Part shown: piece after piece, positions 1 to 51,526 of the stretch
Position numbering within the stretch: the stretch's first letter is position 1
Layout of the letters: each line of letters begins with the position of its first letter
Origin: Gluconacetobacter sacchari
GTDB lineage: Bacteria; Pseudomonadota; Alphaproteobacteria; Acetobacterales; Acetobacteraceae
NCBI RefSeq assembly: GCF_014174255.1
Contig: NZ_JABEQJ010000034.1
Location: 1 to 51,526 of the forward strand
DNA: 51,526 nt
Direction: 5' to 3'
Made by a program: the position numbers and the translations under genes
Notes under the pieces: generated by a model
Told to the model about the DNA's origin: nothing
What the model saw: the letters and a program-made list of their open reading frames with translations, nothing else
The model's database searches: none

Positions 1-91
1 GCTCTTCAACGTCAAAAAATCCCGCCTGCTTCACGATCCATACTCCAATCAACGCAAGGAAAATGGAATCACAGAGCAGACCTCAAAACCA

Positions 92-141
92 GAGGGTTTT
101 TCGAACCCTCCAGGTGCGGCCGGGCCCGAAAGCCCGGCCGC
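92..141 (-). terminator. Tandem hairpin terminator of icd
   Basis: Two adjacent inverted repeats lie just past the icd stop. The first to be transcribed has perfect 10-bp arms, GCGGCCGGGC (116-125) and GCCCGGCCGC (132-141), around a 6-nt loop. The second has 7-bp arms, GAGGGTT (92-98) and AACCCTC (104-110), and on the minus strand is followed by a short T run. This is a plausible intrinsic terminator for the leftward icd transcript. Positions 1-91 show no gene I can support. Confidence 0.65.
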
Positions 142-149
142 CTCGGGCA

Positions 150-1370
150 TCAGCCGGCCGCGATCGCCTTGCGCAGGTTGGTGTCCAGCGCCGCCAGGAA
201 GTCCTGGGTGGTCAGCCATTTGGCATCCGGCCCGATCAGCAGGGCCAGGTCCTTGGTCATCTGGCCCGCCTCGACCGTCTCGACGCAGACGCGTTCCAGC
301 GTGTCGGCGAAATGCGTCACGTCCGGCGTGTTGTCGAACCGCCCGCGATAGGCCAGGCCGCGCGTCCAGGCGAAGATCGAGGCGATCGGGTTGGTGCTGG
401 TCGGCCGCCCCTTCTGGTGCTCGCGATAATGGCGGGTCACCGTGCCGTGCGCGGCCTCGGATTCCACCACGTCGCCGGTCGGGTTCAGCAGCACCGACGT
501 CATCAGCCCCAGGCTGCCGAAGCCCTGGGCCACGATGTCGCTCTCCACGTCGCCGTCATAGTTCTTGCACGCCCAGACATAGCCGCCGCTCCATTTCAGC
601 GCCGAGGCCACCATGTCGTCGATCAGCCGATGCTCGTAGGTCAGGCCCAGCGTCTCGAACTCGGCCTTGAACTCGGCGTCGTAGATCTCCTGGAACACGT
701 CCTTGAACATGCCGTCATAGGCCTTCAGGATCGTGTTCTTGGTGGACAGGTAGACCGGCAGCTTGCGGTCGCGGCCATAGGTCAGCGACGCGCGGGCGAA
801 CCCCTCGATCGAGGCACGGGTATTGTGCATGCCCAGCGCCACGCCCGGTCCCTTGAAATCATGCACGTCCAGCGACACCGGCGCGCCGCCGTCGGCGGGC
901 GTGTAGGTCAGGGTCACCGTGCCGGGGCCCGGGATCCTGGTCTCGGTGGCGCGATAGATGTCACCATAGGCATGGCGGCCGATGACGATCGGCTGCGTCC
1001 AGTGCGGCACCAGGCGCGGCACGTTGGAACAGATGATCGGCTCGCGGAAGATCGTGCCGTCCAGGATGTTGCGGATCGTGCCGTTGGGCGAGCGCCACAT
1101 CTTCTTCAGCCCGAACTCGGCCACCCGGGCCTCGTCGGGGGTGATGGTCGCGCATTTCACGCCGACGCGGTACCGTTTGATCGCCTCGGCGGCCTCGACC
1201 GTCACCCGGTCGTCGGTGGCGTCGCGATGCTCGATCCCCAGATCGTAATATTTCAGGTCGATATCGAGATACGGGAGAATCAGCTTCTCCTTGATGAAGC
1301 TCCAGATGATCCGCGTCATCTCGTCGCCGTCGAGTTCGACAACCGGTTCCTTCACCTTGATCTTGGCCAT
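150..1370 (-). CDS. icd: NADP-dependent isocitrate dehydrogenase
   Basis: Oxidatively decarboxylates isocitrate to 2-oxoglutarate with NADP in the cytoplasmic TCA cycle. The 406-aa product begins [20 protein letters not shown] and runs collinearly with the homodimeric, eukaryotic-like IDH family of about 400 residues common in Alphaproteobacteria. It includes the substrate and metal segment around [10 protein letters not shown] and the downstream GSLGLMTSV region. The frame is open another 52 codons upstream, but that extension is Pro/Gly/Arg-rich and unlike the family. The ATG at 1370 follows an AGAGGA ribosome-binding site, so it is the chosen start. The gene is monocistronic, ending in tandem hairpins on the left. 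To its right is a 255-bp leader region facing a rightward Fur-box promoter. Confidence 0.95.
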
Positions 1371-1579
1371 GCGGCTTGGTCCTCTTGGTTTTTTCTTGCC
1401 TGCGGGGATGAAACGATCGACGAGGCCCCAGGAAACCCGACGGGGTCCCCGGCCCGCCCCGGCCCAGTCCTGCCCGCGCGATGCGCCGGCCGCGAAATCC
1501 GGGCCCAATCTCATACCGGCCGGCACCAGGGCTGCCTAGCAGGCCTCTCGACTCTGTTATGACAATCGCGACATTATAC

Positions 1580-1607
1580 TTGCGAATGATTATCATTTGA
1601 ATATTAT
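1580..1607 (+). promoter_or_regulatory. Putative Fur-regulated promoter
   Basis: A rightward sigma70-like promoter with TTGCGA (1580-1585), a 16-bp spacer and TATTAT (1602-1607) encloses the near-palindrome AATGATTATCATT (1585-1597). That element matches 13 of 19 positions of the classical Fur box when aligned over 1582-1600. An operator between -35 and -10 fits iron-dependent repression. It points toward the small ORF at 1638 and possibly the dehydrogenase at 1901. It could also influence icd, which lies divergently about 210 bp away. The assignment is by motif only. Confidence 0.5.
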
Positions 1608-1637
1608 GGACGTCACTCTCGCCCGATGGAGTCCCGG

Positions 1638-1865
1638 ATGCAGCGCCATCTCTCGACCGGTTCCACCCTGATCTCGGCCTTGCTGGCCCGCGACCGCCCG
1701 GCCCGGCCGGCCCGCCGGGCCGACCTCGCCTTCCTCTTCGGCATCGCCGGCCCCCCGTCGTCCCCGCGCAAGGACGCGCGCGGCCATCGCGGATCACGAT
1801 CGGGTCATTCCCTCGGCGCGCTGATCCAGATCATAGCGCGGAGCCATGCCGACATGGTGGAGTAG
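1638..1865 (+). CDS. Small hypothetical protein behind a Fur-box promoter
   Basis: A 75-codon frame (start MQRHLSTGST) whose family I do not recognise. Support is contextual: the ATG at 1638 has GGAG at 1628-1631 at good spacing, and it begins about 30 bp after the -10 of the Fur-box promoter. An in-frame ATG at 1626 is an alternative start, but it would overlap the GGAG. The product is basic and rich in Arg, Pro and Ala, with a short hydrophobic stretch near residues 65-70 and no convincing signal peptide. The high-GC background makes chance open frames common, so it may be non-coding leader sequence. The next gene starts 35 bp downstream. Confidence 0.3.
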   Translation: MQRHLSTGSTLISALLARDRPARPARRADLAFLFGIAGPPSSPRKDARGHRGSRSGHSLGALIQIIARSHADMVE

Positions 1866-1900
1866 CCGCGCGATCCCGACCACACGCAAAGGCCCCGACC

Positions 1901-2887
1901 ATGCATGCGATGAGACTGGATGCCCCGCATACCGCGCTGCGCTGGGTGGAACTGCCGGACCGCCAGCCCGGCCCCGGCGAGATCCGGGTGCGGGTCGGCG
2001 CCTGCGGCGTCTGCCGCACCGACCTGCACGTGGTGGATGGCGACCTGCCCTTTCCCGGCCACCCGGTCATCCCGGGGCACGAGATCGTGGGCCGCATCGA
2101 CGCGCTGGGCGACGGCGTGCGGGACCTGCATCCGGGCCAGCGGGTCGGCATTCCCTGGCTGGGCCATACCTGCGGCGTCTGCCGCTACTGCCATGCCGGC
2201 CACGAGAATCTGTGCGACCATCCGCTCTTCACCGGCTACACGCGCGACGGCGGCTACGCCACGGCGGCGATCGCCGATGCGCGCTACGCCTTTCCCCTGG
2301 GCGAGGACGGCGACGACGTCGCCCTGGCCCCGCTGCTCTGCGCGGGGCTGATCGGCTGGCGGTCGCTGGTGATGGCGGGCGACGAGGCCAGGACGCTGGG
2401 CCTGTACGGTTTCGGCGCCGCCGCCCACATCATCGCCCAGGTCGCGCTCTGGCAGGGGCGCACGATCTGCGCCTTCACCCGCCCCGGCGACCAGGCGACG
2501 CAGGATTTCGCGCGCGGCCTCGGCGCGGCCTGGGCCGGCGGATCGGACGAACCGCCACCACGGGAACTGGACGCCGCCATCATCTTCGCGCCGGACGGCG
2601 CGCTGGTGCCCGCGGCCCTGCGCGCGGTGCGCAAGGGCGGCCGCGTGGTCTGCGCCGGCATCCACATGAGCGAGATCCCGGCCTTCTCCTACGACCTGCT
2701 GTGGGAGGAACGGCAACTGGTCTCGGTCGCCAACCTGACGCGGCAGGACGGGGTCGATTTCCTGTCGCTGGCGCCCAAGGCCGGCATCCGCACCCGCACC
2801 ACGCGCTACCCGCTGCGCGACGCCAACCGCGCGCTGGCCGACCTCCGCGCCGGACGGTTCGAGGGCGCGGCCGTCCTGGTTCCCTGA
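1901..2887 (+). CDS. Zinc-dependent alcohol dehydrogenase, AdhA/AdhP-like
   Basis: A medium-chain NAD(P)-dependent alcohol dehydrogenase of 328 aa that interconverts alcohols and aldehydes in the cytoplasm. Catalytic-zinc ligands are visible as Cys38 and the GHE motif at residues 59-61. The structural-zinc lobe has four cysteines at 91, 94, 97 and 105. The Rossmann segment at about 165-175 reads GFGAAA where GxGxxG is usual. The overall pattern fits the group annotated as zinc-binding alcohol dehydrogenase family protein. The ATG at 1901 follows an AAAGG-like site. No partner gene is coupled to it. A 138-bp spacer without a visible gene separates it from the helicase. The substrate cannot be predicted. 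Confidence 0.88.
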   Translation: MHAMRLDAPHTALRWVELPDRQPGPGEIRVRVGACGVCRTDLHVVDGDLPFPGHPVIPGHEIVGRIDALGDGVRDLHPGQRVGIPWLGHTCGVCRYCHAGHENLCDHPLFTGYTRDGGYATAAIADARYAFPLGEDGDDVALAPLLCAGLIGWRSLVMAGDEARTLGLYGFGAAAHIIAQVALWQGRTICAFTRPGDQATQDFARGLGAAWAGGSDEPPPRELDAAIIFAPDGALVPAALRAVRKGGRVVCAGIHMSEIPAFSYDLLWEERQLVSVANLTRQDGVDFLSLAPKAGIRTRTTRYPLRDANRALADLRAGRFEGAAVLVP

Positions 2888-3025
2888 CGGGCGAAGCCCT
2901 GCCCTGCGGGGCAAAAGCGCTTTCGCTCTGGTATTTTCGGCGGCGAGTCTTTATGGAGCGCGATCTCCCGCCATCGTGCCCCTGCCCGCCTCGCGCCGCG
3001 CCACGCCGTGGCCTTTTCTGTCCGG

Positions 3026-4774
3026 ATGACCCGCCTCATGCCTTTTCCCGAAACCCATCCCGCCCTCCGGCGCGCGCTCGACGCGCGCGGCTATGACGAG
3101 CCCACGCCGGTCCAGCAGGCCGTGCTGGATGTCGCGGCGGACGGCAAGGACCTGCTGGTGTCGGCCCAGACCGGCTCGGGCAAGACGGTGGCGTTCGGGC
3201 TGGCCATGGCCGACACGCTGCTGGGCGGCGCGGAACGGTTCGGACCGGCCGGCGCGCCGCTGGCCGTCATCGTCGCGCCGACGCGCGAACTGGCCATGCA
3301 GGTGCAGCGCGAGCTGACATGGCTGTACGCCCCGGCCGGCGGGCGCATCGTCTCGTGCATCGGCGGCATGGACGCGCGGCGCGAGGCACGAGCGCTGGAA
3401 CTCGGCGCCCATATCGTGGTCGGCACCCCGGGCCGGCTGTGCGACCACCAGCGTCGCGGCCGGCTGGTGCTGTCGGACCTGCGCGTCGTGGTGCTGGACG
3501 AAGCCGACGAGATGCTGGACCTGGGCTTCCGCGAGGAGCTGGAGCAGTTGCTGGACGCGATGCCCGCCACGCGCCGCACGCTGCTGTTCTCGGCCACCAT
3601 CGCCAAGGAAATCGCCTCGCTCGCCCGGCGGTACCAGCGCGACGCGCTGCGCATCGACACGCTGTCGGGCGCCCGCCAGCACGCCGACATCAGCTACCGC
3701 GCCGTGCTGACCGACCCGCGCGAGATCATCCCGGCCGTGGTCAACATCCTGCGCTACACCGACAGCCCGACCTCGATGGTGTTCTGCGCCACCCGCGAAC
3801 TGGTGCGCCACATGCAGGGCGCGCTGCTGGAACGCGGCTTCGCGTCGGTGGCACTGTCGGGCGAACTGGGCCAGAACGAGCGCACGCGCGCCATCGACAG
3901 CCTGCGCACCGGCCAGGCCAGCGTCTGCGTCGCGACCGACGTGGCGGCGCGCGGCATCGACATCCCGGCCCTGGCCCTGGTGGTGCATGCCAGCCTGCCG
4001 ACCGACAGCGCCACCCTGCTGCACCGTTCGGGCCGCACCGGCCGCGCCGGGCGCAAGGGCGTGTGCGCCCTGGTCGTGCCGGTCTCGATGCGCCGGCGCG
4101 CCGAGCGCCTGCTGGCCATGGCCAAGGTCACGGCGGAATGGACGGCGGTCCCCACCGCCGACGCCATCCGCGCCCAGGATTTCGAACGGCTGCTGACCGA
4201 CCAGAGCCTGACCGACCCCGTCGCCCCGGGCGACGAGGAACAGGTCGCCCGCCTGGCCGCCGACCGCACGCCCGAACAGCTCGCGGCGGCACTGCTGCAA
4301 ATGTATCGCGCCCGCCTGCCCGACCCGGAGGACATTCGCCCCCTGCGCGTCGACGCCCCCCGCCCGGCCCGGGACGGCGAGCCCGCCGCCCGCCGCGAGC
4401 GCCCGACGCGCGAGGATCACGGCCCGCGCGGCGACGGCGTCTGGTTCTCCATGAGCGTGGGGCGGCAGGACAAGGCCGATCCGAAATGGCTGGTGCCGCT
4501 GATCTGCCGCCTGGGCGGCGTGCGCAAGAACGAGATCGGCTCGATCCGCATCGCCGGCGACCACACATTGTTCGAGATCGCCCCGGCCTCGGCCGAGCGC
4601 TTCAGCGCCTGCGTCGCCGCCACCGATTCCGACGAGGTCCGGATCAACCCGGCGCAGGCCCCCGCCGGGGGCGCCGAAGGCGGCCCGCGTGGACGCAATC
4701 CCCGCAGCGCCCCCCCCTCCGGCGGCCCCCGCCGGCGCCCGGCCGGGGCATCCACGCGCAAGCGCGGCGCATAG
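3026..4774 (+). CDS. DEAD-box ATP-dependent RNA helicase with DbpA-type RNA-binding tail
   Basis: Unwinds RNA using ATP, probably in ribosome assembly or mRNA decay. The helicase core is complete: Q motif near residue 28, Walker A AQTGSGKT at 47-54, PTRELA at about 85, DEAD at 158-161, SAT at 189-191, and HRSGRTGRAG near 340. After a Pro/Arg-rich linker, residues of about 470-540 resemble the DbpA-type RNA-binding fold of DeaD/CsdA and DbpA proteins. The tail is Arg/Gly/Pro-rich, as in cold-shock helicases. The start is uncertain: ATG 3026, ATG 3038 and an upstream GTG at 3008 are all in frame, and none has a strong Shine-Dalgarno. I would call it deaD/csdA-like rather than name it firmly. 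Confidence 0.93.
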   Translation: MTRLMPFPETHPALRRALDARGYDEPTPVQQAVLDVAADGKDLLVSAQTGSGKTVAFGLAMADTLLGGAERFGPAGAPLAVIVAPTRELAMQVQRELTWLYAPAGGRIVSCIGGMDARREARALELGAHIVVGTPGRLCDHQRRGRLVLSDLRVVVLDEADEMLDLGFREELEQLLDAMPATRRTLLFSATIAKEIASLARRYQRDALRIDTLSGARQHADISYRAVLTDPREIIPAVVNILRYTDSPTSMVFCATRELVRHMQGALLERGFASVALSGELGQNERTRAIDSLRTGQASVCVATDVAARGIDIPALALVVHASLPTDSATLLHRSGRTGRAGRKGVCALVVPVSMRRRAERLLAMAKVTAEWTAVPTADAIRAQDFERLLTDQSLTDPVAPGDEEQVARLAADRTPEQLAAALLQMYRARLPDPEDIRPLRVDAPRPARDGEPAARRERPTREDHGPRGDGVWFSMSVGRQDKADPKWLVPLICRLGGVRKNEIGSIRIAGDHTLFEIAPASAERFSACVAATDSDEVRINPAQAPAGGAEGGPRGRNPRSAPPSGGPRRRPAGASTRKRGA

Positions 4775-4830
4775 GCTCGTTCGGCCCCGGTTCCCGCGCG
4801 CTTCGGCGGTCTCTCGGCCCGAACCGGCGT

Positions 4831-4862
4831 GCCGCGCGACGGAACCGGTCCCGTCGCGCGGC
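4831..4862. terminator. Strong GC hairpin between convergent genes
   Basis: Perfect 12-bp arms GCCGCGCGACGG (4831-4842) and CCGTCGCGCGGC (4851-4862) flank an 8-nt loop. It sits in the 286-bp space between the convergent helicase and glycosidase genes, where I see no gene. It has no T run on either side, so if it terminates it may act with Rho or only as a 3-prime-end stabiliser. It also marks the left edge of the catabolic island. Confidence 0.55.
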
Positions 4863-5060
4863 CGATGAGCCGCGACGAACGCACCGATCGATACCCCGTA
4901 GGGCCGAAAGCCGCGATGCCGGCCTCGCGCAGAATGTCGCAATCCGCGAGCCGGCGCCGGAACAACACAAGCCCCGCCCACTGCCTCGCCTCATCGCGGC
5001 ACCAGCGCCTCAACCGTGCAGCCGATCTTCGAAGGCATCCCAAGGCGCAGGGTCAGATGC

Positions 5061-6386
5061 TCACCTGACCAACTTCCAGCATACGGAACCCGGCAATTTC
5101 AGGCCGGCCAGCAATGCCGCACTGGGCTTTGGCACGCGAGCCTGCATTGCCCGGTTTACCGACACAAGCCCCATATGTGGCGCATAACCAGCCGACCACT
5201 CGTAGCTATCAAGAAAAGACCAGTGGTAGTAACCCCGAATATCCACTCCATCCCGCCGGGCCCGTTCCAGAGCCGCGACGGCCGACCGGATGTAATGCTG
5301 CCGCTGTGCGTCGTCGTCCGTCGCGATGCCGTTTTCAGTCACGACCACGGGCAACCGCGCGACGGATGCAGCGTAACGACACGCCCCCTCCACACAATCG
5401 GGATAAAATTCCCACCCCATGGCCGTCTTTTCGGAAGATGCCGATGTCGGCACGATACCGGCCGGACCGATCAAATTGCGGGTATATACCTGAACACCGA
5501 CGAAATCGGCGCTCTCCCGCGCCGCGACCAGCCAGTTTTCATAAACATAACGCCGCTTCTCATCCCGGCGTCCGGGCGGCCCCACAGCCTGGTCGTCCGT
5601 CATCGCAAGCGTGACGCCCAGAGGATACTGTCCCGGTCCGGAGCGGATCACACCGATGGCACGCCGATGCGCCGCGATCATCCTGTCCTCGACGCGCTGC
5701 GGATCGCCGGATAGATAATAGCCGAACCGATCCGAACCACATTGCCGCGCGGCCTCGGACAACATGGCCTGCTTCCCCGCCGGCTCGCCCGGCCGGCCCC
5801 ACAACAGCAATTTGTGCAGATCCGGTTCGTTGAACGTTGCGGCGATCCCGATCAGGTCGCCCAACGCGCGCGATGTGACATCGCAATACCGCAGAAAACG
5901 GTCGACAGCGTCCCGCGCCTCCCAGCCTCCCTCGGCGGCAAACCAGGCCGGATTCGCAAAATGGCTGTACGTCACGCAGGGCACGAGATCGTGCTCGTGA
6001 CAGCACCGCAATACATCCCGATAATGTGCGAGGGCATCGCGAGAAATGACCCCCTTTTCCGGCTCGATGCGCGCCCACTCGAGCGAGAACCGGAAGGAGT
6101 TGAAGCCCAGCCACGCCAGCAGGGCGATATCCTCGCGATAACGCCGGTAATGGTCGTCCGCCAGGCCCGCCGGCTCCCGGAAAAGCGTGGACGGCACGCG
6201 TTCGAGAATCCGGATATCGGCCGCGCGTTCGTCGCCCTCCACCTGGTAGCCGCTCGAAGCCGCTCCCCAGAGAAAGGGCAGCGTCCTGCAAGGAGCGGCA
6301 AAAGCGGAACGGACCGGCCATGCCGTCGCGGCCGCCAGAACGGTGCGTCGCGTCACACGTGCCGCAGCAGAGTTACCAGACGTCAT
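5061..6386 (-). CDS. Exported GH1 beta-glycosidase
   Basis: A glycoside hydrolase family 1 enzyme of 441 aa, expected to remove beta-linked glucose or a related sugar from glycosides. Retaining-mechanism residues are present: the acid/base Glu187 in TFNEP and the nucleophile Glu351 in VTENG. The N-terminus carries a twin-arginine signal (TRRTVL at about 12-17, then an Ala-rich core ending near AFA at 28-30), so it should be folded in the cytoplasm and exported by Tat. Most bacterial GH1 enzymes are cytoplasmic, which makes this unusual. The ATG at 6386 is chosen because the signal follows it; the frame stays open 18 codons further. It lies 61 bp downstream of the TonB-dependent receptor, so the two probably form an operon for capture and deglycosylation of one compound. 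Confidence 0.88.
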   Translation of the reverse strand: MTSGNSAAARVTRRTVLAAATAWPVRSAFAAPCRTLPFLWGAASSGYQVEGDERAADIRILERVPSTLFREPAGLADDHYRRYREDIALLAWLGFNSFRFSLEWARIEPEKGVISRDALAHYRDVLRCCHEHDLVPCVTYSHFANPAWFAAEGGWEARDAVDRFLRYCDVTSRALGDLIGIAATFNEPDLHKLLLWGRPGEPAGKQAMLSEAARQCGSDRFGYYLSGDPQRVEDRMIAAHRRAIGVIRSGPGQYPLGVTLAMTDDQAVGPPGRRDEKRRYVYENWLVAARESADFVGVQVYTRNLIGPAGIVPTSASSEKTAMGWEFYPDCVEGACRYAASVARLPVVVTENGIATDDDAQRQHYIRSAVAALERARRDGVDIRGYYHWSFLDSYEWSAGYAPHMGLVSVNRAMQARVPKPSAALLAGLKLPGSVCWKLVR

Positions 6387-6447
6387 TTCATCTTCCACCC
6401 ATCCGTTTGCATCAACCCGCCCAGGAGACCGAACAGCCACAAATCAT

Positions 6448-8910
6448 TCAGAACCCGACACTGAAGGTTCCGATAAACGCACGCCCCGCGCCAAGAAAAT
6501 AGGTCGGTGCGCTCCCTGCGATCATGGTCCCATGCACGCCCCGCGTCGTATGCGCGGCACCCGTGACGGAATTCGCACCACTTATATAAGTCGATCCGGC
6601 GAGGTTTTGAATATTAAGCCTGAACTCAGGTTGCTTCATGAACGAAACATTATGAAACCGATACCCGAGGGTCAGATCCACATTGGCATGGGCGGGAATA
6701 GATTCGTCATCCATGAAGGTGGAATACTGGCTGTCCATATATTTCATGTTGACATTGCCGAACAGCGATCCGTCATCATAATTCAGACCTGCCGCCGCAC
6801 TCCATTTCGGCGCGCGAACCGCGATCTTTCCCGCTGTCGGCAGATAGTCCCTGCCGACCTGGAGGTTATTGTCGGTGGTGACGTGCAGATACTCACCCGA
6901 CATATAGGGCCGGAAGTGATGCCACGGACGGGTGCCGACCTCGACATCCACGCCACGCCCGGTTTCGCCGCCGGCATTGATGAACGTGTTGACCGACGCA
7001 CCATTGATGATGGCAGCGGTGGAGATCTGGCGATTGGTGAAATTGTAGTTGAAGAAGGAAACCGTCGCCATCACCTCGGACCCGGTATAGCGATAGCCGA
7101 TCTCCTCGGAAATCGAGAATTCGTTTTTCTGCTGATTGTTGCCGGCAATCAGCAGCGCACCCGTCGCGCCGTTATAGCTGTTGAACATCGAATTCGCGGT
7201 CGGCATACGGAACGCCGTGTTCCCACTGAAGAAAATCTGATGCTCCGGCGTGAACTGGTAGCGGAAGCCGAACTGCGGCGTGACCTGAAACGTGTTTTGA
7301 CCGACGTCGCTCTGGTCGCCCGGCAGATAATTGTATCCGGGACGATGAATCCAGAGCAGTTTTACCCCTGCATCCGCCATCAGCTTGTCGCCGAGCGCGT
7401 TGATCTCGTCGCCCAGATACAGCGCGTTGGTATAGGTGCGCGTGATCCAGTCCGTGGACATGTATTCCTGACCGTTCTTCAGCCGCGCATTCGTCGCGTA
7501 ATTGCCGAGAAGCGACGCAGGCGCGCCAGACGCCGTCACGGCGCCATAGGTCGTCGTATAGACCTGTCGCGTGTAATCGAACCAGTATCCGGCCTTGAGC
7601 GTGTTGATCCCCTTCTTCCAGGATACGACCGTATTCACGCCAGGATGTTCGATGTCGAACGTCGTCGGCACATTGACGATCCTCGCACTGCCATAAGTGG
7701 GCACGCCCGAAAGGTCGAGCGAGACATGCTGGCTGCCGTAGAACGCCTGGCCGCTGTTCGGAAGCGTGCTGCCATACGCGAAGCCACCCCAGGAATGATA
7801 TAGATAGGGCGTGACGTTTATCTTGACCGTATTGTGCAGCAGGCTGAGATCGGTCGGCGCGCTGACGATCAACGTCCCGGCGTCCTCGCCATGCAACTGG
7901 TAATAATTCGGGTTCGTTCCAGTGAAAACGTTGGAATAGTTGTAATTATTTCCATATTCTCGATACTGCGCGAGCGTCGGTGTGGTAAGCATGTATAGGC
8001 GGTAGTCGGTATAGGCGACCACGAGTTTCGACGCACCGACCGAACCCCAGTCCTTGACGAGCTTGAAGTCGAAGTGGTCGCGCCGGTAGGGCGCAGCCGG
8101 ACCACGCCAGTTCTTTCCGAGAAGATGCGAATAACTCAGGAAGAATTTTACGCCGGAATGCCCGAGTTCGCCGCTGTCGACCCGGAGGGACTGCCGGTAT
8201 GTGTCGTAAGACCCGAACGTCAGGTTCATCTGGCCGCCCGCCTTGTCCGCGGGATCGAGCAGGGTCATGCGCGTCAATCCGCCGGCGGCGCCGATCATCG
8301 GCGCAGTCAGGTCGACTGTCGTCGGTTGCAGGCTTTCGGACTGGATCACGTCTCCATCGGGATATTGCGATGGAATGGTCACGTAGGTGCCGACATTGTT
8401 GAGCGGCGCGCCTTCCATCAGGAAGCCGATCTCATCACCATTCAGGCCGCGCACGATGAAATTGCCGGATTGCATATTATAGGGGTCGGAGGTTGCCACA
8501 TTGGTGCCCGGGACCATCCGCATCACCTCGTAGGACGACGCGGTCGGCGATTGCGCAGCCACGAAATCGCGGGTGACTGTGCTGATGGCAACGGCGGAGG
8601 TCTGCTTCACCATTAGGCCGCCGCCAACATCCCGGCCGGTCACGCCACTCGGCGTCTGGTGAACGTGGGTGACGACGTCGATGGTCTCGCCACGCGCCGC
8701 GGGTTGCCGGGACGCAGCGCCGGCGACCGGTGTGGCGGCGACGCGGGAGGCGCCGACATGCGGAGTGGTCGGCCTTGCGGCGCCGGCCTGCACCTGCCGG
8801 CTCGTCGCATGCGCGGTACAGAGGGGAAGCGCCAGACACGTGCCGGCGAGAAGAAGCGCAGTGCCCGGCAACAAAGTCCGGGCAGGGCGGGGAAGCATGG
8901 AACGGATCAT
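6448..8910 (-). CDS. TonB-dependent outer-membrane receptor
   Basis: An outer-membrane, TonB-energised transporter of 820 aa. The start at 8910 has a GGAGG ribosome-binding site. It opens a signal peptide ending in an Ala-rich stretch after the LLLAGTCLALPL core. A TonB-box-like ETIDVV follows, then a plug domain (about 70-220), then a Tyr/Asn-rich beta-barrel ending in the canonical C-terminal Phe (FSVGF). The leader lacks a Fur box. With the downstream Tat-exported beta-glycosidase and the neighbouring oxygenase genes, this suggests import of a plant-type glycoside or aromatic compound rather than a siderophore. A strong promoter and candidate operator precede it. The same frame is open 40 codons further upstream, but that would run through the promoter. 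Confidence 0.9.
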   Translation of the reverse strand: MIRSMLPRPARTLLPGTALLLAGTCLALPLCTAHATSRQVQAGAARPTTPHVGASRVAATPVAGAASRQPAARGETIDVVTHVHQTPSGVTGRDVGGGLMVKQTSAVAISTVTRDFVAAQSPTASSYEVMRMVPGTNVATSDPYNMQSGNFIVRGLNGDEIGFLMEGAPLNNVGTYVTIPSQYPDGDVIQSESLQPTTVDLTAPMIGAAGGLTRMTLLDPADKAGGQMNLTFGSYDTYRQSLRVDSGELGHSGVKFFLSYSHLLGKNWRGPAAPYRRDHFDFKLVKDWGSVGASKLVVAYTDYRLYMLTTPTLAQYREYGNNYNYSNVFTGTNPNYYQLHGEDAGTLIVSAPTDLSLLHNTVKINVTPYLYHSWGGFAYGSTLPNSGQAFYGSQHVSLDLSGVPTYGSARIVNVPTTFDIEHPGVNTVVSWKKGINTLKAGYWFDYTRQVYTTTYGAVTASGAPASLLGNYATNARLKNGQEYMSTDWITRTYTNALYLGDEINALGDKLMADAGVKLLWIHRPGYNYLPGDQSDVGQNTFQVTPQFGFRYQFTPEHQIFFSGNTAFRMPTANSMFNSYNGATGALLIAGNNQQKNEFSISEEIGYRYTGSEVMATVSFFNYNFTNRQISTAAIINGASVNTFINAGGETGRGVDVEVGTRPWHHFRPYMSGEYLHVTTDNNLQVGRDYLPTAGKIAVRAPKWSAAAGLNYDDGSLFGNVNMKYMDSQYSTFMDDESIPAHANVDLTLGYRFHNVSFMKQPEFRLNIQNLAGSTYISGANSVTGAAHTTRGVHGTMIAGSAPTYFLGAGRAFIGTFSVGF

Positions 8911-8928
8911 TGGCGCCTCCGGCGAAGG

Positions 8929-9002
8929 GGTCACGGTGTGACCAAATACGGTCACATTGTCCAAAAATAGAATAAGATCGCGTCTCTGTTGTGTCAACGA
9001 AA
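8929..9002 (-). promoter_or_regulatory. TonB-receptor promoter with triple-arm operator
   Basis: On the minus strand TTGACA (complement of 8992-8997), a 17-bp spacer and TATTCT (complement of 8969-8974) form a near-consensus sigma70 promoter for the receptor gene. Immediately downstream, over the expected start site, the 6-mer GGTCAC/GTGACC occurs three times in alternating orientation: 8929-8934, 8938-8943 and 8950-8955. This creates one inverted repeat with a 3-bp spacer and one with a 6-bp spacer (7-bp arms if the flanking T/A pair is counted). The position fits a repressor site. IclR proteins encoded nearby are candidates, but no link is shown. Confidence 0.6.
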
Positions 9003-9059
9003 TGATCATGAAATCGCGCGAGCGCGACACGTCATCGCACTAAATTCATGCTCGGAACG

Positions 9060-9176
9060 ATGAATATTCTTCATGGAAAGGGGTCCGGACGGCAGCCGGT
9101 TCTGTCGGGGGCGGCCCCCGATCGCGTCGCAGTTCACGCCGCACGAACATAAAAATATAGAGTATTCTTCACTCTA
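9060..9176. promoter_or_regulatory. Two inverted repeats in the 362-bp receptor/reductase gap
   Basis: The gap 8911-9272 has no gene I can support. Besides the receptor promoter it holds ATGAA-tattc-TTCAT (9060-9074) and TAGAGT-attcttc-ACTCTA (9158-9176). Both contain the shared 8-mer TATTCTTC. They may be operators or RNA hairpins. A weaker CGTCGC/GCGACG stem (9200-9221) follows the reductase gene, without a T run. Confidence 0.3.
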
Positions 9177-9272
9177 CATCATCGTAACCGCCTGAATCGC
9201 GTCGCTCCGACAGTGGCGACGGCATAGGTCACGTTCCCGCACCATCATGGCCCGGCACGGGCAGCGGAAACT

Positions 9273-10220
9273 TCAGAGATCGAGTACCAGCCGGCCAGAC
9301 TGGCAGCGCGACACACAGATCATCATCGTCTTGTTGGCTACTTTTTCGCTTTTGCTCAGAACGCTGTCGCGATGCACCGGCTGTCCTGAAATGACCCGCG
9401 TCTCGCAACTGCCGCATACACCCTCGCGGCATGAAGACGTGACCGGCACCCCCGCGGCCTCGAGCACGTCGGCGATGCTCTTGTCGGGTGGAATCTCGAA
9501 AACCTTGCCTGATTTCGCGCATTCCACCTGAAAGCTGGCTTCGACCCCGGTAGCCTTCACCGGAGCCGCCGAAAAACGCTCGAGATGCACACGTGATTCA
9601 GGAAGATGCGCCGTGGCTTTTTCGAACGTGTCCAGCATGGGCGTTGGACCGCAGCAATAGAAATCCGCACCCGGATGCGCCTCGACAATCGAGGCGATGT
9701 CAAGATAGCCGCCTGCCTCGCTGTCGATATGAAACACGGGCTCACGGCTCAGGGCACGGATTTCATCGGCGAAGGAAAGGCAGGCATGGTCCCGCACCGC
9801 GTAATACAACTCCGGCCGATTCCCGAGCGCATGCAGACGTCGCATCATGGACAGGATCGGCGTAATGCCGATGCCGCCGGCGATGAACACATGATCGTTC
9901 GTCGTCTCATCAAGCGAAAAATGATTACGCGGCCGGCCGATCTCGAACTCCGCGCCGATCCGCAAGGTTTCGTGGATATAGCGCGAGCCGCCGCGGCTGT
10001 TCGCATCGTGCGCCACCCCCACGACGTAACGGTGCGTTTCCGCCGGGTCGTTACTCAGCGAATAGCTGCGCGTGATACCGTTCGCAAGGAAGAGGTCGAT
10101 GTGGCTACCGGCGGTAAATGGCGGCAACGGCCCGCCATCCAGCGCACGGAGTTCCAGGGAGACCACATCGCGGGCCTCCCATTTCAGCACCGACGCGCGC
10201 ACGCGCATCGTGTCAGCCAT
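9273..10220 (-). CDS. Rieske oxygenase reductase component, VanB-type
   Basis: A PDR/VanB-type reductase of 315 aa that passes electrons from NAD(P)H through flavin and a 2Fe-2S centre to the adjacent oxygenase. Domains in order: flavin-binding barrel with RSYSLSN at 51-57, pyridine-nucleotide domain with GGIGITP at 115-121 and CCGPTPM at about 190, then a C-terminal plant-type ferredoxin domain with Cys265, Cys270, Cys273 and Cys303. Its start overlaps the end of the oxygenase gene by 8 bp, so the two are translationally coupled. The arrangement matches two-component demethylases and hydroxylases such as vanillate demethylase. The substrate is not deducible. Confidence 0.92.
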   Translation of the reverse strand: MADTMRVRASVLKWEARDVVSLELRALDGGPLPPFTAGSHIDLFLANGITRSYSLSNDPAETHRYVVGVAHDANSRGGSRYIHETLRIGAEFEIGRPRNHFSLDETTNDHVFIAGGIGITPILSMMRRLHALGNRPELYYAVRDHACLSFADEIRALSREPVFHIDSEAGGYLDIASIVEAHPGADFYCCGPTPMLDTFEKATAHLPESRVHLERFSAAPVKATGVEASFQVECAKSGKVFEIPPDKSIADVLEAAGVPVTSSCREGVCGSCETRVISGQPVHRDSVLSKSEKVANKTMMICVSRCQSGRLVLDL

Positions 10221-11229
10221 TGGCCAGTTCCTCGAGTTGCGTCTCCGCGCAGCGCTTGAGATACCGGCGCAGCCGCACCAGCCCCGCGTCGTGCTGATAG
10301 AGAATTTCGCGCTCGTTCGCGCCAGGTTCGTAATCCTCGATCAGGACGCGATCCTGTTCGAGAACATGCCAGTGGCGAGCTTCGAGGCGGTTGCGATACA
10401 GGAAGCGCCATGCATCGCGCTGCCAGCCCGTGACTTTGCGCAGCCGCCAGTGAAAGACCCCGCTCCATCCGTCCTGCATCGGCGTGTAGGAGCCAAGAAT
10501 CGTGAAGCTTCCGCCAGGGCCGCCGGTTTTCGGATAAGGGATCTCCAGGCGCAGCCACATGGACCCGATATCGAGAAATTCCGTCCAGTCGAAATTGACG
10601 CCGCGCTGTCCCTCTTTCTCGAAGATAAAGCCGTCATCCGTCTCGACAATGCGGAAATCGGCGGTGGAATCGCCTTCCGACATGGAATGGGAATGGTGAT
10701 GCAGGAACGTGCCGTGCATCGGGTCCATGACGTTGTCGATCACATAACGGTAATCGCCGCCCCACTCGGTATAACAGAGGAAGTGGCTGTAGTCGGGATC
10801 GCTGAATTCCGCCGGAAGGCGCAGTTCCGTCGGCGGCGTATCCTTCGTCTCGCCGACGAAGAGGAAGATCGCGCCCGCATGCTCCTCCAGAGGAAAGCTG
10901 CGGGTGGCATGCAGGCCTTCCAGACGGCAGCCCGGGCTGCCCGGCACCTTCACGGCGACACCCCGCGCATCCACCTGCACGCCATGATACGGGCAGGCGA
11001 TCCGGTCGCCCAGCGGCGCACCCTGGGAAAGCGGGGCGCCACGATGCGGGCAGTGATCCTCCAGGGCATACGCGTTCCCCAGATGGTCGCGCCACAGCAC
11101 GATGCGAAACCCGCAGCGATAGATCGATGTCGGGGTGGTGGTCACATGGCCCGAAGGCAGAACGGGATACCACTGGTTGCGCAGGCCGCGACGAAGGCGG
11201 GTTTCCAGTGATTCCGGAGAGATGGTCAT
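10213..11229 (-). CDS. Rieske non-heme iron oxygenase, VanA-like
   Basis: The catalytic subunit, 338 aa, of a two-component aromatic-ring oxygenase or O-demethylase. The Rieske 2Fe-2S ligands are Cys60, His62, Cys79 and His82. The mononuclear iron site is the segment around Asp165/Asp169, His172 and His177, with a His-rich run just after it. Length and the lack of a beta subunit place it with VanA-type monooxygenases rather than large-subunit dioxygenases. It overlaps its reductase by 8 bp and lies 39 bp downstream of a small HTH gene, giving a three-gene operon behind the 11547-11582 promoter. Hydroxylation or demethylation of an imported aromatic is the likely role. Confidence 0.92.
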   Translation of the reverse strand: MTISPESLETRLRRGLRNQWYPVLPSGHVTTTPTSIYRCGFRIVLWRDHLGNAYALEDHCPHRGAPLSQGAPLGDRIACPYHGVQVDARGVAVKVPGSPGCRLEGLHATRSFPLEEHAGAIFLFVGETKDTPPTELRLPAEFSDPDYSHFLCYTEWGGDYRYVIDNVMDPMHGTFLHHHSHSMSEGDSTADFRIVETDDGFIFEKEGQRGVNFDWTEFLDIGSMWLRLEIPYPKTGGPGGSFTILGSYTPMQDGWSGVFHWRLRKVTGWQRDAWRFLYRNRLEARHWHVLEQDRVLIEDYEPGANEREILYQHDAGLVRLRRYLKRCAETQLEELANG

Positions 11230-11268
11230 GGCAGATATCCTGTGGACGAAGCGGAGGGAGGGCTTGTT

Positions 11269-11499
11269 TCAGGCGGCCAGGCGCGCCAGTTCCGCGGCCA
11301 GGGAGGCTTCGGACCAGGCGCCGCCGTCGGGTGCGGGGATATCGCGTTCGACCAGCACCGGAAGAATGCCGCCCAGCGTCGTGGCCCCCCGCGCGAAGGC
11401 TGCCTCCAGGGCATCCCCGATCAGATTTTCATAGGGGTCCGGCTCCCGGCAGCGGGTCTGATGGGTCTCGTTATAAGGAATAAAGGGCTTCTTCATCAT
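11269..11499 (-). CDS. Small recombinase-like helix-turn-helix protein
   Basis: A 76-aa soluble protein at the head of the Rieske operon, with a GGAGAA ribosome-binding site. It has PYENLIGDALEAAF in the first half and a C-terminal IPAPDGGAWSE segment. That resembles the small proteins annotated as recombinase-like helix-turn-helix domain proteins, and the C-terminal pattern recalls the recombinase domain of serine recombinases. It is far too short to be an enzyme. From memory such proteins recur next to Rieske oxygenases, but their role is not established. It could be a regulator or an accessory factor for oxygenase assembly. Confidence 0.65.
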   Translation of the reverse strand: MMKKPFIPYNETHQTRCREPDPYENLIGDALEAAFARGATTLGGILPVLVERDIPAPDGGAWSEASLAAELARLAA

Positions 11500-11546
11500 G
11501 TATTCTCCGAAACGAGGATCATGCCGGCCGCCTGCTCAGGCTCTGT

Positions 11547-11582
11547 TCATATATGGTCAATATGAGCATGTGTGAACACATG
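11547..11582. promoter_or_regulatory. Divergent promoter with inverted repeats
   Basis: Between the Rieske operon (minus) and an IclR gene (plus). On the minus strand TTCACA (complement of 11571-11576), 17 bp, then TATATG (complement of 11548-11553) form a likely promoter. A perfect 7-2-7 inverted repeat CATGTGT-GA-ACACATG (11567-11582) covers the -35. A second one, TCATAT and ATATGA with a 7-bp spacer (11547-11552, 11560-11565), covers the -10. This is a plausible operator for the adjacent IclR regulator. Confidence 0.55.
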
Positions 11583-11677
11583 TTACGAGATCGGAAGAGA
11601 AAATCAAGTAACATAACGTCCGCAATGCAGACGCCGACGCTTCCGTTCTTGTGAAAAACCGGCTTAAGGTCGTACGC

Positions 11678-12490
11678 ATGACGCAGGACACCATACAGAC
11701 GCACGAAGACGGTCCGACCGGCGAGGATCGCTACATTGTTCCGGGGCTGCTTCGCGGGCTCGCCATTCTCGAAAGCTTTACGAAAGATCACCCGGAACGG
11801 AGCCTGGCCGTCATCGCGCGAGAGGCCGGATTGCCGCGCGCCACCGCCTTCCGCCTGCTCCATACGCTGGAGACGGCAGGGTATGTCGAGCGCAACGCGG
11901 CGCGCAGGACGTTCCGCCTCGGCAACCGGGTCCTCAGGCTGGGCTACAACACCCTGTCCGGGCGCGGACTTGTGGACATCGCCACGCCGGTTCTCGAACG
12001 GCTGCGCGACGCGACGGGATGCACCACGCATCTCGTCGTCCTCGCCGGGACCGATGTCGTCTATGTGGTCCGCTGCCCGGGACCGGGCTGGACCAGCAAT
12101 GCCGTCGGTGTCGGAACGCGCCTGCCGGCTCATGCCACCGTCATCGGTCGCACGCTTCTGGCCCACATGGCACTGGCCGATGTTGTCCGCCTGTATGACG
12201 GGTACGCGTTCTCGACCTATACCGATGCCACGCCCGGCGATCTCGGTGCCCTGGTCGCGCAGCTCGAGGTGGACCGTCCGCAGAGAAGCCTTGCCAGCTG
12301 GGGATATTTCGAACCCGACGTGGCCAGCATTGCCGCGCCCATACGCAATCGCGTCGGCATCGCGGAAGCCGCGGTCAACGCGATCTGCCCGCTCTCGGCC
12401 TATGACCGCGCGGAACTGGAGGATGTCGTGCGCATTCGCGTCGAGGCGGCCGCCGCCGAAATCTCCGCTGCCCTCGGCTATCAGCCCTAG
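11678..12490 (+). CDS. IclR-family transcriptional regulator (first)
   Basis: A 270-aa regulator with an N-terminal winged helix-turn-helix (about residues 22-85, including the LAVIAREAGLPRATAFRLLH recognition region) and a C-terminal IclR effector-binding domain. Local regulators of this family usually sense an aromatic or small organic acid. The ATG at 11678 has AAGG upstream; a GTG at 11651 is in frame. It is transcribed divergently from the Rieske operon across a promoter with two inverted repeats, the usual arrangement for a local regulator that also controls itself. Its 3-prime end faces the alpha/beta hydrolase gene, 77 bp away. Confidence 0.9.
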   Translation: MTQDTIQTHEDGPTGEDRYIVPGLLRGLAILESFTKDHPERSLAVIAREAGLPRATAFRLLHTLETAGYVERNAARRTFRLGNRVLRLGYNTLSGRGLVDIATPVLERLRDATGCTTHLVVLAGTDVVYVVRCPGPGWTSNAVGVGTRLPAHATVIGRTLLAHMALADVVRLYDGYAFSTYTDATPGDLGALVAQLEVDRPQRSLASWGYFEPDVASIAAPIRNRVGIAEAAVNAICPLSAYDRAELEDVVRIRVEAAAAEISAALGYQP

Positions 12491-12567
12491 CGACGCATCG
12501 AAGCCCGGCCGGCCAGGCGTGCAGGTGGCGCCCCTTGCGGGCCGTTCGCGCTCATTTGCCCACATGG

Positions 12568-13410
12568 TCAATCGGGCTCACGGTTCGCGAGCACATGGGC
12601 AAGGCATCGGTTGAAGAGGTCCGGCGCCTGGAGATAGGAGGCATGTCCCGCGCCCGCAATCCGGCAGAGCCGCGCCGACGGCCGCAGCGCCGCAAGCGTT
12701 TCCACCGTCGCGGGCGGCACGATCCGGTCCTCCTCCGCGCAGACAAGATGCAGCGGCCCGTTCCAGGCCGGCAGATCATCCGCCAGCCGACCGCCCGCCA
12801 GCAGACGTACGGCATCGCAATATCCGCGCACCGACACCCGGGCCATCGCGTCCGTCACCGCCCGGATCATGGCGGCGTCGGCGCCTGGTCCCAGCGTGCG
12901 GGGGGCCCGGTGCTCCGCCATGCCGCGCGGGCCGAGCGACGTGATATCGTCGATGCGCGCCTGGAGCGCCGGAAGCAGGGCCGCGCCCGGCGACTGGCCA
13001 TAGCCCTGTGCGGGGCTGGACAGGACGAGCGCCTTCACCCGTTCCGGCCACAGCCTCGCAAAACGCGCCGCCGTCACGGCACCCAGCGAATGCCCGACCA
13101 GCACGCAGGATGAAACACCCAGCGCATCCAGCCCGTCCATCAACCGCTGCGCCCAGAGCGTAGGGTCGCCCGTCGGCGTCCCCTCGGGAAACGGCGAGCT
13201 TTCCGCATATCCCGGCGCGTTCCACGCCAGGACGCGCCGCTCCGGCGCAAAGGCGGCAAGCTGCGCCCGCCACAGCCGCGCGTCCGATCCGATCCCGTGC
13301 AGCAGCACCAGGGAAGGAGCGGCGGCCGACCCGCACTCCTGCCAGGTCAGCACCTCGCCGTCCTGCGCGTTCCCCCCGCCGGCCATCGCTACGGACCGGA
13401 GAACGCTCAC
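12568..13410 (-). CDS. Alpha/beta-fold hydrolase
   Basis: A 280-aa alpha/beta hydrolase. The oxyanion segment LLHGIGSDARLW is near residue 36, the nucleophile serine sits in GHSLG (about 105), the acid in the AEEDRIVPP region (about 227), and the catalytic His in GAGHASY (about 255). The family includes C-C hydrolases of meta-cleavage pathways, ester hydrolases and 3-oxoadipate enol-lactonases. Its GTG start overlaps the cupin stop codon by 4 bp (13407-13410), indicating translational coupling. Hydrolysis of the ring-cleavage product made by the cupin or VOC protein is therefore a reasonable inference. An ATG at 13386 is an alternative start. Confidence 0.88.
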   Translation of the reverse strand: MSVLRSVAMAGGGNAQDGEVLTWQECGSAAAPSLVLLHGIGSDARLWRAQLAAFAPERRVLAWNAPGYAESSPFPEGTPTGDPTLWAQRLMDGLDALGVSSCVLVGHSLGAVTAARFARLWPERVKALVLSSPAQGYGQSPGAALLPALQARIDDITSLGPRGMAEHRAPRTLGPGADAAMIRAVTDAMARVSVRGYCDAVRLLAGGRLADDLPAWNGPLHLVCAEEDRIVPPATVETLAALRPSARLCRIAGAGHASYLQAPDLFNRCLAHVLANREPD

Positions 13411-14363
13411 GCGCCCACGGCCGGACGATAGTCGGGGTCGCCAGGCAACGGAGAGCCGATCACGGCGAAAATCGTCGCCGCCGACACATCGTCATTGCGG
13501 AAATAATGAGGCCGGCCTGCCGGGCTGACAAACACATCCTTCGGTCCGATCTGCCGCTCGATCGTCCGGCCGTCGATCTCCCAGCCCACCGTGATATGAC
13601 CGTCCAGGACCAGCCATGCCTCCTCGCAGTCCCTCGTATAGGGCCGCACGCCCGTACCGGACGGGATCAGGAACATTTCCTTGCGCGCCGTGGATGGCGG
13701 CGCGCCACCCTCGCCGACATAGATCTTCCGGCCGAAGCCCGCCGCCGTCCAGAGCACCGGCTGCTCGTCATAGCGGACGACATAATGGGCCATCAGCCGT
13801 TGCAGCGGGTGTTCCGCGTTCGCGTCCGGCCTCAGGATCTGCCCCTCGCGCGCGCCGAACCGCGCCGCAAGCGCGGGGTCGACATCTTTCGGATGATAGA
13901 GATAGCGCGGCGGCAGGGGCTTGCCCACGCCGACCATCACCGACATCGTCACGGGTGTCACCCCCGCGTTGCGAAAGCCGTGCGGAACCTCGCGGGCGTT
14001 CAGGATCATGTCCTTCGGTCCCAGCGGCGCCTCCACGACCACGCCGTTATCCTCCCAGCCAACCGTCAGCACGCCGTCGAGAACCAGGAAGGCCTCTTCG
14101 ATCTCGTGCGCGTGGCATGCCGCATATTTCCCCGGATGCTTGTAGAGAAGGCTCAGCGTGAAATGTTCAGGTTTCAACGCACTGGTATCATTGACTTTCG
14201 GCGACCCGCCCGATCCGATGAACCGCATCTGTGCCCGCTCCAGCTCGGGAAAACCCCGATTGGATGGAAACGCGTCCCAGTCGAACGTCTTCTGGCTGAA
14301 ACGCTGAAGATGCTGGCTGAAATCCTGCTCGATGGAGACGGGTTCTTCTGTGACGACAGACAT
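13407..14363 (-). CDS. Double-cupin protein, gentisate-dioxygenase-like
   Basis: A 318-aa protein with two cupin barrels. The first (about residues 70-160) has the metal-binding pattern HAHEIEEAF, then a downstream His in VPHGFRN. The second (about 205-300) has EEAWLVLDGHITVGWE, then GRPHYFRN, and lacks the HxH of the first. The bicupin layout resembles gentisate 1,2-dioxygenase and related ring-cleaving enzymes, with one intact metal site. The start at 14363 has AGGAG. The frame continues 27 codons upstream, but without support. It forms a pair with the overlapping hydrolase and faces the VOC gene across a 194-bp divergent promoter. Ring cleavage is likely but not proven; an isomerase or sensor role is possible. 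Confidence 0.75.
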   Translation of the reverse strand: MSVVTEEPVSIEQDFSQHLQRFSQKTFDWDAFPSNRGFPELERAQMRFIGSGGSPKVNDTSALKPEHFTLSLLYKHPGKYAACHAHEIEEAFLVLDGVLTVGWEDNGVVVEAPLGPKDMILNAREVPHGFRNAGVTPVTMSVMVGVGKPLPPRYLYHPKDVDPALAARFGAREGQILRPDANAEHPLQRLMAHYVVRYDEQPVLWTAAGFGRKIYVGEGGAPPSTARKEMFLIPSGTGVRPYTRDCEEAWLVLDGHITVGWEIDGRTIERQIGPKDVFVSPAGRPHYFRNDDVSAATIFAVIGSPLPGDPDYRPAVGA

Positions 14364-14488
14364 CGGGACACTCCTGGCGGGCCGGGCATGATTCATCAAG
14401 GCCGCAATGAGTGTTTCGTATGCCAAACATAAACCGCGTTTCAAGTTAAAAATATCACTGTTTAGGCGATTGATTCTAGCGTATCCTG

Positions 14489-14529
14489 CAAAAAAGACCG
14501 ATCATTGAACAAAAAGACGGATTTTTGTT
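14489..14529. promoter_or_regulatory. Operator-like repeats in the cupin/VOC divergent promoter
   Basis: A perfect inverted repeat with 8-bp arms AACAAAAA (14508-14515) and TTTTTGTT (14522-14529) and a 6-bp spacer lies 30 bp before the VOC start codon. A direct repeat overlaps it: CAAAAAAGACCGAT (14489-14502) and CAAAAAGACGGAT (14510-14522), 21 bp apart, about two helical turns. This pattern suggests cooperative binding of a regulator that controls both genes. Confidence 0.5.
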
Positions 14530-14557
14530 TCATATATAAAACACGAAGGAGCCCGCC

Positions 14558-15502
14558 ATGCCCCTCTGCGGAATCGATGCCATTACTTTCGGCGTCCAGG
14601 ATATGGACGAGGCCCTGCGTTTCGTCCGCGACTGGGGGCTGCATGAACGATCCGTCGCGCCGGATTGCCTTGTCTTCGCAACCCGAGACGGCTGCGAGGT
14701 CATCGTCAAGCCTGCGTCCGATCCCGCCCTGCCTCCCGCTATCGAGGCTGGAAAGACGGTGCGCGAGGTGACATGGGGGGCCGCGACGCAGGAGGATCTC
14801 GACGACGTCCTGTCGAGTCTGGGTGATGCCGTGACGCATGGAGCAGACGAAATCCCCCGCGTCACGGACCCGAACGGACTCACGCTGGCCTTTCGCATCT
14901 CGCGCCGCGGGCCGGTGGCGGGAACGCCCACGCTACCCAATGCGCCCGGCGCGTATCACCGCATCGATCGTCGCGGCCCGGTCTTCACCCATGCGGACCC
15001 GATCCAGATCGGACATATCGTGCTCTTCGCCGGCGATTTCGCCGCCATGCGCGCCTTCTATACGCAAAGGCTCGGCTTCGTGGTCAGCGACGAATATCCC
15101 GGCCACGGCTGCTTCCTGCGCTGCCAGCCGCGCGGCGGCCACCACAACCTCTTCATTCTCAACCGCCCCCAGCGCCCTGGGATCAATCATGTGGCCTTCA
15201 CCCTCAACGACATCCACGAGGTCGTTGGGGGGGGCCTGGCCATGAGCGGCAAGGGCTGGAAGACCGAGATCGGACCGGGCCGGCATCCGATTTCCTCCGC
15301 CTATTTCTGGTATTTCGAGAATCCGCTGGCCGCGCCGCTCGAATATTATGCCGACGAGGATTACTGCACCGAGGCGTGGGAGGCGCGCCTCTGGGAACGC
15401 CGCCCCGAGAATTTCGCCGAATGGGCCATCGCCGGCGGCCTCGACGCCGCCACTCGCCGCCAGAAACTCCGCGCCGAGGACAGCGACCGCGGCCACAATT
15501 GA
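14558..15502 (+). CDS. VOC-family protein, extradiol-dioxygenase-like
   Basis: A 314-aa protein with two vicinal-oxygen-chelate modules. The N-terminal one (about 1-115) is degenerate. The C-terminal one (about 145-290) keeps likely metal ligands: His in QIGHIVLF, His in INHVAFTLND, and an acidic residue in the EYYADED region. This is the layout of one-domain-active type I extradiol dioxygenases and of some glyoxalase-like isomerases. The start has a good AGGAG. It lies between the cupin and MFS genes and is followed by a hairpin with a T run. With a cupin dioxygenase next door there are two candidate ring-cleaving enzymes; one may act on a later intermediate. Confidence 0.75.
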   Translation: MPLCGIDAITFGVQDMDEALRFVRDWGLHERSVAPDCLVFATRDGCEVIVKPASDPALPPAIEAGKTVREVTWGAATQEDLDDVLSSLGDAVTHGADEIPRVTDPNGLTLAFRISRRGPVAGTPTLPNAPGAYHRIDRRGPVFTHADPIQIGHIVLFAGDFAAMRAFYTQRLGFVVSDEYPGHGCFLRCQPRGGHHNLFILNRPQRPGINHVAFTLNDIHEVVGGGLAMSGKGWKTEIGPGRHPISSAYFWYFENPLAAPLEYYADEDYCTEAWEARLWERRPENFAEWAIAGGLDAATRRQKLRAEDSDRGHN

Positions 15503-15517
15503 GTATCGGCCGCCTCC

Positions 15518-15557
15518 CGCCCCCGGGTCCGGCGGCCCGTCCGGGGGCGGCGGTTTT
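15518..15557 (+). terminator. Intrinsic terminator of the VOC gene
   Basis: Arms CGCCCCCGG (15518-15526) and CCGGGGGCG (15541-15549) with a 14-nt loop that is itself GC-rich, followed by TTTT at 15554-15557. It lies between the convergent VOC and MFS genes. Confidence 0.65.
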
Positions 15558-15574
15558 ATCGCGCAGCCGGCCGC

Positions 15575-16807
15575 CTAGGTCTGCCGTCGCGTCGTCAGCA
15601 TGATGGCCGATGCGATAAGGTACGGCACCAGGAACATCACCAGCGCGCCCCGCACATTCGCAGTAAAATCGTCCCCCATTGCCAGGACGAAGAAATAGCC
15701 GGATGACGAGGCACCCAGGTAATAGACGGTCAGCAGAATGCCGATAGCCAGGGACGCCCGTGCCTCCGGCGCATTCTCGCGTGCCAGGGCATAGCAGTTT
15801 CCATAGATACCTCCGATTCCGATCCCGAAGATCAGCGACAGCACGATGGCGCTGGTCGGATGCAGGGGCCACAGGAACAGCACCGCCGCCGCGATGCCCG
15901 TCAGGGCCGAGAGAATGCCCACCCCCCGGAGCCGGTCCGTCCGGTCCAGTACCAGGCCGATCGGCACGCCCCCCAGAATATTGCCGATGCCGAAACATCC
16001 GAACGCGAACGATGCCTCTGCCGGCGTCAGGTGCTGCCCCACCCGCGCATAGGTCTGAAACAGCGACATATAGGCATAGCAGCACAACCCGTTCACGGCC
16101 GCCATCGCATAGACGGCGGGGAGGGTGCGCGACCGGAGCCAGCCCCACCCCTGCGGCCTGGACGCGGTTTTCTCCTCCGCGCGAAGACGCTGGGGAACGC
16201 AGAACAGCAGAAGCAGACCGGCGAGAACGCCGCCGCAGCCCATGAACCGGAAGGGAAAGCGCCAGTCGCCACTGCCGGCCGCCTGCAATGCAAGAACCAC
16301 TCGTGGCCCCACGAACATGCTCAGGCCGAAGATCGCGGTGGCCCCTCCGATCGCCGTCCCTCGCCAACGGGGAAACAGAGCGACGATAATCATGAAAAAC
16401 GCGATACTGAAAACGGATTCGCCCGCACCGGTCGCCAGCCGCCCGATCAACAGGGCCAGGATGCCCTTTGCGGCCCCCGACAGCAGCGTCCCGCCGGAAA
16501 ACACAAGCGTACTCAGCCCCAGCGCCATGCGCAGACCCAGCCGCGCCACCAGTATCCCGGCCGGAATGGACAGGACGGCAATGCCGAGCGTGAAGATGCT
16601 GGCCATCAGCCCGGCAGACCGCTGGTCGAGATTCAGGGTCTTCCTCATCTCCACCAGTTCCACCGGCATGACGAGCCTGTCCCAGCCATAAAAGACATAG
16701 GTCGCCGCCATCAGAAGCAGGATCGGAATCAGAACCAGCATGTTCAGGGTTGCCGGCGACGCGGCTGCAGGCGCCTCCTCAAGGCTTTCGGTCTGGCTGC
16801 GCTGCAT
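15575..16807 (-). CDS. MFS permease
   Basis: A 410-aa inner-membrane transporter of the major facilitator superfamily with about 12 hydrophobic segments. The family loop-2/3 motif is weakly visible as RLGLRMALGLS after TM3. The start at 16807 has a GGGAGAG ribosome-binding site; the frame is open further upstream, but that part is Cys/Arg-rich and implausible. It stands alone on the minus strand inside the catabolic island, divergent from the SDR operon. It probably moves the island's substrate or an intermediate across the inner membrane, complementing the TonB receptor. Its upstream region shares a 16-mer with the receptor's promoter (one mismatch). Confidence 0.88.
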   Translation of the reverse strand: MQRSQTESLEEAPAAASPATLNMLVLIPILLLMAATYVFYGWDRLVMPVELVEMRKTLNLDQRSAGLMASIFTLGIAVLSIPAGILVARLGLRMALGLSTLVFSGGTLLSGAAKGILALLIGRLATGAGESVFSIAFFMIIVALFPRWRGTAIGGATAIFGLSMFVGPRVVLALQAAGSGDWRFPFRFMGCGGVLAGLLLLFCVPQRLRAEEKTASRPQGWGWLRSRTLPAVYAMAAVNGLCCYAYMSLFQTYARVGQHLTPAEASFAFGCFGIGNILGGVPIGLVLDRTDRLRGVGILSALTGIAAAVLFLWPLHPTSAIVLSLIFGIGIGGIYGNCYALARENAPEARASLAIGILLTVYYLGASSSGYFFVLAMGDDFTANVRGALVMFLVPYLIASAIMLTTRRQT

Positions 16808-16858
16808 GATGCTCTCCCTCTGCCTGACGCGGCGGCGCGCTGGCGCGCACGGTCGGCT

Positions 16859-16935
16859 TGTTCTGTCAACGAAACACATTTGACACAAGCATCGGCATCG
16901 AGTAAACCAAATAAGGATCATGTGATCATATTTGG
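16859..16935. promoter_or_regulatory. Divergent promoter region with 29-bp inverted repeat
   Basis: Between the MFS (minus) and SDR operon (plus). Positions 16907-16935 form an imperfect palindrome: outer arms CCAAATA and TATTTGG, core GATCA-TG-TGATC. A rightward TTGACA (16880-16885) stands 17 bp before a weak -10 (TAAACC), placing the palindrome over the start site. On the minus strand the 16-mer at 16859-16874 includes TTGACA and differs at one base from the -35 region of the TonB receptor (8987-9002). Likely operator for one of the IclR proteins, probably the one in this operon. Confidence 0.6.
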
Positions 16936-17016
16936 ACAAATGATCGAACCCGAACGGATCGACGAACCGGTGGAACAGGGTTCTTCCGGTCAGCACAGCA
17001 AGGAGTGTCCATATCC

Positions 17017-17793
17017 ATGCCGTTCGAGAATGTCCCCGATCCCGGCGCGCTCGCCGGTCGTCGTATCGTCATTACAGGCGCCGCGCGAGGATTGGGCGAG
17101 GCGATCGCACGCGCCTGCGCCGCGATGGGCGCCACCCTGTGGCTTGCCGATATCCTGGACGGTGCGGGACGCAGGACGGCCGAGACCATCGCCGGGGATT
17201 TCGGAAAGCCCGTTCATTTCAGCCAGGTCGATCTTTCCGACGCCGATTCGATCGCGGCATTCGGATGCGCCGTGCGCGACATGTGGGGCGAGACCGACGG
17301 ATTGGTCAATAACGGCGCTATCGCCACCAATGTCGGTGGCAAACGCTTCGAGGAAATCGATATCGGCCTGTGGGACCGTGTCCAGCGGGTGAATGTGCGC
17401 GGCACATGGCTGATGACGCGCGCGCTCAGCCCGCTATTTTCCCGGCGCGCCAGGATAGTCAATCTCGCGTCCGACACCGCTCTCTGGGGGGCGCCGAACC
17501 TGCTCGCCTATACCGCGAGCAAGGGGGCGGTCATCGCCATGACCCGGTCGCTCTCGCGCGAACTCGGGCCGCGCGGGATCGGCATCGCGGCGGTCGCGCC
17601 TGGCATCGTGAGAACGGAGGCCACGGAATACGTCCCGAAGCAGCGGCACGACCTTTACGAGAACGGGCGTGCCGTTCCCGGCCCGCAGGACCCGGACGAT
17701 ATTGTCGGAGTCGTCGGCTTCCTGTTGACTGACTATGCCCTTGCATTGACCGGCCAGGTGCTGCCGGTCAATGCAGGCTTCGTGTTCACCTGA
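17017..17793 (+). CDS. Short-chain dehydrogenase/reductase
   Basis: A classical SDR of 258 aa that oxidises or reduces a hydroxyl/keto group with NAD(P). It has the cofactor motif TGAARGLG near residue 24, the NNGA segment near 90, a serine in NLASDT near 150, and the YTASK motif near 167, so the catalytic tetrad is intact. The ATG at 17017 is preceded by AAGGAG at ideal spacing; an in-frame GTG at 17005 overlaps that site. First gene of a six-gene rightward operon (SDR, IclR, SDR, ThDP enzyme, aspartate-dehydrogenase-like, aldehyde dehydrogenase) with short or overlapping junctions. Confidence 0.9.
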   Translation: MPFENVPDPGALAGRRIVITGAARGLGEAIARACAAMGATLWLADILDGAGRRTAETIAGDFGKPVHFSQVDLSDADSIAAFGCAVRDMWGETDGLVNNGAIATNVGGKRFEEIDIGLWDRVQRVNVRGTWLMTRALSPLFSRRARIVNLASDTALWGAPNLLAYTASKGAVIAMTRSLSRELGPRGIGIAAVAPGIVRTEATEYVPKQRHDLYENGRAVPGPQDPDDIVGVVGFLLTDYALALTGQVLPVNAGFVFT

Positions 17794-17816
17794 AACAAGA
17801 CGGGAAGGCAGACGGC

Positions 17817-18647
17817 ATGTCAGAGTCCGACGACGACGCAAAAGACGAGGGCAACGGATATGTGTCGCCGCCGGTGCAGCGCGCGGCCCGGCTGCTTCGC
17901 TATATCGGCGACGGCGGTTCGCTCGCCAACGTCAAGGCCGCGGCGGCGGCTCTGGGCATCAGCCGGACGACGCTGCTGCGTCTCCTCCATACGCTGGAGA
18001 TGGAGCGATTCATCGAGCGCGCCCGCGATGGTGAATACCAGATCGGAATCGGCCTTGTCGGCCTGGTGGGCGAAAGCGCCTTCGGCCAGGGGCTGGTCCG
18101 GATCGCCCTGCCCATCGTGGCGAATCTCGCCGAAAAATCGGGCCTGTCTGCACATCTGGGCGTCCTCGACGGGCGCGAGGCCGTCTATCTCGCCCGCCGC
18201 GTGCCCAATGTACCGCTGGCCAGCAACATCTCCGTCGGTTCGCGCGTCGGCGCTCACGCCACGACGCTCGGCCGCGCCATTCTCGCCTGGCTCGACCCGG
18301 AGGACGTGCGGGCTCTGTACGAGAATTGTCCGCTCGGCCAGTATACCGACCGCACGCCCGCGTCATGGAAGACCCTGAGCGAGACGCTGAAACGCGAGCG
18401 GGAAACGGGATACTCGGAAAGCGATGGCCTGTATTCCGACGGTGTCAGTTCCATCGCGGCCCCCGTGTTCGACGAGTCGGGACGTCCCATCGCATCCGTC
18501 AATGTCTCCGGTCCCACGCCGCTTTTCGAGACGGAGGGTGGACGTCGCGCATATATCGCCGATCTCGTCACGGACGCGGCTCGCCAGATCTCGGTGCGGC
18601 TCGGCTGGCGCGCGACGGTCATGACCCACACCCGGACCGCGTCATAG
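17817..18647 (+). CDS. IclR-family transcriptional regulator (second)
   Basis: A 276-aa IclR protein: N-terminal winged HTH at about residues 20-80, with ALGISRTTLLRLLHTLE as the recognition region, and a C-terminal GAF-like effector domain. It is encoded inside the operon, 23 bp after the first SDR and 10 bp before the second, so it is co-transcribed with the enzymes and probably autoregulated through the palindrome at 16907-16935. It resembles the first IclR (11678) in length and fold, but the sequences differ clearly, so I see no recent duplication. Confidence 0.9.
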   Translation: MSESDDDAKDEGNGYVSPPVQRAARLLRYIGDGGSLANVKAAAAALGISRTTLLRLLHTLEMERFIERARDGEYQIGIGLVGLVGESAFGQGLVRIALPIVANLAEKSGLSAHLGVLDGREAVYLARRVPNVPLASNISVGSRVGAHATTLGRAILAWLDPEDVRALYENCPLGQYTDRTPASWKTLSETLKRERETGYSESDGLYSDGVSSIAAPVFDESGRPIASVNVSGPTPLFETEGGRRAYIADLVTDAARQISVRLGWRATVMTHTRTAS

Positions 18648-18657
18648 GAGAATCGAG

Positions 18658-19440
18658 ATGGATCTGGGGCTACGCGGGAAAATGGCTGTCGTCACCGGAG
18701 GAAGTTCGGGAATCGGGCTTGCCGCCGCCCGCGTTCTCCTGGACGAAGGCATGGCCGTCGCCATCTGCGGACGCAATGCCGAACGGCTGGACGCGGCACG
18801 GCAGTCGCTGGCCCCGCACGGTGATGTCCTCGCCGTGCAATGCGATATTCTGGAGGCGGGAGACGTCGAGCGCCTGCGCCGCGATGTCGCCGGATGGCAG
18901 GGGCGCTGCGACCTGCTAGTCAACAATGCCGGCCAGGGGCGCGTCTCGACCTTCGCCGAGACGACGGACGAGGCCTGGAGCGAGGAGCTGAGGCTGAAAT
19001 TCTTCAGTCAGATCCATACGATCCGTGCCTTCGGGCCTATGCTGCGCCAATCGGGGCAGGGTGCGATCGTCGCCGTGAATTCGCTGCTCGCCTACCAGCC
19101 CGAACCGCATATGGTCTGCACCTCGGCGGCCAGGGCCGGCGTGCAGAACATGCTGAAATCCCTCGCCGGAGAGTTCGCCCCCGACATCCGGGTCAACGCC
19201 GTCGTCGTCGGCCTGATCGAATCCGGCCAGTGGGAACGCCGCTTTCAGGCTCGGGAAGATCGCGGAATCACCCGTGCCGAATGGCTCGCGGATCTCGGCA
19301 GGGAAAAGAATATCCCGATGAAAAGACTCGGACGTCCGGAAGAGGTGGCCAACGCCATCGCCTTTCTCGGCTCGCCAGCCTCCGCCTTTATCACCGGTAG
19401 CCAGATCGAAGTGTCCGGCGGCCTCTCCAGACATATCTGA
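18658..19440 (+). CDS. SDR-family protein lacking the YxxxK motif
   Basis: A 260-aa protein with the SDR Rossmann fold: TGGSSGIG near residue 13, NNAGQG near 90, and a C-terminal segment (ITGSQIEVSGG) typical of the family. Where YxxxK is expected it reads CTSAARAG, so both the Tyr and the Lys are missing. The local pattern TSAARAG also occurs, from memory, in a divergent SDR subgroup. The product may use different chemistry, such as dehydration or isomerisation, or may be a non-catalytic binding protein. AGGAG precedes the start. Third gene of the rightward operon. Confidence 0.85.
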   Translation: MDLGLRGKMAVVTGGSSGIGLAAARVLLDEGMAVAICGRNAERLDAARQSLAPHGDVLAVQCDILEAGDVERLRRDVAGWQGRCDLLVNNAGQGRVSTFAETTDEAWSEELRLKFFSQIHTIRAFGPMLRQSGQGAIVAVNSLLAYQPEPHMVCTSAARAGVQNMLKSLAGEFAPDIRVNAVVVGLIESGQWERRFQAREDRGITRAEWLADLGREKNIPMKRLGRPEEVANAIAFLGSPASAFITGSQIEVSGGLSRHI

Positions 19441-19450
19441 CGGATCAACC

Positions 19451-21154
19451 ATGACTGACTCTCTATTGGATCACGCCGCTCCCAGCGATACCGCCGCGCG
19501 GACCATGCCGGTCGGAGACCTCGTGGCGGCATGGCTCGCCGAAACGGGCGTGAAAGTCGTCTTCGGCGTCATCTCGATCCATAACATGCCCATCCTTGAC
19601 GCCATCGCCCGCCAGGGCCGCCTCCGCTTCGTACCCGCCCGGGGCGAAGCCGGCGCCATGAACATGGCCGACGCCTATGCCCGTACGACGTGCGGCCTGG
19701 GTGTCGTCATCACCAGCACCGGCACCGCCGCGGGCAATGCCGCCGGCAGCCAGGTCGAGGCTTTGACCGCCTGCTCCCCGGTGTTGCATATCACCACCCA
19801 GATCGACCGGCCCTTCATCGACCGCGACCGCGCGCCCATCCACGACGTTCCGCGCCAGCCGGAAATGCTGCGTGGTGTTTCCAAGGCGGTCCTGCGTGCC
19901 TGGTCGGCGGCCTCGGTCGTTACCACGCTCGCCGCAGGCGCGTCCGCCGCCCTTTCCGCTCCCTCGGGGCCCGTGGCCGTCGAAATTCCCATCGACGTGC
20001 AGCGGGAGTCGGCCATCGTTCCCCGCATCTGGCCTAAGCCGCTGACATCCCGCGTGCAGCCCGACGACGCAGCGCTCGACGACCTCGCCGCGATGCTGCG
20101 CTCCGCCCGCCGTCCCGTCTTCTGGTTCGGCGGCGGCGCGCGCGGCGCGGCCGCGCAGGCCGCCGAACTGGTGCGCCGGGGCGTCGCCGCCGTCACCAGC
20201 ACCAACGGGCGCGCCACCGTGCCCGAAGATTCGCCATCCTCGCTGGGCGCGTTCAACATGACGCCGAAAGCCCAGGCCCTGTATGACAGCGCCGATCTCA
20301 CCGTCATCGTTGGCTCCCGACTGCGCGGAAACGAGACGCGCAACAACGAAATGCGACTTGGCAAGACCGTCGTGCAGATCGACGCCGATGCAAGCCAGGG
20401 CGCACGCAACTATCCCGTCGACCTGTTCATCCACGGCGACGCGGCCGAAATTCTCCAGGCCATCCTGGACAGGATTCCGGACGCGCTGCCGACAGACAGC
20501 CGTCTCTGCGCGGACGTGACGGCGGCGCGCGAAAGCGGCGAAGCCGACCTGCGCGATACGCTCGGCCCCTATGCCGTCATCGCCGAGACCCTGCGCGACG
20601 TGGTCTTCCAGCGTCGCCTCGCCTTCGTGCGCGACGTCACCATCTCCAACTCCACCTTCGGCAACCGTTACGTCCGGCTCGCGGCGCCCAATCTCGGCGT
20701 ACATGCGCTTGGCGGCGGAATCGGCCAGGGTATCGCGATGGCGATCGGTGCCGCCATGTCCGGCGCGGCCCCGCGCACCATCGCCCTGGTCGGCGACGGC
20801 GGCGCCATGCTCTATGTCGGCGAACTGACGACGGCGGTCGAAGAAAAGGCCGATATCGTCTTCATCCTGATGAACGACCGTGGATATGGCGTCATCCGCA
20901 ACATCCAGGACGCACAGTACCAAGGCCGTCATCACTACACGCTGGACGCGATCCCGGATTTCGGAAAGCTCGCCGAAGCCATGAATCTGCCCCACCGGCG
21001 GATCTCCGACATCGACGCCTTCCCCGCGGCACTCGCCTCGGCTCTGGATGCCTCCGGCCCGATCATGCTTGAAATCGACATGATCGCCATCGGCCCCTTC
21101 GCCCGCAGCTTCGCGGGTCCGCCGGCGGGTGCGGCGGGAAAGCCGACGACATGA
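19451..21154 (+). CDS. Thiamine-diphosphate-dependent enzyme, decarboxylase/acetolactate-synthase-like
   Basis: A 567-aa ThDP enzyme with the three-domain layout of 2-oxoacid decarboxylases. The activating glutamate lies in ARGEAGAMNMADAY near residue 60. The central domain spans about 200-340. The ThDP/Mg motif begins GDGGAMLY near 455 and ends at MND about 28 residues later. Likely chemistry is decarboxylation of a 2-oxo acid to an aldehyde, or carboligation. An aldehyde dehydrogenase two genes downstream supports decarboxylation followed by oxidation. The stop overlaps the next start (ATGA at 21151-21154). Benzoylformate decarboxylase-like activity is possible, but the sequence cannot decide. 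Confidence 0.85.
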   Translation: MTDSLLDHAAPSDTAARTMPVGDLVAAWLAETGVKVVFGVISIHNMPILDAIARQGRLRFVPARGEAGAMNMADAYARTTCGLGVVITSTGTAAGNAAGSQVEALTACSPVLHITTQIDRPFIDRDRAPIHDVPRQPEMLRGVSKAVLRAWSAASVVTTLAAGASAALSAPSGPVAVEIPIDVQRESAIVPRIWPKPLTSRVQPDDAALDDLAAMLRSARRPVFWFGGGARGAAAQAAELVRRGVAAVTSTNGRATVPEDSPSSLGAFNMTPKAQALYDSADLTVIVGSRLRGNETRNNEMRLGKTVVQIDADASQGARNYPVDLFIHGDAAEILQAILDRIPDALPTDSRLCADVTAARESGEADLRDTLGPYAVIAETLRDVVFQRRLAFVRDVTISNSTFGNRYVRLAAPNLGVHALGGGIGQGIAMAIGAAMSGAAPRTIALVGDGGAMLYVGELTTAVEEKADIVFILMNDRGYGVIRNIQDAQYQGRHHYTLDAIPDFGKLAEAMNLPHRRISDIDAFPAALASALDASGPIMLEIDMIAIGPFARSFAGPPAGAAGKPTT

Positions 21155-21972
21155 TCGCGCCAACCATCGATCTCGGACTGATAGGCTGCGGATCGATGGC
21201 CGCAACCGTCATCCGCGCCATCCAGACCGCGGGCATCACACTCTCTTCGGTCGCAATTCTCACCCGCCCCGACCGCGCCGCGGACCCGGCGCAGATCGCG
21301 GTCCGCCTCGGCCTGCGGCCCGAATGCGTCAGGATCGTGGGCGACGCCGCCGGCCTTGTCGCCCTCGCGCCGCGCATCGTCGCGGAATGCGCGTCGCAGG
21401 ACGCCGTCCGGGCAGCCGTGCCGCCTCTCCTCGCCGCCGGGATCGAGACCGTGATCGCCTCGGTCGGCGCCCTTGCCGACGCCGACACCCTACGCGCTCT
21501 GTGCGCGCGGGACACCAGCGCACTGCGGATCGCGACCGGGGCCGTCGGCGGCATGGATGCGCTGGCCGCCGCCCGGCTGTCGGGTCTGGCCGAGGTCACG
21601 TATGTCGGGCGCAAGCCGCCGGCCTCCTGGCCGGGCGGCGGCACGGGCCATGCGGTGATTTTCGAGGGAACGGCCCGCGAAGCCGCCCTGAAATTCCCGA
21701 AAAACGCCAACGTCGCCGCCACGGTCGCCTTCGCCGGTCTTGGATTGGATGCGACAGAAGTGCGCCTCGTCGCCGACCCGGGGTGCATGCACAACGTGCA
21801 TGAAATCTCATTCTCTGCCGGATGCGCAAAAGGTTTTTTCAGAATGGAGGGCCTGCCGTCGCCAGACAATCCCCGAACGTCCCTCACCGCGGGCTTCAGT
21901 GTCGCGCGCTGCGTTCTGGACAGCCTCAGGCCCGGTCCGCATTTCTCGTCCCCGGACCTGATGCCCGCATGA
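21151..21972 (+). CDS. Aspartate-dehydrogenase-like (NadX family) oxidoreductase
   Basis: A 273-aa protein with an N-terminal Rossmann segment GLIGCGSMA (residues 9-17) and the C-terminal pattern FPKNANVAATVAFAG ... DPGCMHNVHEIS, characteristic of L-aspartate dehydrogenase (NadX). In that family the His near the NVHEI motif is catalytic. NadX makes iminoaspartate for NAD synthesis or acts in aspartate turnover. Here no nadA or nadC is adjacent, and the gene is locked between a ThDP enzyme and an aldehyde dehydrogenase by ATGA overlaps at both ends. A role on another amino or imino acid, or a carbonyl intermediate of the pathway, is therefore likely. Confidence 0.8.
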   Translation: MIAPTIDLGLIGCGSMAATVIRAIQTAGITLSSVAILTRPDRAADPAQIAVRLGLRPECVRIVGDAAGLVALAPRIVAECASQDAVRAAVPPLLAAGIETVIASVGALADADTLRALCARDTSALRIATGAVGGMDALAAARLSGLAEVTYVGRKPPASWPGGGTGHAVIFEGTAREAALKFPKNANVAATVAFAGLGLDATEVRLVADPGCMHNVHEISFSAGCAKGFFRMEGLPSPDNPRTSLTAGFSVARCVLDSLRPGPHFSSPDLMPA

Positions 21973-23516
21973 TACCCGGCCCGGTCCCCTCGCAAGGAAA
22001 CATGCCGATGCCCGTTCCCGACCCGGGGTTCACTCCCGACGACCTGCCCGACGGTCGTATCTTCCTGGCGGGCACATTCCGCGAAGGACGAGGCACGGAA
22101 ATCGAATCCCGCTTCCCCGCCGACGGCAGCCTCAATCGCGTCATGCGCGAGGCAGGAGAGCAGGATGTGGCGGACGCGATCGCGGCGGCGCGGAAAGCGC
22201 AGCAAGACCATGCCTGGCGCGATCTCCTGGCGCATCAGCGCGCGGACTATCTCTACAGGATTGCCCACGGCCTGGCCGCGAACGCCGATCGCATCGCCTA
22301 TATCCAGAGCCGCGACACCGGAAAGACCCTGAAGGAGACACGCGCGCTCGCCATGAGCGCCGCCGGAACCTTCCGCTACTTCGCCGCCGCGCTGGAGACG
22401 ATGGAAGAAGCGATCACCCCCTCGCGGGGGCCGTGGATGACATTGTCGCGCTTCGAACCCATCGGCCTTGTCGCCGCCATCACGCCCTGGAACTCCCCGA
22501 TCGCCAGCGACGCCCAGAAGGTCGCGCCGGCTCTCGCGGCGGGCAACGCGGTGATCCTCAAACCGGCAAGCTGGAGTCCGCTGGTCGGGCTGGAATTCGC
22601 CCGCATCGTGGCGGAGGCCGGCTTGCCCCCCGGGCTGCTTTCCGTGCTGCCCGGCGGGGGACAGTCGGTCGGCGACAGGCTGGTGAACGACCCGGCCATC
22701 GGGCGCATTTCCTTTACCGGCGGCACGAAGGTCGGCCACGCCATCGCCAGCAACGCCGCGAAACGGCTCATCCCCGTGTCGCTGGAACTCGGCGGCAAAT
22801 CCCCCACCATCGTCCTGCCCGACGCCGATCTCGACCAGGCGCTGGCCGGCATTCTCTATGGCATGTTCTCATCGTCGGGACAGTCCTGCATCGCCGGCTC
22901 GCGTCTCTTCATCCATCGCTCGCTCTATCACGATTTTCTCGAACGCCTGGTCGCCGCCACCCGCGCCCTGAAAGTCGGCCATCCCTTCGATCCGCAAACC
23001 CAGGTCGCCCCGCTGATCCACCCCGATCACGTCGCGAATGTCGACCGTTGGGTCGATATCGCCCGCGCGGAGGGCGGCCGCGTCCTCGCCGGGGGCCATC
23101 GGCCGAAGGGTGCGTCGTGGGACGACGGATATTATTATCTGCCGACGATCATCGACAAGGTGACCAACGAGGCCGCCATCTGCCGCGAGGAAGTCTTCGG
23201 TCCCGTCCTCGTCGCGATGCCCTTCGATACGGAAGAGGACGTCATCCGCATGGCCAATGACAGCCAGTATGGCCTTGCCTGCGGCGTCTGGACCCGTGAC
23301 GTCACCCGCGCCCTCGCCATCGGACGCGCCATCACCGCCGGAACGGTCTGGATCAATACCTATAAGCAGTTTTCCATTTCCACGCCCTTCGGCGCGGACA
23401 AGGAAAGCGGCGCGGGCCGCGAGAAGGGACTGGACGGCCTGCGCACCTACATGCGTCAGAAATCCTATTACATGGACACGTCGCACCATGTGATTCCGTG
23501 GGCAAACGCAGGCTGA
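21969..23516 (+). CDS. Aldehyde dehydrogenase
   Basis: An NAD(P)-dependent aldehyde dehydrogenase of up to 515 aa that oxidises an aldehyde to the acid. Visible motifs: ITPWNSP near residue 170, the catalytic Glu in LELGGKSP, the nucleophile Cys in SSGQSCIAGSR, and EEVFGPV further on. The ATG at 21969 overlaps the previous stop (ATGA). The ATG at 22002, preceded by AAGGA, may be the real start. Last gene of the rightward operon, followed by a strong hairpin. Together with the ThDP enzyme it would convert a 2-oxo acid to the next shorter carboxylic acid. Confidence 0.93.
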   Translation: MIPGPVPSQGNMPMPVPDPGFTPDDLPDGRIFLAGTFREGRGTEIESRFPADGSLNRVMREAGEQDVADAIAAARKAQQDHAWRDLLAHQRADYLYRIAHGLAANADRIAYIQSRDTGKTLKETRALAMSAAGTFRYFAAALETMEEAITPSRGPWMTLSRFEPIGLVAAITPWNSPIASDAQKVAPALAAGNAVILKPASWSPLVGLEFARIVAEAGLPPGLLSVLPGGGQSVGDRLVNDPAIGRISFTGGTKVGHAIASNAAKRLIPVSLELGGKSPTIVLPDADLDQALAGILYGMFSSSGQSCIAGSRLFIHRSLYHDFLERLVAATRALKVGHPFDPQTQVAPLIHPDHVANVDRWVDIARAEGGRVLAGGHRPKGASWDDGYYYLPTIIDKVTNEAAICREEVFGPVLVAMPFDTEEDVIRMANDSQYGLACGVWTRDVTRALAIGRAITAGTVWINTYKQFSISTPFGADKESGAGREKGLDGLRTYMRQKSYYMDTSHHVIPWANAG

Positions 23517-23534
23517 ACAGAACACCGGGCGCCT

Positions 23535-23567
23535 CTCCGGAACCGCCATGATGAACGGCGGTTCCGG
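23535..23567 (+). terminator. Hairpin terminator of the catabolic operon
   Basis: Perfect 12-bp arms TCCGGAACCGCC (23535-23546) and GGCGGTTCCGGA (23556-23567) around a 9-nt loop, just after the aldehyde dehydrogenase. There is no clear T run. It marks the right edge of the island. Confidence 0.6.
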
Positions 23568-23624
23568 ATAACGATCAAGGCCAGCGCCAGCACGGCGGCG
23601 GGCCCCCTTCGGCGTGCGGCGCGC

Positions 23625-24017
23625 CTACAATCCGCCGGTCAGCACGCCGGCGATGTTCCCCCGGGTCTGCTGGCCCAGCGCGTTCAGCCGGTTCTGTTCG
23701 GTCGTACCGGCGTTACGCAGGCGGTTCATCTGGTTCTGCGGCGCATCGCGCACGGCATCGACCGCATTCTGGCCGGCTTGCAGCCGCTGCCGGGCGTTCT
23801 TCGTCACGCCGTCGCGATAGGCGCGGCCACGTCCGGCCAGGCAATCCTCGCGCCGGGCCAGGCGGCCGGCGACATCCCATCCCGGGGCCTGGCTGTCTGC
23901 ACCGGATGGGGCACAGGCCGCATCCGCCGCGCGCGCGGCCGGCATGGCGGCGGGCAGCCCCCCGGCCAGCACGGTCATGGGCAGGGCGAAGGCAAGCAGG
24001 ATTTTCCGGATCGTCAT
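23625..24017 (-). CDS. Small exported protein of unknown function
   Basis: A 130-aa protein I do not recognise. The start at 24017 opens a clear Sec signal (MTIRKILLAFALPMTVLAGG, then Ala-rich to about residue 32). The mature part has two cysteines (near residues 35 and 54) that could form a disulfide. A Gln/Asn/Arg-rich helical tail follows, containing repeats of the type QNxxNRL near 95-112, probably amphipathic or coiled. It is likely periplasmic or surface-associated. It stands convergent to the catabolic operon with no coupled neighbour. Confidence 0.7.
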   Translation of the reverse strand: MTIRKILLAFALPMTVLAGGLPAAMPAARAADAACAPSGADSQAPGWDVAGRLARREDCLAGRGRAYRDGVTKNARQRLQAGQNAVDAVRDAPQNQMNRLRNAGTTEQNRLNALGQQTRGNIAGVLTGGL

Positions 24018-24135
24018 CGATCGATTCTCATATTCTGTGACAACAGCGCACCGGACCATGCCGCGATGGCGGGAATAGGTCCATCGTATGGCAGAACTGG
24101 GCCAGCCGCATGGGTCGGGCGAACGCGACAGCCGC

Positions 24136-24414
24136 TCAGCGGATCGTCAGATGCGGCGGCGGCACATCCACCACGGGCGCGGGCAACAGCGGCACGGCAA
24201 GGGCGGGCGGCGCGGGCTCCCCATGGGGCGCGGTCTTCACCACCGCCACCGGAATGGCGGTATAGCGCGGCTTGGGCGGTGGCTTCGGATGGCGCGACAG
24301 GGTCACGAACAGCACGCCATAGGCCACGGCGAGCACGGCCATCACCCCGAGCTTGAGCTTCTTCGGGTTCGGCAGTCTGGGCAGGAGAGAAGACGGAGCT
24401 GAGCGCAGGCGCAT
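24136..24414 (-). CDS. Small single-pass membrane protein, Pro-rich
   Basis: A 92-aa hypothetical protein. The ATG at 24414 gives a basic N-terminus, one membrane segment (about residues 20-40, LKLGVMAVLAVAYGVLFVTL) and a Pro-rich periplasmic tail with PPPKPRY and PAPPALAVPLLPAP. The longer frame upstream is Arg-rich and unlikely. The topology is like small cell-envelope linker proteins, but I find no family match. It diverges from the Ivy gene across 194 bp. Confidence 0.5.
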   Translation of the reverse strand: MRLRSAPSSLLPRLPNPKKLKLGVMAVLAVAYGVLFVTLSRHPKPPPKPRYTAIPVAVVKTAPHGEPAPPALAVPLLPAPVVDVPPPHLTIR

Positions 24415-24608
24415 GACGGCGACAATATTCCTCGACAGGCTGGCGCGCCGGCACACGGCCGGCCGCCCCGCACCATACACCAGACGGCGGCCCGTTGCGC
24501 CCGCGCCGGAAAAAAGATCGGTCGCCGGAAAAATATTGTAAACCGCGCGCCGCCATAAGCGTCCTGTGACCGCCTTCCCATTCCCGCAGCCCAGGAGCCA
24601 CCCCCGAC

Positions 24609-25040
24609 GTGCCACGCCGTGCCATGCGCCTCATCCCCGCCTGTTCCGTCATCCTGCTGCTGGCCGGCCATTCCACCCGGGCGGCCGAGCCGACGCAGAC
24701 CGCCGACCTGCTGCTGGAGGCCCCGTATCGCCGGGCCTATGTCGTCATGCAGCGCTTTCCCGACTGGGTCAGTCGCGGGCAGGCCACGTCGACGCCGGTA
24801 TCGCGGGTCGCCTCGGGCGGGCGGACCTATCTGCTGGGTCACCTGTGCAAGCCCCACGATTGCGCCGACAACCAGCTCGACATCGTCTTCGCCGCCGACG
24901 GTCACGCGGCCTGGGGGTTGCTGCATGTCCGGCCGGACGCCGCGCACCCGTTCCTGCAAAGCTGGCTGGGCAGCCCCGACGAGGAAATCCAGGCCCTGCT
25001 GCTGCGGAACTTCGCCGCCAACAACCCGCCCGGACCATAG
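24609..25040 (+). CDS. Ivy-family (inhibitor of vertebrate lysozyme) protein
   Basis: A 143-aa exported protein. A signal peptide (about 1-25, ending STRA-AEP) is followed by a compact domain with the Ivy signature CKPHDC at about residues 80-85. In characterised Ivy proteins this disulfide-closed loop carries the His that inserts into the C-type lysozyme active site. The protein should protect periplasmic peptidoglycan from host or competitor lysozyme, or modulate endogenous lytic enzymes. The GTG at 24609 is 11 bp after AGGAG; an ATG at 24624 is also possible. An unrelated small exported protein follows after 126 bp. Confidence 0.82.
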   Translation: MPRRAMRLIPACSVILLLAGHSTRAAEPTQTADLLLEAPYRRAYVVMQRFPDWVSRGQATSTPVSRVASGGRTYLLGHLCKPHDCADNQLDIVFAADGHAAWGLLHVRPDAAHPFLQSWLGSPDEEIQALLLRNFAANNPPGP

Positions 25041-25166
25041 CAGCCGGACGCCGGGCGAAGCACCCGCCCGGCATCTTTCGCCGGCCGGCGCTTCCTGCCA
25101 TAGTCCCGCGGCGCGCAGCACCCCCGGGTCCGCGCGCCAGAGGAATATCCCAGTGGAATAGCCAGT

Positions 25167-25565
25167 GTGACGATCACCCATTCCGGCCGGCGTGCCGTCC
25201 TGTTCCTGTCCGGCCTCCTTGCCGCCACCCCCGCGATCGCCCAGGACGACGGAGCGGCCGGCTCCCCCGCCCTGGAACTCCAGAGAATCGTGGCGGCCCT
25301 GCAAGTCAATCCCAACGCCGCCAGCCAGGCCTGCGTCGACGCGCTGACCGAACTGCACAAGACCCAGGCCACGCTGGACGCCGAGCAGACACGGACCAAC
25401 GACCCCGATGTGGATGTGGCACGCGACGTGCTGGAAACGGATTTCGAAACCGCGATCCATGACTGCCAGCCCGATGCGGCCGCCCTGTGCGCCAAGGGCG
25501 GCACCGACCCCAAGCTGGCCAAAGCCTGCCTGATGGTGGATCAAGCCGCCCCGCCGCCGAAATGA
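25167..25565 (+). CDS. Small exported Cys-containing protein
   Basis: A 132-aa protein of unknown family. It has a signal peptide (AVLFLSGLLAATPAIA, cleavage near residue 25), then an acidic, helical mature part with four cysteines (about residues 52, 92, 100 and 113) that could form two disulfides. It follows the Ivy gene in the same direction and converges on opgH, ending 21 bp from its stop. Probably periplasmic; no function assigned. Confidence 0.65.
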   Translation: MTITHSGRRAVLFLSGLLAATPAIAQDDGAAGSPALELQRIVAALQVNPNAASQACVDALTELHKTQATLDAEQTRTNDPDVDVARDVLETDFETAIHDCQPDAAALCAKGGTDPKLAKACLMVDQAAPPPK

Positions 25566-25586
25566 ACCGACGGCCCCCCGGGCGCC

Positions 25587-27761
25587 TCACCCCCTCCGCA
25601 GGGCATCCAGCCGCGCCAGCCCGTCCGCGCTGGCCAGCACCGCGGCCTTTTCCGTCCGCTTCAGCCGCGCGACCGCGCTGTCCGGGTCCGGGCTCTCCGC
25701 CAGTTTCAGCAGCCCGACCAGCAGGTCGGGATTGATCGGGTCGCCCGGCCGGCGCGCCGGCGGCAGCATCGCGCGATGCGCCGCCATCAGCGCCGGATCG
25801 GCCAGCAGCAGATGGATCGCCTCGCCGCCCTCTCCGGCCGGCCGGGCGGCATTGGCGACGGCGGCGCGGCGCAGGATGTCCGGCGGCGACGTCTCCTCGG
25901 GGATCAGCAGCAGCCCGGCCCGCAACAGGGCCTGGCCGGCGGCGCGGCTGCCGGTCAGCGCGGCCAGCGGAATGGCGAAGGCCAGCCCCAGCAGCACCGG
26001 CGTCATCCACAGGAACAGCGGAATCGACACACTCCACGCACAGGTACCCAGGACCAGGCCGAACAGCATATAGACCCAATAGGCCCGCACCGTGTCCATC
26101 AGCGGCACCCCGCCATCGTCGCGCCGCTGCGCGTTCCAGCCCGAATCGCGGCCCATCAGGATCGACAGCACGCCCGAGGTCTGGATCAGCATCGCCACCG
26201 GCGCCACCAGCCCGCCGATCAGCGTCTCCACCAGCACCGACAACGCCGCCCGCACCGCCCCGCCGCACCCCCGGCGCGTGACCGGGTCGAACAGCAGCGC
26301 GACATAGGCCATCATCTTGGGCGCGAGCAGAATGGCCATGGTGCCGATGAACACGTATTTCGCCTGTTCGGGGTCGACATGCGGCCAGTTCGGATAAAGC
26401 GATTTGGTATCGCCGAAATATTCCGGCTTCTCGAAGCGCGATTGCAGCGAGATCAGGATGCCCGCCAGCAGGAACAGCAGCCACAGCGGCGAGGTGACGT
26501 ACGAGCCGATTCCCATCAGCATGTGCAGCCGGCTGACCCAGTTCAGGCCGCGCGTCCCCACCACCTTGGCATGTTGCAGGTTGCCCTGGCACCAGCGGCG
26601 GTCGCGGATCGCGATGTCGGTCAGCGAGGGCGGGCTTTCCTCGTACGAGCCCGGGAGCGCCGGCACCATGTGAATGGCCCATCCCCCCCGGCGCATCAGC
26701 GCGGCCTCGACGAAATCATGGCTCAGGATATGCCCGCCGAACGGCTTGCGCCCCGGCAGGTGCGGCAGGCCCGCCTGCTCGGCGAAGGCCCGGGTGCGGA
26801 TCACCGCGTTATGCCCCCAGTAATTCCCCTCCGACCCGTGCCACCAGGCAATGCCATGGGCGATCAGCGGCCCATAGACCCGGCCGGCGAATTGCTGCAT
26901 CCGCGCGAACAGCGTGGTGCCGTTGACGATTTCCGGCAGGGTCTGGATCAGCCCCACACCCGGATGGCGCTCCATCGCCGCGACGATCCGCACCACCGTC
27001 CCGCCCGCCATCAGGCTGTCGGCATCCAGCGTGACCATCTGCGCGTAGGCCCCGCCGAAGCGGCGCACCCATTCGGCGATATTGCCGGCCTTGCGCTCGG
27101 TATTCACGGGCCTGCGACGGTAGAAGATGCGCGCGTCTCCCCCCGTCGCGGCCCGCAGGGCCAGGAACGCGGCTTCCTCCTCCACCCACACGTCTGGATT
27201 GGTGGTGTCGGAAAGAATGAAGAAATCGAACGATTCCAGCCGCCCCGTCGCCGCCATGCTGTCATACATGGCGCGCAGCCCGGCCATCACCCGGCCCGGA
27301 CTTTCGTTATAGGTCGGCATCAGCAGCGCGGTGCGGCTGGACAGGGCCGGCAGGTCCCCCTCCCGCGCGATCCCCAGCCCCAGCCCGCCATGCCGCAGCA
27401 GCGACACGAACCCGCCGACGGCGGAGGTGAAAGCCAGCGCGATCCACTGGAACAGCAGCACGAACAGCACCAGCACGGCCACGCCCAGCACCGAATAGCC
27501 CACCGAGTTCAGCACCCGGTTCATCGCATAGGCGCCATAGGCCGTCAGCAGGGTGGCCGACCCGATCACCGCCAGCCGCCGCAGCGCCATCAGGGCGGGT
27601 TCGGTCACCGGCACGTGCGGGCGGCCATGCGTCAGGGGCGGCGCCGACAGCGATTGCGTCCGCATCTCCATCGGCGATTCGTCGGGCAGGGCACGAAAGG
27701 CGCCGCCATCGACGATGCCGGCGCGCGCGCGCTGGTCTAGGGTGTCCATCGATAGGTCCAT
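25587..27761 (-). CDS. opgH: Glucan biosynthesis glucosyltransferase OpgH
   Basis: Inner-membrane family-2 glycosyltransferase of 724 aa that polymerises UDP-glucose into the backbone of osmoregulated periplasmic glucans. N-terminal membrane segments (about 60-130) are followed by the GT2 catalytic domain with the DAD motif in TLDADSLM, the His-rich HDFVEAALMRRGGW segment and the RDRRWCQGN acceptor motif. Further TM helices lie at about 440-620, and a cytoplasmic tail ends the protein. The first ATG (27761) overlaps opgG by 25 bp; ATG 27749, overlapping by 13 bp, is an alternative. The opgG-opgH order is the standard operon. OPG synthesis affects envelope integrity and osmotic adaptation. Confidence 0.95.
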   Translation of the reverse strand: MDLSMDTLDQRARAGIVDGGAFRALPDESPMEMRTQSLSAPPLTHGRPHVPVTEPALMALRRLAVIGSATLLTAYGAYAMNRVLNSVGYSVLGVAVLVLFVLLFQWIALAFTSAVGGFVSLLRHGGLGLGIAREGDLPALSSRTALLMPTYNESPGRVMAGLRAMYDSMAATGRLESFDFFILSDTTNPDVWVEEEAAFLALRAATGGDARIFYRRRPVNTERKAGNIAEWVRRFGGAYAQMVTLDADSLMAGGTVVRIVAAMERHPGVGLIQTLPEIVNGTTLFARMQQFAGRVYGPLIAHGIAWWHGSEGNYWGHNAVIRTRAFAEQAGLPHLPGRKPFGGHILSHDFVEAALMRRGGWAIHMVPALPGSYEESPPSLTDIAIRDRRWCQGNLQHAKVVGTRGLNWVSRLHMLMGIGSYVTSPLWLLFLLAGILISLQSRFEKPEYFGDTKSLYPNWPHVDPEQAKYVFIGTMAILLAPKMMAYVALLFDPVTRRGCGGAVRAALSVLVETLIGGLVAPVAMLIQTSGVLSILMGRDSGWNAQRRDDGGVPLMDTVRAYWVYMLFGLVLGTCAWSVSIPLFLWMTPVLLGLAFAIPLAALTGSRAAGQALLRAGLLLIPEETSPPDILRRAAVANAARPAGEGGEAIHLLLADPALMAAHRAMLPPARRPGDPINPDLLVGLLKLAESPDPDSAVARLKRTEKAAVLASADGLARLDALRRG

Positions 27762-29278
27762 TGTTCGGAGACCGGCCCGGCATCATTGGCCAGGACACAG
27801 GTCAGTTCCGCGATCTTGGCATTGCCGGGGGCGAATTCGAAGGTCGTCCGCCAGCCATGGATGGCCGGGTCGGGCTCGACCACCACATTGCGGATCGTAC
27901 CGGCCGAACTGCTGGGCACCAGATGGAACCTGGCATCCGGGGCCAGGTTGTCGAACGGCGCGCCGCTGAAATCGATGGCGAAGAACCGCGCGGCCGGGTC
28001 GTCGGTCACCGCACCGACGCGCGTGGCGGCGATCCGCGCCAGCCGGGTCGGCCAGGGCGTATCCCATCCCCAGTACATCCGATAGGTGAAGGCATATTCC
28101 CGCCCCGCCGCCAGCCCGCCGCCCGGCCGCCAGAACGAGACGATATTGTCGTTCACCTCGTTGGCGGTCGGAATTTCCACCAGGTCGACCGCGCCCGCGC
28201 CCCAATCGCCGATCGGCTCGATCCACAGCGACGGGCGCTTTTCGTAGTTCAGCGCCAGGTCCTCGAAATCGGCGAAGGCCCGCTTGCGCTGCATCAGGCC
28301 GAACCCGCGCACCGAATTGTCCGAAAAGGCCGAGAATTGCAGATCGCGCGGATTGCGCAGCGGCCGCCACAATTGCTGGCCGCCGCCGGTCCAGATCGAC
28401 AGCGCCTCGCTGTCATGCGCGGCGGGGCGCCAGTCATCGACATGGTTGCGGTCGTTGGCGTCGAAATAGAACATGCCCGTCAGCGGCGCGATGCCGGGCT
28501 CGTCGATCTTGGTGCGCGGATACAGGTAGGACTGCACGTCGAAGACCGTCATGTCGCCCGGGCGGATGGTAAAGCTGAAGGCCCCGGCCACCGAGGGGCT
28601 GTCCAGCAGCGCATGCACGACGACCGAATCCACGCCCGGCTGCGGCTTCTCCAGCCAGAAGGCACGGAACAGCGCGAATTCCTCGCCCTTCGGATTGCCG
28701 GTGCCATCGGCGAAGCCGCGCGCCGACAGGCCGTAATTCTGCCCCCGCGCCACCGCGCGGAAATAGGACGCGCCGAGAAAGACGCAGAATTCCTCCATCA
28801 CGCCCGGCGTGTTGATCGCATAGCGCAGCCGCAGCCCGGCGAACCCCACATTGTCCGAGACCTTCAGCCTGGGGTCGCCATAGCTGAACAGGTCGGGGCT
28901 GTAGGGCACGGGCGCCGATTTGCCGTCGGCGACCTCATAGATCTCGATCCGCGGCCGATACAGGAAGCCACGGGGGAAGAACTCCACGTCGAAGGCCAGG
29001 TTCTGGCCATGCCACAGCGCCTGGTCCTCGCGATAGGCGATCGAGCGATACTGGTCGAAATTCAGCGCGTCGATCGCCGAAGGCAGCGCCTGGTCGGGCG
29101 CGCGATAGGCCTGGCGCGACAGATGCTCGGCGATCTGCCGCACCGTACCGGCATCGAAGGCACCGGTCGGCGCGGGGGCGGCCGGCGCGGCCGCATGGGC
29201 GGCGCGCGCGCCTGTCCCCAGCAGCGACAGCAGGGGCACGCCCGCCGCTCCGGTCTTCACGAGATCGCGTCTTAACAT
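27737..29278 (-). CDS. opgG: Glucan biosynthesis protein OpgG/OpgD
   Basis: Periplasmic protein of 513 aa acting on the glucan backbone made by OpgH. The ATG at 29278, after a GGGGAG site, opens a Tat-like signal (MLRRDLVKTGAAGVPLLSLL). The rest aligns in character with MdoG/OpgD: an N-terminal domain with the FDVEFFPRGFLY segment and a C-terminal immunoglobulin-like domain. Escherichia coli OpgD and OpgG have been described as the GH186 glucanase-like family, so a trimming or branching role is likely. The twin-arginine signal resembles OpgD more than the Sec-exported E. coli OpgG. It overlaps opgH. Confidence 0.93.
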   Translation of the reverse strand: MLRRDLVKTGAAGVPLLSLLGTGARAAHAAAPAAPAPTGAFDAGTVRQIAEHLSRQAYRAPDQALPSAIDALNFDQYRSIAYREDQALWHGQNLAFDVEFFPRGFLYRPRIEIYEVADGKSAPVPYSPDLFSYGDPRLKVSDNVGFAGLRLRYAINTPGVMEEFCVFLGASYFRAVARGQNYGLSARGFADGTGNPKGEEFALFRAFWLEKPQPGVDSVVVHALLDSPSVAGAFSFTIRPGDMTVFDVQSYLYPRTKIDEPGIAPLTGMFYFDANDRNHVDDWRPAAHDSEALSIWTGGGQQLWRPLRNPRDLQFSAFSDNSVRGFGLMQRKRAFADFEDLALNYEKRPSLWIEPIGDWGAGAVDLVEIPTANEVNDNIVSFWRPGGGLAAGREYAFTYRMYWGWDTPWPTRLARIAATRVGAVTDDPAARFFAIDFSGAPFDNLAPDARFHLVPSSSAGTIRNVVVEPDPAIHGWRTTFEFAPGNAKIAELTCVLANDAGPVSEQWTYRWTP

Positions 29279-29370
29279 CCTTGCTCCCCAGACATCGCAG
29301 TCCATCAGTCATGACAAAGGCCTGTGGCCATATTGCGGCGTGTTGTTACAATCCCCAAGCGCGAAGATTT

Positions 29371-29387
29371 CGGCGGCAGAACCGCCG
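29371..29387 (-). terminator. Short hairpin after the ModE-like gene
   Basis: Arms CGGCGG and CCGCCG with a 5-nt loop abut the stop codon of the ModE-like gene. There is no T run, so this is weak support for termination. Nothing else is visible in the 109-bp gap to opgG. Confidence 0.25.
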
Positions 29388-29729
29388 TCAACGCGACGCG
29401 AGGCGCGCTTGCAGCTCCCGCAGGGCCGGCCGGGCCGCCTGTTCCGCCCGCTCCTCGACCTCGCGATACAGGCGCAGGACGTCGCTGCCCGCCGGCGACA
29501 ACGCGGCCCCCCCGCCGCCGCCCGGCCTGGTGGCGACCAGCGGCTCGGCAAAGGCCGCGTTCATGGCTTCGACCAGCAGCCACGCCCGGCGATAGGACAT
29601 GCCCATCGTCCGCGCGGCGGCGGAAATCGATCCGGCCGCGCCGATGGCTTCCAGCAGGCGGATCTTGCCATGGCCCAGCAAGGGCTGGTCACGCGCGTCG
29701 ATCCGCACCGTCAGACGCGTATCCTCCAT
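29388..29729 (-). CDS. ModE-like winged-HTH DNA-binding protein
   Basis: A 113-aa protein matching the N-terminal DNA-binding half of ModE: a winged HTH of LysR-like type with GKIRLLEAIGAAGSISAAARTMGMSYRRAW in the recognition region. A wing contains a run of five glycines, and a C-terminal dimerisation helix follows. It lacks the MOP/TOBE molybdate-binding domains of full ModE, and no molybdate transporter or molybdoenzyme gene is near. The start at 29729 is preceded by GGGAGG. It may sense nothing directly and act as a constitutive or partner-dependent regulator. Upstream of opgG in the same direction, with a 109-bp gap. Confidence 0.8.
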   Translation of the reverse strand: MEDTRLTVRIDARDQPLLGHGKIRLLEAIGAAGSISAAARTMGMSYRRAWLLVEAMNAAFAEPLVATRPGGGGGAALSPAGSDVLRLYREVEERAEQAARPALRELQARLASR

Positions 29730-29814
29730 CCCGCACACACCTCCCATCCCGGTCATGACCGGCCCATGCTATGCTGGAGTTCTCGCCCGCCTGTCGAGAG
29801 CGTTTTCCCTACCC

Positions 29815-30348
29815 ATGATCACTGCCGCCCCCCTGCCCCACCCGCCCCGCACCCACTGGCGATCCATGCGCCCCGACGACCTCCCCGCCGTGCTGGACAT
29901 CGCGGCGCGGGTGCATCCCGCCTATCCCGAAGGCCCGGCCGTCTTCACCGAACGGCTGGCCCTGTGCCCCGCCGGCTGCCTGGTTCTGGACCCGGGCACG
30001 GGGCCCGAGGGCTATGTCCTCAGCCACCCCTGGCGCGCCGCCGCCCCACCGGCGCTGGATCGCGCGCTGGGCGCGCTGCCGGCCCGGCCGGATTGCTGGT
30101 ACCTGCACGATATCGCGCTGCTGCCCCATGTCCGGGGCCGGGGCGCCGCCGCGGACGCCCTGACGATCCTGGCCGGCCGCGCGACACAGTCTGGCCTGCC
30201 CAACCTCGCGCTGATCGCCACCGGCAGCGCGGCGGCGTACTGGCTGCGGGCGGGATTCACCCCGATCGACCAGCCCGATGCCGCCGCCATCCTGGCCAGC
30301 TACGACCCGAAGGCCCTGCTGATGACCCGCGCGGTGCAACCCGGCTGA
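29815..30348 (+). CDS. GNAT-family N-acetyltransferase
   Basis: A 177-aa GNAT acetyltransferase that uses acetyl-CoA to modify an amine of a small molecule or protein. The fold is visible from MRPDDLPAVLDIAARVHPAYPE (strand 1 and helix 1) to the acetyl-CoA motif LHDIALLPHVRGRGAA (about residues 100-115) and the C-terminal AYWLRAGFTPID segment. The ATG at 29815 begins where the domain begins; the open frame upstream overlaps the ModE-like gene and is not supported. The substrate is unknown. It converges on the mannitol dehydrogenase gene with a 21-bp gap. Confidence 0.82.
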   Translation: MITAAPLPHPPRTHWRSMRPDDLPAVLDIAARVHPAYPEGPAVFTERLALCPAGCLVLDPGTGPEGYVLSHPWRAAAPPALDRALGALPARPDCWYLHDIALLPHVRGRGAAADALTILAGRATQSGLPNLALIATGSAAAYWLRAGFTPIDQPDAAAILASYDPKALLMTRAVQPG

Positions 30349-30369
30349 CGCGGCGAGGAAGCAGTGCCC

Positions 30370-31851
30370 TCAGTCCGGCAGGCCGCCGTACTGCGCCAAC
30401 GCGGCCCGCACGCCGCTGTCGCGAATGGCCTTCCGGGCGGCGACGATGCCATCGGTCAGTGCCGGGCTCTGCGCGTCGCGCCAGCCATCGAAAGCCGGCA
30501 GCGCCAGCGCCGCGTGCAGGTCCACCGCATCCGCCAGTGCCAGGTGCGCCGCGTCCAGCGTCGGTTCGGCGGGCGTATAGCGCGCGCCGGTTTCGTCCAC
30601 TCCACGCAACGCTTCCAGATAGGCCGCGATGCCAAACGCGATCCGCCGCAGATCCCCGCCATCGGAGAGCACGCGCCGCACCGTCTCGGTCCAGAAAACC
30701 TGGATCTTGGACGATCCGTCGCCGCCGATCCGCAGGAGTTGATCCGCCATCGCCGGATTGGAAAATCGCCGCAGCACGTCGCGCCGATAGGCCTGCGGAT
30801 CCAGCCCCGGCGGCGCGTCAAGGCGCGGAATCACATCCAGTTCCAGATAGGCGTTGACGAACCGCGCCAGATCCGGGTCGCGCAGCGCCTCGTCCACCTG
30901 GCGGTAGCCCAGCAGGATGCCAGGAAAGGCCAGCAGGATATGCGACGCATTCAGCATCCGCACCTTCACATGCTCATAACCGGTCACGTCGGTGACGAAC
31001 TGGACGCCCGCCTTGTCCAGCGCCGGCCGGCCGGCGCAGAACCGGTCCTCCACGACCCACTGGGTAAAATCCTCGGCCACCAGCGGCAGCGCGTCGTCCA
31101 GGCCGCTGGCGTCGTTCAGCGCGCGGGCGATCGTATCGTCCACCGACGGCGTGATGCGATCGACCATCCCGTTGGGAAAGGTGACATGCGCCTCGATCCA
31201 CGCCGCCAGATCCGGATCGCGCGCTCGGGCAAAACCCAGGAACGCCGTCCGCGCCACATCGCCATTATGGCGCAGATTGTCGCAGGAAAGCACGGTAAAC
31301 GGTCCAACCCCGGCAGCCCGGCGCCGGGCCAGGGCCTCGATAACATAGCCGAAGATCGTCGCCGGCGGCGCGTCACCCGCCAAGTCGGCCCGCACCGCGG
31401 CATGATCCAGGCGGAATTCCCCCGTCGTCTCGTCGATATTGTAACCGCCCTCGGTGATCGTCATGCTGACGATGCGAATCGACGGGTCGGCCAGCAGGTC
31501 CAGCACGGCCTGCGGGTCGGCCGGAGCCAGCAGATAGGCACGCAGGGCACCGATCACCCGGACCGTTCGCCCGCCGTCCGGGGCGGCCTCGGTAAGGGAA
31601 TAGAGGCAGTCCTGCCCGATGAACTGCTCGGCCTTGCGTTCCGAGCGGCCGCCCGCCGTCAGCCCGACACCGGCAATCCCCCAGTCCTGCTGCCCCGCCA
31701 GCGCCAGGCAGCGATCGACATAGAAGGCCTCATGGGCGCGGAAGAAGTTGCCGACGCCGAAATGCACGATCCCGGTCCCGATGGCCTGCGGATCATAGCC
31801 GGGCGCGGATACGCCAGCCGGGAGTGCGTTCAGACTCATCTGGTTCAGCAT
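30370..31851 (-). CDS. Mannitol 2-dehydrogenase family protein
   Basis: A polyol-specific long-chain NAD-dependent dehydrogenase of 493 aa that interconverts mannitol and fructose, or a related hexuronate/polyol pair. The cofactor segment GTGIVHFGVGNFFRAH is at about residues 25-40, and the catalytic Lys lies in the family signature KVRMLNASH near 297. The length is typical of mannitol 2-dehydrogenase (about 490). Fructuronate reductase and tagaturonate reductase are the alternatives. It lies 5 bp downstream of the FUSC gene on the same strand, so it may be co-transcribed with it. Confidence 0.9.
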   Translation of the reverse strand: MLNQMSLNALPAGVSAPGYDPQAIGTGIVHFGVGNFFRAHEAFYVDRCLALAGQQDWGIAGVGLTAGGRSERKAEQFIGQDCLYSLTEAAPDGGRTVRVIGALRAYLLAPADPQAVLDLLADPSIRIVSMTITEGGYNIDETTGEFRLDHAAVRADLAGDAPPATIFGYVIEALARRRAAGVGPFTVLSCDNLRHNGDVARTAFLGFARARDPDLAAWIEAHVTFPNGMVDRITPSVDDTIARALNDASGLDDALPLVAEDFTQWVVEDRFCAGRPALDKAGVQFVTDVTGYEHVKVRMLNASHILLAFPGILLGYRQVDEALRDPDLARFVNAYLELDVIPRLDAPPGLDPQAYRRDVLRRFSNPAMADQLLRIGGDGSSKIQVFWTETVRRVLSDGGDLRRIAFGIAAYLEALRGVDETGARYTPAEPTLDAAHLALADAVDLHAALALPAFDGWRDAQSPALTDGIVAARKAIRDSGVRAALAQYGGLPD

Positions 31852-31856
31852 GGCCT

Positions 31857-32945
31857 CTATCCTTCGCCTCTGTTCGTCCTCGCATATGGAGCCACCATGC
31901 CGTCAGACCAAACCGCCTGGACCACGCGTTCCAGATCGGCATGGAGCATTCCCAGCGTAAACTGCATCGGCGGGCTCCAGTAAGGGCCCGGCGGGTGCAG
32001 CACCGCCAGCACGGTTGCCGCATCCTCGCGCGCGATCCGCCGGCGGCCGCGTGCCCCGCGCGCGCAGCGGCGCGAAAGCTGCGACAGCACGCGCGCCAGC
32101 GCCCGCCGTTCGGTATCCAGGGCGGCATCCAGGGTCGGCAACTCCCCGGCCTCGGTGGCGGCCCGCGCGGCGAACACCGCACTGCCGCGCAGGCGCCGCA
32201 GGAGTCCGGGCAGGACTTCCAGCAGCGGATCGGGCCGCCGACGCAGGACGCGCAGCCCCTCCACCTGAGCCTCGGCCACCGCGCCGTAAATTTCCTGCAA
32301 ATGGGTGCGGCAGGCCTCGTCAATCGTTTCGATTGAGTCATGATCGAGTTCACCACGCAGAGCCCGATCCAGCAGATCGGCGATATCGGCGACCAGCCGG
32401 CCCGAGGCCGTCAGCACGTCGCTTCGCGCCGCATCGTGCAGCACGAACATCGCGACCACGAGCGCGGTCACGACGCCGATCAGGATCGAGGCGATTCGGT
32501 CCAGCGGACGCAGGAACGGGTCGCCGCTGATCGGAAACAGCAGCACGATCATCAGCGTCACGGCGGCGAAGCGCAGATTCGGCCGCGCCGCCGCCAACAG
32601 CGCCAGCGGCGTCAACGCCAGCCAGAAAGCCAGCCAGCCCGGCACCAGCCCAGCCTGGATCAGCAGAATGGCGAGCAGCCCCGCCCCCGCCCCTACCAGC
32701 GTGCCCACGATCTGGTCCCGCCCGGTGGTCAGGGTCTGGGTGATGCGGCTCTGCGTGACGATGACCGAGGTAATCACCGACCAGACCGGTTCGTGCAGAT
32801 GCACCGCCCGCGCCAGCAGGTCCGACAACAGCACCGACACCAGCAGGCGCGCCGCCTGCCGGATCTCGGCCCCCCTGGGTTCCAGCACCCGGCGGATCGC
32901 CGCCCAGCGCGCGGGCAGCGGCGCAGCCGTCATGTCCTGTTCCAT
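31857..32945 (-). CDS. FUSC-family inner-membrane protein
   Basis: A 362-aa membrane protein with about six hydrophobic segments in the first 170 residues (including SVITSVIVTQSRITQTL, the FUSC signature region) and a soluble Arg-rich helical C-terminal half. This is the half-length form of the fusaric-acid-resistance/aromatic-acid-exporter family (AaeB/YccS-like), which exports or tolerates aromatic acids. No membrane-fusion partner is encoded here. It sits 12 bp after the protease gene and 5 bp before mannitol dehydrogenase on the minus strand. Confidence 0.85.
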   Translation of the reverse strand: MEQDMTAAPLPARWAAIRRVLEPRGAEIRQAARLLVSVLLSDLLARAVHLHEPVWSVITSVIVTQSRITQTLTTGRDQIVGTLVGAGAGLLAILLIQAGLVPGWLAFWLALTPLALLAAARPNLRFAAVTLMIVLLFPISGDPFLRPLDRIASILIGVVTALVVAMFVLHDAARSDVLTASGRLVADIADLLDRALRGELDHDSIETIDEACRTHLQEIYGAVAEAQVEGLRVLRRRPDPLLEVLPGLLRRLRGSAVFAARAATEAGELPTLDAALDTERRALARVLSQLSRRCARGARGRRRIAREDAATVLAVLHPPGPYWSPPMQFTLGMLHADLERVVQAVWSDGMVAPYARTNRGEG

Positions 32946-32957
32946 CTGGCGTGGACG

Positions 32958-34532
32958 TTACTTCGCGTCGTCCGCCAGCGGCAGCGGCACCCACCGCAGA
33001 CCGTCGCTGTTCTGGATCAGGAGCAGGACCGACCGCCGATGCTTCGCCCGCGCCGCCTCGATCAGCCGCCGCAGGTCGGCAGGGGTCGCGACTTCCGCCT
33101 GCTGGACCTGGGTGATCACGTCGCCGGCCCGCAGGCCGCGATCCGCCGCCGGCCCGTCCTGGGCCACATCGGTCACGACCACGCCCTTCTGCCCCTCGGC
33201 CAGGTTGAATTTCTGGCGAGCGACATCGTCGATCGCGCCCACCGTCATGCCCAACCCCTGCAACGGCACGCTGCCCCGCGCCTTGGCATCAGGCTTGGGC
33301 GCAGGCGCTTCCTTGGGGTCCTCGGGCAATGCGCCCACGGTGACCGAGGCCGTCACCACCTGGCCATGCCGCCAGACGCCCAGCTTGACCACCTGTCCAG
33401 GAGCGGTATCGGCCATAAGGCGCGGCAGGGCGCGCCCATCGATATCCTTGCCGTTCAGGGTCTGGATCACGTCGCCGACCTGCAACTTGGCCGCCGCGGC
33501 CGGACCCTTGGCCTCGACCCCGGCGATCAGCGCGCCATGCGCGGCCTTCAGCCCCAGCCCGTCCGCGATGTCCTGGGTCACGTCCTGAATCCGCACGCCG
33601 ATCCAGCCGCGCGAGACTTTGCCTGTCCGGCGCAACTGGTCGATGATGCCCCGCGCCTCGGCCGAGGGAATGGAGAAGCCGATGCCGATCGACCCGCCGG
33701 AAGGCGAGTAGATCGCGGTATTGATCCCGATCACCTGCCCCTGCATGTCGAACAGCGGGCCACCCGAATTACCCTTGTTGATCGGCGCGTCGGTCTGGAT
33801 GAAATCGTCGTACGGCCCCTGCTCGATATTGCGGCCGCGCGACGAGATGATGCCCGCCGTCACCGTCCCCGACAGGCCGAACGGGTTGCCGATCGCCAGC
33901 ACCCAGTCGCCGACCCGCGCGCGGTCGCTGTCGCCGAAGGCAACGGCCGGCAGCGGATGCGGCGATTCGACTTTCAGCACCGCCAGGTCGGTCCGGTCGT
34001 CATGGCCCAGCAGCCTGGCCTTGAGCACGGTATTGTCCTGAAGCGTCACCGTAATCTGGTCCGCGTGGCGGATGACATGGTTGTTGGTGACGATAATCCC
34101 CGACGCATCGATGATAAAGCCCGATCCCAGGGCCTGCATCTTGCGCGGCGCGGCCTCGGGGCCGTTCTGGTGGCTCATGAAATCATGGAAGAATTTCTCG
34201 AACGGCGATCCCTCGGGAAAGTTGGGGATCTGCGGCGCGTCCTCGCCCTCGCCATCCGGATCGCCGTCGTCGCCGGGCTTGACCGTCTCGGTGGTCGAGA
34301 CATTGACCACGGCCGGCAGCAGCCGCGCCGCCAGGTCGGCGAAACTGTCGGGCGTGCCCCGCCCCGGCGCGGGCAGGTGGATCGGCGGCGCAGCATCGGC
34401 CGACGGCGGAACCGGCAGGGGCGCCACCATCGCCGGTTCGGCCCGGGCAATGCCCGCCGCGATCAGGGACAGGGAGGCCGCCAGCCCGATGGCGGCGAAC
34501 GGACGAGAGGTAACCGGAACAGGCGAGGACAT
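32958..34532 (-). CDS. Periplasmic serine protease HtrA/DegP (Do family)
   Basis: Envelope quality-control protease/chaperone of 524 aa. A signal peptide (residues 1-31, ending GIARA) is followed by a trypsin-like domain with His in TNNHVIRHAD, Asp in RTDLAVLKVE and Ser in GNSGGPLF, so the triad is intact. Two PDZ domains follow (about 300-390 and 420-510) with GWIGVRIQDV and GLRAGDVI loops. The second PDZ is preceded by a Pro/Lys linker. It may form a transcription unit with the FUSC gene, 12 bp away. The 99-bp upstream gap to the SGNH gene shows nothing notable. Confidence 0.94.
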   Translation of the reverse strand: MSSPVPVTSRPFAAIGLAASLSLIAAGIARAEPAMVAPLPVPPSADAAPPIHLPAPGRGTPDSFADLAARLLPAVVNVSTTETVKPGDDGDPDGEGEDAPQIPNFPEGSPFEKFFHDFMSHQNGPEAAPRKMQALGSGFIIDASGIIVTNNHVIRHADQITVTLQDNTVLKARLLGHDDRTDLAVLKVESPHPLPAVAFGDSDRARVGDWVLAIGNPFGLSGTVTAGIISSRGRNIEQGPYDDFIQTDAPINKGNSGGPLFDMQGQVIGINTAIYSPSGGSIGIGFSIPSAEARGIIDQLRRTGKVSRGWIGVRIQDVTQDIADGLGLKAAHGALIAGVEAKGPAAAAKLQVGDVIQTLNGKDIDGRALPRLMADTAPGQVVKLGVWRHGQVVTASVTVGALPEDPKEAPAPKPDAKARGSVPLQGLGMTVGAIDDVARQKFNLAEGQKGVVVTDVAQDGPAADRGLRAGDVITQVQQAEVATPADLRRLIEAARAKHRRSVLLLIQNSDGLRWVPLPLADDAK

Positions 34533-34631
34533 GGGGCGAAATGCTTCCAGCAGGCAGGTCGTCGTGACGCGGCTATCCTAGAGCATGATCACGCCCGAAT
34601 CGGAAGGGCAGACCCACAGCCCAGCCCGCGA

Positions 34632-35306
34632 TCAGTCGCCGGGGGCGAACGCACCCGCCGGCGCGCCGGTCAGTTCCACCAGCCAGCGCGCGACCGCCTC
34701 GCCCAGCAGCAGGTAGCCCCGGTCGCCCATATGCAGCCCGTCGGGCGACAATTCGTCGCGGTCCATGCCCAGTTCGGCGCACCAGGATTTCATGCGGGCA
34801 TACCGGCCGAAGACCGGAATCCCCAGTTCCGCGCCAATGCGATGCACCGCCGGGACGAAGGGCGGAAAAGCCGCGCATTCCTCCAGCATCCGGCAATATT
34901 GCGGGTCGATCAGCGCCAGATCCGCTCCCGTGCGACGGGTGGCCAGCAGGTCCTGGCGCGTCAGATCCTCATAGGTTTCCAGCTTTACGCCCTGCCAGGC
35001 ATCGTTGCTGCCGGTCTGCCACATCACCAGATCCGCCGCGTCGGCCAGCACACCGGGCAGGCGGTCGTGCATTTCCTGCGCGCCGTTGCCGCCGATCCCG
35101 CGATTGACCACCGTCAGCCCACCGGTCGCGAACGGCGCGAGGGTCCGCTCGAACACGGCGGCAAAGCCATGTTCCGGGCTGCTGGCACCGATCCCCTCGG
35201 TGGTCGAGGAACCGAAGAGGGTCACGCGCACCGGCCGACCCCGCCGCAGCCGTTCAGTCAGACGCGGCAGGACAGGAGATGGCGCATGTTCGGTCGCATC
35301 ATTCAT
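34632..35306 (-). CDS. SGNH/GDSL hydrolase coupled to opgC
   Basis: A 224-aa SGNH-fold esterase. Block I is GSSTTEG near residue 32 (Ser nucleophile), block II Gly in NRGIGGNG, block III Asn in TGSND, and block V Asp/His in SPDGLH. No signal peptide is visible, so it appears cytoplasmic. Its ATG overlaps the opgC stop (TGATG at 35304-35308), showing translational coupling. A joint role in adding or removing acyl groups on glucan or another glycan is likely. The frame continues far upstream inside opgC, but that is an antisense-free shadow with no homology-like character. Confidence 0.85.
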   Translation of the reverse strand: MNDATEHAPSPVLPRLTERLRRGRPVRVTLFGSSTTEGIGASSPEHGFAAVFERTLAPFATGGLTVVNRGIGGNGAQEMHDRLPGVLADAADLVMWQTGSNDAWQGVKLETYEDLTRQDLLATRRTGADLALIDPQYCRMLEECAAFPPFVPAVHRIGAELGIPVFGRYARMKSWCAELGMDRDELSPDGLHMGDRGYLLLGEAVARWLVELTGAPAGAFAPGD

Positions 35307-36511
35307 CAATGGGCTCTTTCCAGTACGGTCGCGGCGGACGTGGGGGCATGGCCCGCCGCCTGACGCTGTTTCTGCCTGACGCGGATCCGGTCGAGAACCG
35401 TCGCCAGTTCCCACAGGATGGCAAATCCGATCACATTCACCGCGATCTGGAGCATCCAGCCCGACCCGAACGAGGTGAAGATCAGGCGCGCATACAGATC
35501 GATCACCGTCCCGGCGGAGAAGACTTCCAGCGAATGGCGCCCGAACAGCGCCATCACTCGCCCGATGCGCCCTTCGGCAGCACCTCGCACGCCGTGCGAG
35601 GACTGGACCAGATAGAAGATCGCCAGCACGTCCAGCAGCCGCAGCGGCGCCAGCACGCTCTTGTCCGGCGCGGTGAGGACGAAGGGCCGCAGGTCGGGCA
35701 GCCCCCATTGCTGCCAGGGAAAGGCCTCCAGCGCCGACACCGCCAGATAGAGTCCGCATGCCACGCGCAGCCAGCCCCGGCGCGGCAGGCTGCCACCGTG
35801 CCGCCCCGCCATCACGGCGGCACAGGCCCCCAGCGTAAACAGGAACTGCCAGGCCAGCGGATCGAAATACCAGCCGTCCGGGTCCAGCCAGTTGGGGAAA
35901 TTGATCGACGGGTCGAGATTGATCAGCAGCCACAGCCCGGCGCTGAGCGCCAGCGTCGTCCACAGGCTGGTCCGCATCATCAGATAGATCAGCGGGAAGA
36001 CACCCAGCAGCACCATATAGAGCGGCAGGATGTTCAAATTGCTGGGCAACGCGTCGAGGAACAGGACACGCCAGAAGGAACTCAGCCCATGCGCCAGTTC
36101 AGGCTCCAGGAAATCGACCGGCACCGGCCAGAAGGCGCGCCAGTAGCGAATGGTGGCCGTCGTCACCACCACCATCACGGCCTGGAAGACATACAGCTTC
36201 GCGCAACGCCGCCAAACCCTGCCCACTCCGGCGCGCAGCCCTACCCGTTGGAAATTCCGGCCATAGGCCAGCCACGACGCATAGCCAGCCAGCAGAACGA
36301 AGATCTCTGCCGCGTCGGCGAAGCCAACATTACGCAACGTGAAGCGGTTGAGCACGTTCTGGGGGATATGGTCGACGAACATCATCAGCAGCGCGACCCC
36401 GCGCAGCGCGTCGACCCGATGGTCGCGCCGGCTGCCGGACGGCGTGGCTGGGCCCGGCGCCTGCTGTCCTGACCCGGACGAGGCCTCCGGGCGCGACACG
36501 GATGAAGTCAT
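35306..36511 (-). CDS. opgC: OpgC-domain membrane acyltransferase
   Basis: A 401-aa polytopic membrane protein of the OpgC family (acyltransferase-3-like), known for succinylating osmoregulated periplasmic glucans. The N-terminal signature RDHRVDALRGVALLMMFVDHIP (about 28-50) holds the conserved Arg and His, and FVLLAGYASWLAYG follows. About ten TM segments are visible. It is about 6 kb from opgG-opgH on the same strand and coupled to an SGNH hydrolase rather than to the synthesis genes. It diverges from mrp over a 207-bp gap without visible gene. Confidence 0.9.
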   Translation of the reverse strand: MTSSVSRPEASSGSGQQAPGPATPSGSRRDHRVDALRGVALLMMFVDHIPQNVLNRFTLRNVGFADAAEIFVLLAGYASWLAYGRNFQRVGLRAGVGRVWRRCAKLYVFQAVMVVVTTATIRYWRAFWPVPVDFLEPELAHGLSSFWRVLFLDALPSNLNILPLYMVLLGVFPLIYLMMRTSLWTTLALSAGLWLLINLDPSINFPNWLDPDGWYFDPLAWQFLFTLGACAAVMAGRHGGSLPRRGWLRVACGLYLAVSALEAFPWQQWGLPDLRPFVLTAPDKSVLAPLRLLDVLAIFYLVQSSHGVRGAAEGRIGRVMALFGRHSLEVFSAGTVIDLYARLIFTSFGSGWMLQIAVNVIGFAILWELATVLDRIRVRQKQRQAAGHAPTSAATVLERAH

Positions 36512-36718
36512 GTCGGCCGGTTCTCCTACCCGCCGCGAACATGCGGCGCTTTTCGATAGATGGAACGGAGCCGGCCGCCGCTCCAGCCCCGTTGCGATTT
36601 CTTACATATGCCCCGAACGCGCCCCCGCGACCATTCCGATTTGCGCGGGGGCGGATTTCGCCTATGTCCGAGCAACGACGCGACCACGCCCCGCGCGGCC
36701 GCCAGGGAAGGACAGACC

Positions 36719-37825
36719 ATGACGGAACCTACGCCGGCGCGGATCGCCGATATTCTGCGCCAGATCCGCGACGCGGACGGATCGACGATCCTGGACCATG
36801 CGGCGCTGGACACCACGATGCTTCGTGACGGAACGCTGCATGTCGCCCTGGCCACTGACCGGGCGGCGGCGGCCCGCATCGGGCCACTTCTGCCGGCGGC
36901 CGAGCAGGCGCTGCGCACCCTGCCTGGCGTCGACGCCGCCAGCGTGATCCTGACCGCTCATCGCCCCGCATCGGCCCCCGCCCCCGCTGGCCACCGGCCG
37001 CTGAATCTGGGTGGCCCCGGTAGCAAGGCCGCGCAGCAGGGGCCGCTCCTGCCCGAGGTACGCGCGGTCATCGCCGTGGCATCGGGCAAGGGCGGCGTCG
37101 GCAAATCGACGACCGCCGTCAATCTGGCCGTCGGACTGGGGATGGAGGGACTGCGCGTCGGCCTGCTGGATGCCGATATCCACGGCCCCTCCCTGCCCCG
37201 CATGATGGGCCTGCACCAGCCGCCGCAGGTTCGCGACGGTCGCATGGCACCGCTGGAGGCGTGGGGCATCCGCGCCATGTCCATCGGGCTGCTGGTCGAT
37301 GAACGGCAGGCCATGATCTGGCGCGGGCCGATGGTGATGGGTGCGCTGGGCCAACTTTTGGGCGACGTGGAATGGGGCGCGCTGGACGTGCTGGTCGTGG
37401 ACATGCCGCCCGGTACCGGCGACGCGCAGTTGACCCTGGCGCAGAAGGTCGCGCTGGCCGGGGCGGTCATCGTTTCCACCCCTCAGGACATCGCGCTGCT
37501 GGACGCGCGGCGCGGGATCGCGATGTTCGAGAAGATGAACGTCCCCGTGCTTGGGATGGTCGAAAACATGTCCTATTTCTGCTGCCCCGATTGCGGCCAC
37601 CGCACCGACCTGTTCGGCCATGGCGGCGCACGGGCCGAGGCCGAGGCGCTGGGTGTGCTCTTCCTGGGTGAAATCCCGCTGCTGGCCGATATCCGCGCCA
37701 GCGCCGATGCCGGCGCGCCGATCGTGATCGCCGCCCCCGACAGCCCGGCAGGGCAGGCTTATCGAGCCCTGGCCCATACCGTGGCAGCAACGGTCATGCG
37801 GACTACAGCTTCCGGTCGCGCTTGA
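36719..37825 (+). CDS. Mrp/ApbC Fe-S carrier ATPase
   Basis: P-loop ATPase of 368 aa that carries 4Fe-4S clusters to apoproteins. An N-terminal MIP18-like (DUF59) domain (about 1-90) is followed by the deviant Walker A ASGKGGVGKST near residue 122. The DMPPGTGD motif near 226 comes next, and the cluster-binding Cys pair in CCPDCG near 286. The ATG at 36719 follows GGGAAGGA. Its 3-prime end overlaps the convergent TerB/DnaJ gene by 23 bp. Confidence 0.95.
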   Translation: MTEPTPARIADILRQIRDADGSTILDHAALDTTMLRDGTLHVALATDRAAAARIGPLLPAAEQALRTLPGVDAASVILTAHRPASAPAPAGHRPLNLGGPGSKAAQQGPLLPEVRAVIAVASGKGGVGKSTTAVNLAVGLGMEGLRVGLLDADIHGPSLPRMMGLHQPPQVRDGRMAPLEAWGIRAMSIGLLVDERQAMIWRGPMVMGALGQLLGDVEWGALDVLVVDMPPGTGDAQLTLAQKVALAGAVIVSTPQDIALLDARRGIAMFEKMNVPVLGMVENMSYFCCPDCGHRTDLFGHGGARAEAEALGVLFLGEIPLLADIRASADAGAPIVIAAPDSPAGQAYRALAHTVAATVMRTTASGRA

Positions 37826-38630
37826 TCCGGTCCCAGGCGGCGTTGATCTGCGCGATCCGTTCGGCCGCCGCCTCCAGCGCCGCCGCGTCGGCACCGCGGG
37901 CGGCCATGGCATCCGGATGGTGTTGGCGGACCAGGACGCGCCAGGCCGAACGCACCTCGGTATCGGTCGCGCCCCGGGACACACCCAGCACGGCATAGGC
38001 GTCGATCTCGCTGACGCCGGGGCGGGCACCGCCGGATTCGGCGCGGTCCCACGCGCCGGGGCTGAGGCCGAAGGCCTGGTGGACACGACGCAGGAAACGG
38101 ATTTCCGCCGGATGCAGCGCCTCGTCCCGTCCCTGATCGGCGCGCGCGATCGTGAACAGGACGGCCAGCGCCTCTTCCAGCATTTCGGGCTTGTCATGAA
38201 AGGCACGGCCCAGTTCGGCGGCGAACGGCTCGAAATCATCGACCCGCTGCCGAGCTTGGTCGAACAGGCGGCCGACGTCGCTCGCATTCTGGGCCGGGAT
38301 CTGGAACCGGCGCTTGAAAGCGTCGATCTCGGCCCGGTTGACCGGCCCGTCGCATTTGGCGACCTTGGCACTCAGCACGACCATGACCAGCCCGTAGAGC
38401 TGGTCGCGCTTGCCCATCACCGATGCCAGCTTGGCCGCGACGAACGTCGCCGCCCCGTTCGGATCGGCATTCATCCGGGGGGCCCAGCGATCGGTCCACC
38501 CGCCGACCGGCGTGTCCAGGATCGATCCGTTATCGGCCGCGTGACCGAGCGCCGCGCCCAGCACGGCCCCCATCGGGCCGCCGACCGCGAACCCCGCCAC
38601 ACCACCGAATACTTTACCCCAGATCGTCAT
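37803..38630 (-). CDS. TerB-DnaJ co-chaperone, DjlA-like
   Basis: A 275-aa protein with a Gly-rich N-terminus that may associate with the membrane (residues 1-30). A TerB-like helical domain spans about 60-190, and a C-terminal J-domain about 205-275 includes the HPD motif in QHHPDAM. This is the DjlA arrangement; J-domains recruit and stimulate DnaK. It is shorter than some DjlA proteins and lacks a clear N-terminal TM helix. It overlaps the convergent mrp gene by 23 bp. Confidence 0.88.
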   Translation of the reverse strand: MTIWGKVFGGVAGFAVGGPMGAVLGAALGHAADNGSILDTPVGGWTDRWAPRMNADPNGAATFVAAKLASVMGKRDQLYGLVMVVLSAKVAKCDGPVNRAEIDAFKRRFQIPAQNASDVGRLFDQARQRVDDFEPFAAELGRAFHDKPEMLEEALAVLFTIARADQGRDEALHPAEIRFLRRVHQAFGLSPGAWDRAESGGARPGVSEIDAYAVLGVSRGATDTEVRSAWRVLVRQHHPDAMAARGADAAALEAAAERIAQINAAWDRIKRDRKL

Positions 38631-38664
38631 TCTTCCCGCCCAGATGTCCGGACCAGCCTTGACC

Positions 38665-38913
38665 CTAGCACGCGCCCGGCGTGCTCCCCAAATCAGCGCC
38701 CGCCTGCGCCGCCTGCAACGCTGCGACCCGCAGGGCGGACGCCAGCGGCCGCGCCGGATCGCGCGCGGAATCGATCCCGGCGATCAGCGCGGGCAGGCCG
38801 AGCCCGCGCCTGCGGGCCATGCCATCCAGTGCCAACCAGAATTCGGGTTCAAGCGCCACGCTGGTACGATGCCCGGACAAGACCAGGCTGCGCTTGACCA
38901 GGCCCCCGCTCAT
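38665..38913 (-). CDS. Ribbon-helix-helix domain protein at the end of the queuosine operon
   Basis: An 82-aa protein of the RHH_4-type family: [20 protein letters not shown] (residues 7-26) is the strand-helix signature, followed by [12 protein letters not shown]. It is small, probably dimeric and DNA-binding. Its ATG overlaps the queG stop (ATGA at 38910-38913), so it is translated with the queuosine genes. Whether it regulates that operon is unknown. No antitoxin-toxin partner is visible. Confidence 0.82.
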
Positions 38914-39983
38914 CCCCGCAGCCGTCCGACCGCCCAGCGGGCGGTCCCGGCCACCACCGGGTTCGGGTCGTCGCACAGATCCTGCGCCACAGGCATCAGG
39001 GCGGGCTGGCACGCATTGCCGATCGCCACCAGCACGTTGCGTACAAACCGGTCGCGGCCGATCCGCTTGACAGGCGAGCCGGAGAACAGGGCGCGGAAGC
39101 CGGCATCGTCCAGCCGCGCCAATTCGGCCAGGTACGGCGCCGTCAGATCGTCTCGCGCGCGCAGTTTCATGTGACGCGACTCCACAGCGAAACGATTCCA
39201 GGGGCAGACAGCCAGGCAATCGTCACAACCATAGATCCGATTGCCCATCGCCACGCGGAATTCCTCGGGAATCGGGCCCGGATTCTCAATCGTCAGGTAT
39301 GAAATGCAGCGCCGCGCATCCAGTTGATATGGTGCGGGAAAGGCGTCGGTCGGGCAGGAATCCAGGCAGCGGCGGCACGACCCGCAGCGCCCGCCAGAGG
39401 CGTCGGATGCCGGAAGAACCAAAGTGGTGTAGATCTCGCCCAGAAACAGCCAACTGCCATGCTGGCGCGAGACCAGGTTGGTATGTTTGCCCTGCCAGCC
39501 CAGCCCCGCCTGTTCGGCCAGCGGCTTTTCCATCACCGGCGCGGTGTCGACGAAGACCTTGACGCCCGGGTAGGCCCCCGCACGCTGACCTTGCGCCACC
39601 ACGAACTGGGCCAGATGCTTGAGCATGCCCTTGACCACATCGTGATAGTCGCGATGACGGGCATAGACCGAGATATTGCCCCGCTCCGCCAATCGCGTCG
39701 TCGCCAACGCGTCGCCAGGCGGGGCGTAGGACAGGCCCAGCGCGATCACGCTCCGTGCCTCGGGCCATAGGGCGCGCGGATCGCCGCGCTGCTCCACCCG
39801 GTCGGCCAGCCAGTCCATTGCGCCGTGATGACCGGCCGCCAGGAAGTCCGCCAGGCGCCGCCGGGCATCGTCGCCCAGCGTGGCGGCGCAGAAGCCCACC
39901 GCGTCGAACCCCAGCGCCAGCGCCTTGTCGCGAATGGCATCGCGCAGCCCGATGGCACGGTCGGACGGCAGACCGTTTTCCAT
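38910..39983 (-). CDS. queG: Epoxyqueuosine reductase
   Basis: Cobalamin- and Fe-S-dependent enzyme of 357 aa that performs the last step of tRNA queuosine synthesis. It contains the two ferredoxin-type 4Fe-4S motifs ([12 protein letters not shown] near 192 and [11 protein letters not shown] near 246) and a C-terminal HEAT-like tail. The start at 39983 overlaps the tgt stop (TGATG), and the stop overlaps the RHH gene. The long frame open through tgt is not used. Third gene of queA-tgt-queG. Confidence 0.95.
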
Positions 39984-41146
39984 CAGGGAACCGGCGGGAT
40001 GTCGGGCGGAGGCATTTCGTCCGGAGTCCAGTCCTCCCTCGACCATTCGGTGCGTAGCCGGGCCGCATGGCCCTCCAGCGTTCCTTCCACGATCGCGGTC
40101 CGGATGCCGCGCATCAGGCGTTGATAATAGGCCAGATTGTGCCACGTGAGCAGCATCGGACCCAGGATCTCGTTGGCGCGGAACAGATGATGCAGGTAGG
40201 CGCGGCTGTGCCGGGTGCAGGCCAGGCAATCGCAATGCGGCGAGATCGGGCGCGCGTCCACCGCGTGCCGCGCGTTGCGCAGGTTCAGCGTGCCCCGCTC
40301 GGTATAGGCGCGCGCCGTACGGCCAGCCCGGGTGGGCATGACGCAGTCGAACATGTCCACCCCGCGTTCGACACTGCCCAGCAGGTCGTCCGGCGTGCCG
40401 ACACCCATCAGATAGCGCGGGCTTTCCCATGGGATCAGTGGCGTGGTGACGTCCAGGGTCGAGAACATCAGGTCCTGCCCCTCGCCCACCGCCAGGCCGC
40501 CGATGGCATAGCCCTCGAAGCCGATCCCCGTCAGGGAGCGTACGCTTTCGGCCCGCAATTCGGGCTCGGTACCGCCCTGGATGATGCCGTATTGGGCATA
40601 GCCCTGGCGGGGCACGAAGGCCTCGCGGCAGCGCGCGGCCCAGCGCATCGACATCCGCATCGATTGCGCGATCACTTCCGGCGCGGCCGGCAGGGCCGGG
40701 CATTCGTCGAAACACATGGTGATGGTGGCGTCCAGCGCGTGCTGGATGTCGGTCGAACGTTCGGGCGTCAGCCGGTGCCTGGAACCATCGATGTGCGAGT
40801 TGAATGTCACCCCGTCCTGGTCCAGCTTGCGTAGCGGGCCCAGCGACATGACCTGGAAGCCGCCCGAATCGGTCAGGATCGGACCCGGCCAGTCCATGAA
40901 GCGATGCAGGCCGCCAAGCGCGCGGACGCGCTCCGCACCCGGCCGCAGCATCAGGTGATAGGTGTTGCCCAGAACGATACCGGCGCCGGTCGAGCGCACA
41001 GCATCCATCGTCATCGCCTTGACGGTGCCGACCGTGCCCACAGGCATGAAGGTCGGCGTCGGCACGATGCCGTGGGCCGTGTGCAGATGGCCTGCCCGCG
41101 CACGGCCGGAGCGGGCCTGTTCGACCCAGCGGAATGCTGTGCTCAT
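39983..41146 (-). CDS. tgt: tRNA-guanine transglycosylase
   Basis: Exchanges guanine-34 of GUN-anticodon tRNAs for preQ1; 387 aa, the standard bacterial length. Visible are [10 protein letters not shown] near residue 92 with the active-site Asp, the GLAVGEG substrate loop near 232, and the zinc site C-x-C-x2-C with downstream His in [16 protein letters not shown] near 308. The ATG overlaps the queA stop (ATGA at 41143-41146), and the stop overlaps queG. The pathway genes queC, queD, queE and queF are not in the window. Confidence 0.96.
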
Positions 41147-42204
41147 GCCTCCGGTCCCGTCGGCGCGCGGTGCAGCAGGCAGGCATCGCCATAGGAGTAG
41201 AAACGGTATCCCGCGCCGATGGCGTGGGCGTAGGCGTCGCGCATCCTGTCATATCCCGCAAAGGCGCAGACCAGCATGAACAGGGTCGAGCGCGGGAGGT
41301 GGAAGTTGGTCATCAGCAGGTCTACCGCGCGGAAGCGGTAGCCGGGGCGGATGAAGATCGCGGTGTCGCCGGCGAAGGGGCGGATCGTGCCGTCATGGTC
41401 GGCGGCGCTTTCCAGCAGGCGCAGCGAGGTGGTGCCGACAGCCACGATCCGACCGCCGGCGCGGCGGGTGCGGTTGAGCTTTTCGGCCGTTTCCTCGGTG
41501 ATCGTGCCGCGTTCGGCGTGCATGCGGTGGGTGGCGATGCTGTTGCCGCGCACGGGCAGGAAGGTGCCCGCCCCGACATGCAGGGTCAGCGTGCAGCACG
41601 CCACCCCGGCAGCCTCTAGTGCTGCGAGAAGCTGGGGGGTGAAATGGAGGCCTGCCGTCGGTGCGGCGACTGCGCCGCGATGGGCGGCGAAAAGGGTGGC
41701 ATAGTCCTGGCGGTCCTGTTCGGTGGGCCCCTGGGGACGGGCGATGTAGGGGGGGAGTGCGAGCACGCCCGCCGTCTGGAGAAAGGCGTCGAACGCCGCG
41801 CCTTCGGTATCGAAGCGCAGGATCACGCCACCCTCGTCGTCGCGCGACAGGATGGCGGCGGTGTTGGGCGTGCCGGGAAAGGTCAGCACGTCGCCGGGGC
41901 GCAGCCGACGGGCGTTGCGGGCCAGCGCGTGCCAGGTGCCGTCGGGCAGGATCCGGTCCAGCGTGATGCCGATCCGCGCCTCGCCACGCCTGGCGTCGAG
42001 CTGGGCGGGGATGACGGCGGTGTCGTTGGCCACCAGCAGGTCGCCCGGACGCAGCAGCGACGGCAGGTCGCGCACCACGCGGTCGTGGAACGGACCCGTC
42101 GGCATGATGTCCAGCAGCCGCGCGGCATCGCGCGGGCGTGCCGGATGCTCGGCCACCAGTGCCGGGGGCAGGTCGAAATCGAAATCGGAGACTTGATCAC
42201 TCAT
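41143..42204 (-). CDS. queA: tRNA preQ1(34) S-adenosylmethionine ribosyltransferase-isomerase
   Basis: Transfers and isomerises the ribosyl moiety of SAM onto preQ1-tRNA to give epoxyqueuosine; about 353 aa. Family segments are intact: [15 protein letters not shown] at the N-terminus, [10 protein letters not shown] near 178, [10 protein letters not shown] near 259, [13 protein letters not shown] near 303 and SYGDACL near the end. The start is MSDQVSDF at 42204, although MGHP at 42216 is in frame. First gene of the overlapping operon queA-tgt-queG-RHH. The 110-bp region upstream is divergent from a small ORF. Confidence 0.95.
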
Positions 42205-42314
42205 CGGATGCCCCATTTACGGAATCCGGCGCCGCGTGGCCAGCACGATGCGACGGTTGGACAGCGGGGACGGCGGCCGTCAGAATAGTGGCCTTTCAAA
42301 CCGGAGTTCGATCC

Positions 42315-42536
42315 ATGTCCTATGCCGCGCTCGACGCCGCCCGCGTCGCCCGTGCCTGCCAATCGGCGCTGACCGTCCTGGAGGGCAGCGACGAGACGTC
42401 CGAAGCCCATGTGCGCAAGACGCTGATGGTCCAGCGCATCGCGGCGCTGGCCGAGGCGGCCGCGGAATCGCCGGCCGGGGGCGCCGTCGTGACCCTGACC
42501 TCGGAGGAATTCTGGCTGGTCAGCAAGAACTGGTAA
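42315..42536 (+). CDS. Small hypothetical protein
   Basis: A 73-aa acidic, mostly helical protein (MSYAALDAARVARACQ) with no family I recognise. It lies 16 bp before the PEBP gene in the same direction, with which it probably shares a transcript. The Ala-rich helix and lack of signal peptide suggest a cytoplasmic small protein. Confidence 0.5.
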   Translation: MSYAALDAARVARACQSALTVLEGSDETSEAHVRKTLMVQRIAALAEAAAESPAGGAVVTLTSEEFWLVSKNW

Positions 42537-42552
42537 GCCCAAGGAGACCGAC

Positions 42553-43044
42553 ATGACTTTCACCCTGACCAGCCGCGCCTTCAAGGACGGCGAGCGCCTG
42601 CCGGACGCCCAGGTCTTCGACGGCATGGGCTATCGCGGCGGCAATATCTCGCCGCCGCTGGCGTGGAGCGGCGCGCCCGAGGGCACGCGCGGCTTCGCCA
42701 TCACGATGTACGACCCCGATGCCCCGACCGGGTCGGGCTGGTGGCATTGGGTGGTGGTGAACATTCCCGCCAGCGTCTCCAGCCTGGCCGCCGGCGCCGG
42801 GTCGGGCGATGCCGACCTGCCCGAGGGCGCGTTCATGACCCGCACCGATTACGGCGGCAACGCCTATGGCGGCGCGGCGCCGCCGGCCGGCCCGGCGCAC
42901 CGCTATATCTTCACCGTCCACGCGCTGGATACCGAGACGCTGAGCGTGCCCAGCGATGCCTCGGGCGCGATGGTCGGCTTCTTCCTGCACAGCCATTCCC
43001 TGGGCGCGGCGAGCCTGACCGCCTTGTTCGGCAAGGATGCCTGA
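42553..43044 (+). CDS. YbhB/YbcL-type PEBP-like protein
   Basis: A 163-aa member of the phosphatidylethanolamine-binding/Raf-kinase-inhibitor-like family. Signatures: YRGGNISPPLAWSG (20s to 30s), TMYDPDAPTGSGWWHWVVVNIP (about 50-72) and the HRYIFTVHAL strand near 117. The ligand site residues Asp and His are present. The bacterial role is unclear; it may bind anionic ligands. An AAGGAG site precedes the ATG. It ends 81 bp before the copper operon leader. Confidence 0.93.
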   Translation: MTFTLTSRAFKDGERLPDAQVFDGMGYRGGNISPPLAWSGAPEGTRGFAITMYDPDAPTGSGWWHWVVVNIPASVSSLAAGAGSGDADLPEGAFMTRTDYGGNAYGGAAPPAGPAHRYIFTVHALDTETLSVPSDASGAMVGFFLHSHSLGAASLTALFGKDA

Positions 43045-43062
43045 AAGGGGTTCCTGTGCATG

Positions 43063-43083
43063 CCCCCAGCGGGTATAGGGGGG
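43063..43083 (+). promoter_or_regulatory. CsoR-like operator upstream of the copper operon
   Basis: CCCCC (43063-43067) and GGGGGG (43078-43083) flank a 10-bp AT-containing centre ending in GTATA. G/C tracts around such a centre are typical of CsoR/RcnR-family metal-sensor operators. It lies about 42 bp before the first gene of the copper operon. No CsoR gene is in the window, so the sensor would be encoded elsewhere. Confidence 0.4.
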
Positions 43084-43124
43084 ATATGGAACCGCATTTT
43101 CGCGTCGGCGCGCAGGAGCCCTGA

Positions 43125-43466
43125 ATGACCAGGACACATGCCCGGATTTCGGCGGGGTTTCTGGTCTGCCTGCTGATGCAGGTGTGGGTGCTGGTCGGCC
43201 TCGTGCCCGCGCATGCGGACAGGGCCCCGATGATGCGTCACCATGGAGCCGCCATGGTGACGCATCATTGCGCCGACATGCACCATGATGAAAAATGCTG
43301 CCATGTCCATGTGGCCTGTGCCGACCTTTCGCCACCGGAGGCGACCCTGCTGCCGGGACTGCCGCCGGAAATGAGAAGGCTGGCCTTCGTGGCGTACGAT
43401 CTGGCAGTTCCCCCCAGCACCGACGGGATGCCGTCGTTCCGGCCACCGAAAATCCGCGCTGTCTGA
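43125..43466 (+). CDS. Exported His/Met/Cys-rich protein of the copper operon
   Basis: A 113-aa protein with a signal peptide (about residues 8-31, ending PAHA). The mature segment (about 33-67) is very rich in potential copper ligands: MMRHH, THHCADMHHDEKCCHVHVAC. The remainder is Pro-rich and unremarkable. The family is unrecognised. It directly precedes copA (53-bp gap) and follows the CsoR-like site, so a periplasmic copper-binding or relay role is likely. Confidence 0.65.
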   Translation: MTRTHARISAGFLVCLLMQVWVLVGLVPAHADRAPMMRHHGAAMVTHHCADMHHDEKCCHVHVACADLSPPEATLLPGLPPEMRRLAFVAYDLAVPPSTDGMPSFRPPKIRAV

Positions 43467-43519
43467 ACGCCTGACGGGCGTATCGCCTTCTGACAGTCCA
43501 TTTTTAGCGGATCCTTGCC

Positions 43520-45259
43520 ATGTCCATACCGTCCCGCATGCCGGGCGGCCTGACGCGTCGTCGTTTCGTCACGGGGGTGGGAGCAGGCGGCATTCTGGCC
43601 GCCCTGCCGCGCCCGTCGCGGGCGTTGGCCATGCCTTCGGGCATGCTACCGCCCGTCGCATCGGCGACCTGGAACCTGAATGTCGGCCGTTCGTGTATCG
43701 ATATCGATCATAAATCCCTGAACGCGCCCTGTGTCGGGGGCACCGTTCCCGGGCCCATCCTGCGCTGGCGGCAGGGCGACACCGTCGCGATCAACGTGAC
43801 CAACGGGCTGACGCACGAGGACACGTCCATCCACTGGCACGGCATTCGCGTGCCATCGGGCATGGATGGGGTGCCGGGCCTGAGCTTTACCGGCATCCGG
43901 CCCGGCGAAACCTTTACCTATCGCTTTCGCGTCCATCAGAGCGGCACGTACTGGTATCACAGCCATTCCGGCATGCAGGAGGCACAGGGGCTGTACGGCG
44001 CGGTGGTGATCGACCCGCGCGACCCGGTGCCCGCCCCCTGCGACCGGGACTATGTGATCCTGCTGTCGGAATGGACCGACGTGGCGCCGTCGGACATCGT
44101 CAGCAACCTGAAGATGCAGGACGACTATTATGTTTTTCGCCAGCGTACCGCCGCGTCCTTTCCGGCGGACGCACGGCGGGCCGGGAGCGCCCTCGCCGCG
44201 CTGAAGGACAGGCTGGCCTGGTCGCGGATGCGGATGGCCGCGACGGATATCGCCGATGTCAGCGGGATCATCTACACCTATCTGCTGAACGGCCATGCGC
44301 CGGACATGAACTGGAGCGGCCTGTTCCGACCCGGCGAGCGTGTGCGGCTGCGCTTCGTGAACGCATCGTCCATGACGTTCTTCGATATCCGCATTCCCGG
44401 CCTGGAGATGCTGGTGGTGCAGGCCGACGGCAATGACGTCGAGCCCGTTCCGGTCGACGAATTTCGTATCGGCGTGGCCGAGACCTATGACGTGATCGTG
44501 CAGCCGAAGGACGATCGGGCCTATACGATCTTCGCCCAGAGCGAGGATCGCACCGGCTTTGCCCGCGGCACGCTGGCGCCACGGGAGGGCATGGCCGGAG
44601 CGGTACCGCCGATGGACCCGCGACCCGTGCGCACGATGATCGACATGGGCATGGGCGACATGAAGCCCGGCGAGCGCATGGCGGACATGGCCGGCATGGA
44701 TATGGCCCATATGGGCGGCATGGCCATGCCGGCGATGGAGGTGGACGACCCCGGGCCGCCGCCGATCAGTGTCGAGAACCAGAACGTCGCCATGATGCCG
44801 GTGGACCGCCTGGGCAGCCCCGGGGACGGGCTGGAGCAGAACGGCCGGCGGGTCCTGACCTACCGGCAGTTGCGGGCCACCCGGCCGGGCGCCGACCCGC
44901 GCCCGCCGACGCGGGAGATCATCCTGCATCTGACAGGGAACATGGAGCGCTATATCTGGGGCTTCAACGGCCGGAAATTCTCGGAATCGGGGCCGATCCG
45001 GCTGACGCTGGGCGAGCGGGTGCGCTTTACGCTGATCAACGACACGATGATGGAGCATCCGATCCATCTGCATGGATTATGGAGCGAGCTGGAAAACGGC
45101 CAGGGGGACTATCGGCCTTACAAGCACACGATCATCTCCCAGCCCGGGTCGCGCCTGAGCTACCTGGTGACCGCCGATGTGCCGGGCATGTGGGCCTATC
45201 ACTGCCATCTGCTCTATCACATGGATCTGGGCATGTTCCGCACGGTGATCGTGGCATGA
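43520..45259 (+). CDS. copA: Copper-resistance multicopper oxidase CopA
   Basis: A 579-aa periplasmic multicopper oxidase that oxidises Cu(I) or binds copper. It has a Tat signal (LTRRRFVTG at 11-19), the N-terminal copper motifs HWHG at 105-108 and HSHSG at 147-151, and the C-terminal HPIHLHG and HCHLLYHMDLGM. A Met-rich loop (about residues 375-410) with many GMxxM-type repeats is typical of CopA/PcoA. The copB start overlaps its stop (ATGA at 45256-45259). Confidence 0.94.
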   Translation: MSIPSRMPGGLTRRRFVTGVGAGGILAALPRPSRALAMPSGMLPPVASATWNLNVGRSCIDIDHKSLNAPCVGGTVPGPILRWRQGDTVAINVTNGLTHEDTSIHWHGIRVPSGMDGVPGLSFTGIRPGETFTYRFRVHQSGTYWYHSHSGMQEAQGLYGAVVIDPRDPVPAPCDRDYVILLSEWTDVAPSDIVSNLKMQDDYYVFRQRTAASFPADARRAGSALAALKDRLAWSRMRMAATDIADVSGIIYTYLLNGHAPDMNWSGLFRPGERVRLRFVNASSMTFFDIRIPGLEMLVVQADGNDVEPVPVDEFRIGVAETYDVIVQPKDDRAYTIFAQSEDRTGFARGTLAPREGMAGAVPPMDPRPVRTMIDMGMGDMKPGERMADMAGMDMAHMGGMAMPAMEVDDPGPPPISVENQNVAMMPVDRLGSPGDGLEQNGRRVLTYRQLRATRPGADPRPPTREIILHLTGNMERYIWGFNGRKFSESGPIRLTLGERVRFTLINDTMMEHPIHLHGLWSELENGQGDYRPYKHTIISQPGSRLSYLVTADVPGMWAYHCHLLYHMDLGMFRTVIVA

Positions 45260-46026
45260 GGGGCGTGCTGGTCTTCGCGGCGCTTCTGCCGCTGCTGCCC
45301 GCCCGCCCGGCATGGGCGGGCGGGCGCTATGTCGCCGCCGACGCGCCGTCGGCGACGCCGGTTGCCTATCTGGGCACTCTCCAGCCCGTCATGGACCTGG
45401 GCCGCTATTTCCATGGCATTCTCGACGAATTCGAGGCCCGGTATTCCGCCGCCGGCCCGGCCTTCCGCTGGGACGGCGAGGCGTGGTACGGCACGGATTA
45501 CAATCGGATCTGGCTGAAATCCGAAGGTACGGTCGAAAATGGCAGGCTGGGCGACGGCGACCATGAAGTGCTCTACAGCCGCGCGGTTTCGACCTATTTC
45601 AACCTTCAGGGCGGTGTGCGGGCCGACCTGGATGATGGGCCGACCCGCACCTGGGGCGCCTTCGGCATCCAGGGGCTGGCGCTTTATGAATTCGAGGTCC
45701 AGGCCACGGCCTATGTCAGCGACCGGGGGCGTTTCGCCGGCCGGGTCGAAGGGTCCTATGATTTTCTGCTGACCAACCGGCTGATCCTTCAGCCGCAGGC
45801 CGAATTCAACCTCTACACCAAGGCAGACGCCGGACGGCAGGTGGGCGCCGGTTTGTCGGATGTCGATGCCGGACTGCGCCTGCGCTACGAAATCTGGCGG
45901 AAATTCGCGCCCTACGTGGCCGTGACCTATGCGGGGCACCTGACCCAGGCGCGGCGGATCGTCCGCGACCAGGGGGGCGAGACCGGCACGCTGCGATTTA
46001 CCTTCGGGATTCGAAGCTGGTTCTGA
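45256..46026 (+). CDS. copB: Copper-resistance outer-membrane protein CopB
   Basis: A 256-aa beta-barrel protein of the CopB/PcoB family. A signal peptide (residues 1-21, ending AWA) is followed by the family segment RWDGEAWYGTDYNRIWLKSEG and barrel strands ending in the aromatic C-terminus FGIRSWF. Unlike many CopB proteins it lacks a long Met/His-rich N-terminal region, so copper ligation may fall to the small neighbouring proteins. The start overlaps copA. Confidence 0.9.
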   Translation: MRGVLVFAALLPLLPARPAWAGGRYVAADAPSATPVAYLGTLQPVMDLGRYFHGILDEFEARYSAAGPAFRWDGEAWYGTDYNRIWLKSEGTVENGRLGDGDHEVLYSRAVSTYFNLQGGVRADLDDGPTRTWGAFGIQGLALYEFEVQATAYVSDRGRFAGRVEGSYDFLLTNRLILQPQAEFNLYTKADAGRQVGAGLSDVDAGLRLRYEIWRKFAPYVAVTYAGHLTQARRIVRDQGGETGTLRFTFGIRSWF

Positions 46027-46055
46027 TTTTTTACATCGACGGAAAGGATTTCTGC

Positions 46056-46358
46056 ATGCGTAACGTCTTTTGCATCCTGACGGCCGCCTTCCTGGCCGGG
46101 GCCGCCCATGCCGCGCCGATACGGGCGATGCCTGGCATGGAAATGGACCACAGGACCATGTCGCCCGCGACGCACACGCCGGACCCGATGGCCGGCATGC
46201 CGATGGACCGGCAGATGGCGCTCTGTGCCGACCTTGAAAGCCGGGAGCGGCAGGGCAAGACTTTGTCGCCAACCATGGCGCGGCAGCGCGCCGCCTGCCG
46301 TGGCATGACCATGGGGGCGCCCGCACAGGCCGCCCCGGCCGCGACCACGGAGCGCTGA
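46056..46358 (+). CDS. Exported Met-rich small protein of the copper operon
   Basis: A 100-aa protein with a signal peptide (residues 1-19, ending AHA). The mature part has Met-rich stretches PGMEMDHRTM and MAGMPMDRQM plus C-terminal RGMTMG, a pattern of Cu(I)-binding proteins. It has two cysteines in the mature part. It is 29 bp after copB. The last gene of the operon, convergent with the LysR gene (17-bp gap). Likely a periplasmic copper buffer. Confidence 0.6.
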   Translation: MRNVFCILTAAFLAGAAHAAPIRAMPGMEMDHRTMSPATHTPDPMAGMPMDRQMALCADLESRERQGKTLSPTMARQRAACRGMTMGAPAQAAPAATTER

Positions 46359-46375
46359 GAGGCGGCCTGGCGCGC

Positions 46376-47224
46376 TCATCGTCCTGCCATCCGCATGGCA
46401 CAAGCGAGCTCGGTTGCCGCGGGCGACATGGTTTGTGCCGCGAAATGAAGCGTGATCGCAAAGGAGCACAAATCGGGCAAGCTGGCATCGGTCAGGACCA
46501 CGAGATCTTCCGGGACAATGGACGACAGCCATGGCATGACGGCCAGATCCGCGCGGACCGTCGTCATCGCCGCCTCGATACTGCCGGTTTCGAAGGCGCT
46601 TCGCCAAGGCGTACCGCTTTCATGCAGGGCGTCCAGCAGGATAGGACGAAAGGCGCATGTCGCCGGCACCATGGAAATTGGCAGCGGGCAGCGGCTGAAG
46701 GCCTGGCCGCCTCGGGCACCCACCCAGACCAGCCTATCCACGGCCAGGCATTCACCTGTCTCCTGCCCCGCCGGTTCCTCGAGAATGGCGAGATCCAATT
46801 CTCCCTTCCTGAGGAACTCCTTCAGATCCGGAGACGCGGAGGAAACGAGGAATAACTCGACCTGGGGCCAGGTCTCCGAAAACGCCTTCAGAATGGGGGC
46901 AATCATGGTGCCGATCAGGTCGGGGGGCACGCCGAGACGTAACGGCCCCTTGAGCGCCTGTTCGCCGAAATCGTCCAGAATTTCGTCGTTAAGCGCGAGC
47001 AGGTGCCGGGCTTTGCGGAGCAGGCGCTCTCCCGACCGCGTCAGTCGCAGACCTGCACGCGCACGCTCAAACAGCGGCCATCCTAACTGATCCTCCAATC
47101 GCCTGACATGTTGACTGACCGCTGCCTGCGTCAAATGCAGCTTATTCCCTGCGTTTGTCATGCTGGAGCAGTCGGCTACGGTGACGAAGGTGCGAATCAG
47201 CAGAAGATCGAGTGTGCGTGCCAT
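46376..47224 (-). CDS. LysR-family transcriptional regulator
   Basis: A 282-aa LTTR with an N-terminal winged HTH (MARTLDLLLIRTFVTVADCS, then KLHLTQAAVSQHVRRLE as recognition helix) and a substrate-binding domain from about residue 90. The start at 47224 fits the usual LTTR N-terminus. It diverges from the dioxygenase gene across a 243-bp AT-rich promoter that carries two LysR-type inverted repeats. It is therefore the probable activator of the dioxygenase-exporter unit. Confidence 0.92.
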   Translation of the reverse strand: MARTLDLLLIRTFVTVADCSSMTNAGNKLHLTQAAVSQHVRRLEDQLGWPLFERARAGLRLTRSGERLLRKARHLLALNDEILDDFGEQALKGPLRLGVPPDLIGTMIAPILKAFSETWPQVELFLVSSASPDLKEFLRKGELDLAILEEPAGQETGECLAVDRLVWVGARGGQAFSRCPLPISMVPATCAFRPILLDALHESGTPWRSAFETGSIEAAMTTVRADLAVMPWLSSIVPEDLVVLTDASLPDLCSFAITLHFAAQTMSPAATELACAMRMAGR

Positions 47225-47228
47225 TTTG

Positions 47229-47286
47229 GCATCATGATTCGTGATGCAGAGCACGTCAATTTATCGTTCTTCCAATCTTTAAAGAT
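47229..47286. promoter_or_regulatory. LysR-type sites in the divergent promoter
   Basis: GCATCA and TGATGC with a 7-bp spacer (47229-47247) fit the T-N11-A LysR consensus. The 12-bp palindrome ATCTTTAAAGAT (47275-47286) lies 28 bp beyond. Paired sites of this kind are usual for LTTR autoregulation and activation. The rest of 47287-47467 is AT-rich, with no gene visible. Confidence 0.5.
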
Positions 47287-47467
47287 GACATATAATTGAA
47301 AATCAAGCGTGGGAAATGTCGCAGGTTCCTGATGAATATCAGACGATAAAAAGCAGCAATGTGAAACAGGTTCGGCGTAATGTACGGTACCCACTTGCAA
47401 AACGGGTTGCCACACCGCGAACGGTCGCAATTCATTTCTTTTGTTTTGATAGAGAAGATTCGTATCC

Positions 47468-48388
47468 ATGCGGAAAAAGCGATTAAATGGCTTGCTATGG
47501 GAAATACATGAAGCATATGTGAAGAATCGCTTTGTTGCCGTTGACGGTAATGACATGATCCGCATTCTTGAGGAACTAGGTGCCAGAGACGAAGATTTTT
47601 ATACTTTGAAGACGGTGGGCGAGCATCTGGCTCCAGACCCTACACTTCCGTTTCGAGAAACAAATGGGGGGCGCTTCTGCCTCGACTCAGAACGGAACAA
47701 AATAAGTCGGCTTGAATTTCAGCCGTTCGTTCTTTCGATTGCAGAAGATTTTGTACGTCACGATTCTGGAAAATTACGAAGCTTTCGTGGCATTGGGGAC
47801 AATCTTCAACTAAACAAGGCATTCCACGCGCTCTTATTTTTTAAATATTTCATTATTCGCGATGTGAATGTGTCACCCCGAGCCAACTTGGATATGTCTT
47901 CCGCAAAGTGGGTATCAACTGTATTTCCTACGCGAACGATCACGACGCCCGATCTGCTGGGCGAACCAGCTCTGGAAGGGGTCCATAGCGACGGCGTCGA
48001 CCACACTATGACCTCTCTATTGGGAAGTCATAACATGATGAATGACAGTGCCAAAACATTTATACATGACATGAGAGAAGAGAATTCGAAACGATGGAAT
48101 GAAACAAACCGCCTTCTCAGAACAGGTGAATTTCAGCATAAGAAATTTCTGGATACAGTCCTAATAATCGATCACGAAAGAAAGCACAGCCTTTCGCCAG
48201 TGCATGCGACTGATCCTAACCAGAGAGCTACACGTGATGTAATAATTTTTTTTACACGCAAACCAGCGACCGAAGGTCATATTTCATACCATTACGATTC
48301 ATTCAATCCTCACCTTGAATTTCCGCTGAGCCTTGACATTCCACAACCTCCAGTAATCGTTCGTGCGGACGATAGCCGTAACGGCTGA
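47468..48388 (+). CDS. 2OG-Fe(II) dioxygenase family protein (amino-acid-hydroxylase-like)
   Basis: A 306-aa protein resembling the 2OG-Fe dioxygenase family that includes BsmA and the Bacillus isoleucine 4-hydroxylase IDO. The HxD iron pair is His173/Asp175 in EGVHSDGVDH, the likely distal His is 240 in RKHSLSPV, and Arg253 or Arg256 could hold 2-oxoglutarate. The N-terminal 100 residues are family-variable. Codon use is clearly AT-richer than the rest of the window, suggesting acquisition. It is followed 23 bp later by an EamA exporter. A hydroxylated free amino acid is a plausible product. Confidence 0.75.
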   Translation: MRKKRLNGLLWEIHEAYVKNRFVAVDGNDMIRILEELGARDEDFYTLKTVGEHLAPDPTLPFRETNGGRFCLDSERNKISRLEFQPFVLSIAEDFVRHDSGKLRSFRGIGDNLQLNKAFHALLFFKYFIIRDVNVSPRANLDMSSAKWVSTVFPTRTITTPDLLGEPALEGVHSDGVDHTMTSLLGSHNMMNDSAKTFIHDMREENSKRWNETNRLLRTGEFQHKKFLDTVLIIDHERKHSLSPVHATDPNQRATRDVIIFFTRKPATEGHISYHYDSFNPHLEFPLSLDIPQPPVIVRADDSRNG

Positions 48389-48411
48389 TTCGTCAAAAAA
48401 AAGAGAGGGTC

Positions 48412-49311
48412 ATGCAATCCCCATCCTTGCAACTTGCCATCGCAATGGCGCTTTCCGGAACTATCGGCGTCTTTGTCGTGCAAAGCACCCTTGATCCGAT
48501 AAATTTCGTATTCTGGCGTTGTATATTCGGTGCCATGTCCCTCGGTATCTGGTGTCTCGTTCGTGGATTATTTTCCTACTTTCATAGGCGCGATATCATC
48601 GCGGCCGTGGCGTGTGGCGCACTTATCGTGTGCTCCTGGGTTTTGTTCTTTACCTCCTATGGACTGACATCGATCGCGACGGCAACGATAGTTTACCATA
48701 TTCAACCTTTCTTTGTTATCATATGTGGTGTCCTGTTTCTTAAAGAAAAAGTGACGCGCTTGCAGATTGCATGGATTGCCGCGGCTTTTATTGGCGTGGC
48801 ACTTTCCAGTGGCTTGTTCTCCAAAGGAACAACGGGTGAAAAGCACGCACTAATGGGAGTGCTGCTCGCACTGCTCGCCGCCGCTGCTTATGCGCTCATC
48901 ACCATCATTACGAAGGGAATCCGTAGCCAGCGGGCCGAAATCACAACATTCTGGCAGCTTGCAACTGGTGCCATTCTTCTGGCACCGTTCGCCGGCTATA
49001 GTCATCTGCCAGGCTGGCCAGCGTGGGGATGGATCATCGGTGCCGGTGTGATCCTTACAGGTCTATGTTATGCCTTGATGTTCAATTCGTACCCGCATCT
49101 GAGCACGGCAACGATAAGCTCCCTGACGTTCATATATCCGCTCGTGGCGATTCTTTGTGACAATCTGGTCTATGGTCATCGTTTGACAGCCATCCAGTAT
49201 ATCGGAGCCGTCTTGATTGCCGTTGCGACCCTGGGCGCGAGATTTCGATGGAGCATGCCGCGCGGGGCAGCGATATGGGCGGGACCGAGAGAGGACCTGG
49301 ATGCGGGATGA
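48412..49311 (+). CDS. EamA/RhaT-type DMT transporter
   Basis: A 299-aa inner-membrane protein with ten predicted TM helices in two EamA repeats (about 5-130 and 145-280), the drug/metabolite transporter family that includes amino acid exporters such as RhtA. AGAGAGG precedes the ATG. Pairing with the 2OG-Fe dioxygenase suggests export of the hydroxylated product. GC content is intermediate between its upstream neighbour and the host-like genes. Confidence 0.88.
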   Translation: MQSPSLQLAIAMALSGTIGVFVVQSTLDPINFVFWRCIFGAMSLGIWCLVRGLFSYFHRRDIIAAVACGALIVCSWVLFFTSYGLTSIATATIVYHIQPFFVIICGVLFLKEKVTRLQIAWIAAAFIGVALSSGLFSKGTTGEKHALMGVLLALLAAAAYALITIITKGIRSQRAEITTFWQLATGAILLAPFAGYSHLPGWPAWGWIIGAGVILTGLCYALMFNSYPHLSTATISSLTFIYPLVAILCDNLVYGHRLTAIQYIGAVLIAVATLGARFRWSMPRGAAIWAGPREDLDAG

Positions 49312-49425
49312 CGATACTCCTTGTTCTGCACATTATTGTTCGTGAGATGCCGTAGCGCGCGAGCCGCTCGGGCGGCGACCATGGACCGCCGAGGGCCTGC
49401 CCTGGTAAGCTGCCTTGCGCGGCCT

Positions 49426-50316
49426 TCAGGAGGCCGCGTGAAACGCCTTGCGGCCTTCTTCATCGAGTGCCGCGGCGTCGTCATCGGACAGCGGGATGTC
49501 GACGGCGGCGACGTTCTGCTCGAGATGCGCGACCTTGGACGTTCCCGGGATCGGGAGCATGACCGGGCTGCGCTTCAGGATCCAGGCCAGTGCGATCTGA
49601 CCCGGGTGGGCACCGTATTTTCCGGACATCGTGTCCAGTATCGAGCCGGGCTTCGCGAGGTCGCCGGCGGCGAGGGGGAACCAGGGGATGAACCCGATGC
49701 CTTGCGCGGCGCAATGGTCGAGCACGTCCTCACTGGTGCGATCGACCAGATTATAGCGGTTCTGCACCGTCGCGACGTCGAAGAATTGCGATGCCACCGC
49801 GATCTCCGCAATGGAAACCTGGCTTAGCCCCGCGTGGCGAATGAGTTTCTGGTCGATCATCGACCTGATCGCATCAAACTGTTCGTCGGCCGGGACCTTG
49901 GGGTCGATACGGTGCAACTGCCAGAGGTCGATCTGTTCGACGCCGAGATTGCGCAGGCTTTTATGCACCTGCTGGAGCAGGTATTCGGGTCGCCCGACCG
50001 GGCGCCAGATGTCGGGCCCCGATCGGGTCAGGCCGCCCTTGGTCGCGATCACGAAGCCCTGGGGGTAGGGATGCAGCGCCTCGCGGATCAGCCATTCCGA
50101 CACGTCCGGCCCGTAGGCATCGGACGTATCGATGAAGTTGACGCCGAGCTCGGGGAGGCGCCGCAGCGTACGGATGGCTTCGTCATGATCGGCAGGTGGG
50201 CCCCAGACGCCTTTGCCGGTAATGCGCATCGCCCCGAAGCCGAGGCGGTTGACGCTGAGCGCGCCGCCGATGCTGAAGGTGCCGGATCTGGCCGCATCAT
50301 GATGTGAAGTGCCCAT
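49426..50316 (-). CDS. Aldo/keto reductase
   Basis: NAD(P)H-dependent TIM-barrel reductase of 296 aa. The DTSDAYG catalytic Asp/Tyr segment (about 60-66) and VIATKGG catalytic Lys are present, as are the WQLHRID segment with its conserved His and the C-terminal cofactor segment [13 protein letters not shown]. The ATG at 50316 begins right before the barrel; the frame upstream is not domain-like. Its stop lies within an 8-bp-arm hairpin (49418-49438), a possible terminator. GC-rich like the host, unlike its flanks. Confidence 0.92.
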
Positions 50317-50925
50317 TGTGGCCTGCCTTTCATCGTCGAGATTGGTACCGCGCGCCGGCTTGCGCGCATGCCGACAGGCAGATAGATATGGGCAGGCCGC
50401 CGGAACAGACAATGAAGCGTTCCGCATTTCTCGAAGGCTGTTCCGACACTCAACCGTTTGCATCATGCGCTCTATGTCTGTTGTCGGGTCCAAGCGAGGC
50501 GCGAGGCCAGTCCGATAGTGGCGATCATCGACAGGCAGAGTGTCAAAAGCACAAAAAAGGATCTCGCACCCGGCGGGTTTCGACGCTGGCAAGAAGATCA
50601 AGGGTAAGAAATGTCTTCCTCCGATCGATACGACCGGCCCTGGAACTGGAAAACTTCACGACAGCACCAGCATACCCACGCCGCCTGAACACGCACGCGT
50701 CTCACGCCAGATGCTCGAATGGACGGATCCACCTCAAACGATCTTTCGCGTGGGTCATACGATTCGGAAGGCTCGTCACAGATTATGAGCGGCACGCCTC
50801 GATACTTGCAAGTCTCCATACCATCGATTTAGCATGCTCCAAGATTAAAAATTCCGCTATATTCGATATAGACATGTAGAATATTTCATAAATACTTCGG
50901 CAGATGAAATTTATATCTTGTATGT
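50317..50925. other. 609-bp region without a supported gene
   Basis: Composition falls from GC-rich to AT-rich across this stretch. I see no gene with domain-like character. On the minus strand at about 50469-50570 a short frame reads like the last membrane helix of a transporter ([18 protein letters not shown]) followed by a stop, possibly a remnant of a deleted permease gene. The remainder, including the AT-rich 50780-50925, is unassigned. Confidence 0.35.
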
Positions 50926-51526
50926 CTACTGAGAAATTAAACCATCGACCGTCAAATTATACACGAAATCGAATCTAGACCGCTGCATAATTGCTCCGTG
51001 CATAATCACCAAAAGTGTCTTTCCCCGAGAAATTCGAAAAATCGCATTCATTACGGTCTCCCCGGAATAATCATCCAAATTTGCGAGAGGTTCATCAAAT
51101 ACGTATAAATCTGCCTCCCTTGAAAGAGCCAAGGCTATGGCAACTTTCTTCTGCTGGCCGACCGACAAATTATATGGGAGCACGTCCATGATCTCTGCCC
51201 GCGCCAACCCGAGTTCCTCGACGATGGACACGCTCAATCCCAGTTGCGAAACTCTAATCGGCGGTAAATAAATTGGAAGTATACATGAACTTATTTTTTT
51301 GGTCTTCTTATTTTTCCGCCAAACGTAGAGAAGTGCCCGGAAATTATATTAGCTAATGTCGTTTTTCCAGCGCCATTTTCTCCTTCTATCAACACTGATT
51401 GGCCATAGGATACAGCTAGCCCGGAAATCTCACACGGGCCTTCCGAGCCTGTGTCGCGGGTGGGAATGCTCGTGATCTGATGTGTGTCGCTGGGCGTCGC
51501 GGGTGCTTTTCCGTTTTCCAGACAAA
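50926..51526 (-). pseudogene. ABC-transporter ATPase, partial, with -1 frameshift at an A7 run
   Basis: C-terminal part of an ABC ATPase that runs off the right edge. Upstream frame: Walker A GENGAGKTT (complement of about 51360-51385), then ...GKIRRPKK and a TAA stop at 51291-51293. Downstream frame from the same A run: KKISSC..., then signature LSVGQQKK, Walker B LYVFDEP and H-loop IMHG, ending at 50926. The two frames join only by a -1 shift at seven adenines (51294-51300). No obvious Q-loop glutamine is present. The gene may be a pseudogene, hold a programmed frameshift, or reflect a sequencing indel. The region is AT-rich and foreign-looking. Confidence 0.7.

Follow-up and report, generated by a model that had tools for sequence, protein, structure and literature searches.

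Comparison with same-genus relatives revealed an insertion of ~18.8 kb in a contig of Gluconacetobacter sacchari, and the catabolic core that it carries is common to Alpha-, Beta- and Gammaproteobacteria. We give an even chance to the reading that this island was acquired horizontally and works as a co-regulated catabolic regulon, its substrate being a nitrogen-containing aromatic acid. Kynurenate (4-hydroxyquinoline-2-carboxylate), or else a closely related compound such as xanthurenate, is the most likely candidate; in G. sacchari the substrate is perhaps also delivered as a glycoside.

An insertion of 16 genes

Within the window (the whole 51.5 kb stretch analysed), the match to six same-genus relatives ends at 4673–4776 and returns at 23621–23668, and the flanking genes lie 2.6–7.9 kb apart in the 12 relatives in which both were found. 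None of 13 same-genus relatives had a match to the island's ThDP gene above the family cut-off. Family searches of 5061–23516 confirmed the gene set described in an earlier note on this DNA (GH1, TonB receptor, Rieske oxygenase, hydrolase, cupin, VOC protein, MFS permease, ThDP enzyme, aldehyde dehydrogenase and two IclR regulators), although the protein genes number 16 rather than the seventeen given there. Beyond that list are an FNR-type reductase with 2Fe-2S domain, two SDRs and a small HTH_62 protein, and NadX is of the aspartate dehydrogenase type.

4777..23620, insertion (approximate limits), lying between dbpA (3008..4774, + strand) and the conserved right flank
5061..6386, − strand, GH1 beta-glycosidase, 441 aa from ATG (Pfam GH1, 189.9 bits)
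6448..8910, − strand, TonB-dependent outer-membrane receptor, 820 aa from ATG (Plug and beta-barrel domains)
9273..10220, − strand, NAD(P)H reductase, C-terminal 2Fe-2S, VanB-like, predicted to supply electrons to the Rieske oxygenase (Fer2, NAD_binding_1)
10213..11229, − strand, Rieske oxygenase alpha subunit, 338 aa, VanA_C type
11269..11499, − strand, HTH_62 (‘recombinase-like HTH’) protein, 76 aa (PF20552, 80.3 bits), preceding the Rieske gene
11678..12490, + strand, IclR regulator 2, PcaR/PcaU-like below cut-off
12568..13386, − strand, alpha/beta hydrolase, Ser-Asp-His triad
13407..14396, − strand, two-domain cupin
14558..15502, + strand, VOC extradiol dioxygenase (His153, His211, Glu262)
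15575..16807, − strand, MFS permease (closest to models of sugar-acid and aromatic-acid symporters, each scoring below cut-off)
17005..17793, + strand, SDR1, Ser-Tyr-Lys present
17817..18647, + strand, IclR regulator 1
18658..19440, + strand, SDR2, PRK07062 family, over cut-off, without the usual Tyr/Lys
19451..21154, + strand, ThDP-dependent enzyme, PRK07064 family, over cut-off
21151..21972, + strand, NadX-type L-aspartate dehydrogenase
21969..23516, + strand, aldehyde dehydrogenase (HpaE and BADH are the closest models, below cut-off)
23536..23568, inverted repeat downstream of aldehyde dehydrogenase, 12-nt perfect arms (23536–23547/23557–23568)

Two ORFs matched no family, one antisense to IclR regulator 2 (11519–12571, − strand) and one antisense to the 5′ end of the VOC gene (14462–14839, − strand). 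The hairpins said to bracket the island were real as sequence on the right, where the repeat has no T-run, but the left one amounts to a 9-nt, 89% repeat (5051–5059/5062–5070); a terminator scan listed neither.

A core conserved across Proteobacteria

The core comprises Rieske oxygenase, HTH_62 protein, SDR1, VOC dioxygenase, alpha/beta hydrolase, cupin, SDR2, ThDP enzyme, NadX, aldehyde dehydrogenase and IclR regulator, and was followed through 65 loci, each picked by a single gene (ThDP, cupin or NadX). NadX was present in 65/65, including all 57 loci not picked by it; the hydrolase was found in 63/65, IclR in 62/65, aldehyde dehydrogenase in 60/65, SDR1, VOC and cupin in 59/65 each, SDR2 in 57/65, Rieske in 53/65 and HTH_62 in 48/65. 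Separation of these genes in relatives, which the earlier note had named as an observation that would speak against a single route, was mostly not seen in this neighbourhood comparison. The exceptions were Roseomonas mucosa (L037), with cupin and IclR and no other core gene within ±10 kb, NadX paralogues without the cluster in L083 and L087, and L107, which holds only SDR2, ThDP, NadX and aldehyde dehydrogenase. In a sample of genomes from a single family within the host's phylum (guessed to be Burkholderiaceae), 158/299 carried the ThDP marker, and no substrate for the cluster genes is given in seven annotated records.

The same core is found in Nitratireductor pOM-1, Paracoccus sp. MA, Pseudosulfitobacter, Burkholderia, Caballeronia and A. 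baumannii, in clusters that have an ABC transporter, MFS permease or porin in place of TonB and GH1, and in which a ferredoxin and/or FAD reductase or flavodoxin replaces the VanB-like reductase. Uptake systems vary among loci (MFS, ABC, porin, TonB). The cupin has one domain in the Beta- and Gammaproteobacteria clusters examined, whereas the island's has two. An FAD hydroxylase lies near 12/65 loci; a route from an 8-hydroxy analogue could use one.

The GH1 enzyme and the TonB receptor, by contrast, dropped out of the conserved pathway to which they had been assigned: TonB relatives were present in 3/65 loci and GH1 relatives in 1/65, where the gene is broken. That locus, in Acetobacter lovaniensis DSM 4491 (NZ_JACHIE010000026, L035), shares core synteny and a TonB receptor with the island, but stops and frame changes make its GH1 a pseudogene, which is placed before rather than after TonB. 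The Asaia astilbis stretch stops within the TonB gene. In the island the GH1 gene is downstream of TonB on the same strand, both catalytic motifs (TFNEP and VTENG) are present, and the solved relatives are beta-glucosidases; a twin-arginine leader, RRTVLAA, was read from the sequence, and Tat export is predicted.

Shared palindromes

Two types of palindrome were recognised in the island.

8939..8954, type A, before TonB-GH1, 3′ of a promoter-like −10
11544..11559, type A, between HTH_62-Rieske-reductase and IclR regulator 2
16923..16938, type A, between MFS and SDR1
14526..14543, type B, between the cupin and VOC genes

All three type A palindromes are upstream of island units; 3 were observed in 51.5 kb against 0.05 expected, a comparison that is partly circular because the consensus was drawn from the same sites. 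The promoter-like site before TonB-GH1 consists of TTGACA from 8997 and TATTCT ending at 8969; the longest TonB ORF begins upstream of the palindrome, at 9030. Corresponding sites occur in Asaia astilbis and in A. lovaniensis, the latter with both types. Because the TonB-GH1 unit shares its palindrome with the upstream regions of Rieske and SDR1, these sites support a single regulon, and the island as one putatively co-regulated catabolic route.

Enzyme residues

Catalytic residues of the island enzymes are largely intact. The Rieske cluster and iron ligands were kept in 52/53 loci, the remaining one being cut at the locus end; the VanA_C domain scored 43.5 bits (cut-off 23.5), and among solved structures SxtDIOX/SxtT and dicamba demethylase are closest. 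Many members of the group with a VanA-type C-terminal domain are O- or N-demethylases. SDR1 retained Ser-Tyr-Lys in 59/59 and SDR2 lacked Tyr/Lys in 57/62. The VOC iron ligands (2-His-1-Glu) are complete, as are the catalytic residues of the ThDP enzyme and aldehyde dehydrogenase, and the first cupin domain showed HxH...E in 58/58, with the fourth ligand, His155, in only 8/58. NadX aligns with solved L-aspartate dehydrogenases, with His217, Asn185 and Asn240 in 65/65, Lys184 in 57/65 and His214 not conserved. In nine loci from three families the gene immediately 3′ of Rieske encodes RidA, a member of the enamine/imine deaminase family.

A candidate quinoline pathway

The earlier note matched the gene set to no named pathway; judged by activities, the quinoline (kynurenate) pathway of tryptophan would now appear to fit. 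Classically, this runs from kynurenate through dihydrodiol and catechol to extradiol cleavage, decarboxylation, aldehyde oxidation, ring opening and aspartate, and its enzymes include EC 1.14.99.2, 1.3.1.18 and 1.13.11.10. Dihydroxylation, dehydrogenation and extradiol cleavage fit because the island holds a Rieske oxygenase, an intact SDR1 and a VOC protein with complete iron ligands; with its uptake genes included, the island looks like a full set for importing and degrading such an acid. Neither 2-hydroxypentadienoate hydratase nor 4-hydroxy-2-oxovalerate aldolase of the meta pathway was found by family searches among the 16 island genes, and ThDP enzyme plus aldehyde dehydrogenase fit what a 2-oxo acid route needs in place of the usual hydratase and aldolase.

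In the proposed route, the TonB receptor would import the compound, exported GH1 would strip the sugar, if present, and the MFS permease would take up the acid; the GH1 and TonB ligands, like the substrates throughout, are putative. The Rieske oxygenase and reductase (candidate kynurenate 7,8-dioxygenase) would form the 7,8-dihydrodiol, SDR1 (candidate dihydrodiol dehydrogenase) would convert this to the catechol, and the VOC enzyme (candidate 7,8-dihydroxykynurenate 8,8a-dioxygenase) would cut at the ring junction to give a pyridine that bears a 3-carboxy-3-oxopropenyl side chain. SDR2 may then reduce the side-chain double bond, SDR-type C=C reduction being a guess, after which the ThDP enzyme (candidate 2-oxo acid decarboxylase) would release CO2 and the aldehyde dehydrogenase would yield 5-(2-carboxyethyl)-4,6-dihydroxypicolinate. 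Intermediates up to this point follow the Pseudomonas quinoline pathway. We further guess that hydrolase (C-C or amide) and cupin act on the pyridinone, opening it and splitting C4–C5 to yield glutarate and 2-aminofumarate, whose tautomer iminosuccinate NadX would reduce to L-aspartate; in loci that have RidA, this enzyme would hydrolyse iminosuccinate to oxaloacetate. The order from C=C reduction to pyridinone opening and NadX is tentative, and pyridinone opening and aspartate release as set out here are our own proposal.

The likeness to the Pseudomonas pathway would span ring dihydroxylation, dihydrodiol dehydrogenation, extradiol cleavage, 2-oxo acid decarboxylation and aldehyde oxidation, with nitrogen ending in an amino acid; the island differs in adding TonB, GH1 and MFS, and its host in lacking tryptophan 2,3-dioxygenase (TDO). 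TDO was sought in 78 genomes (the host and others with a ThDP or NadX match). Of the 67 that had it, 66 were comparable; it was adjacent to the cluster in one (G991, next to the cluster's reductase) and ~10 kb away, with unrelated genes between, in one more, overall near chance. Since the host genome gave no TDO match, G. sacchari would scavenge its substrate, as the uptake genes also suggest. No kynurenine aminotransferase is annotated in the seven annotated stretches.

Several observations count against kynurenate: the near-chance linkage to TDO, the VanA-type domain, the variation at NadX Lys184 and His214, the poorly conserved fourth ligand of the cupin, and the broken GH1 of A. lovaniensis. 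Pseudomonas aeruginosa presumably carries a similar cluster, which, if so, counts against it too. This species accumulates kynurenate (PMC4938989).

Alternative substrates

A single co-regulated catabolic route is supported, whereas NadX and RidA speak against a generic phenolic glycoside as its substrate. Under a plant phenolic glycoside route, which we consider unlikely, GH1 would release an aglycone of phenolic ether or flavonoid-like type, demethylation by the VanAB-like Rieske system would turn it into a catechol for VOC to cleave, hydrolase and aldehyde dehydrogenase would process the meta-cleavage product, and NadX would be a dehydrogenase of other specificity. The VanA_C domain, VanB-like reductase and relationship to dicamba demethylase suit such a route, as do the resemblance of aldehyde dehydrogenase and VOC to HpaE/HpaD (below cut-offs), the position of GH1 behind a TonB gene that shares the palindrome, and the Novosphingobium pSA2 cluster, which includes GH3 and a TonB receptor. 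However, vanillate O-demethylase VanAB, which the island's Rieske and reductase resemble, yields a product used without a dihydrodiol dehydrogenase, and SDR1, putatively such an enzyme and present with full catalytic residues in 59/65 loci, would be unneeded after demethylation. A glycosidase search with the island GH1 and the Novosphingobium GH3 found relatives of each in only one of 65 loci. The isoflavone (ifc) and naringenin (fde) clusters share a VOC/glyoxalase-type dioxygenase, alpha/beta hydrolase and cupins with the island, but start with an early flavin hydroxylase, and the main text of the paper, its gene table apart, names no Rieske, thiamine enzyme or aspartate dehydrogenase (PMC11069340); no FdeE-type FAD monooxygenase was found by family searches in the window. 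Because NadX is always present and RidA occurs in nine loci, a nitrogen heteroaromatic acid is preferred over a generic phenolic glycoside: both enzymes point to an enamine or imine intermediate, which makes a plain phenol an improbable aglycone, and would serve the handling of pyridine nitrogen.

NadX and RidA say only that an aspartate- or aminofumarate-like unit appears, and the variable uptake systems would allow a family of related substrates, so the same chemistry might act on another N-heteroaromatic or amino-acid-conjugated aromatic (another quinoline carboxylate, for example, or an N-acyl aspartate). This too seems improbable: kynurenate explains the Rieske-SDR-VOC-ThDP-ALDH-NadX series stepwise, and no other individual compound known to us draws on the whole set. 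Least credible, and very improbable, are two neighbouring but separate pathways, an aromatic one on the left and a 2-oxo acid/amino acid one on the right. Gene order is shuffled among lineages, L107 has the right-hand genes only, and G335 and G962 carry NadX, IclR, hydrolase and cupin as a second block some kb from ThDP; yet most of the 65 loci hold both parts (Rieske 53, VOC 59), and the island's left and right parts share palindromes.

Discussion

To our knowledge, no genes have been assigned to the quinoline pathway enzymes in the decades since these were described, and among the literature matches listed there was no gene assignment for the pathway. That the conserved cluster supplies these missing genes, joined in G. 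sacchari to a TonB receptor and exported beta-glycosidase for glycosylated kynurenate or xanthurenate, we put forward tentatively, at somewhat less than an even chance. Were the substrate not kynurenate, the cluster would still be a common pathway without an assigned substrate, seemingly ending in aspartate. If the kynurenate route is correct, three orphan enzymes would gain genes, genome sequences could be used to predict which bacteria remove kynurenate, a molecule with which hosts signal, and the role of flower- and insect-associated acetic acid bacteria in the fate of tryptophan-derived compounds would become testable.

Gene content and insertion of the island

Family searches of the window placed 16 protein genes between 5061 and 23516, where the earlier note had counted seventeen. 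Genes for a GH1 glycosidase, a TonB receptor, a reductase, a Rieske oxygenase and an HTH_62 protein lie on the minus strand, with the IclR2 regulator gene divergent from them; an alpha/beta hydrolase and a cupin (minus) face away from a VOC gene (plus), and an MFS permease (minus) faces away from a plus-strand series comprising SDR1, IclR1, SDR2, a thiamine-dependent (ThDP) enzyme, the aspartate dehydrogenase NadX and an aldehyde dehydrogenase (ALDH). Likely starts are at 6386 (GH1), 8910 (TonB), 16807 (MFS) and 21969 (ALDH). Of the two hairpins said to bracket the block, the right-hand one was recovered as a perfect 12-nt inverted repeat, whereas the left end has only a weak 9-nt repeat; both repeats were absent from the list returned by a terminator scan.

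The flanking genes, dbpA and a glucan glycosyltransferase gene (a glycosyltransferase according to Pfam, opgH by our own reading), are near neighbours in the genus. Each was found in 13/14 genomes searched, the window's own included, and in the 12 relatives a single contig carries both, at a distance of 2.6–7.9 kb, compared with 20.8 kb in the window. Similarity to stretches of six relatives ends at 4673–4776 and restarts at 23621–23668, so approximately 18.8 kb is extra in the window. The island ThDP gene exceeded the family cut-off in only 1/14 genus genomes, the window's own. Third-position GC is 0.70–0.75 in the GH1, TonB, reductase and Rieske genes, 0.76–0.83 in the remaining island enzymes, and 0.92 and 0.89 in the two flank genes.

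The dbpA-side interval (4777–23620 in the window) varies within the genus, being 0.2–0.4 kb in three relatives examined and holding about 1.9–2.0 kb of other sequence in three more (stretches L145–L150). Elsewhere in the window, positions 46001–50000 have a GC content of 0.54–0.56, against 0.66–0.71 at 24001–46000, and are possibly another acquired block.

A conserved core with variable accessories

ThDP relatives, counted at E 1e-75 or better, were present in 15/398 genomes sampled across the phylum, the window's own among them, in 158/299 from the family of genome G394 and in 26/250 from that of genome G516. Stretches pulled around a subset of these were compared with the window proteins, and 65 loci longer than 4800 bases had a ThDP match above 60 bits; eight were chosen by NadX (L043–L046, L082, L084–L086), the others by ThDP or cupin. 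Left out of this count were L037 and L038 (cupin and IclR; L038 stops at a contig end), L071 (a 4.4-kb contig, ThDP present), L083 and L087 (a NadX paralogue without the cluster), L136 (a stretch at tryptophan 2,3-dioxygenase, TDO), the flank stretches L092–L104, L106 and L125, and further short loci.

NadX accompanied ThDP in all 65 loci, the hydrolase in 63, IclR in 62, ALDH in 60, SDR1, VOC and cupin in 59 each, SDR2 in 57, Rieske in 53 and HTH_62 in 48, some absences being due to contig ends or stretches ending early; L107 carries SDR2, ThDP, NadX and ALDH only. Electron donors differ, with a VanB-like reductase in 30 loci and a separate ferredoxin in 13. Uptake is equally variable: an ABC binding protein occurs in 25 loci, a porin in 23, MFS in 12 and TonB in 3. 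An FAD hydroxylase is found with 12/65 loci, its nearest models, all below cut-off, being 3-hydroxybenzoate 6-monooxygenase and the urate and salicylate hydroxylases. Carriers include the island's nearest named relatives, Acetobacter lovaniensis and Asaia astilbis; plasmids of Nitratireductor, Paracoccus and Pseudosulfitobacter; Burkholderia cenocepacia (an unannotated record), Novosphingobium resinovorum pSA2 and Caballeronia; and Vibrio nigripulchritudo and Acinetobacter baumannii. Pseudomonas aeruginosa may carry a similar cluster (PA3501–3514), although searches by locus tag gave no hits.

The idea that Rieske-less variants rely on the flavin hydroxylase alone was abandoned, since adjoining stretches of genomes G347, G377 and G477 hold Rieske, SDR1 and cupin; only the Vibrio plasmid stretch (L046) stays Rieske-less, over its 24.8 kb.

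Several loci showed local peculiarities. The Vibrio nigripulchritudo plasmid ThDP gene (L046:10314-11988) is annotated as two adjacent CDS; in L079 and L114 the genes for NadX, an IclR, hydrolase and cupin are grouped separately, at a distance of some kb from ThDP-ALDH, and L114 has two one-domain cupins. In G347 the gene directly before the cluster hydrolase (L070:4899-6863) resembles phenol 2-monooxygenase (PRK08294, over cut-off) and possibly encodes an alternative entry enzyme. The 76-aa HTH_62 (‘recombinase-like HTH’) protein, at 11269–11499 in the window, is usually encoded just before the Rieske gene or the ABC transporter of the cluster; its family name may mislead, and it could be an oxygenase accessory.

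Catalytic residues were largely retained. The Rieske cysteines, histidines and Asp/His iron ligands were seen in 52/53 loci, the remaining one being cut off; VOC His153 in 59/59, with His211 and Glu262 in 58/59 (one not covered); the hydrolase triad in 62/63 (Ser), 63/63 (Asp) and 62/63 (His); SDR1 Ser-Tyr-Lys in 59/59; ThDP Glu66 in 65/65; and ALDH Cys and Glu in 59/60 (one not covered). The cupin HxH...E motif was present in 58/58, its fourth ligand in just 8/58. In SDR2, Thr or Ser plus Arg replace the usual SDR Tyr and Lys in 57/62 loci; where Tyr/Lys is kept, in the remaining five, the search may have picked up a different SDR. The catalytic half of NadX aligns with two L-aspartate dehydrogenases of known structure, 2dc1 and TM1643; His217, Asn185 and Asn240 were found in 65/65 loci and Lys184 in 57/65, while His214 is not conserved.

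Two palindromes within the island

Four palindromic sites lie in intergenic positions of the island.

8939, palindrome TGACCATATATGGTCA, upstream of TonB-GH1
11544, palindrome TGACCATATATGGTCA, upstream of HTH_62-Rieske-reductase
14526, palindrome TGTTTCATATATAAAACA, between cupin and VOC
16923, palindrome TGACCATATATGGTCA, upstream of SDR1-to-ALDH and MFS

At up to three mismatches, TGACCATATATGGTCA has three sites in the 51.5-kb window (0.05 expected; 0/100 shuffles reached three), a chance value that is partly circular and flatters the palindrome, its consensus having been built from sites in the window, A. lovaniensis and Asaia. A first operator pattern was rejected, two of the sites it matched having served to define it. 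The TonB palindrome is preceded by a promoter-like TTGACA-17-TATTCT, of a kind found six times by the promoter scan against 3.8 in shuffles. The TGACCATATATGGTCA palindrome precedes SDR1 and Rieske in A. lovaniensis, with a variant, seen by eye, before TonB; in Asaia it precedes SDR1 and TonB, the latter at the opposite end of the cluster, and the weaker Rieske-side site has four mismatches and is absent from the Asaia scan list. TGTTTCATATATAAAACA is the same in A. lovaniensis on the other strand, and has an Asaia version with four changes. Two IclR regulators and two palindromes would fit a single regulon in which the ring-cleavage unit is tuned separately.

Substrate of the pathway

Family membership would equip the island for 2-oxo acid decarboxylation (ThDP), aldehyde oxidation (ALDH) and handling of an aspartate-like imine (NadX), and it holds no gene of an ordinary lower meta-pathway. 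RidA, of an enamine/imine deaminase family, is encoded immediately 3′ of Rieske in nine loci from three families (L082, L084, L111, L113, L122, L127, L133, L135 and L137); L107 has a further, partial match at its edge that was left out of the count. Ten RidA-family matches were found in the genome of the window strain, all of them outside the island. ThDP, ALDH, NadX and RidA, together with the lack of a lower meta-pathway gene, therefore call for an aromatic acid yielding an amino-dicarboxylate. The classical quinoline pathway turns kynurenate into 5-(2-carboxyethyl)-4,6-dihydroxypicolinate by dihydroxylation, dehydrogenation, extradiol cleavage, reduction, decarboxylation and oxidation. The island enzymes would take kynurenate along this route to the same product; in our own proposal, hydrolysis of the pyridinone and of C4–C5 would then give glutarate and aminofumarate (C5 + C4), and NadX would convert aminofumarate to aspartate.

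Linkage to tryptophan breakdown was assessed through TDO, which was found in 67/78 genomes (11/19 plus 56/59). The 78 comprised the window's own genome, which had no match, and 77 others in which ThDP or NadX had been matched. Its place relative to the cluster was comparable in 66 (G822 was left out, its ThDP place not being listed), and only in G991 (1/66) was it a neighbour, convergent with the cluster reductase gene; such nearness is close to chance level. In G347 the TDO lies about 10 kb from the cluster, separated from it by kynureninase, sugar-acid genes and a radical SAM gene, and was discarded as evidence of linkage. A PF00848 search of the window's own genome matched four loci, all elsewhere and none the island. 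Two further points weaken the kynurenate reading: the Rieske protein belongs to the VanA_C group, which includes demethylases, and P. aeruginosa builds up kynurenate in culture (PMC4938989), which counts against it if that species carries a similar cluster. Mucin raises A. baumannii A1S_0956-0958, named as aspartate dehydrogenase, aldehyde dehydrogenase and acetolactate synthase, about 2.2- to 2.4-fold (PMC5757984). These three genes are probably the A. baumannii version of the cluster, and their induction by mucin neither supports nor refutes the kynurenate reading.

The earlier note had instead read the island as a complete route for a glycosylated aromatic compound, from the sugar conjugate to central metabolites. 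GH1 retains its catalytic motifs TFNEP and VTENG and lies behind TonB on the same strand, after the shared palindrome; it is taken from its position to be co-transcribed with TonB, and is thus probably in the regulon of the window strain. The A. lovaniensis GH1 is a pseudogene with several stops and frame changes (L035:14587-16000), and Novosphingobium resinovorum pSA2, which has a TonB receptor and a glycosidase between the SDR and ThDP genes of its cluster (L044:6068-10293), has recruited a different enzyme, GH3 rather than GH1; glycoside use therefore seems to have been added onto a core acting on the free acid. The broken A. lovaniensis gene adjoins a TonB gene matching the window receptor well, and the Asaia stretch ends inside TonB, limiting the GH1 comparison to the sequence before that end. 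Xanthurenate glucosides exist.

Kynurenate-type catabolism is the best reading of the island, one that we judge evenly balanced between right and wrong. The island itself is a real, acquired and conserved catabolic regulon, ordinary in kind.
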